A DNA stretch of 25,592 nucleotides from the IMG/VR virus record IMGVR_UViG_3300042898_004645, positions 1-25,592 of that record; one strand, 5' to 3'. Of this stretch, positions 1-25,592 are shown piece by piece (the first letter of the stretch is position 1; each line of letters begins with the position of its first letter). Source of the DNA: a virus. The notes below the pieces were generated by a model. The model did no database searches. It was not told the DNA's origin and saw only the letters and a list, made by a program, of their open reading frames with translations. The position numbers were made by a program, and so were the translations under genes.

Positions 1-262
1 TGGACCTACCATAAGATAGTTCAGAAACCATTTTCTTAACATCTCTGTATGTAATCTTATCATCATATATAAGTTTTTGATTACCTAAATTTGGTAGGTT
101 CTTTATATATGTTATAAGGTCGACATATTGATCAAGTCCAACACCATTGAGTGTGTCTCTTGTCACTTTACCATCTTCATAATCTTGAAGAATAGGAAAT
201 TCCTGCTTAACCTCTTGAAGGAGTTGTAAGTTATATTTTAGAGTATCGAGATTTAATATCAT
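1..262 (-). CDS. Hypothetical protein, partial (C-terminus outside window)
   Basis: An open frame reads leftward from an ATG at 260-262 to the window edge without a stop (87 codons visible). The visible peptide starts M-I-L-N-L-D-T-L-K-Y and is hydrophilic, with no signal peptide or membrane segment. I do not recognise a family. The 35 bases between its start and the stop of the next gene upstream contain TATAAATA and A/T runs that could be a promoter. It is co-oriented with the minus-strand cluster that follows and may be its last transcribed member. The reading frame is well supported; the function is unknown. Confidence 0.7.
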   Translation of the reverse strand, partial: MILNLDTLKYNLQLLQEVKQEFPILQDYEDGKVTRDTLNGVGLDQYVDLITYIKNLPNLGNQKLIYDDKITYRDVKKMVSELSYGRS

Positions 263-297
263 ACTCAAATATAATAAAAATATTTATAGAAAAATTA

Positions 298-738
298 TTA
301 TTCTAATATAATTTTGGGTAGATTAAAAATCTGTTTTTCCTCATCGACCAAATAATAATAGGTTCCTGTTAATTCAACAGGATCAAATTGCTCTGAAACA
401 TTTTTAGATTTAAAGGTGACCTCAATAAGGTCTTCTTTTGGAAGATCATACCAAGTATAAGTCATAACACCATTGGTAAAATCAAAATAACCACCATGTG
501 CATCTAATCCAATAACGTGTAAATTATTTGGTATATTGTAGGATATTTGAAAAAATGTTTTATAGTCTGGAGTAAGTGTAAAAATATCTTTATCTAAAGA
601 TCCTCTTTCAATTTGAATACGAACAACATAAGTATCTTCTTTGATTTTACTTACTTCATTACTCAATTTAACTATTTGAGCTTTTGTAAAAATTGTAGAT
701 AATAAAATAAAAATTATTAGTAGTAACTTCTTCATCAT
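298..738 (-). CDS. Secreted/exported protein of unknown function
   Basis: 146 aa. The N-terminus is a textbook Sec signal peptide: M-M-K-K, then a hydrophobic stretch at about residues 5-17, then a cleavage-type T-K-A-Q end near residue 21. The A-Q junction is common in Bacteroidota exported proteins. The mature part, about 125 aa, looks like a small beta-rich domain with many alternating hydrophobic residues, and has no cysteines or catalytic motif that I recognise. Two adjacent ATGs (738 and 735) are possible starts. A promoter-like motif lies at 751-768. An exported protein is unusual in a phage tail/accessory region; it could act in the host periplasm, for example in superinfection exclusion or envelope modification. 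That role is a guess. Confidence 0.75.
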   Translation of the reverse strand: MMKKLLLIIFILLSTIFTKAQIVKLSNEVSKIKEDTYVVRIQIERGSLDKDIFTLTPDYKTFFQISYNIPNNLHVIGLDAHGGYFDFTNGVMTYTWYDLPKEDLIEVTFKSKNVSEQFDPVELTGTYYYLVDEEKQIFNLPKIILE

Positions 739-750
739 AATTTATTATTT

Positions 751-768
751 TATTTATATATTATAAAA
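751..768 (-). promoter_or_regulatory. Phage promoter-like motif before the secreted protein gene
   Basis: On the minus strand the sequence reads TATAATATATAAATA, 13 bases upstream of the ATG at 738. It matches the window-wide TTAATATATA motif and also contains TATAAATA, the T4 late promoter core. Confidence 0.5.
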
Positions 769-775
769 AATAAGA

Positions 776-2512
776 CTATTTATTCCTAAATTTATCAAAT
801 TTCAGAATTATTCTATTTGATTTATTTATATCAATAGAGTTATTTTTATAATTTTCATTAGTGTCTTGTCCTTTGAATTCAACACCTTTAGTATCATACT
901 CAACCGATTTACCTTGTTCAAATGATTCTATTTTATCTTTAAGGTTATCAACAAATTCACGAGCTACTCTTTTCATAACATCTGTGTATTTATCAGTTTC
1001 ATATGCAACCATCGTAGCATCTTTATTATACTTTAAGAATCCCCAACCTTGAATATTTGTAATAGAAGGGTGACCACCAGAGTTTCTAGTTACTAGTTCC
1101 CAAACTGGAACTTTATATTCTTTAAGTATGGATAATTGATCGGCACTCAAATTATCATAAATAGTGTTCATAGCATCTTTAACATCTGAATTACTTATAT
1201 CAACTATCTCTCCACTCTTATAAACACAGTCATTATAAAATGCCTCAAGATCTGAGTATTTAAATCCAACACCCACATAATCTGGACCTTCTTCTTTTTG
1301 CATCTTTTTCCAGTCTTGAGATGTTTCAAACTCCTTCTTTATACAATCTAAAGAAACAAGAATCTTTGTTAAGATTGGTTGATGTTTAGCAATAACTTCT
1401 TTAGCAATCTCACCTAAATTAATGTCTTTCAGCATCTTTTCTTTAAATGGATTACAACTTACTTGTATAAGACCCATTGCCCATATTATACAAATAAAAT
1501 TAGAATCTGGAAAGTTTTTAAATGGAACATATCTATCATATGAACCAGGTTGAATCATATTACCACCACCATATTGTATAATAATTTTGTGTTTATCATC
1601 ATAATGAACACCTTTACCAACCTTAGCACCTTTTACAGATGAAAGGAATTTATGCTTACTACTATTAGGATCAAATTCACTAACATCTCCCGTATCTGGA
1701 TCTTCAATGAATCTATAATTCTTCATTCTCTCAATATAATTAGTAAGATTTTGCATAAGAACTTCAGGTTTAGCTAAAACACCAGCCCTATCAGATACAC
1801 GAGCATTATTAATATAATGTCTAATATTATTAAACATTGAATATAATGATGGATTACAATCTAAAACCATACACTCAAGAATGTTTCTATTAATATGGTC
1901 TCTTTTACCATCCATACTTTTAACAGTAATTCTCTTATTCTTATAAGCTAATAATAATCTATTGACTACAAATCCCATCATAAATCTATTCTTCTCACCA
2001 GATAGTCCTCTCTTAAATTGAAATATGGAATTCTGAATGTCATCTGGTGTTATATTATATGTAAGGAAATTAGCAGAATCAACAGTTCTAATTAGTTCAA
2101 CATCACCTGGTGTAAATATATCCGAGTAAGAAATCTCACCGGAGATTATCTCAACGTTTGAACGAGCTGGTTTGAAATAAGTTCCTTGTGTATCACCTGC
2201 ACCTACTTGCTTATCATGATGATCAGATTGTATTTTAAACATTGGTTTTCCGTGAGCAAAATCAACTAGTACGCATAAATTTCCTTCTTTATGATTCTTA
2301 ATAGCAAATTCCATTCCACCATATTGTATTTGGTGAGCATCAACAGTTTTTACTTGATAATAAGTTTCAAGGAAATATTTCATCGCAAGTGCTGAAGTAA
2401 CACCATCAAGATCTTTGTGAAAGTATATCTCAGCGGTTCTCATATCGCCAATTATTTTCTTGATATTTCTTATACCTACTTCTTCGTTTATGAATGAATT
2501 ATAATTCTGCAT
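776..2512 (-). CDS. DHH-family phosphoesterase with candidate capsid-targeting N-terminus
   Basis: 578 aa. The DHH (RecJ/NrnA-type) metal-site motifs are clear: F-H-K-D-L-D-G at residues 31-37 (H32, D34, D36), V-L-V-D-F at 81-85 (D84), and S-D-H-H-D at 96-100. A later S-G-G-H-P segment resembles the GGH substrate motif of DHHA1 domains. The family hydrolyses phosphodiesters in single-stranded DNA, short RNAs or cyclic dinucleotides; which substrate applies here cannot be read from sequence. At 578 aa it is longer than nanoRNases and near RecJ in size. The first ten residues, M-Q-N-Y-N-S-F-I-N-E, match the T4 capsid-targeting pattern cut after [L/I/F]-x-E. Its start lies inside the end of the upstream gene (14-base overlap), so the two are probably cotranscribed. 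DHH assignment strong; substrate unknown. Confidence 0.88.
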   Translation of the reverse strand: MQNYNSFINEEVGIRNIKKIIGDMRTAEIYFHKDLDGVTSALAMKYFLETYYQVKTVDAHQIQYGGMEFAIKNHKEGNLCVLVDFAHGKPMFKIQSDHHDKQVGAGDTQGTYFKPARSNVEIISGEISYSDIFTPGDVELIRTVDSANFLTYNITPDDIQNSIFQFKRGLSGEKNRFMMGFVVNRLLLAYKNKRITVKSMDGKRDHINRNILECMVLDCNPSLYSMFNNIRHYINNARVSDRAGVLAKPEVLMQNLTNYIERMKNYRFIEDPDTGDVSEFDPNSSKHKFLSSVKGAKVGKGVHYDDKHKIIIQYGGGNMIQPGSYDRYVPFKNFPDSNFICIIWAMGLIQVSCNPFKEKMLKDINLGEIAKEVIAKHQPILTKILVSLDCIKKEFETSQDWKKMQKEEGPDYVGVGFKYSDLEAFYNDCVYKSGEIVDISNSDVKDAMNTIYDNLSADQLSILKEYKVPVWELVTRNSGGHPSITNIQGWGFLKYNKDATMVAYETDKYTDVMKRVAREFVDNLKDKIESFEQGKSVEYDTKGVEFKGQDTNENYKNNSIDINKSNRIILKFDKFRNK

Positions 2513-2897
2513 ATAATTTACTATTTTTTGTATATATTAAAAATATTATTGAATTAACCTCAACATGTACCTTAACCAATTCTAAATCATAATAGTCTAG
2601 TCTAGATACTAGTTCAGATTGTCTTTCTAAAAAATCATCCGAGTTAATATATTGACTTAATTTATAAGGACTTGTTTTATCTAGTGATGTTAATCTAACT
2701 TGTATGTATGGTTTGAATCCTAACTTTATATCTTGATTAGTAACTTTAGTATCAAGTATATTAAATTGATGCAATTTCTTACCAAATGTTACTATTATTT
2801 GAAAATCATCAATGAAATCGCTAAATGTTTCTTTAATGTCATCTCTATTAACATTCCAAACTTCTTCCCTACCTTCAAAATATTTTAAGTAGTTCAT
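2499..2897 (-). CDS. Hypothetical protein between the amidoligase and DHH genes
   Basis: 132 aa, starting M-N-Y-L-K-Y-F-E-G. It overlaps the amidoligase stop by 4 bases upstream and the DHH start by 14 bases downstream, the usual sign of translational coupling in one operon. No domain that I recognise; alternating hydrophobic residues suggest a small alpha/beta fold. The start peptide resembles the targeting peptides of its neighbours, but no clear [L/I/F]-x-E site follows, so I do not count it with confidence. A TTTTTAATATATAC motif inside its 3' end could start transcription of the DHH gene separately. Confidence 0.75.
   Translation of the reverse strand: MNYLKYFEGREEVWNVNRDDIKETFSDFIDDFQIIVTFGKKLHQFNILDTKVTNQDIKLGFKPYIQVRLTSLDKTSPYKLSQYINSDDFLERQSELVSRLDYYDLELVKVHVEVNSIIFLIYTKNSKLYAEL
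2529..2546 (-). promoter_or_regulatory. Promoter-like motif inside the upstream gene, ahead of the DHH gene
   Basis: The minus strand reads TTTTTAATATATACAAAA about 18 bases before the DHH start codon. It is one of the best matches to the window-wide motif and lies within coding sequence of the 132-aa protein. Confidence 0.5.
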
Positions 2898-4270
2898 TTT
2901 TTATATGTGTCTATAATTCCTTTTTTATCACCTTTGTTTTCTGTATCAAATTTTGTATCAAAGAAGTTATCTTGGTTATCTACAATTTTAGTTTCAGAAG
3001 AAATTGTTGCATAAGGTCCTAATTTTCCACTTCTAAATACACCACCAGACATATCTCCATTTAAGAACCCACTCATAAAATAACAATCAACTAGTGATGT
3101 AGTTTCTACTCTACAGCTTAGAATTTTTGATGAATTAACATCTGAGGCTTCTATTTTTGATTTAGAAATTTGTGCCTTAGAAATTTCACATCCATAAAAA
3201 TTACAATTTTCAAAAATACCATCCAATATAGTACAATTAACAAATTCGATATTTTTTATCGTCATTGTAGATTTAACTTGAGCATCAATTATCTCTAACT
3301 TTTGAGTCAAGGTGACATAATTCAAAATACAATCTTTTAAATCGTCAGATGATTCGATTAGGTCCCAAAGTTTATCATAGATAGAAGTGAAATAAGAACT
3401 AACAAGTTCATACATATTACTTTGATCTATCTGCAGCTGTATAGTTGGATATTGAACAATAAAATTGTCATATTTAGAAAAGGATTTAAATTTATCAATA
3501 TTAGATTCTAAATATTTCTCTAGACTACTACAATCATTTTCATTAAATGATGCATCAATTGCATTATAGGAGTCTAGAATAAATCTATCGAGGAAATAAA
3601 CTAAATTTCCAATAGATTTCTCATAGTCTTGACCACCAATATATCGATATTCAATTCTTTGAGTTTCTTTATTATTATTGATATTTAAAAAGTTAATACC
3701 GTAGTACTTATCTTCTGGTAGATGTAAAGAATTTCTTATTGAGTCGATTGGAATATTAAAGAAGTCATATCCTTTGAATGGTATTATACTTTTGACTGAT
3801 TTAGCATATATATTTCCCTTTCTTGAAGGATAAAATGAATAAATTTCTTCTTCATTTGTGTTTAGTATTAATTTTAAAACATTAAGATCATTTAAATTTT
3901 TATCACCAAAAAATGATAAATTAAAATGTATTGAAGATTTCTCATTTGTATATCCATAGTTTTCAATAAATTTTGAAATCTTAACTAAGAAAAACTTAGC
4001 ATCATTGTACTCCATAGGTCCAGTTACCAACTCAACCATGTTTGAACCACCGGATAAGTCTGGCTCAATTTTGAAATTTTTATCATCTGGTACAAAGTCT
4101 GAATGGTAATGTCTAAACCCATGAACTCTAACAGGTGATAATTCCTTATTTAACATCTCAAGAGTTTTATAAAATGATAGATCCTTCATATAGAACTCGA
4201 ACTCAAATCCCACTTTGGCTTGTTTCAAACTACCATACTCATGTATAAATTTCTCTGAATATTTTCTCAT
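2894..4270 (-). CDS. Amidoligase-like enzyme fused to a pentapeptide-repeat C-terminus
   Basis: 458 aa. The first ~300 residues carry the pattern of the amidoligase / glutamine-synthetase-fold family (carboxylate-amine ligases): V-G-F-E-F-E-F near residue 20, K-I-E-P-D-L-S then E-L-V-T-G-P near 67-85, S-I-H-F-N-L near 113, and R-I-E-Y-R-Y-I-G-G near 208. These acidic, His and Arg positions fit ATP/Mg and substrate binding. From about residue 345 the sequence changes to short repeats (F-V-N-C-T, F-E-N-C-N, I-S-K-A-Q, I-S-K-S-K) typical of a pentapeptide-repeat beta-helix, over about 75 residues. The N-terminus M-R-K-Y-S-E-K-F-I-H-E fits a capsid-targeting peptide ending I-H-E. It heads the minus-strand cluster with the DHH gene. 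The family forms amide or peptide-like bonds; the target here is unknown. An ordinary glutamate-cysteine-ligase relative is the alternative. Confidence 0.68.
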   Translation of the reverse strand: MRKYSEKFIHEYGSLKQAKVGFEFEFYMKDLSFYKTLEMLNKELSPVRVHGFRHYHSDFVPDDKNFKIEPDLSGGSNMVELVTGPMEYNDAKFFLVKISKFIENYGYTNEKSSIHFNLSFFGDKNLNDLNVLKLILNTNEEEIYSFYPSRKGNIYAKSVKSIIPFKGYDFFNIPIDSIRNSLHLPEDKYYGINFLNINNNKETQRIEYRYIGGQDYEKSIGNLVYFLDRFILDSYNAIDASFNENDCSSLEKYLESNIDKFKSFSKYDNFIVQYPTIQLQIDQSNMYELVSSYFTSIYDKLWDLIESSDDLKDCILNYVTLTQKLEIIDAQVKSTMTIKNIEFVNCTILDGIFENCNFYGCEISKAQISKSKIEASDVNSSKILSCRVETTSLVDCYFMSGFLNGDMSGGVFRSGKLGPYATISSETKIVDNQDNFFDTKFDTENKGDKKGIIDTYKK

Positions 4271-4286
4271 TTTGTATATATTAAAA
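4271..4286 (-). promoter_or_regulatory. Promoter-like motif heading the amidoligase-DHH cluster
   Basis: The minus strand reads TTTTAATATATACAAA directly before the ATG at 4270. It is nearly identical to the motif before the DHH gene. The closeness to the start codon implies a very short leader. Confidence 0.5.
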
Positions 4287-4362
4287 TTTATGTGTTAATA
4301 ATAAATCAACACATCAAAAATACTTGCATATTGCAATATAAATTTATTATGAAGCAATATGT

Positions 4363-4377
4363 GATAATATATATAAC
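4363..4377 (+). promoter_or_regulatory. Promoter-like motif before the first plus-strand gene
   Basis: GATAATATATATAAC lies 29 bases before the ATG at 4407, in the divergent intergenic region opposite the minus-strand motif at 4271-4286. Confidence 0.45.
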
Positions 4378-4406
4378 AAATATGAATTTAAAATTAATAT
4401 TTGTTT

Positions 4407-4817
4407 ATGGATATAGACATTAATAAGATGAATTTTTTTTGTGTCTATGTTCGAACTAGGAAGAAGTTTGATAAGTTTATCAAGGTAAATAAGATAAAGA
4501 ACAAATACATAATTGATATTAGAAAAATTATTGAAGAAGAAGAAGCTAACTTCAATATTGATAAAACGTATTTAAAAATACTTATATTCAATAAAATACA
4601 GCAAGCAATAGAAAGAAAAAAAGACATTTATTATATTCCGGACTTTGAATCCGAATTTTCTATTGAAAAATTATTAAATTTAAAAAAGATACTCGGAAGC
4701 AATAGTTTTAACGTTCTAGTCTTTTATAACGAATTTAGGAAAAACCAAGAAATTATAGATGATCTTTTTGTAAATTTAAGTAAATTTAGTAATTCTCAGA
4801 TAATAAGAGATTACTAA
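4407..4817 (+). CDS. Hypothetical protein upstream of the tail gene block
   Basis: About 136 aa from the ATG at 4407 (M-D-I-D-I-N-K-M). The frame is open to a TTG at 4401, but ATG is the more likely start. The protein is Lys/Ile/Asn-rich, with a likely alpha/beta arrangement: a strand-like F-F-C-V-Y-V near the start, an acidic E-E-E-E-A segment in the middle, then F-N-V-L-V-F-Y near the end. That strand-helix rhythm recalls P-loop or kinase-like folds, but there is no P-loop. I do not recognise a family. It has its own upstream promoter-like motif and ends 33 bases before the large tail gene. Confidence 0.7.
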   Translation: MDIDINKMNFFCVYVRTRKKFDKFIKVNKIKNKYIIDIRKIIEEEEANFNIDKTYLKILIFNKIQQAIERKKDIYYIPDFESEFSIEKLLNLKKILGSNSFNVLVFYNEFRKNQEIIDDLFVNLSKFSNSQIIRDY

Positions 4818-4818
4818 T

Positions 4819-4836
4819 AATTAAATATATAAAATA
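4819..4836 (+). promoter_or_regulatory. Promoter-like motif heading the tail/baseplate block
   Basis: AATTAAATATATAAAATA lies 14 bases before the ATG at 4851. No comparable motif precedes the next two genes (7217, 7713), so it may drive a long tail transcript. Confidence 0.45.
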
Positions 4837-4850
4837 AATAAATTTCTATA

Positions 4851-7139
4851 ATGAGTAGATATACAGCATCACCATTCGGAATTGTTCCTGAATATATTTC
4901 AGATTTAAAGAATTTTAAATACACTAAGGCTGGTGAGGCAGTATTCGCCAAAGATCCAGAAACAGGTGTACAATCAACGAAATCACAAGAGTCATTATTT
5001 TCATCTTCACATAAGATTATTAGAACCGAAGGTGATAATGAATACCAGATCCCAGTTAATTACGATCCAAAATTACACGAAGATGAAGGATACGATTTAA
5101 CTACTACTAATATTATAAAACAACTAAGTGACAAATCGCCAGCAATGAAATTAAAATATGCTGACTTTGCATATTGTAGAGACTTTGGAGTGTATCCAAA
5201 CAATAGATTAATTATATGTAGAAAATTTGGTGGTCCAGTTGGTGATGATTTGAATTTAGTTAAATCTCCAGCCGTATCTACAGTAATAAGTTGGTTCGAT
5301 GAGGCATCACTTCCAGTTTCAATTGATTTTGGAGTTAACTTTGATGATGCTGAGGGTAGTTTTAAAAATGTCCTAAACAATATGGGTAAAGATGTAGGTT
5401 TGGATAAAGTCGGTATCCAACTTGGAGATGTTGCTACTAAAGGATTTAACTTTCTACCCTTACCTGGTATTTTTGAACCATTTACTAAGGGTATTATCAA
5501 TAATATTTTCGGTGACGGAACTGTAAATCCAAATACCGTGTCTGGAGCTCCAAATCTAATTAAAGAGGCTAAACAGAGAAAATTGATTACAGACGATCAA
5601 ACAGGATCAGGTCTTATTGGTAAGATTACTGTTTCAGTGAAATGTTCTTGGGAACAGAAATTTATAATGGGTCAAGATCCAACTCATGTCTATTTTGATT
5701 TACTTAGAACTATACTACACTTCGGTGGTGAAGACGGAACTTTTTATGCTGGTGGTAATGCAGCGAATGTTGTAAAGAAATTTTTAGATATTTTGAATAA
5801 CCCCGTTAAATTTATCCAAGATATACTTGCTGGACTTGTTAAATCAATAACCAAAATTATAGATGATGTGAGTAAATTGATTAAAAAGTTTTTTGACGAA
5901 GCAAAGATAAAGAAGAGCACGTCGGAAGATGATGATAATTTTGAAAAGACCATTGCAAACAAAACAGAAACTGAGAAGCAAGTTGCTAGAGATGCAAGAA
6001 AAGCTGAACAAACTAAGAAAGAAAATGCAGCAGTGGACGCGACGAACAAAGGCCAAGATACCCTGGCGAATAAGGTGACCAGTAGCTTGAAGAATTTATT
6101 ACAAATTGGAACTAGTCAGATAGGTAATAAATACAAACACGTCCTATTGGGAATAGTAAGTGCCCTTACAGGACAACCATCAACACCTTGGCATGTTACA
6201 ATTGGTAATCCATTGAAACCTATATTTTCCTGTGGAGATTTATATACTTCTGGTGTCAAATTGACACTCGGTCCTACTTTGGCATTCAATGATCTACCAT
6301 CAACTATAGATATTGAATTCACACTGACTAGTGGTAGAAATTATGGAATCGGTGAGATATTTAGAAAACTAACAACAGGTGATGTAAGAATACAAAGTAA
6401 ATCTGCACCATCTTTCTATAATGACGAAGGAGTAATTGAAGAAAATACAAATCAAGATAGTGGAGCTCCCATTAATGATGGTAAAGATATATCAGATGGA
6501 TTACAACCTTACGAGGTTAACGCACAATCAAAAGTCGATTCAGTTAATGCTGTTGGTTCGGTTTCAACTAATGCTGCTCAAATTAATCCAGATCCTTACT
6601 CAAATCCTATTCAGTCACCTATACAAGCAGGTGCACAAGGAGTTGCACAAGGAGTACAAGGAGGTGCACCTGCTGGTGTACAAGGCGGTGCACAAGCAGG
6701 TGCACAAGGAGTACAAGGAGCCTCTCCTGTTGACAGTGCATTCGCAGAACGTGTTGCAAAAACGAAAAAAGAAGAAGCTGAGGAGGATAGATTGAATGGA
6801 ATAACCAAACCGGTTGAAGAACCACCACAGCCATGGGTACCTGGTAAATCATCACATGCTGGTGGTCAAAGAAACCAACAGGGTATTAGAATTGCGTATA
6901 ATGTTTTTAATGGTACTACTCCAGGTACTTTTACAGTAAAATGGGATCTTGCAGATACTGTATATACTGAGGTAACAGGATCAAGGGACAAGAGGACAGG
7001 AGGACAGGCAGAGTCAGCACCATTTAATTCTATATCAGAAGCTATGGAATTTGGTAGGCAAAAAATCGAACCAGAATTTCTTAAGGCCTTAGCAAATAAA
7101 GGACTCACACCTATTCCTGATGGGTTCAATACCCAGTAA
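4851..7139 (+). CDS. Large tail/baseplate structural protein with Gln-Gly-Ala repeat
   Basis: 762 aa. Assigned as a virion structural protein by context and by a segment near residues 450-510 (G-D-L-Y-T-S-G-V, L-G-P-T-L-A-F-N-D-L-P, then I-G-E-I-F-R) of a kind I associate with contractile-tail baseplate or tube-junction proteins. Residues 320-400 are Lys/Asp-rich and probably coiled-coil or disordered. Residues about 588-625 are a low-complexity Q-G-A-Q-A-G-A-Q-G-V-type repeat. A compact domain follows (about 660-755) containing F-N-G-T-T-P-G-T-F-T-V-K-W. It is the first gene of a co-oriented block with the LysM-like protein, hub and amidase. The exact virion position (T4 gp48/gp54-like junction or other) is not proven. 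Confidence 0.65.
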   Translation: MSRYTASPFGIVPEYISDLKNFKYTKAGEAVFAKDPETGVQSTKSQESLFSSSHKIIRTEGDNEYQIPVNYDPKLHEDEGYDLTTTNIIKQLSDKSPAMKLKYADFAYCRDFGVYPNNRLIICRKFGGPVGDDLNLVKSPAVSTVISWFDEASLPVSIDFGVNFDDAEGSFKNVLNNMGKDVGLDKVGIQLGDVATKGFNFLPLPGIFEPFTKGIINNIFGDGTVNPNTVSGAPNLIKEAKQRKLITDDQTGSGLIGKITVSVKCSWEQKFIMGQDPTHVYFDLLRTILHFGGEDGTFYAGGNAANVVKKFLDILNNPVKFIQDILAGLVKSITKIIDDVSKLIKKFFDEAKIKKSTSEDDDNFEKTIANKTETEKQVARDARKAEQTKKENAAVDATNKGQDTLANKVTSSLKNLLQIGTSQIGNKYKHVLLGIVSALTGQPSTPWHVTIGNPLKPIFSCGDLYTSGVKLTLGPTLAFNDLPSTIDIEFTLTSGRNYGIGEIFRKLTTGDVRIQSKSAPSFYNDEGVIEENTNQDSGAPINDGKDISDGLQPYEVNAQSKVDSVNAVGSVSTNAAQINPDPYSNPIQSPIQAGAQGVAQGVQGGAPAGVQGGAQAGAQGVQGASPVDSAFAERVAKTKKEEAEEDRLNGITKPVEEPPQPWVPGKSSHAGGQRNQQGIRIAYNVFNGTTPGTFTVKWDLADTVYTEVTGSRDKRTGGQAESAPFNSISEAMEFGRQKIEPEFLKALANKGLTPIPDGFNTQ
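6622..6722 (+). repeat. Imperfect tandem repeat encoding Gln/Gly/Ala/Val low-complexity linker
   Basis: The units are variants of (G)GTGCACAAGGAGTACAAG. A 20-base stretch, CAAGCAGGTGCACAAGGAGT, occurs twice, about 70 bases apart. It stays in frame within the 762-aa structural protein and encodes a flexible linker. Such repeats can change length by slippage. Confidence 0.8.
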
Positions 7140-7216
7140 CGGCTATTTAACACTAGTGGTGAGATAGGACTCAGGAATATTAGTTTAGTAAATAATGGAC
7201 TGAAAAAAATTTAATA

Positions 7217-7693
7217 ATGAAAATGGAATTATATGATATAGATAATTTAGTAAAGAATGATGGTAGTGGTAATTTTTATGATCTTTTTGAAATTTTCTTC
7301 GAAAAAGATAATACGGCTAACTTCAAAGTATATACAGTTCAGAGAGGCGAGGAAATGCGAATGGATTTAGTCTCCCAATCAATATATAATGATACTAAAT
7401 ATGTAGATTTTTTGTGTAATTTAAATAGAATTTTAAATCCTTTAAATATTAAAATAGGTGATAGAATGATTTATGTGGATGAGACTGAGATTGAAGGATT
7501 CAGAGTAAAACCAACAACACAAACTGTACAACAAGTAATTGCTAAATCTAATAGAGGTACTCAACAAGATAAAAGTCGCCAAGACTATGTTGAAAATAAC
7601 TTCTCTTTACCTCCAAATGTTCTTGAAAGACCAGCTGAACAGGTTTTAATAAAAGGATCCGTTATCAAATTAGGAAATGGATTGTTCGAATAA
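7217..7693 (+). CDS. LysM-like tail/baseplate protein (gp53 / tail protein X-like)
   Basis: 158 aa. The middle third follows the pattern of small LysM-like tail proteins: Y-T-V-Q-R-G-E-E-M-R-M-D-L-V-S-Q near residues 39-54, then I-Y-N-D-T-K-Y, L-N-R-I-L-N-P-L-N-I-K-I-G-D near 70-83, and M-I-Y-V. In such proteins the motif reads roughly 'rwDlia...ygd...w...il.aN.i.dP..l.iG..l.iP', as in phage P2 gpX and the LysM-like part of T4 gp53. The last 60 residues are polar and linker-like. It sits between the large structural protein and the hub, as expected for a baseplate connector. ATG codons at 7217 and 7223 are both possible. The 77-base gap before it has no clear promoter motif. Confidence 0.62.
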   Translation: MKMELYDIDNLVKNDGSGNFYDLFEIFFEKDNTANFKVYTVQRGEEMRMDLVSQSIYNDTKYVDFLCNLNRILNPLNIKIGDRMIYVDETEIEGFRVKPTTQTVQQVIAKSNRGTQQDKSRQDYVENNFSLPPNVLERPAEQVLIKGSVIKLGNGLFE

Positions 7694-7712
7694 ATATGTA
7701 AATTGAAAAGAT

Positions 7713-10289
7713 ATGCCAAGAACTACACCACAACTAAATAGTACTCTAAGAGAAAGTATCCTCAATACTAGATATGCTAGTCAAGCAAGGTACGGCACGG
7801 TAAAAGCTAATTCGACCTATGATGAAGTTCTCGCCTTGATAAAGGGTAAAGTAGAGGGTGGATATTCACATCCGGTACATTGGTATGAGGAGGTGTACAT
7901 TAAAAACGGAAAGAATACTGTATCATCAGGTAGTGGTGAAACAATGTATGGTGAAGATAGAGCAGCGGGTCAGACAGAGGCTAATAGTACTGCTGGAAAG
8001 GAGTTTTGGGCACTTGTCGATACGTGGAGCGGACTTGGTGCTTATAAAGTTTATAACAGAACATTCGTATCTAGAAACTGGCCAGCCAAATTAGGTATGG
8101 CCAATCCTAACGAAAATTACTTAAACTTTATATACAGAAACAAAGCCAAACTTAAGTATCAAAGACATGGTGCGGAGCCATCAGATCCGGTCTTGAAGGA
8201 AAAAATGAAATCTCTCTCTAGAGCACATGTGAAGACGATGTATGATAAAGCTTTAAATTCAGCTTTTGATGGTGAGAGTCGTGGGCAAGAATTGAAAAGG
8301 ATCATAAACAGTGATGGCAGATTGATATATCTCTTTTTAAGATTAAGATTCAATGGTCCTTTGTTCTATAATGCAGCAGGAAAGGATCTTTCTAATTTCT
8401 ATACAAATAATCCAAATGCAACTGTAGAAGAATTGATAGACTCGTCTTTGGAATGGAAGTGGAAATTTGCAGATGGTCTTCAAGACGGTACTGGATCAAA
8501 TCAGCAAGATTCTAAGGATTTAATTAAAAGAGATACTCTAATTGCGGCTGAATTTTTCGGATGGCCGAGAACACCGAATACATCAATACCCAGTCAATCA
8601 AATTTTGCACCAACTACACCAACTACTGGAGGATCTGGAACAGGAGCTGGCGGTGGTAATTCTCAAACTACAGATCCGATCGCTCAAGATAAGAAATCCG
8701 GAGATACAGAGGATGTGACTCCTAAACAACCAACAGGACCTATAACTCAAATCAAAAGGTTATTTAAACCAACCATAAGACCAATAGATATAGAATTAGA
8801 TATGAAAGCTGAGAGTTTACAGAATAAAAAAATAATAGCCTCAACCATTGGTTATACTCCATTAATTTTTTATAATGGTATTGATATAAAAGCAACTGAT
8901 ATCAGTTCATTCAGATTATATCATGAAGGTATGTTACCAAAAATAGAGTGTGTTATCTCAGATACATATGGTATTTTTAAGAAAACTGGTATTCCTGGTG
9001 ATGATACAAAGATATCTATTTTCATAAATTCAAAAAGTAAAATTTTAGCATCACTTAGAATGGATTTCAAAGTTCTTGAATTTGCGGAGATATCACCCGG
9101 AAAATATAGAGTGTCAGCTATAATAGATATACCAAGGATGTATATGAGAAAATATACAAATTTTGCGGGTAAAACTTCACTTGAAGCTCTTCAAGACTTA
9201 GCAAGGGAATTAGGACTTGGATTCTGCACAAACATTACTAACACGAATGATAAGCAAAACTGGATAAATATTGGTAAAACTCAAAGAGACTTTATGAATA
9301 ATATAACACAGTACTCATATATTTCAGATACGTCATTTCAAGTTTGTTATGTTGATTATTACTATAATCTTTGTTTTGTTGATGTATCAAGAGAGTTTGA
9401 AAGAGATGTAAACGGTGATGTTGGAGTATCTTGTGTTGGATTTGATTCAATAACAGGTGGTGATAAAAAAAGTGATGACAAGATTGAATCCTTAGTCTTG
9501 ACAAATGAACGTAATCTAAGTCTTAGTTCAGGATATATTGATAAATATAAAGTTACAAATAACTCTACCACAATATCCTTGAAAAAGGCTTACAGAAATG
9601 ATGTTAAGTATTTGGATACACAAAAAAAAGAAATTCTATACTTCACAGTTGATTCACAAAGTGGTGATCCGAGTAAATCATTGATATTAAAAGCGAGCTC
9701 CGGTGATGATGAATTCTTCAAAGAAAATACTAAAAGTACGTACGGTGGTAAATTGGATGCTAACACAGATGGTAGTGGAAATGCACATGCTAATTCATCA
9801 TACACAGCAGTTAATAATCAGAGAAATCTTACAGATTTTGCGAAATTAAATGCATTAATGTATTTACCAAACTGTAACTTAAACCTATATCCATATCGAA
9901 AAGTTAAGGTTCATATTATGAACCCGAAACAAACTCCAGATGATGGTCTAATATCAACTAGATTGACTGGAGATTGGTTAATTTCTGGAATTGAATTTAG
10001 TCTCAGTCAAGGTTCATTTAGACAAGTATTAACCTGTTTGAAAAGAGAATTGAGTTTGACAAAAGAAGAGCAAGATAGTCAGCCAATAAATAGAAATCAA
10101 GATCAAAGTAACTTTAAAACTTCACCAAATACTGATGAAAACATTCTCCCTAATAGTGTCTATAAAGTAGGAGAAATTTATACAGTTAAAGATGCTAAAG
10201 GACTCGAATATAAAATGACAGTTGAGGCAGTATCTACTGATGGTAAAGAAATTACAGCTTCGGTGGATACAAGAAATACAATAAAATAA
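7713..10289 (+). CDS. Baseplate hub protein with N-terminal muramidase-like domain
   Basis: 858 aa in three parts. (a) Residues ~1-260 contain V-E-G-G-Y-S-H-P at 47-54 and G-S-G-E-T-M-Y-G-E-D at 73-82. These recall the catalytic E-G-G-Y and following G-G-x-T-x-x-G-I segments of GH108 N-acetylmuramidases; E48 would be the catalytic acid. (b) Residues ~290-325 are a Thr/Gly/Ser/Pro linker. (c) Residues ~355-780 resemble hub proteins (T4 gp27, Mu gp44, P2 gpD): a beta domain, then S-L-E-A-L-Q-D-L-A-R-E-L-G-L near 485, an N-W-I-N-I-G-K-T-Q-R segment, and S-D-T-S-F-Q-V. A small C-terminal domain ends the protein. In T4 the hub (gp27) and tail lysozyme (gp5) are separate; here both functions seem to be in one chain. 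Hub call fairly firm; GH108 call tentative. Confidence 0.72.
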   Translation: MPRTTPQLNSTLRESILNTRYASQARYGTVKANSTYDEVLALIKGKVEGGYSHPVHWYEEVYIKNGKNTVSSGSGETMYGEDRAAGQTEANSTAGKEFWALVDTWSGLGAYKVYNRTFVSRNWPAKLGMANPNENYLNFIYRNKAKLKYQRHGAEPSDPVLKEKMKSLSRAHVKTMYDKALNSAFDGESRGQELKRIINSDGRLIYLFLRLRFNGPLFYNAAGKDLSNFYTNNPNATVEELIDSSLEWKWKFADGLQDGTGSNQQDSKDLIKRDTLIAAEFFGWPRTPNTSIPSQSNFAPTTPTTGGSGTGAGGGNSQTTDPIAQDKKSGDTEDVTPKQPTGPITQIKRLFKPTIRPIDIELDMKAESLQNKKIIASTIGYTPLIFYNGIDIKATDISSFRLYHEGMLPKIECVISDTYGIFKKTGIPGDDTKISIFINSKSKILASLRMDFKVLEFAEISPGKYRVSAIIDIPRMYMRKYTNFAGKTSLEALQDLARELGLGFCTNITNTNDKQNWINIGKTQRDFMNNITQYSYISDTSFQVCYVDYYYNLCFVDVSREFERDVNGDVGVSCVGFDSITGGDKKSDDKIESLVLTNERNLSLSSGYIDKYKVTNNSTTISLKKAYRNDVKYLDTQKKEILYFTVDSQSGDPSKSLILKASSGDDEFFKENTKSTYGGKLDANTDGSGNAHANSSYTAVNNQRNLTDFAKLNALMYLPNCNLNLYPYRKVKVHIMNPKQTPDDGLISTRLTGDWLISGIEFSLSQGSFRQVLTCLKRELSLTKEEQDSQPINRNQDQSNFKTSPNTDENILPNSVYKVGEIYTVKDAKGLEYKMTVEAVSTDGKEITASVDTRNTIK

Positions 10290-10347
10290 TAGATATATGG
10301 AACTAATAAAAATTGATCCTTATAATAGATAAAATTAATATTATGTA

Positions 10348-11991
10348 ATGTCAAAAATACAAGATTTTGTAGATGCTTATTCATCAGCTTTACAAGCTAA
10401 ATTAGACACCGAAACTAACAATAAGGCCATATATCAAGCTGCTCAAGCTCAAACTTATACAATAACTGATACAAATACCTCAGGTTGGCCAGTTGGGAGT
10501 GGTCAAGAAACCGTCGGTCTATTACTTAGATATATTTTTCCAAGTGTAGAAGGTGTTATCGCTCAATCTGATTTGAGTGGTTCTTACAGGCTTCCTCCAG
10601 GAATTTTAGGAATTAATACTCCGAATCCTGATTATATTAATGTGATTAGTGTATTAACGGGCAGTGAATCTACCGATACAATTAAAGAAGTTTATAATAA
10701 ATTAAAGAAAAACTATAGAGCTAATTATTTAATTTATGATTTAAACAGACAAAAGAATTTAGGAGGTCAAAAATGGTTTGATAATTTTATGAGTTCTGCA
10801 TTGAGTTTTTTGACTACTAATAATATAAAGGTTTCAGATATTAAAACAGTAGATGATTTTGAAGAATTGATTTTGTTTGAAATCGAACTTGATGATCCAT
10901 ATCATAGTCCATTAAAAGTTTTATATGATGCATTTATTGAAGCTGGTCCTAACTTCGTTCAACCAACTGCAGCAACGGGAACAGTAACTGGAACAACACC
11001 ATCCAATACGGTAACACCCACAGTACAACCTGTAGCTAGTCAGGTCGTAACACCTACTCCTCCTACTGAACCGGCACCTGCACCTCCACCACCTGGAAAA
11101 CTTTATAACAGTATTATTTTCAATGTGGAAAAACAGAATATTCTAGTACCGACACAAAATACATTCGATTTAGGCGAACTTACCATAGTCAAGCGTGACT
11201 ATACACCAACTGTTCCTGTAAGTGATAATACACCACCTACTAATATTGGTGAATTCTCAAATATGGCACCTGCTGAGGTGCCTCCTACCGCACCATCTGG
11301 CAAATCATCACCAAGTGGATTCACAATAAAGGGAAGCTCTTTCAGATCGGCTAATCGACAACCTACACAGATAGTAATACACTACACTGCAGGTTGGCAA
11401 ATAACCGATAAGAATAAAGCCACTGTAGATTTTCTCCAATCGAGAGCAGGAGGAAGCGGACTTACCTACCACTTTATAATAGCAGTTGATGGTCATATAG
11501 AGAATTTGGTGGATCCTAAGAATGTGGCTTTTCATGCGAAAGGAGCTAATTCAAATACTATCGGTATATCACTCGCTAGTTTGGGAACCACATACCATTC
11601 TAAAAATACTCTAGCATCTGCTGATGAGAAGGTTAACAAGTTGAGAATCAAAAATGACTTATATAAATTAGCTGAGAATCATGCAGAATTAGTTGATTTC
11701 AATGAGAGGAAAGCTACTTATAGAGGAAATATAAAATTTAGTCAGGAAGTATCGGACGCACAATTAAGATCACTCTCTAGCCTTCTTAAAAAACTCAGAC
11801 AAGATTTTCCAACCATACCTGCATGGAATGGATTAACACAGGATAAATTTGACCTGATGTTTCCGAAAAGTGGAACCACATATCAAGCTGATAAACCTGG
11901 GATTTATAGTCACTGTTCGGTCACTACTGAAAAGGCAGATGCACTTCCAACACCGAAATTTGTAAAGTTTCTCAAACAAGTAAGATTTTAA
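10348..11991 (+). CDS. Tail-associated N-acetylmuramoyl-L-alanine amidase with unknown N-terminal domain
   Basis: 547 aa. Residues ~1-205 form a domain that I do not recognise. Residues ~207-250 are a Thr/Pro-rich linker. From ~330 to the end is a zinc amidase of the Amidase_2/PGRP class: I-V-I-H-Y-T-A-G (first zinc His), L-T-Y-H-F-I-I-A-V-D-G, A-F-H-A-K-G-A-N-S-N-T-I-G-I, and near the end Y-S-H-C-S-V-T-T-E-K-A-D-A-L-P, which supplies the second His and an Asp as third ligand, as in AmiD-type enzymes. It would cleave the bond between MurNAc and the stem peptide. There is no signal peptide, and it sits in the tail block beside the hub, so a virion-borne entry enzyme is more likely than a second endolysin. 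Confidence 0.85.
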   Translation: MSKIQDFVDAYSSALQAKLDTETNNKAIYQAAQAQTYTITDTNTSGWPVGSGQETVGLLLRYIFPSVEGVIAQSDLSGSYRLPPGILGINTPNPDYINVISVLTGSESTDTIKEVYNKLKKNYRANYLIYDLNRQKNLGGQKWFDNFMSSALSFLTTNNIKVSDIKTVDDFEELILFEIELDDPYHSPLKVLYDAFIEAGPNFVQPTAATGTVTGTTPSNTVTPTVQPVASQVVTPTPPTEPAPAPPPPGKLYNSIIFNVEKQNILVPTQNTFDLGELTIVKRDYTPTVPVSDNTPPTNIGEFSNMAPAEVPPTAPSGKSSPSGFTIKGSSFRSANRQPTQIVIHYTAGWQITDKNKATVDFLQSRAGGSGLTYHFIIAVDGHIENLVDPKNVAFHAKGANSNTIGISLASLGTTYHSKNTLASADEKVNKLRIKNDLYKLAENHAELVDFNERKATYRGNIKFSQEVSDAQLRSLSSLLKKLRQDFPTIPAWNGLTQDKFDLMFPKSGTTYQADKPGIYSHCSVTTEKADALPTPKFVKFLKQVRF

Positions 11992-12005
11992 TTCATTTAA
12001 TAATC

Positions 12006-12018
12006 TTAATATATACTA
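12006..12018 (+). promoter_or_regulatory. Promoter-like motif before the 209-aa protein gene
   Basis: TTAATATATACTA lies just before the ATG at 12021, giving this gene a start of transcription separate from the amidase gene. Confidence 0.45.
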
Positions 12019-12020
12019 TT

Positions 12021-12650
12021 ATGAAATGGATTAAACAATTTAAACAATTTAAAGAATCACTTCAAATTGACTTGACATTCAATTCAATAGATATAATGGA
12101 ATCTTTGAATATCTGGCAAGATATTTTATTAAAATCAATCTCAGCTGAGCCAGTTGATATATTCGATACATTAAAGTTATCAAATGATTTAAAAAGTAAA
12201 TTAGATTTGGATACTTTATCTGATTTAGTAGAATTTTTAAATTCATTATCATCAATCGGATTAAAAAAGTCACCTCTACAAAATACAACAGACTATCAAA
12301 CATTTTTGAATAAGCCGTGTAAATTTATGTTTATATATGACTTCAATGCTAATGAATTAGAAAATCCGGAATATTTAGCTTTTCAAAGTTGGAATGATAC
12401 TCTAAAAAAATGGGATGAAACTAAACTATTTAAAGTAAAAGATGATGTTAAAAAATTCTATGATAAATTAACGAGTAAAACTATTGAAATTGTGGATGGT
12501 TCGGAAAATTATATCTATTCCACTTCAAATGGTAACGATTGGGAGTTACAAAACATAGATAAAGAGAATGATGTCTATACTAGAATTCTAAGAAAAGAAG
12601 AATTGCAAAAAATTCTAGATGAAAGTAAAATTACCTTAAATATTATTTAA
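12021..12650 (+). CDS. Hypothetical protein with candidate capsid-targeting N-terminus
   Basis: 209 aa, beginning M-K-W-I-K-Q-F-K-Q-F-K-E-S. The F-K-E at residues 10-12 after a basic/aromatic start fits the candidate capsid-targeting pattern. The rest is acidic and Lys/Asp-rich: a helical N-terminal half with D-L-V-E-F-L-N-S-L near residue 74, then a mixed region with W-N-D-T-L-K-K-W-D near residue 125. I do not recognise a family. Its end overlaps the convergent J-domain gene by 15 bases, leaving no room for a terminator. Confidence 0.75.
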   Translation: MKWIKQFKQFKESLQIDLTFNSIDIMESLNIWQDILLKSISAEPVDIFDTLKLSNDLKSKLDLDTLSDLVEFLNSLSSIGLKKSPLQNTTDYQTFLNKPCKFMFIYDFNANELENPEYLAFQSWNDTLKKWDETKLFKVKDDVKKFYDKLTSKTIEIVDGSENYIYSTSNGNDWELQNIDKENDVYTRILRKEELQKILDESKITLNII

Positions 12651-13232
12651 TTTATTCTCAATAAAATTTAGAATAATTTTTAGTTTATCGTCTTCGCTAC
12701 TAGATTTCAACCACTTAAAGGTATAAGTGGATTCTAAAAATGAAATTTGTGATTTATAATTTATAATTTTATCTTTTACCTGTTCTAGAATAGATTCACT
12801 CCATTCAAATTCAATCATTAACTCTGATGAAACTTTATATAAAGTCACTAAATCATTTATTTCATAAGCACTAGTCGCTTCTAAATATAACTCATTTAGT
12901 TTAGGATTCTTAATTTTATCTGGATGAGTCGATTTTACAATTTTTCGATATATCTTCTTAACATCTGAATCAATTGTTGGCTTACCCAGTGGCTCAGATT
13001 CGACTTCAATATCATTAATACTTGATTGATTAGATATACTATTAAATTTAATAGTATTTTTATCTTTATAAATACTTCTCAGCTCTGGATATCTATCCAA
13101 TATAGTTTCAACAGATTCTAAAAAAACATTATTAGACTCTCTAATTATCTCAGATTGATATAGGTAATCAGATTCAATAAATTGTAGTTCTTTAATTAAC
13201 CTTTGAAATTCAAGGGACTTTAGTCTAGACAT
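12636..13232 (-). CDS. J-domain (DnaJ-like) co-chaperone
   Basis: 198 aa. Residues ~85-145 look like a J-domain: V-K-K-I-Y-R-K-I-V-K forms helix II, the diagnostic H-P-D is at 103-105 (S-T-H-P-D-K), and the following helix contains L-E-A-T-S-A-Y-E. The H-P-D loop is what stimulates the ATPase of DnaK. The ~80 residues before it and ~50 after it are helical and unassigned. No Gly/Phe region or zinc domain is present, so it is a type III J-protein. It lies antisense within a structural region and may recruit host DnaK for virion assembly or host takeover. Its start at 13232 has a weak promoter-like motif just upstream. Confidence 0.72.
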   Translation of the reverse strand: MSRLKSLEFQRLIKELQFIESDYLYQSEIIRESNNVFLESVETILDRYPELRSIYKDKNTIKFNSISNQSSINDIEVESEPLGKPTIDSDVKKIYRKIVKSTHPDKIKNPKLNELYLEATSAYEINDLVTLYKVSSELMIEFEWSESILEQVKDKIINYKSQISFLESTYTFKWLKSSSEDDKLKIILNFIENKLNNI

Positions 13233-13235
13233 CTA

Positions 13236-13249
13236 TATTCATATTAAAA
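13236..13249 (-). promoter_or_regulatory. Weak promoter-like motif before the J-domain gene
   Basis: The minus strand reads TTTTAATATGAATA, a variant with one changed base in the AATATATA core, four bases upstream of the ATG at 13232. Confidence 0.3.
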
Positions 13250-13262
13250 TAGTGTATTATTG

Positions 13263-13276
13263 TTTTAATATATAAT
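13263..13276 (+). promoter_or_regulatory. Promoter-like motif before the glycine-rich protein gene
   Basis: TTTTAATATATAAT lies 17 bases before the ATG at 13294, an excellent match to the window-wide motif. It is back-to-back with the minus-strand variant. Confidence 0.5.
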
Positions 13277-13293
13277 GAAATAGATTTTACTCA

Positions 13294-13842
13294 ATGGAAA
13301 AAATGTCACTTTACGAACTTTATAGAATTCTTGAAAGGATTAAATCGTCTGACTACAAAGATGAAACTATCGAATATGTTGAAAATATTATTTCAGAAAA
13401 GGAGAGAGTTCTTGAAGACACTTCAGCTACTGGTGGTCCAGCCGGATCAGTAGGAGCAGCCGCAGTTGGATACGGTGGTGGTGGAGTTTCATTGAGTAAT
13501 GCCACAACTGCTGGTATGGGTGGTGTTGTATCTTCACAACCATCCGCATTTCCGGGAACTCTTAATGGTGTTGCTTGGGCATCTGGTGGTGGAACAGAAG
13601 GATCAGGTGATATATCTATACCTTATAATCCTAGTGGTGCAAATAGAATGTTTCAAAAATTACCAGTTATGGGAAAGAATCATAAATCACAAACCGGTAA
13701 AAAATCTAGACAAAAACCTTTAAATATAAAATCACTTAAAGATATTATGTCAAATAAAGGTAAGTCTTCTGGTAAAATAATGAACTTTAATGACTTTGAT
13801 AAAAAAGATATCACAACAAAAGTAACCAAGGTTAAAGAATAA
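13294..13842 (+). CDS. Glycine-rich hypothetical protein, probably virion-associated
   Basis: 182 aa. A helical start (residues 1-40, L-Y-E-L-Y-R-I-L-E-R-I) leads into a Gly/Ala/Ser-rich region (about 43-112, with G-Y-G-G-G-G-V-S-L) and then a Lys-rich tail ending in a segment with M-N-F-N-D-F-D-K-K-D. No enzymatic motif. Gly-rich linkers with a helical anchor are common in phage structural and internal proteins. It stands 16 bases before the lysozyme gene, in the same orientation, and both probably share the promoter at 13263. I do not recognise a family. Confidence 0.7.
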   Translation: MEKMSLYELYRILERIKSSDYKDETIEYVENIISEKERVLEDTSATGGPAGSVGAAAVGYGGGGVSLSNATTAGMGGVVSSQPSAFPGTLNGVAWASGGGTEGSGDISIPYNPSGANRMFQKLPVMGKNHKSQTGKKSRQKPLNIKSLKDIMSNKGKSSGKIMNFNDFDKKDITTKVTKVKE

Positions 13843-13858
13843 AATTAACTAATCAATT

Positions 13859-14317
13859 ATGAGTAAAATAACAACTACTGGTAAAGGGGGAATAGATTTA
13901 ATTAAATCATTTGAAGGATTCTATTCTAAACCATACATGTGTCCAGCTTCTGTACCTACAATTGGATATGGAACAACTAGATATCCGAATGGAAATAAAG
14001 TGACATTAAAAGATGTATCAATAACTGAACAACAAGGAGTTGAATATCTAATGCACGATTTGAAAACATTTGAAAAATATGTGGATTCTTATTGTAGAGA
14101 TGATGTAAATCAAAATCAGTTTGATGCTTTAGTATCATTTTGCTACAATCTAGGACCAAATAATCTAAAATCATCTACTTTACTTAAAAAAGTAAATTTA
14201 AATCCGTCAGATCCAAGTATTTTAAATGAATTCCTTAAATGGAATAAAGGTGGAGGTAGAGTATTAAAAGGATTAACTAAACGTAGGCAATCTGAATCTA
14301 ACTTGTACTTCTCTTAA
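13859..14317 (+). CDS. Endolysin, GH24 phage-type lysozyme with E-C-T catalytic set
   Basis: 152 aa, the usual size of a single-domain GH24 lysozyme. It cleaves the beta-1,4 bond between MurNAc and GlcNAc. The active-site block is clear: I-K-S-F-E-G-F at 15-21, then P-Y-M-C-P-A at 25-30, then P-T-I-G-Y-G-T-T at 33-40. This gives E19, C28 and T34, the E-8aa-(D/C)-5aa-T spacing of phage endolysins; the usual Asp is replaced by Cys, a known variant. The family's later Q-F-D-A-L-V-S-F-C-Y-N-L-G block is at about 82-94. There is no signal or SAR segment, so release needs a holin; the next gene is a candidate. Confidence 0.92.
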   Translation: MSKITTTGKGGIDLIKSFEGFYSKPYMCPASVPTIGYGTTRYPNGNKVTLKDVSITEQQGVEYLMHDLKTFEKYVDSYCRDDVNQNQFDALVSFCYNLGPNNLKSSTLLKKVNLNPSDPSILNEFLKWNKGGGRVLKGLTKRRQSESNLYFS

Positions 14318-14335
14318 TAAACATTTTATCATTTA

Positions 14336-14348
14336 TTTAATATATCAT
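14336..14348 (+). promoter_or_regulatory. Promoter-like motif before the candidate holin
   Basis: TTTAATATATCAT lies 49 bases before the ATG at 14398, followed by an unusually long leader for this window. Confidence 0.4.
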
Positions 14349-14397
14349 GTAAATAAAATTTAAATAGGTGCAAATTTAACTAACCCTTAAACCCACT

Positions 14398-14583
14398 ATG
14401 ATTTTTCTAATTTATGTTTTTTTAACTTTAGCTGCAGTAGTTTTAATTTATGATGAAATTGAAGCTTCTATTAATAAAAATATAAAAAGTAAATTTTGGA
14501 GAAAATTTTGGAAAACATTAGCTATATTTTTTGCCTTATTTATATTTTTTATTGGATTTTTTTATATATGCCTTAAATATTAA
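14398..14583 (+). CDS. Small two-span membrane protein, candidate holin
   Basis: 61 aa. Hydrophobic segments lie at residues ~1-18 (F-L-I-Y-V-F-L-T-L-A-A-V-V-L) and ~40-58 (L-A-I-F-F-A-L-F-I-F-F-I-G-F), separated by a charged loop with K-N-I-K-S-K-F-W-R-K-F-W-K. Two spans, very small size and position directly after a signal-less lysozyme fit a class II-like holin that releases the endolysin. Short membrane proteins are common in large phages, so the role is inferred from position. Its stop is 3 bases before the next start. Confidence 0.6.
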   Translation: MIFLIYVFLTLAAVVLIYDEIEASINKNIKSKFWRKFWKTLAIFFALFIFFIGFFYICLKY

Positions 14584-14586
14584 TTT

Positions 14587-15138
14587 ATGAAAATAGGATT
14601 TTGCGGTACAATGTCTGTTTTAGACAAACAGGAAAAATTAATTATTGTTGGATCTAGTGGGTCAGGTAAAGATTACCTACTAAGAGAACTAGATAAACAA
14701 GGATTAAAAATATCTATTAAAGTCACATCAAGGCCCCAAAGACAAAATGAAATAGATGGTGTTAATTATCATTTTAAGAAATTAGAAGATTTTAATAATT
14801 TAGATCTAATAGTCAGTCAGGACTTCTATAATGATAAGAAAGAACTTTGGAAATATGGAATCTTAAAAGAAGATTTTAATAACTCACAAGCTTTTATAAT
14901 GACTCCTGGTGAAATATCACAGATAGATGAAATAACTAGAAAAGGATGTTTTGTTGTTTATCTGGATATAGATAGAAGTATTAGGGAAAAAAGAATTATT
15001 AAAAGAAATGATAATAACGATTCAGTGATGAGAAGACTAGATGCCGATGATATAGACTTTCTAGGATTTAAAGATTATGATTTAAAAATAACTGATCCCG
15101 AATTTGACGTTGAATCAATTATAAGTCTAATGAATTAA
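14587..15138 (+). CDS. Guanylate-kinase-like (d)NMP kinase with an odd N-terminal extension
   Basis: 183 aa. It carries the guanylate kinase pattern: P-loop I-I-V-G-S-S-G-S-G-K-D near residues 19-29, nucleotide-binding T-S-R-P-Q-R-Q-N-E-I-D-G-V-N-Y-H-F near 47-63, and a lid-type R-E-K-R-I-I-K-R near 137-144. It would phosphorylate GMP/dGMP or act like T4 gp1 for dNMP supply. The first nine residues, M-K-I-G-F-C-G-T-M-S-V, look like the beginning of another P-loop protein whose G-x-x-x-x-G-K-T was lost, followed by the real enzyme start. ATG at 14611 would give a kinase of normal N-terminal length. Its end overlaps the convergent gene by 4 bases. Confidence 0.75.
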   Translation: MKIGFCGTMSVLDKQEKLIIVGSSGSGKDYLLRELDKQGLKISIKVTSRPQRQNEIDGVNYHFKKLEDFNNLDLIVSQDFYNDKKELWKYGILKEDFNNSQAFIMTPGEISQIDEITRKGCFVVYLDIDRSIREKRIIKRNDNNDSVMRRLDADDIDFLGFKDYDLKITDPEFDVESIISLMN

Positions 15139-15857
15139 GGTTCAGTTATCTTTTTATTACCATCTATTATAGATAATCCTTTTAATTGACCATTTATAGA
15201 GTTACAAACATTCTCAGAACTTGAAATTAAATTTTCTAAAACAGAAAGTATAATATTCAATATTGAATACATCTTCAAAAAGTTTTTATCACTCTCATAA
15301 AATTGTGAATTAGATATACTCTCGATTAAATCGATTGTTAGTGTAATTGTATCATTATTTTTCGCTTTCATTTTCATAATGATAATTTTAGGAATACCCA
15401 TTTCCTCACACTCTCTCTCATAATCATATACTATCTTATTGATTAAATCCAATAGACTTTTCCAAAGCTGAGATTGATCCATACTTTGATATGTTTTACT
15501 TTGAACGAACTCATTTAAGTCTCTTTTATAACATTTTAAAAATGTTGCTAGGTACCTCTTAAAAACAAATGTTCTATATTCAGTGGAAAATTGAAATGTT
15601 GGTACTCTGGAATATGTCCAAAAGTCTATGTAGTTAAAAATATCGTGATTTATAATATCAGATTCGACAATTTCTTTAGAAGGTGATTCCTTCACTTTCT
15701 TTTTTAGGAAAAATTCAATAAACTTATCTGTTATTTTTGACCAAATTTCTACAAAATACTTTGACTTAAAAATACTTATCATAGTTATAAGAATAAAGCC
15801 TATTAAAGCTCCAACCCACCCTTTATTTTGCATCATTTCAATAATTTCTTTCTCCAT
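15135..15857 (-). CDS. Membrane-anchored hypothetical protein
   Basis: 240 aa. One membrane span at about residues 14-30 (V-G-A-L-I-G-F-I-L-I-T-M-I-S-I) near the N-terminus, then a basic amphipathic stretch and about 200 mainly helical cytoplasmic residues. No enzymatic motif and no family that I recognise. Single-span anchored helical proteins occur in phage exclusion and lysis-control systems, but nothing here identifies one. It lies on the strand opposite the surrounding block and has its own promoter-like motif. Confidence 0.72.
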   Translation of the reverse strand: MEKEIIEMMQNKGWVGALIGFILITMISIFKSKYFVEIWSKITDKFIEFFLKKKVKESPSKEIVESDIINHDIFNYIDFWTYSRVPTFQFSTEYRTFVFKRYLATFLKCYKRDLNEFVQSKTYQSMDQSQLWKSLLDLINKIVYDYERECEEMGIPKIIIMKMKAKNNDTITLTIDLIESISNSQFYESDKNFLKMYSILNIILSVLENLISSSENVCNSINGQLKGLSIIDGNKKITEP

Positions 15858-15860
15858 ACA

Positions 15861-15873
15861 GAATATATATTAA
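15861..15873 (-). promoter_or_regulatory. Promoter-like motif before the membrane protein gene
   Basis: The minus strand reads TTAATATATATTC, ending 4 bases before the ATG at 15857. The core matches the window-wide motif. Confidence 0.42.
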
Positions 15874-15903
15874 TTTAAAATTCTTTATTATTTATGAAAG
15901 ATT

Positions 15904-15943
15904 AAAAAACAAAGAATCCCTAGATTCACTACATCTAGGGATT
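15904..15943 (-). terminator. Intrinsic terminator ending the candidate small RNA
   Basis: Perfect 11-bp stem AATCCCTAGAT/ATCTAGGGATT with a 7-base loop, followed on the minus strand by CTTTG and six T. It lies upstream of the promoter of the minus-strand membrane protein gene, so it insulates that gene from RNA started further upstream. Confidence 0.7.
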
Positions 15944-16018
15944 TAACTTTGTGACACCTGTGGGGATAGCGATCCCACCGAGTCCATAACTTAGCGGTCC
16001 TAAGTCATATCTTAAATA
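15904..16018 (-). ncRNA. Candidate small structured RNA with its own promoter and terminator
   Basis: This gene-free divergent gap holds three hairpins in a more GC-rich block than its surroundings. In minus-strand order they are: a 6-bp stem with 5-base loop (15989-16005, ACTTAG/CTAAGT); a GGGAT-CGCT-ATCCC hairpin extended by further pairs with one bulge (15960-15978); and an 11-bp perfect stem with 7-base loop (15915-15943), with an outer ACAAAG/CTTTGT pairing. On the minus strand the last stem is followed by CTTTGTTTTTT, an intrinsic-terminator form. A TAATATATAC promoter-like motif lies upstream at 16029-16041. No ORF fits. The 5' end is estimated. It is not a tRNA (no T-arm). The function is unknown. 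Confidence 0.55.
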
Positions 16019-16028
16019 TTTTTACTAT

Positions 16029-16041
16029 GTATATATTAGTG
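16029..16041 (-). promoter_or_regulatory. Promoter-like motif ahead of the candidate small RNA
   Basis: The minus strand reads CACTAATATATAC, matching the core motif seen ahead of protein genes. It is placed about 20 bases before the first hairpin, and no minus-strand ORF follows before the terminator. Confidence 0.45.
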
Positions 16042-16056
16042 AGTAGATATATGAAA

Positions 16057-16068
16057 TTAATATATAAC
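16057..16068 (+). promoter_or_regulatory. Promoter-like motif heading the baseplate wedge unit
   Basis: TTAATATATAAC lies 17 bases before the ATG at 16086 and close to the divergent minus-strand motif. Confidence 0.5.
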
Positions 16069-16085
16069 AAAAATAATATTATTTT

Positions 16086-16403
16086 ATGGACATCCGTTAT
16101 AACATTAATAGAATTCATTCTGTTTTAAATGAATCATTTGTAAATGTTGAAATATCTGAAAAATCATCACTAAAGTTTGGAAAATACTTTGAAATTAGTA
16201 TTAAAGAATCAAAAGAGGTTAAAATGATAATTCCATTCAAAAATATTGATAACGTTAATAATTTCGAATTTTACTATTTATCAAATCCAATAAATGAAAA
16301 CTCAAATTTAGTAACTCGAAATAGTGATGCTGATTCAATATCCAAAATTATAGAAGATATTCTATCAAATGATAGATTTGATAAGGACTATTTAAAAAAT
16401 TAA
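16086..16403 (+). CDS. Small hypothetical protein with possible capsid-targeting N-terminus
   Basis: 105 aa, beginning M-D-I-R-Y-N-I-N-R-I-H-S-V-L-N-E-S. The L-N-E at 14-16 fits the [L/I/F]-x-E cleavage form, although this leader is longer than in the other candidates. The remainder is a small mixed domain with K-F-G-K-Y-F-E-I-S-I and I-S-K-I-I-E-D-I-L. No family recognised. It is followed 7 bases later by the baseplate wedge gene. In T4-like genomes a short gp25-like protein often precedes gp6, but the gp25 signature (E-P-R) is not visible here, so I do not assign it. Confidence 0.7.
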   Translation: MDIRYNINRIHSVLNESFVNVEISEKSSLKFGKYFEISIKESKEVKMIIPFKNIDNVNNFEFYYLSNPINENSNLVTRNSDADSISKIIEDILSNDRFDKDYLKN

Positions 16404-16410
16404 TTTATAG

Positions 16411-18180
16411 ATGGCTACTTTTACTGAAATTACCTTCCAAAATATAAAAACTCAAATAGAGAGATTTTTACAAGTAGAACATAATAAAGCAAGTATATTA
16501 TTTTCACCTGCATCACCGTATGGGCAAATTCTTAATGTAGTTCAGAATTTACACCAATTGTCTTTTTTATATTTGAAAAATTCAATAAATCAATTTGATT
16601 TAAGTGATCCAAACTCTAATAATCGTACAGTAATTCAAAATGCTGCTCTACTCGCTGGTCATATACCGGGAAGAGGAATTTCAGCAACTGGTAATCTAAA
16701 ATTGACCGTAAAGTCAGGAATCGATCTTGAAAAAGAACTTAAAGGTGGTAGAGTTACATTTAGTAATAGAGTTTTGTTAAAAAATAAAACTAATTCATTA
16801 GAGTATTCGCTCTATCTAGGACAAGAAAAGATAACTTATCTAATAAATCCATCAACTAGAATATATCTACCAATAATTCAAGGAAAATACGAAACTACAA
16901 ACTTCACCGGAAGCGGATCCATAAATCAAACTTATCAAGTAACACGGTCCGGTGTCCAAGATATTGAAAATTTTAACACAGAGGTTTTAGTAAATGGTAA
17001 CTTTTGGTCAATCAAAAAACATTTATACGAACTAGCACCAAATGAAGAAGGTTGTGTTGTTAGAACTGGATTCGATGGGGGTATTGACATAATATTTGGA
17101 AATGGAAATTTTGGAGCGATACCACAAATAGGGGCAGTAATTACAGTTACATACATTTTAACAGATGGTGATGATGGAAACATATTTAGAAGAACTTTTA
17201 ATGATTGGAAGTATGTCGATGACGCAACTGATGGATATGGTAACTCAATTGATGCGAGTAAAATTTTCGATACTGCTATCTATAATGATATAAATTTTGG
17301 AGCGGATGGTGAAAGTTATGTTTTTACTAGAAATATTTTACCAATCGCATCTAATAATTTTGTATTAGGTCTTCCACAACAATATGCTTATGAAATAAAA
17401 AAATTAGGAGTTTTTTCTCACGTTAACGCATATGAAAATGATAATATGGTTTTTATAGTTGCTACTCCTAATATAAAATTATTTAAAAATCAAAATTCCG
17501 ACTATTTCTCTGTAAATATAAGAGCCTTTGAACTAGATAATTATGAGAAATCTAAAATAGATAAATATCTAAGAACTAATGGAAACATACAACTTACTAG
17601 AAAATATAGAATTGACTCACCATCATTATCGTATTATATAATGAATGTATTTGTAATAAGATATTCAGACTCAAATGATGATGCAATCCAAAGTCAAGTA
17701 ACTGATGTGGTTTCAGAGTATTTTTTAAATTTCAGTCGTATAGATAGAATACCAAAATCTGATTTAGTTAAAGAGATAGCAATGATTAATGGCATACATT
17801 CTGTTGATGTTCAATTTATATCTAGGAAAAATGAAGATTATCACAGAGAAGAAAATATAAGACAACAAAATACCATGAATGCTGCAAGTAACTTTAAAAC
17901 TAACGCACTTTCTATGCCAAATACTGATATAGCAATACCTGGTTCAGCTATCGAACCTATAAAAATGAATGTAGATTATTCATCGACTAAATTAATTGGT
18001 CTAGATCCAGTACTTGGTGATATAATATTTGAACCTAGTGAGATTCCGATAATTCGTGGAGGGTGGTATGATAGAAATGGAATTTATCTCTCGGATGAAA
18101 TCTCTGGAACAGGTCTTAAATCAATTAACATTATCAAAAAAGGCGTAGTTGATTCAAAATTAAGAAATAATGTTGTATAA
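16411..18180 (+). CDS. Baseplate wedge protein, gp6 / gpJ-like (Baseplate_J family)
   Basis: 589 aa. The layout is that of Baseplate_J proteins: a helical N-terminus with I-L-F-S-P-A-S-P-Y-G-Q-I-L-N; a segment with N-R-T-V-I-Q-N-A-A-L-L-A-G-H-I-P; a central beta-rich region with G-F-D-G-G-I-D-I-I-F-G-N-G-N-F-G near residue 220, and V-T-Y-I-L-T-D-G-D-D-G-N near 247; then alpha/beta wing domains with Y-L-R-T-N-G-N-I-Q-L near 385. The F-G-N-G-x-x-G block is the most diagnostic. In contractile phages this protein dimerises to form the iris ring of the baseplate periphery. T4 gp6 is 660 aa, so the length fits. Its neighbours are small unknown genes in the same unit. Confidence 0.85.
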   Translation: MATFTEITFQNIKTQIERFLQVEHNKASILFSPASPYGQILNVVQNLHQLSFLYLKNSINQFDLSDPNSNNRTVIQNAALLAGHIPGRGISATGNLKLTVKSGIDLEKELKGGRVTFSNRVLLKNKTNSLEYSLYLGQEKITYLINPSTRIYLPIIQGKYETTNFTGSGSINQTYQVTRSGVQDIENFNTEVLVNGNFWSIKKHLYELAPNEEGCVVRTGFDGGIDIIFGNGNFGAIPQIGAVITVTYILTDGDDGNIFRRTFNDWKYVDDATDGYGNSIDASKIFDTAIYNDINFGADGESYVFTRNILPIASNNFVLGLPQQYAYEIKKLGVFSHVNAYENDNMVFIVATPNIKLFKNQNSDYFSVNIRAFELDNYEKSKIDKYLRTNGNIQLTRKYRIDSPSLSYYIMNVFVIRYSDSNDDAIQSQVTDVVSEYFLNFSRIDRIPKSDLVKEIAMINGIHSVDVQFISRKNEDYHREENIRQQNTMNAASNFKTNALSMPNTDIAIPGSAIEPIKMNVDYSSTKLIGLDPVLGDIIFEPSEIPIIRGGWYDRNGIYLSDEISGTGLKSINIIKKGVVDSKLRNNVV

Positions 18181-18195
18181 AATAATAAATAATAT

Positions 18196-18450
18196 ATGTT
18201 ACACGATAGACACCAACTTCCACAATTAAGATTTATGAAACACCGACATGATGATTTTAAGGATTATCTCGATTATGAGAAAGTTATACTAAAACAATCA
18301 TTATCACCATATATGTTTGAGAATAATCTTATGAACACATGGTTATTAAACCTACAACCATTAGTTTCATTGTTTCTTGACCAAATGAATGTGATGAGAA
18401 ATTTTAAAAATTATATGGTTCATAAGTACCATTATAAACATAGTAAATAA
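18196..18450 (+). CDS. Small basic/His-rich hypothetical protein
   Basis: 84 aa starting M-L-H-D-R-H-Q-L-P-Q-L-R-F, rich in His, Tyr, Met and Lys. It is predicted helical, with N-T-W-L-L-N-L-Q-P-L-V-S-L-F-L-D-Q-M near residues 47-64. It follows the baseplate wedge gene by 15 bases and likely shares its transcript, so it may be a small baseplate or assembly protein. No family recognised. Confidence 0.65.
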   Translation: MLHDRHQLPQLRFMKHRHDDFKDYLDYEKVILKQSLSPYMFENNLMNTWLLNLQPLVSLFLDQMNVMRNFKNYMVHKYHYKHSK

Positions 18451-18465
18451 TTTCAAAGATGTTCC

Positions 18466-18515
18466 GATAATATATACCAAAATCAGTAAAACCATTTTAT
18501 ACTATTAATATATAA
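18466..18515 (+). promoter_or_regulatory. Two promoter-like motifs in tandem ahead of the metabolic unit
   Basis: GATAATATATACC at 18466-18478 and ATTAATATATAA at 18504-18515 precede the ATG at 18539. Genes downstream to 22609 are closely spaced with no further clear motif, so these may drive the whole unit including purA and the methyltransferases. Confidence 0.5.
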
Positions 18516-18538
18516 TAGACAAATTATAAGAGAATTAC

Positions 18539-19162
18539 ATGGCAGATAAAAATAAAATATCAGGATTTAAAAAATTTACAGATCTTAAAGCAAAAGAGGA
18601 TCTAAGTGAGGTTGAATTATCAGCTCAACCAAAAACAGATTCTGATATACCAGGTAATCCTAACTTACCAAACACATCAAAAAAAATCGAAAGAATGCCT
18701 TCAAGAAAAGGAATTATCCCACAAGATCAAAACGTAGATTTGAATAAACCAATCGGAGAAACAGAAACTAATGAGTCCGATAAGGTTAATTTCTATGGTA
18801 AGGTTGCTAAATTTCCAAAAAAGACAAAGGCATCTAAAGCTTATAACTTTTTAGAAAATGTTAAGATCTCTAAGAATTCAATTTGGTATATTCTTATTGA
18901 AAAACAAGATAATGAGCTTCAAATGGTTAAGTATAACAATAAGAAGGGATTTGATATGTCTAAATTTGTTATGGAATTAAAGTCATTCTACATAAAAGAA
19001 TATTCTAAAAATCCAAAAATGATTAAACTAATCGAATCAATTGAAATTGTTGGTAAAGAAGAATTTTCAGCTATTAAAAATATACCAAATGTTGAAATCG
19101 CCGCTGGTAAAAAACTGATTTCTAAAATCACAGAAGACTTAATTAAACTTTTAAGTAAGTAA
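18539..19162 (+). CDS. Hypothetical protein with disordered N-terminal half
   Basis: 207 aa. Residues 1-90 are Lys/Pro/Asp/Asn-rich and look disordered, beginning M-A-D-K-N-K-I-S-G-F-K-K-F-T-D-L. Residues ~98-205 form a compact alpha/beta domain: I-W-Y-I-L-I-E-K-Q, M-V-K-Y-N-N-K-K-G-F-D-M-S-K-F, and a helical end. The F-K-K-F start resembles the candidate capsid-targeting peptides, but no convincing [L/I/F]-x-E cut site follows. It is first in the unit that includes iscA-like, purA and methyltransferase genes. Function unknown. Confidence 0.7.
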   Translation: MADKNKISGFKKFTDLKAKEDLSEVELSAQPKTDSDIPGNPNLPNTSKKIERMPSRKGIIPQDQNVDLNKPIGETETNESDKVNFYGKVAKFPKKTKASKAYNFLENVKISKNSIWYILIEKQDNELQMVKYNNKKGFDMSKFVMELKSFYIKEYSKNPKMIKLIESIEIVGKEEFSAIKNIPNVEIAAGKKLISKITEDLIKLLSK

Positions 19163-19164
19163 TC

Positions 19165-19491
19165 ATGATTACACTATCTGAAAAAGCATATCAGAAAGTC
19201 AAACAACTTATAGAAGAATCAAACTATGACTCAACTTATTTTTTAAAAGTTGAAGTAGTTGGTGGAGGTTGTTCTGGTCTTAAATACAACATGGACTTTA
19301 CAAATCAATCAAATGACGATGATCAAGTATTTGAACATCTAGATTTAAAAGTCGTCACGAATAAAAAATCTCTATTATATTTAATTGGAACCGAATTGGA
19401 CTATTCAGATGGTCTAAACGGTAAAGGATTTGAGTGGAATAACCCTCAAGCCACACGCACTTGCGGATGTGGAGAATCATTTAGTTTATAA
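19165..19491 (+). CDS. A-type iron-sulfur carrier (IscA/ErpA/HesB family)
   Basis: 108 aa, the normal size. Fe-S carriers of this type deliver clusters to apo-enzymes through three conserved cysteines, all present: C36 in G-G-G-C-S-G, and C100 and C102 in T-C-G-C-G-E-S-F at the C-terminus. The start I-T-L-S-E-K-A also fits. It begins 2 bases after the preceding stop. HesB/IscA genes recur in marine T4-like phages, where they are thought to support Fe-S enzymes in infected cells. Full-length and apparently functional. IscA versus ErpA cannot be decided, so no symbol is given. Confidence 0.92.
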   Translation: MITLSEKAYQKVKQLIEESNYDSTYFLKVEVVGGGCSGLKYNMDFTNQSNDDDQVFEHLDLKVVTNKKSLLYLIGTELDYSDGLNGKGFEWNNPQATRTCGCGESFSL

Positions 19492-19498
19492 ACTTATT

Positions 19499-19520
19499 GT
19501 ATTTTAAATCTATAAAATAC
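19499..19520. terminator. AT-rich hairpin between iscA-like gene and purA
   Basis: GTATTTTA/TAAAATAC is an 8-bp perfect stem with a 6-base loop just after the iscA-like stop. There is no T-tract after it on the plus strand, so it is at best a weak terminator, RNA-processing or pausing site. Confidence 0.3.
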
Positions 19521-19524
19521 GTAA

Positions 19525-20727
<1,203 letters not shown>

Positions 20728-21489
20728 ATGGAAAATATACTTTATCAGGACGATTGCTTTAATATCTTTCCTAGATTTGAAGATAAATCAATAGATTTGA
20801 TATTATGTGACTTGCCTTATAATACGACAAGAGCAAAATGGGATATTCAATTAGATTTGAATTTATTATGGGAACATTATAAAAGAATAATTAAAGATAA
20901 TGGAGCTATTTTATTATTTGCGCAAACACCATTTGATAAAGTTTTAGGTTGCTCAAATTTGGAGTGGTTGAAATATGAATGGATCTGGGAAAAAACACAA
21001 GCAACTGGATGGTTAAACGCTAAGAAGATGCCTATGAAATCACATGAGAATATCTTAGTTTTTTATAAAAATCCACCAACCTATAATCCTCAAAAAACTA
21101 CTGGTCATAAACCGATGCACTCATATACAAAAAGACCAGAGGTTCAGAATAAAACTGAACTATATGGAGAGATGAATCGTGTTATATCAGGAGGTGGTGA
21201 TACTGATAGATATCCAAGATCTGTTTTGGTTTTTTCATCAGATAAACAGAAAAATAAATTAGATGGAACAATCCACCCAACCCAAAAACCATTAGCACTT
21301 TGTGAGTATTTAATCAAAACATATACAAATGAAGGAGATTTAGTTCTAGACAACACTGCTGGTAGTGGAACTACTGGATTAGCAGCTAAAAATACGAATA
21401 GGAAATATATTTTAATTGAAAAAGAAGAAAATTGGTGTCAAGTAATTAAAAAAAGAATTCCTGATATCTATGAGTATAAACATTTATAA
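20728..21489 (+). CDS. DNA methyltransferase, beta-class (D-L-P-Y type), probably adenine-N6
   Basis: 253 aa. Motif IV is D-L-P-Y-N-T-T at 28-34, a known variant of D-P-P-Y in a large phage/bacterial family with D-L-P-Y-G-T-T. The S-adenosylmethionine motif D-N-T-A-G-S-G-T-T-G comes near residue 206. Catalytic motif first and SAM motif last is the beta-group order. Intervening W-I-W-E-K, N-A-K-K-M-P and H-E-N-I-L-V-F-Y segments are typical of the family, as is H-P-T-Q-K-P. The enzyme would methylate specific DNA sites. No restriction endonuclease is adjacent, so it is an orphan likely used for protection from host restriction or for marking phage DNA. The start codon directly follows the purA stop. 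Confidence 0.9.
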   Translation: MENILYQDDCFNIFPRFEDKSIDLILCDLPYNTTRAKWDIQLDLNLLWEHYKRIIKDNGAILLFAQTPFDKVLGCSNLEWLKYEWIWEKTQATGWLNAKKMPMKSHENILVFYKNPPTYNPQKTTGHKPMHSYTKRPEVQNKTELYGEMNRVISGGGDTDRYPRSVLVFSSDKQKNKLDGTIHPTQKPLALCEYLIKTYTNEGDLVLDNTAGSGTTGLAAKNTNRKYILIEKEENWCQVIKKRIPDIYEYKHL

Positions 21490-21509
21490 TCTAATTCTAT
21501 ATAAAACTT

Positions 21510-22247
21510 ATGACAAACCAAATTCACAATTTAGATTGTATAGATTTCATGAAAACTCTTCCAAATGAGTCCATTGATTTGACAATTACTGACCCACCAT
21601 ACACTATTAATTATTCTTCTTATAGAACAAAGACCAAGGTTATTGCAAATGATGATAATAAAGATTGGATATCTCCTTTTTTTGAAGAATTGTCCAGAGT
21701 GGTTAAAAAAGGATCACACCTATATTGTTTTTGTGATTTTGAAATGTCTTCTGATTTTGTTGCTGAGATTAGAAAATATTGGAAAGTTAGAAATCTTCTA
21801 TGTATTCCAAGAACTATTAAAGGAAATGGTGGTGATAGAATCTTTCAACAACAATTTGAGTATGTTATCTTCGCAACTCGTGGTAATAGAACCGAAGGTA
21901 GAAAATTCAATCAAACACAAATATTAAAACCATCAGAAACTTATCTTAAAGATAAAAGATATAATGCTAAAGAATGGTTGTATAGATTACCAGATTATTG
22001 GTACTGGACAAAAGCATCAGAATTCAATCATGATAGATTACATCCAAATCAAAAAAATGTTGATTGTTTAAAAGATATGATTGCCTTATCATCAAATCCA
22101 GGTGAGATTGTTTTTGATCCTTTCTGTGGTAGTGGTTCAACACTCTTAGCCGCTAAACTTCTAGATAGAAAATGGATCGGATGTGAAATTGATGCTAAAT
22201 ATGTTGATGTATCTAATAATAGATTAAAAGTAAAAGAAACGGTTTGA
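21510..22247 (+). CDS. Second DNA methyltransferase, beta-class (D-P-P-Y)
   Basis: 245 aa. Motif IV T-D-P-P-Y at 27-31 and SAM motif F-D-P-F-C-G-S-G-S-T near residue 209, with H-P-N-Q-K-N before it, again give the beta-group order. D-P-P-Y allows N6-adenine or N4-cytosine methylation. The sequence between the motifs differs clearly from the preceding methyltransferase, so the pair is not a recent tandem duplication and probably recognises different sites. It begins 20 bases after the previous stop, in the same unit. Confidence 0.9.
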   Translation: MTNQIHNLDCIDFMKTLPNESIDLTITDPPYTINYSSYRTKTKVIANDDNKDWISPFFEELSRVVKKGSHLYCFCDFEMSSDFVAEIRKYWKVRNLLCIPRTIKGNGGDRIFQQQFEYVIFATRGNRTEGRKFNQTQILKPSETYLKDKRYNAKEWLYRLPDYWYWTKASEFNHDRLHPNQKNVDCLKDMIALSSNPGEIVFDPFCGSGSTLLAAKLLDRKWIGCEIDAKYVDVSNNRLKVKETV

Positions 22248-22609
22248 AATATTTTCCTAACATAGATAAATTAAAAAATATTGCAGATATACTACAATAC
22301 GATACATTAAATGCTAAGTCTAAAATAGAATATGTAATACATTCATATCTTTTAGAAGACTATAAAGTGTTTGATAATAATAAAGATTATTGGATGACTT
22401 CAACAATGATTAGTAACTCCTTATTTAATAAAGATTTTTTAAAGTTAATTAAAAAACAAAGTCCTAATTATATCTATTCTCAAATTGATCAAGTAATAGT
22501 GTCGGTTTTACTTCAAAGATCTTCTGAACAACCTAAAAAGAGAATAGCAATTGATAGTATGAATCCGGATTTAGTAGATGATGAGCCTTTTAGAGTTGTA
22601 TCAGAGTAA
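22244..22609 (+). CDS. Hypothetical protein with TTG start coupled to the methyltransferase stop
   Basis: 121 aa if translation begins at the TTG at 22244, which overlaps the methyltransferase TGA as TTGA. No ATG occurs in frame until about residue 50, so the TTG start is the better choice; it implies translational coupling. The sequence starts with K-Y-F-P-N-I-D-K-L and is Asn/Lys/Ile-rich and helical. The C-terminal third, with K-K-R-I-A-I-D-S-M-N, may be an extended tail. No family recognised. It ends exactly next to the stop of the convergent gene. Confidence 0.6.
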   Translation: MKYFPNIDKLKNIADILQYDTLNAKSKIEYVIHSYLLEDYKVFDNNKDYWMTSTMISNSLFNKDFLKLIKKQSPNYIYSQIDQVIVSVLLQRSSEQPKKRIAIDSMNPDLVDDEPFRVVSE

Positions 22610-22777
22610 TTATTTACTAGAATTCTTATATTTATCATAAAGGTGCCATATAGAAATAGCGCTACATTCCAAAAGAAAAAAGAATACCTTATCAGTTGGT
22701 TCATCATTTGTTAAAAATGTATAAAACACAAATGTAATAATTACAAGAACTTCTAATATTGATATAAATTTCTTCAT
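22610..22777 (-). CDS. Small single-span membrane protein
   Basis: 55 aa from the ATG at 22775-22777 to a TAA at 22610-22612. It starts M-K-K-F-I-S-I-L-E-V-L-V-I-I-T-F, giving a hydrophobic span at about residues 4-23, and has a second moderately hydrophobic stretch (V-F-F-F-L-L-E-C-S-A) at 31-40. It fills the gap exactly: its stop abuts the stop of the plus-strand gene. Upstream lies a terminator that separates it from the next minus-strand gene. Function unknown; short enough that chance cannot be excluded. Confidence 0.5.
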   Translation of the reverse strand: MKKFISILEVLVIITFVFYTFLTNDEPTDKVFFFLLECSAISIWHLYDKYKNSSK

Positions 22778-22787
22778 TACGTTAAAA

Positions 22788-22814
22788 CAAAATACCCGGA
22801 GATTGTCCGGGTAT
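22788..22814 (-). terminator. Intrinsic terminator after the 74-aa protein gene
   Basis: ATACCCGGA/TCCGGGTAT forms a 9-bp stem with a 5-base loop (22792-22814). On the minus strand it is followed by TTTTGTTTT. It lies 33 bases beyond the stop of the minus-strand gene at 22847. Confidence 0.8.
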
Positions 22815-22846
22815 AAATATACAAAAAGTTTTTAAATTTCCAAAAA

Positions 22847-23071
22847 TTAATTATTAATTGTCATATGTTTATCACCTTCGTAATCCCAAACATGGAAAAG
22901 ATATGAATTTTTTACAGTTTCAAGTCCAGTAGGGTAATAATCCCAACCATCTTTATCTAAACCAACTTCCATTTCTGGATCTAAGCTTTGAAGGTATTCA
23001 ATTATATCCTTTACCTTAACCGGAACTCTTTCAAATTCTGTATTTTCATTAAACTTTTTAATATGTTTCAT
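22847..23071 (-). CDS. Small hypothetical protein with candidate capsid-targeting N-terminus
   Basis: 74 aa, beginning M-K-H-I-K-K-F-N-E-N. F-N-E at 7-9 fits the [L/I/F]-x-E form closely and in the expected position. The remainder, about 65 residues, includes V-K-D-I-I-E-Y-L-Q-S-L-D-P-E-M-E-V and D-K-D-G-W-D, a pattern of a small, widely seen phage/bacterial domain of unknown function. It lies downstream of the basic 137-aa gene and is followed by a strong terminator, so both probably form one short unit. Confidence 0.75.
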   Translation of the reverse strand: MKHIKKFNENTEFERVPVKVKDIIEYLQSLDPEMEVGLDKDGWDYYPTGLETVKNSYLFHVWDYEGDKHMTINN

Positions 23072-23088
23072 ATTATTTATTTATTTTT

Positions 23089-23502
23089 TTAATATCCGGA
23101 ACCTGCTCCCCAGTTATCATTATTATTTTTAGTTCCTATTCCTAATTTAGAAAAAATAGAATCTCTCATTTCGGTGTCTGTGGATCTAAAGACGATAAAC
23201 TCATCTGCCAATCCAATATTTTTTTCTAACCATTTTTTCTCATCATCTGTAAGAAGACTTTGATTTTCATTGAATGAGCTGAATTCTTTAATATGTGTTA
23301 ATTTATGATCTTTTGCCAAAAACTTTTCACCATCAATATTTTTAGAATTTGGTTCTCTGTGAGATCCTTTCTTTGGTTTTTCAGCCAAATGATCTTCACT
23401 TGATAAAGTTGAATTATTTGGTTTTTTAGAAGAAACGTGACTTTGTTTTTTCATGTCTTTAGACAGCTTCTGGTCTTTGTGGTTTACTTGTTTATGAGCC
23501 AT
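23089..23502 (-). CDS. Lys/His-rich basic protein with an internal targeting-like peptide
   Basis: 137 aa. Residues 1-66 are very hydrophilic and rich in Lys, Ser, His and Asn, surely disordered and possibly DNA-binding. Residues 69-79 read T-H-I-K-E-F-S-S-F-N-E, the same form as the N-terminal peptides of the neighbouring genes, then N-Q-S-L-L. The C-terminal 58 residues form a small helical domain (D-D-E-K-K-W-L-E-K-N-I-G-L) and a Gly/Asn-rich end. If the peptide is a cut site, the basic region would be removed or separated inside the head. No family recognised. Confidence 0.72.
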   Translation of the reverse strand: MAHKQVNHKDQKLSKDMKKQSHVSSKKPNNSTLSSEDHLAEKPKKGSHREPNSKNIDGEKFLAKDHKLTHIKEFSSFNENQSLLTDDEKKWLEKNIGLADEFIVFRSTDTEMRDSIFSKLGIGTKNNNDNWGAGSGY

Positions 23503-23520
23503 TTTAAAAAAATATATTTT

Positions 23521-23534
23521 CTTATATATTAAAA
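23521..23534 (-). promoter_or_regulatory. Promoter-like motif heading the 137-aa/74-aa unit
   Basis: The minus strand reads TTTTAATATATAAG, 18 bases before the ATG at 23502; a full match to the motif. Confidence 0.5.
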
Positions 23535-23578
23535 TATATTCTCTAAATTTTTAGTCCTATCAATAATATAAGGAAAAA

Positions 23579-23590
23579 TTTAATATATAA
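23579..23590 (+). promoter_or_regulatory. Promoter-like motif before the 170-aa protein gene
   Basis: TTTAATATATAA ends three bases before the ATG at 23594, leaving almost no leader, as also seen for the gene at 4270. Confidence 0.48.
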
Positions 23591-23593
23591 AAC

Positions 23594-24106
23594 ATGAGAA
23601 AAATTTTACCATTCAAAAATTTCTTTGAAGAAATTTATTATGATAGTAGAAAAGATATTGAGGGATATGTTGATACTAATGATTTAGTTGGTCAAAGACT
23701 TTGGTTCCACACTAATAGAACACATAGGAATAACGCTCAAAATGGTATGATAGGTGTTTATGATACAACTAGAGGTGGTAGAAAAACTGGATTAGCTGGT
23801 AAATACACAAATGAGGTTAGATTAAAATCTCCAATATATTTTCAAACATCTGAAGCAGGTTCTAAAACAATTAAACAAAGAGGTGATAGAGTATTAATTG
23901 CCGGTGTTTCTGGTATTGTAGTTCCTACCAATAATGATAATACTGGGATGATTAAAATAACTTATAATCCTTTTGATGTTGCTTATTTTCATGAAATAGG
24001 TGATGAAGATAAGAATGAAATTATATCTGGAAGTGAGGTTTATTTCAATGCCTCAGAAGATGGCAATTGGGAAATTTGGGTCAAAGACCCGGTTTATTCT
24101 AAATAA
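23594..24106 (+). CDS. Hypothetical protein with candidate capsid-targeting N-terminus
   Basis: 170 aa, beginning M-R-K-I-L-P-F-K-N-F-F-E-E. Both F-F-E and F-E-E fit the cut-site form. The rest is a compact beta-rich domain of about 155 residues: V-G-Q-R-L-W-F-H-T-N near 32-41, G-V-Y-D-T-T-R-G-G-R-K-T-G-L, V-R-L-K-S-P-I-Y-F near 77-85, V-L-I-A-G-V-S-G-I-V-V near 100-110, and N-P-F-D-V-A-Y-F-H-E. H39 and the following beta pattern gave a passing resemblance to ADP-ribosyltransferases, but the motif set is incomplete. Function unknown. It stands alone, opposite the tRNA genes. Confidence 0.75.
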   Translation: MRKILPFKNFFEEIYYDSRKDIEGYVDTNDLVGQRLWFHTNRTHRNNAQNGMIGVYDTTRGGRKTGLAGKYTNEVRLKSPIYFQTSEAGSKTIKQRGDRVLIAGVSGIVVPTNNDNTGMIKITYNPFDVAYFHEIGDEDKNEIISGSEVYFNASEDGNWEIWVKDPVYSK

Positions 24107-24111
24107 ATTTG

Positions 24112-24184
24112 TAGCCCCAGAAGGATTCGAACCTTCATTTTCGGTTTCGTAGACCGATGTCCTATCCAATTGGACGATGGAACC
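24112..24184 (-). tRNA. tRNA-Arg (anticodon ACG)
   Basis: A 73-base cloverleaf reads on the minus strand. The acceptor GGTTCCA pairs with TGGGGCT (three G-U wobbles). The D-arm is GTCC/GGAC. The anticodon stem TCGGT/ACCGA encloses loop CTACGAA, giving ACG (Arg, reads CGN with inosine). The T-arm GAAGG-TTCGAAT-CCTTC is perfect. The discriminator is A and no CCA is encoded. Confidence 0.88.
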
Positions 24185-24189
24185 ATTTG

Positions 24190-24421
24190 TATTCAGAATG
24201 GGGCTCGAACCCACATAGATTTCATAAATTGACCTTGGAGAACGCGCTTCCTGAGTGTATCTCAGTGCATCCGCAACCATGTGGTCAGAACCTCACACCC
24301 TTTGGTCTTATGTCAGTTGAATACACAACCATATCTTTGACTGCCTCCAGTAGCAAGTTAAAATCACTCAAAGAGAATCCTTTCGTTTTAGGATTGTTTT
24401 TCCGATTTAAACTATCTGAAT
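24190..24421 (-). other. Unresolved structured RNA: tRNA-like ends separated by ~150 bases
   Basis: Read on the minus strand, the 3' end has a proper tRNA T-arm (GTGGG-TTCGAGC-CCCAT) followed by TCTGAAT and discriminator-like A, ending six bases before tRNA-Arg. A perfect partner ATTCAGA lies about 220 bases upstream and is followed by TA and a D-arm-like GTTT...AAAC with GG in its loop, exactly as a tRNA begins. Between them are further hairpins: AATCCT/AGGATT, ACTG-GAGG-CAGT and CTGAG-ATACA-CTCAG. I could not rebuild an anticodon arm. Options are an intron-interrupted tRNA, a tmRNA-like molecule, or a decayed tRNA. No ORF here looks real. Confidence 0.4.
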
Positions 24422-24436
24422 ATTTTAGGTAATGAT

Positions 24437-24487
24437 AGATGGAATCGGACATCTTAAAAGCAGTGTCTAAACAGGAGCTACTTTTAA
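24437..24487 (-). other. Two hairpins just downstream of the homing-endonuclease-like gene
   Basis: On the minus strand TTAAAAGTAG pairs with CTGCTTTTAA (10 bp with one G-U that becomes a mismatch on the plus strand), followed by AGATG/CATCT with an 8-base loop TCCGATTC. They start 15 bases after the gene's stop. The G-U pair suggests the minus-strand RNA is the selected one. Possibly part of the same RNA as the tRNA-like ends. Confidence 0.35.
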
Positions 24488-24501
24488 TTTTCGTTATATC
24501 A

Positions 24502-25299
24502 CTACTTATTTTTTATTTTTCTATATCTAGTATCTATTCCTAAAGAATCTAGTTTATGTTTGTCCCAAATTTCTAAATTCCCATTAAATTGTTTCCATTT
24601 TATATCATCTAATTCGGTTTTAAACCCTTTAACCTCTATATAACAATTCCAGTCGGAAACATAAAAATCCGGACAGTAAGTTGATGTTCTATTACTAATT
24701 GAATTGATGTATTTAAATCTTTTTTTATTCCTCATCCAAATAACACCAATTTTGTCTAAATATTCTGAGACTCTAAATTCCCAATTTCCATCAACTTTTA
24801 TTTTACCTGCTATTGGACTTTCATATTCTAATTTTTTACATCTACCAGCAGTTGATTCCCAACCACTTTCATATCTTTTTTTCATAATTTCACTCAAAAG
24901 TCTCTTTGTTTCCTCAGTGTGTTTAGTACCTTTATATACTCTATTTTCTAAAGATTTACTTATTTTAGCAATTCTTTCATCTGTGAACTTATTCAATCCT
25001 TTACTCCATCCCAACCCTGGTTTGGATCGTTTTCTCCTAGGACCTCTTCCATCACAATAGCTAAGATGTTTGTCAAAATTTGCTTTTATTTCAAAGTTAC
25101 ATTTAGGACATATTTTAATTTCTTTAACTTTTTCACCTTTACAATTATTCTCATGGTTTTTAAGGCCACCTTGTGACTTAAATTCTTTCTGACAAGATTT
25201 ACAATTTAAAATATTATTTTCATTATGAGAATATTTATAATGATTTCCTATTTCACTTTTGTTTTCAGTTTCAAATTCACACTTCTTACATTTATACAT
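24502..25299 (-). CDS. PD-(D/E)XK homing-endonuclease-like protein with zinc fingers and NUMOD3-like region
   Basis: 265 aa. Three Cys/His fingers lie at the N-terminus: C4-C7-H20-H25, C33-C36-H49-C53 and C64-C67-H78-C82. Residues ~95-142 (G-W-S-K-G-L-N-K-F, H-T-E-E-T-K-R-L-L-S-E) resemble NUMOD3, a DNA-binding module found in phage homing endonucleases. The C-terminus has C-P-D-F-Y at 209-213 and Y-I-E-V-K-G at 220-225, a clear PD...(D/E)XK nuclease core (D211, E222, K224). Neither GIY-YIG nor HNH motifs are present. Selfish nucleases of this kind copy themselves into cognate genomes. It lies between tRNA genes, a frequent site for such insertions, and has its own promoter-like motif. The fold call is firm; homing function is inferred. 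Confidence 0.78.
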   Translation of the reverse strand: MYKCKKCEFETENKSEIGNHYKYSHNENNILNCKSCQKEFKSQGGLKNHENNCKGEKVKEIKICPKCNFEIKANFDKHLSYCDGRGPRRKRSKPGLGWSKGLNKFTDERIAKISKSLENRVYKGTKHTEETKRLLSEIMKKRYESGWESTAGRCKKLEYESPIAGKIKVDGNWEFRVSEYLDKIGVIWMRNKKRFKYINSISNRTSTYCPDFYVSDWNCYIEVKGFKTELDDIKWKQFNGNLEIWDKHKLDSLGIDTRYRKIKNK

Positions 25300-25300
25300 A

Positions 25301-25316
25301 TTTTATATATAAATAA
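25301..25316 (-). promoter_or_regulatory. Promoter-like motif before the homing-endonuclease-like gene
   Basis: The minus strand reads TTATTTATATATAAAA right before the ATG at 25299, a looser match. It suggests the nuclease is transcribed on its own. Confidence 0.35.
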
Positions 25317-25383
25317 TTAGACCTCCCCTAGACCACAATCCTCATAATTCCATTTATTCTAAATGAATTCCTTAATTATTTTG

Positions 25384-25468
25384 CGGAAGATACAGGATTC
25401 GAACCTGTGGGGCTGTTACACCCATCTCTTTAGCAAAGAGATACGATAGACCACTCTGACAATCTTCC
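25384..25468 (-). tRNA. tRNA-Ser (anticodon GCT)
   Basis: An 85-base class II cloverleaf on the minus strand. The acceptor GGAAGAT/ATCTTCC is perfect. The anticodon stem TCTCT/AGAGA encloses TTGCTAA, giving GCT (Ser, AGC/AGT codons). There is a long variable arm starting GGGTGTAACAGCCC, and the T-arm ACAGG-TTCGAAT-CCTGT is perfect. The discriminator is G and CCA is not encoded. Confidence 0.92.
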
Positions 25469-25469
25469 A

Positions 25470-25592
25470 AAATAAGAATACAAAGGTTACCAACCTTTAT
25501 CAGTGGTTAGCTGATGACTTATGGAATCGAACCAACACATCCAGTGTTTCGTCAATATTCTTCTTGCGGAAATGAGAGGACCCGACCCCCAG
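25470..25592 (-). other. Unresolved tRNA-like end region at window edge
   Basis: On the minus strand this stretch has a T-loop-like GG-TTCGATT-CC with poor outer stem pairing, a hairpin ATCAG-CTAACCA-CTGAT with a 7-base loop, and AAAGGTT/AACCTTT. It may be a further degenerate or interrupted tRNA that runs off the window. I could not form a full cloverleaf and see no ORF. Confidence 0.3.

Follow-up and report, generated by a model that had tools for sequence, protein, structure and literature searches.

N-terminal peptides like the T4 capsid-targeting sequence on unrelated proteins of huge phages, and a similar repeat in their protease-fused scaffold

Why should proteins that are otherwise unrelated begin with the same short peptide? 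A sequence-only reading of the viral DNA analysed here (the window; 25,592 nucleotides, IMG/VR record IMGVR_UViG_3300042898_004645) named six proteins with a basic or aromatic N-terminal peptide ending in [FIL]xE and a seventh with such a peptide inside, and proposed that these are T4-type tags which send enzymes into the phage head for injection with the DNA. The named peptides are all found in the window, which covers part of a huge phage genome whose nearest relatives measure 635-642 kb. Relatives were found via its baseplate wedge gp6-like protein (16411..18180, plus strand; phrog_219, E 2.1e-12), which is itself untagged and matched 31 phage records.

The loose motif [FIL]xE, with its Glu at residues 7-16, is present in 10 of 30 window proteins compared to 6.0 +/- 2.1 in shuffled sequences (z 1.9), and the window alone is thus no proof of the motif; it is in the related genomes that the observation becomes clear. 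A position weight matrix (PWM) trained on one genome (LR745206) and applied to others at a score of at least 8 matched 139 of 902 N-termini of a held-out genome, as against 6 of 3,020 internal Met sites, and shuffled N-termini fall short of this excess. The same threshold is reached by 3/30 N-termini and 0/99 internal Met sites of the window. A stricter pattern, built on the four residues with a known function in the T4 capsid-targeting sequence (T4-CTS pattern: aromatic 4, Phe 7, Ile/Leu 8 and Glu 10), picks ipII and ipIII when run on T4 itself, and is enriched 14- to 31-fold in five huge phages (28/943, 21/913, 24/530, 16/378 and 21/651 matches, with 1.2, 1.5, 0.8, 1.0 and 1.0 expected). In the window it matches 2 of 31 proteins and no internal site. 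It shows no enrichment in four phages without a detected S77 protease and no excess in the S77-bearing pT24, PTm1 and PAU; broader patterns give a small excess, 1.8- to 3.5-fold, in the controls lacking detected S77 (MaF61 4/174, SPO1 4/158, phage G 9/507).

Fixed patterns match 12% (114/943) and 11% (103/913) of the genes in the two nearest genomes against a chance level of about 1-2%; the rates at internal sites and in shuffled sequences suggest that chance accounts for about 10-14 of the 114 matches in LR756502, and the FkbM methyltransferase of L039 and an RNA-ligase homologue of LR756501 are probably two such chance matches. The tagged sets also miss some tags, and the relatives carry the additional subtypes MKHLKxYKIFES and MKYLKKFNES. 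Orthologues in the two nearest genomes agree in tag status (p 1e-24); those that LR756502 shares with LR756504 or LR756500, which are more distant, do not. Asn is found at P2 of the predicted site in 13/30, 7/26, 18/31, 11/19 and 11/22 cases, versus a background of 6-9%, and small residues follow the predicted-cut Glu in the five huge phages; both features lie outside the pattern and agree with a cleavage site. An initial expectation-maximization (EM) run, which locked onto the start Met, was discarded, and a four-profile mixture (at T >= 9, 138/943 in LR756502 versus 24/2,899 internal, and 2/31 in the window) was dropped in favour of the single PWM and fixed patterns since its contrast was poorer, any Glu being rewarded.

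Comparison with orthologues retains four of the six proposed N-terminal examples. The DHH-like protein (776-2512, minus strand; 'DHH', like 'amidoligase' below, is a name given by the sequence-only reading and used as a handle only, its family match of 20.5 bits lying under the Pfam cut-off of 28.1) begins with MQNYNSFINE (2483..2512), with a predicted cut before EVG and a PWM score of 9.0. N9-E10-E11-V12-G13 is kept in all 12 aligned rows, window included, of which 9 have an unbroken [YF]xxF[ILV]NE, and residues 1-15 are predicted with pLDDT < 50. The 209-aa protein (12021-12650, plus strand) begins with MKWIKQFKQFKE (12021..12056; PWM 10.2) with a predicted cut before S, and K-E-S of its [FY]KES is kept in 5/5 rows, again including the window. 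The highest PWM score of the window, 21.2, belongs to the 74-aa protein (22847-23071, minus strand), whose tag MKHIKKFNE (23045..23071) is predicted to be cut before N; its one relative, in LR756502, has the tagged start MHLRRYNES, and the IMG/VR search yielded no relative. The 170-aa protein (23594-24106, plus strand) begins with MRKILPFKNFFE (23594..23629), with a predicted cut before EIYYDSRK, and scores only 4.1 with the PWM. Its relatives begin with MKYLKTFE followed by EIYYDSRK, or with MKSFYEYVKVRDINE followed by DYYDSRK, such that a conserved body stands behind three differing tagged starts. The DHH-like and 170-aa proteins fit the T4-CTS pattern, and the 209-, 74- and 132-aa proteins represent variant types. 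The last of these (2499-2897, minus strand), absent from the earlier list, was added by the orthologue test: its probable tag MNYLKYFE (2874..2897; PWM 5.6) has a MKYLKxFE-type counterpart in 4/4 BLAST relatives, including one with 95% identity, and more distant relatives begin with MKYLKYFE or MKYLKKFE.

The other two N-terminal examples did not survive this comparison. The start of the 458-aa 'amidoligase' (2894-4270, minus strand), MRKYSEKFIHE followed by Y (4238..4270), is rejected as a cleavable tag, with Glu in only 3 of 19 orthologues (Q12 E3 D2 K1 H1 at the aligned residue, for 19 of the 20 orthologues listed; that of LR756500 was left out as its start is not comparable), and the protein matched no amidoligase family. 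The 105-aa protein start ...SVLNE, followed by S (16086..16133, plus strand), is kept in 0/2 orthologues and is likewise rejected. The internal tag-like peptide THIKEFSSFNE of the 137-aa protein (residues 69-79, 23266..23298; gene 23089-23502, minus strand) is retained in a 99% identical copy, and its Glu is missing in the sole distant relative. A 207-aa protein (FKKF...K) and a 198-aa DnaJ-like protein were not counted as tagged after comparison with relatives.

Absence of a protease of the gp21 type would have counted against the proposal, and the relatives do show one: S77 protease (PF03420) matches occur in 5/5 of them (E 2.3e-12 to 1.1e-4; one over the curated cut-off, four below) and in all 80 IMG/VR loci kept, and none was found in the window, itself a fragment. 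His85 and Ser140 of T4 gp21, which we take to be the catalytic residues, align with invariant residues in nine sequences. One sample yielded both the 42 kb contig closest to the window and a 68.5 kb contig bearing a protease-scaffold, the two contigs being unlinked. All 80 loci kept encode the protease as a fusion with tandem YSEY[IL]AEN repeats spaced 14 residues apart; the LR756500 scaffold has only 2 repeat matches. This fusion of a protease to tandem tag-like scaffold repeats is new here. The repeats share the aromatic-x-x-aromatic-[IL]-x-E spacing of the tag, and a cargo tag looks like a single scaffold repeat. A gp23-like capsid protein is present in 5/5 relatives, each with a putative site [ILM]xE before Asn, and the 65 capsid proteins recognised in IMG/VR all have a putative INE site before Asn; those of PTm1, pT24 and PAU have ILE, INE or LME at the putative site. 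The tags end in the tripeptides of this capsid-protein site.

These features have clear precedents. Mutagenesis of the T4 IPIII capsid-targeting sequence assigned residues 4 and 7 to targeting and 8 and 10 to processing, as described in PMC9026906. The T4 signals (IPI-III, gp21) are likewise short N-terminal peptides on unrelated proteins, with an aromatic residue at 4, Phe 7, Ile 8 and Glu 10 (IPIII numbering), a cut site L/I-x-E, an S77 protease and a gp23-type capsid protein. T4 differs in having 3 pattern matches in 251 called genes, as against the 11-12% fixed-pattern matches of the two nearest genomes, and in its core proteins: the huge-phage scaffold forms one protein with the protease and consists of tag-like repeats, whereas no such repeat was found in gp22, gp67 or gp68. 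Other tailed phages and herpesviruses also have fused protease-scaffold proteins, alike in that a single open frame encodes both parts; we know of no case there of a cargo protein bearing a copy of a scaffold repeat. In giant phages of the SPN3US/phiKZ type, as in the T4-like scheme, a prohead protease removes N-terminal propeptides from packaged proteins, which are ejected (PMC5694885), but the propeptides described in that account are mostly > 100 residues long, only one being of T4 length at 20 residues (PMC5694885). A PF03420 search of phiKZ gave no match.

The shared start might reflect a single large paralogous family, and a few tagged families are indeed multi-copy, the largest with 14 members in LR756502 and 9 in LR756500. 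However, after trimming by 20 residues the 172 tagged proteins of LR756502 still make up 147 families, a second tagged set of 147 proteins falls into 137, and an alignment of 150 tagged proteins conserves little except the start, making common descent of the bodies a most improbable explanation. Base composition or translation-start selection, with MK-rich starts in AT-rich phages, is equally hard to credit. All these phages often have K as their second residue, and in the EM step 23-25% of N-termini are assigned to a motif, albeit a weak one, even in phage G and MaF61; yet phage G (GC 0.30) lacks such an excess, shuffled N-termini do not reproduce that of the PWM, codons vary (among 47 starts, Lys5 is AAG in 24 and AAA in 23), and the Glu and P2 Asn sit past the first codons.

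The peptide could instead be an address to another phage-made site, such as a nucleus-like shell or a membrane, with its likeness to a protease site being secondary. We infer the head targeting of these tagged proteins, and many of them have no known function, which leaves some room for this idea; we nevertheless consider it improbable, as the protease-fused scaffold contains the tag motif as a tandem repeat, and the tag both ends in capsid-site tripeptides and has the residues on which a proven capsid signal depends. Somewhat less improbable, though still unlikely, is an assembly role in which the tagged proteins, associated with the core or scaffold, enter the prohead, are cut and then disappear instead of acting as delivered effectors, given that T4 core proteins are cut to fragments and mostly removed and that IPIII influences head assembly, both as reported in PMC9026906. 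Against this, the bodies are very diverse and include some enzymes (RNA ligase, PPK2, IMPDH and methyltransferase) that would be useful inside the host. Scanning 75 tagged proteins with PADLOC produced mostly weak matches, to 6 families, which were set aside; the same 75 included Acb1-like and 2'-5' ligase-like matches. A published account of huge phages (PMC7162821) describes basic, aromatic N-terminal extensions on ribosomal protein S21, but the idea that these are tags was dropped: an S21 match exists in four of the five genomes, and in these the protein starts with MLII or MLIV and has no tag.

We think it likely that these peptides target proteins to the capsid as the T4 sequences do, and that they are in wide use in a clade of huge phages, 635-735 kb in size, to which the window belongs. 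The sequence-only interpretation is partly supported: neither the frequency of the motif at N-termini nor the search for the protease in relatives refuted it, and two of its six N-terminal examples fell in the orthologue comparison. From the same evidence we infer that tagged proteins bind the core, are cut, packaged and injected. Given that the peptide resembles both the T4 head-loading signal and the viruses' own scaffold repeat, these viruses probably carry a large ready-made protein cargo into the host. We propose that, through its aromatic residues, a cargo protein's N-terminus would be able to join the prohead core as if it were an extra YSEY[IL]AEN unit of the scaffold. Once active, the scaffold-fused S77 protease would cleave cargo tags, scaffold repeats and capsid protein at one kind of site, directly behind [ILMF]xE; the scaffold would then come apart, and the cargo, freed inside the head, would be delivered with the DNA. 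By a narrow preference, we regard the tag as a detachable copy of a scaffold repeat, such that any protein acquiring it would be built into the core, cut loose and delivered, with at least a tenth of the proteome preloaded.

If this is true, the 642 kb phage would enter infection with well over 100 different proteins preloaded for its first minutes. A scaffold that carries the tag motif in tandem, unlike the T4 core proteins, suggests a possible route by which cargo signals are recognised. Most tagged proteins in these phages have no family match, and the tags provide a list, readable from sequence, of probable virion cargo for some of the largest known phages, together with exact new N-termini predicted for mass spectrometry. 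What huge phages use their unknown genes for thereby becomes a partly testable question.

The 25,592-base window holds tail and baseplate genes, among them a gp6-like wedge protein with 67.5% and 63.1% identity to those of the uncultured phages LR756502 (642 kb) and LR745206 (635 kb), about 40% to LR756501 (735 kb) and LR756504 (636 kb), and 32% to LR756500 (462 kb). A 2020 survey, which reports phage genomes of 634, 636, 642 and 735 kb, assigns the largest of them to the Mahaphage clade and predicts Bacteroidetes hosts (PMC7162821). The window also carries, on the minus strand, tRNA-Arg (acg; 24111-24184) and tRNA-Ser (gct; 25383-25468). Genes were called piecewise from ATG starts only, with loss of genes spanning 20-kb piece ends, over 640,000 of 642,428 bases of LR756502, all of LR745206, 400,000 of 735,411 of LR756501, 320,000 of 636,363 of LR756504 and 460,000 of 462,018 of LR756500. 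Comparison phages were T4 and pT24 (all bases), MaF61 (160,000/167,814), SPO1 (120,000/132,562), crAss001 (40,000/102,679), phage G (400,000/497,513), PTm1 (220,000/224,680) and PAU (180,000/219,372). The minimum protein length was 60 aa in the loose-motif, EM, profile and family-clustering tests, and 50 aa in the fixed-pattern (A/B/C) and T4-CTS-pattern tests.

The sequence-only reading had proposed that unrelated proteins share an N-terminal head-packaging tag ending in [FIL]xE. Within the window alone this loose motif (Glu at residues 7-16) shows no clear excess (10/30 against 6.0 expected, z 1.9). It is commoner than expected in the relatives, namely LR756502 (242/902 against 141, z 9.6), LR745206 (243/881 against 147.5, z 8.9), LR756501 (132/496 against 78, z 6.7), LR756504 (82/367 against 59, z 3.4) and LR756500 (141/609 against 115, z 2.6); z is 1.8 in T4, 4.9 in pT24, 1.0 in MaF61, 1.9 in SPO1, 0.7 in crAss001 and 0.4 in phage G. 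EM on the two nearest genomes, LR756502 and LR745206, finds a strong motif, K-[YH]-[LI]-K-x-[FY]-[NEK]-E-[FS], at 17-20% of N-termini, but this fraction by itself says little because in phage G and MaF61 EM likewise assigns 23-25% of N-termini, there to weak motifs. A profile trained on LR745206 N-termini (score >= 8) recovers 139/902 N-termini of LR756502 against 6/3,020 internal Met sites and 0.4% of shuffled N-termini. Its yield is lower in LR756501 (12/496), LR756504 (17/367) and LR756500 (30/609), against 0.3-0.6% internally, and is 3/30 in the window against 0/99 internally, 2/239 in T4, 4/270 in pT24, 2/481 in phage G, 1/148 in SPO1, 1/165 in MaF61 and 0/40 in crAss001. Fixed patterns A, B and C combined occur at 114/943, 103/913, 49/530, 27/378 and 34/651 starts in LR756502, LR745206, LR756501, LR756504 and LR756500, a 4.6- to 11.6-fold excess over internal windows; the excess is 1.2- to 3.5-fold in T4, pT24, MaF61, SPO1 and G. 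Next to 80 protease loci from IMG/VR lie 1,419 additional genes, in which A occurs 79 times (7.8 expected), B 17 (1.0) and C 16 (5.5).

A review of T4 states that ten residues of T4 IPIII suffice as capsid-targeting sequence (CTS), with targeting mainly by residues 4 and 7 and processing by 8 and 10, and that T4 gp21 cleaves after L/I-x-E (PMC9026906). The pattern [WYF]xxF[ILVFM]xE captures these four functional residues of IPIII, which begins MKTYQEFIAEA. It occurs at 28/943 starts in LR756502 (1.2 expected), 21/913 in LR745206 (1.5), 24/530 in LR756501 (0.8), 16/378 in LR756504 (1.0) and 21/651 in LR756500 (1.0). T4 has 3/251 (0.6 expected), two of them annotated ipII and ipIII. There is no such enrichment in pT24 (1/282), PTm1 (1/290) or PAU (0/240), all bearing a match to the gp21-like protease family S77 (PF03420), nor in MaF61 (0/174), SPO1 (0/158), crAss001 (0/41) or phage G (1/507), in which none was found. 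Thus, the excess is not general to S77-bearing phages; it marks the huge-phage clade and, weakly, T4. The residue before the tag Glu (P2) is Asn in 13/30, 7/26, 18/31, 11/19 and 11/22 tags of LR756502, LR745206, LR756501, LR756504 and LR756500, compared with 6-9% before Glu generally. We also note that T4 gene 61.1 (NC_000866 18966-19130; 54 aa, hypothetical) begins MKTFKEFIKED, which fits the four-residue pattern, and from this start its product is possibly an internal head protein that has gone unrecognised.

The packaging reading looked to a gp21-type protease, and an S77 match is indeed present in all five relatives (20.1-44.8 bits; one above the cut-off of 27), as in T4, pT24, PTm1 and PAU; none was found in MaF61, phiKZ, G, SPO1 or crAss001. 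His85 and Ser140 of T4 gp21 are invariant columns in an alignment of nine proteases. A gp23-family capsid protein scores above cut-off in all five relatives, with predicted propeptide ends, in the same order as above, of INE↓N, INE↓N, MNE↓N, IHE↓N and LYE↓N (PTm1 INE↓S, pT24 ILE↓S, PAU LME↓N), and INEN occurs in all 65 capsid proteins recognised at the 80 IMG/VR loci (61 by script pattern, 4 from printed lines). The tripeptides INE and IHE also terminate window peptides. The capsid precursors (L202-L210) start with KKW-x-P-[VI]-[LI]-E-like peptides (T4 NKWKPLLEGE), resembling the MIKKWxxF starts of some tags.

The protease frame continues into tandem repeats (YSEYLAENLDKNI). It contains 12, 11, 14 and 11 matches to [WYF]xx[FYL][ILVM]xE in LR756502, LR745206, LR756501 and LR756504, and few or none in LR756500 (2), pT24 (1) and PTm1 (0). 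With a slightly narrower pattern it ranks first among called proteins in LR756502 (11; next 2), LR756501 (14; 7) and LR756504 (11; 3) and only ties for top in LR756500; the LR745206 frame, split by a piece end, is unranked. The best 80 of 370 IMG/VR relatives have 10-13 matches per frame, spaced by 14 residues in 774 cases and 42 in 77, with a 931-repeat consensus of Y-S-E-Y-[IL]-A-E-N-L-D-K-N-I-A. The five huge-phage capsid-protein sites lack aromatics at P4 and P7, so these appear not to be generally needed for cutting; yet they are common to scaffold repeats and type-C tags and are the targeting residues in T4. We therefore propose that the tag would work as one single scaffold repeat. The T4 gp23 site FGSFLTE↓A does fit the repeat pattern; counting against the proposal, T4 gp22, gp67 and gp68 have no match, and MKYLKKFNES and MKHLKxYKIFES, the common short tags, match the repeat only partly. 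Separately, a 1,691-aa protein of LR756501 (L103 from 1458, minus strand) has seven FV[KN]Y[LI][AI]E[IT] motifs 58-61 residues apart, and its start, by eye, looks like that of a tail tape-measure protein.

The tagged proteins are diverse. With the first 20 residues stripped, 172 from LR756502 fall into 147 families (largest 14), 147 from LR745206 into 137, 54 from LR756501 into 46, 38 from LR756504 into 36 and 37 from LR756500 into 28. In alignments of the 150 longest from LR756502, the start MKxLKxYxxF or MKxLKxxxE is conserved, with only scattered majority residues elsewhere; matches to these in Pfam cover 39 and 4 families (E <= 0.01), and 7 of 20 tagged proteins scanned singly matched a family (13 none). 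Clear tags precede a T4-type RNA ligase (MKKLHRYNSFIKES), PPK2 (MINNFIKFINEE), an IMPDH domain (MDTVIDLNNWQLFLNEK), a methyltransferase-like domain (MKIFNWQLFLEE) and a phage lysozyme (MRYIKTFNED). The 75 longest non-tagged proteins below 1,300 aa, longer and hence unmatched in size to the tagged set, include ribonucleotide reductase, tRNA synthetases, Hsp70, gyrase and a T4-type portal (25 of 73 families listed), along with tag starts below the cut-offs, such as MIITKYAKFLES and MIPKYSNFTLINEN.

Tag status agrees between LR756502 and LR745206 orthologues (35 pairs tagged in both, 17 and 15 in only one genome, 306 in neither; p 1e-24), whose bodies are ~56% identical and whose tag type is switched in some; a handful of the pairs that disagree look like miscalled starts. 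It also agrees between LR756502 and LR756501 (7 both, 1 and 1 one only, 56 neither), weakly between LR745206 and LR756501 (2, 3 and 4, 61; p 0.055), and not between LR756502 and LR756504 (1, 6 and 3, 68) or LR756500 (0, 2 and 3, 62). Tagged genes of LR756502 cluster in two runs of 10, where the longest run in 1,000 shuffles averaged 3.8 and never exceeded 8. In its first 40 kb (L018-L019), 14/55 and 21/35 called genes are tagged, in arrays, suggestive of variable islands that collect cargo genes. Among MK[HY][LI]K starts of LR756502 (L022 and others), residue 3 is encoded by CAC or TAC in 30/47, above genome usage (33% and 22%), possibly a trace of 5'-end copying between genes.

Among the window proteins read as tagged, the one labelled DHH retains NEEVG in 12/12 rows and an unbroken [YF]xxF[ILV]NE in 9/12 (duplicates and L216, a relative with an incomplete start, omitted), and residues 1-15 of its model have pLDDT < 50 (mean 69.3). 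Comparison also upholds the tags of the 209-aa protein ([FY]KES in 5/5 rows), the 170-aa protein, whose (E/D)xYYDSRK body follows three different starts (two distinct ones at four loci, and the window's), and the 74-aa protein, from one relative, none being found in IMG/VR. The 132-aa protein starts M[NK]YLK[YK]FE in 4/4 relatives. Orthologues lend no support to the starts of the 'amidoligase', so labelled in the sequence-only reading, and the 105-aa protein as tags. The internal tag-like peptide of the 137-aa protein is retained in a 99% identical copy, and its Glu is missing from the one distant relative. The window's tail, baseplate, guanylate kinase and adenylosuccinate synthetase-like proteins have low profile scores, and its DnaJ-like and 108-aa proteins bear the loose motif by position only. 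The former, a 198-aa protein (12636-13232, minus strand) that matches DnaJ weakly (26.2 bits against a cut-off of 27.8), is encoded next to the 209-aa gene in relatives too.

In the accessible parts of the open-access literature in PubMed Central, we recognised no paper that describes capsid-targeting tags for this group of huge phages or a tag copying a scaffold repeat; those of a 2021 survey of jumbo phages and of a review from 2026 mention prohead peptidases as well as injected proteins, and no such tag was found there. The general idea of diverse proteins behind a shared CTS is already known from T4, whose internal proteins are diverse while their CTS is conserved (PMC3012670), and the CTS may be a means by which T4-like phages bring a variety of proteins into their capsids (PMC9026906).

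Follow-up and report, generated by a model that had tools for sequence, protein, structure and literature searches.

A predicted head-packaged DHH phosphodiesterase-like protein and a glutamine-synthetase-fold ligase encoded in one gene cluster of a relative of the largest phages

Several described systems bear on the locus presented here. The first 10 residues of phage T4 IPIII suffice as a capsid-targeting sequence, with targeting depending mainly on residues 4 and 7 and processing on residues 8 and 10, and the T4 protease gp21 cleaves after L/I-x-E (PMC9026906). Glutamine-synthetase (GS)-like ligases of the Amidoligase_2 family have been annotated in other phages (PMC10580990). Among DHH enzymes, NrN of B. 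fragilis, itself most like the pGpG phosphodiesterase PggH, specifically degrades the signalling nucleotide SAM-AMP (PMC10600005), and Bacteroidetes are also the predicted hosts of the Mahaphage clade, to which the largest huge phages with complete genomes belong (PMC7162821). Among the papers found to mention both huge phages and amidoligases, PMC7824862 included, none gives in its title or abstract a pointer to the arrangement described below.

The analysed stretch of viral DNA, hereafter the window (record G000, 25,592 bases), is a fragment from a relative of the >630 kb Mahaphages of Bacteroidetes. Its proteins match those of phages above 600 kb, namely LR756502 (642 kb), LR745206 (634 kb), LR756501 and LR756503 (735 kb) and LR756504 (636 kb), as well as LR756500 (462 kb). 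Its plus strand carries tail, baseplate and lysis genes, the latter including an amidase and a lysozyme, and no recognised capsid or protease gene lies within the 25,592 bases. On the minus strand, three overlapping open reading frames follow one another as an earlier note on this DNA had described them; we call them AMD (first), MID (middle) and DHH (third), and their coordinates are given in Table 1. The next gene downstream (298-738) has no convincing relatives in the related loci examined. Words of the AATATATA type are over-represented upstream of the genes of this lineage relative to mononucleotide shuffles and, as a consensus only, represent a possible promoter.

Table 1. Positions of the three-gene cluster and associated features in the window.
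Feature	Coordinates	Strand	Basis
AMD, GS-fold amidoligase-like protein with C-terminal beta-helix, 458 aa	2894..4270	-	ORF, model, GS matches, weak PF12224
AMD GS-like catalytic domain, residues ~15-243	3542..4228	-	VIA-align, homolog alignment
AMD pentapeptide-like beta-helix tail, ending in a conserved C-terminal motif (window's form GGVFRSGKLGPYA)	3008..3343	-	model, Pentapeptide_4
AMD/MID overlap, 4 bases	2894..2897	-	
MID, 132 aa, MNYLKYFE tag	2499..2897	-	ORF; paralog family in related giant phage
MID/DHH overlap, 14 bases	2499..2512	-	
DHH/DHHA1 phosphodiesterase-like protein, 578 aa	776..2512	-	ORF, profile matches, model, fold comparison
DHH capsid-targeting-like leader MQNYNSFINE, residues 1-10, disordered/low confidence in model	2483..2512	-	
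DHH domain, HKDLDG, LVDFAH and DHH motifs (H32, D34, D36, D84, D97-H98-H99, D145)	1793..2443	-	
DHHA1-type SGGHPSI motif (G479, G480, H481 invariant)	1061..1081	-	
DHH low-confidence C-terminal tail ending RIILKFDKFRNK	779..865	-	
AATATATAC upstream of AMD	4274..4282	-	enriched word
AATATATAC upstream of DHH, same word as at AMD	2530..2538	-	
Baseplate wedge gp6-like	16411-18180	+	

The AlphaFold model of AMD is confident (pLDDT 86.9, pTM 0.81), its top Foldseek matches are glutamine synthetases, and VIA-align superposes about 195 residues from model residues 2-243 on GS with a Z of 12.6 at 3.1-3.2 A. The predicted catalytic fold is therefore GS-like, in agreement with the earlier note, which had also described the beta-helix, or pentapeptide, tail; this is visible in the model as strands from residue ~314 to 417, and Pentapeptide_4 (2.6e-6, under its curated cut-off) was the only Pfam match in the first scan of the window's protein. 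Residues E23, E25, E80, R150, E207 and R209 are invariant in all 47 homologs and H115 is kept in 45 of them, and the corresponding ExE, E, HxN, R and ExR motifs are presumably the GS metal and ATP sites, an assignment that follows motifs rather than a superposition of residues. Amidoligase_2 (PF12224) matches the window's AMD weakly (12.2 bits against a curated cut-off of 22) and 11 of the 47 homologs at E <= 1 (best 1.2e-4), one of which, in the relative L085, passes the cut-off (22.5 bits). By its modelled fold and invariant residues, AMD is probably an active GS-fold ligase that would make amide bonds with ATP.

Searches of PDB sequences returned mainly pentapeptide proteins and no glutamine synthetase for the AMD profile, the former through the tail, and no convincing relative for the window's DHH or its profile; structural folds were needed for the assignment of both proteins. 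PADLOC gave one weak match for AMD, to an unnamed candidate model, and none for DHH or MID.

The DHH protein was likewise recognised by fold and family. PF01368 matches the window's copy weakly (6e-4, 20.5 bits against a curated cut-off of 28.1) and matches 33 of 38 homologs at E <= 1, and the model is confident (pLDDT 85.8, pTM 0.85) except at residues 1-10 and 550-578, which fall under pLDDT 50. The best fold match is PggH (7d62; Z 17.2, 272 residues, 4.8 A), followed by the archaeal PAP phosphatase (8a8k, Z 15.8), TM1595/NrnA types (~11-13), RecJ (~11) and NrN (10.6). D84, D97-H98-H99, D145 and G479-G480-H481 are present in 38/38 homologs, and H32, D34 and D36 in 36/38, the other two being gaps, so that the active site is intact as judged by conservation. 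The earlier note's DHH phosphodiesterase is thus borne out, and in its modelled structure the protein is most like a small-nucleotide phosphodiesterase; since the superfamily spans small-nucleotide enzymes to RecJ nucleases, the fold leaves the substrate unfixed. The homologs fall into close, distant (~20-22% identity) and compact (~40%) groups, and a KFxxF-type C-terminal end recurs in both DHH subfamilies. One relative (L055) retains the tag and the KFxxF-type tail around a missing DHH core, as a 91-aa remnant.

The N-terminus of DHH resembles a T4 capsid-targeting sequence. Written with a slash at the cleavage-type junction, the window's MQNYNSFINE/E and the MKTYQEFIAE/A of T4 IPIII/IPII (AF158101) are the same at positions 1, 4, 7, 8 and 10. 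Excluding the window's protein, and read by eye, the junction is [ILV]xE in 29 of the 30 DHH homologs whose leaders can be compared, despite differing leader lengths, the sole exception being L019 (TNE); these 30 leaders are kin and not 30 independent tests. The 32 homologs listed also include two, L058 and L070, that lack a leader and begin directly with MSGI. An automatic pattern found the junction in 29 of 38 rows, the window included, and in the other rows the leader is absent, the start is unclear or the pattern was escaped (L019, L053). All five sequenced relatives encode a Gp23 capsid protein and have a match to the S77 prohead protease, one of these protease matches being over the cut-off; the window itself is a fragment. 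The capsid proteins of these relatives have a common junction [IML]xE/N at the predicted cleavage positions (HQINE/N, HSINE/N, HQMNE/N, HQIHE/N and HELYE/N). The T4-like leader and its conserved junction, together with a prohead protease in related phages, make packaging of the DHH protein in the head and its ejection with the DNA the most likely reading. Of the packaging tags proposed by the earlier note, that on DHH is clear; MID has a tag of a second class, and the AMD N-terminus has the aromatic spacing (Y4, F8, I9) but the cleavage-motif Glu in just 5 of 47 homologs.

Tags of these kinds are common among the relatives. Of 318 genes in 230 kb of the 642-kb LR756502, 74 show a broad tag pattern at the N-terminus, whereas internal windows show it in 2-11; the KYLKxFE-like tag occurs at 30 N-termini against 0-1 internally, and a strict T4-like tag at 13 against 0, 0, 2 and 2. 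A generic hydrophobic-x-E pattern was dropped as a test because it was hardly enriched at N-termini, and the stricter patterns were applied instead. The excess at N-termini, as counted in these sequences, is not due to chance. About a quarter of the sampled genes carry a tag, a larger share than internal head proteins would normally account for, and the tag in its broader form may therefore serve some other purpose. One relative carries a tagged T4 Rnl1-type RNA ligase. In the 735-kb LR756501, the DHH homolog lies 49 kb from AMD among tagged genes, its flanking genes starting with MLKNYWTYIKES and MLRYFDYIKES.

MID, by its sequence relationships, is a replaceable member of a large tagged paralog family. 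When iterated on the part behind the tag, its profile found 33 members in the 230 kb of LR756502 plus the window, 29 of them tagged; with the tag included there were 56, some matching mostly through the tag. MID was detected in only 10 of the 34 DHH-linked contigs, and strict conservation of the three genes was rejected on this count.

AMD has a wide distribution of its own. Scanned with its profile, viral contigs yielded at least 505 relatives and 84,980 bacterial and archaeal genomes a single one, in a Bacteroidetes MAG contig, where no homologues of DHH, Ad2, gp25 or gp6 were detected in the examined stretch around it. A cellular origin was rejected on this single occurrence, and the family appears largely viral within reach of the search patterns used. 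Of the 35 contigs in which AMD has an identity of ~54% or above, 33 have DHH adjoining AMD or within ~2.1 kb of it, these being counts of contigs, some of them near-duplicates, and not of independent lineages; the two exceptions are L055, with its DHH remnant, and L044, without a detected DHH. The pairing of AMD and DHH in the earlier note therefore recurs elsewhere, and its order of three genes is not strictly conserved.

One rival reading is conserved synteny alone. The two genes could be functionally unrelated and lie in a region that is rarely rearranged, a reading compatible with the one we favour and, in our estimate, possible at less than even odds. It agrees with the replaceability of MID, with DHH lying on the strand opposite to AMD in 6 of the 33 contigs and with the presence of intervening genes in several. 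Against it, the pair is kept where the other flanks change (L003, L019), and it persists as DHH identity falls to ~20%.

In other giant phages AMD and DHH each occur without the other nearby, and at 49 AMD loci without a nearby DHH, the head-tail neck adaptor Ad2 (phrog_211) is found in 40, a gp25-like wedge in 37 and a gp6-like wedge in 29, with at least one of the three in 41. These neighbours belong to the distant relatives of AMD; in the window's clade AMD lies beside tail genes, oriented divergently from them. Because of the 41 of 49 loci, AMD looks like a virion-assembly enzyme rather than a pathway partner of DHH; it appears to belong to a virion module that DHH joined in one lineage, and it probably works during virus assembly.

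Our favoured explanation, to which we assign a probability of about 55%, is that a packaged DHH phosphodiesterase is encoded beside AMD as a ligase of the virion module. DHH would be made as a precursor, possibly late in infection, with a T4-type capsid-targeting leader that brings it into the prohead core, where the phage's gp21-like protease would cleave it after FINE; the mature enzyme would be ejected with the DNA and would hydrolyse small molecules of linear or dinucleotide type, plausible targets being the signalling nucleotides of immunity or of other pathways. AMD would probably form amide bonds on a neck, tail or baseplate protein of the phage during assembly, with its beta-helix as the docking part, and MID would be an interchangeable member of its paralog family. 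On this reading AMD and DHH would be neighbours through a shared role in virion production in this lineage, and not through one common substrate. The earlier note thus stands in its folds, in the tag on DHH and in the AMD-DHH pairing; we find no support for the special three-gene functional unit, given the paralogs and sparse detection of MID and the separate occurrence of AMD and DHH, and the neck and baseplate neighbourhood of AMD points away from an early modification of the host.

A more general proposal, which we hold only tentatively and find rather doubtful as a whole, is that in the largest phages a T4-type tag brings dozens of enzymes into the head in advance, including a DHH enzyme that clears signalling nucleotides at DNA entry before phage gene expression, and that their neck or tail machinery is modified by a dedicated GS-fold ligase. 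If true, a list of candidate ejected proteins could be drawn up from sequence for the largest phages, known here from metagenomes only, and by packaging an enzyme that cuts nucleotides a phage would counter nucleotide-signal immunity pre-emptively. The occurrence of a GS-type ligase in hundreds of giant-phage contigs, often close to genes for the neck and baseplate, suggests that virion assembly involves a protein modification not described before.

Besides synteny alone, the main alternative is a joint counter-defence unit, in which the packaged DHH destroys a signalling nucleotide, for example a CBASS product or the SAM-AMP made by type III CRISPR in Bacteroidetes, while AMD alters a protein or nucleotide of the host as infection begins. 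The likeness of the DHH fold to PggH and NrN, the SAM-AMP specificity of the latter, the Bacteroidetes hosts predicted for the largest relatives, a leader suggesting delivery with the DNA and the closeness of the genes in 33 of the clade's 35 contigs all speak for such a unit. We nevertheless consider it unlikely, since the genes are separable in other giant phages, the wider synteny of AMD is that of virion assembly, and DHH lacks a PADLOC match. Counter-defence by the DHH enzyme itself is possible, because some of its closest modelled folds belong to enzymes that break down signalling (di)nucleotides, and the NrN precedent makes SAM-AMP a natural candidate substrate in Bacteroidetes purely by analogy. 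Similarly unlikely is that DHH recycles nucleic acids or nucleotides as a RecJ- or nanoRNase-like nuclease and that its tag is a general localisation signal, as the high-ranking NrnA- and RecJ-type folds, the very common tag-like N-termini and the tagged RNA ligase would allow, since the leader agrees with the T4 sequence at the experimentally important residues and keeps [ILV]xE across leaders of differing length.

Returning to the favoured reading of a packaged enzyme beside a virion-module ligase, AMD resembles the Amidoligase_2 (PF12224) ligases in its GS fold, its invariant Glu and Arg, its nearly invariant His and its weak-to-threshold profile match. It differs from them in the C-terminal beta-helix and, in its distant relatives, in the neck and baseplate neighbourhood, and no glutamine amidotransferase or gamma-glutamylcyclotransferase gene was noticed near it in an inspection that was not systematic. 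The window's DHH is like PggH, PAP phosphatase, NrnA/TM1595 and NrN in fold, DHH catalytic motifs and GGH motif, and is unlike them in its leader, insertions and C-terminal tail. With the phage anti-CBASS and anti-Pycsar nucleases, as these are described (PMC9117128), it would have in common the idea of signal-nucleotide degradation. With T4 IPII/IPIII its leader shares the length of 10 residues, the aromatics at positions 4 and 7, Ile 8, Glu 10 and the cleavage-type junction, and a gp21-type (S77) protease is common to T4 and the phages related to the window, whereas the cargo here is a 578-aa enzyme in a Mahaphage relative, the packaging of which is predicted from its sequence.

The observations below begin with the gene for the DHH/DHHA1 phosphodiesterase-like protein (DHH). 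An ORF of 91 aa (L055:5407-5682) combines the putative N-terminal packaging tag with the DHH-type C-terminal tail and is devoid of the DHH core. At four loci (L018, L020, L126 and L132) an ORF of 300-585 aa beginning MIxxIWxP... adjoins DHH, perhaps lying inside the DHH gene region, and is possibly a homing endonuclease. For the 146-aa ORF downstream of DHH in the window, no convincing relative was found among the related loci compared.

Further ORFs of the window and of related phage loci (L-numbers)
Location	Feature	Basis
window 298-738	146-aa ORF, signal-peptide-like start, downstream of DHH	
window 13294-13842	small protein with NAxxAGMGxV...QPxxxPGT...GSGD-like stretch	
L176:30294-30539	same	
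L004:17234-17488	same	
window 19543-20727	ORF resembling adenylosuccinate synthetase	sequence read
window 20728-22247	two ORFs resembling DNA methyltransferases, after the preceding ORF	sequence read

The stretch listed for the small proteins also occurs at the N-terminus of the capsid protein of the 642-kb relative LR756502. In the same genome, a 699-aa prohead-protease-like protein (225272-227371; L174) carries a long repeat of YSEYIAENLDKNI type, and is perhaps a protease-scaffold fusion.

In L064-L067, many small tagged phage proteins share a peptide at the C-terminus as well (NKYNL and KKFNV are examples), which makes the tag two-ended. A T4 Rnl1-type RNA ligase (L178:41690-42961) starts with a T4-like leader, MKKLHRYNSFIKES.
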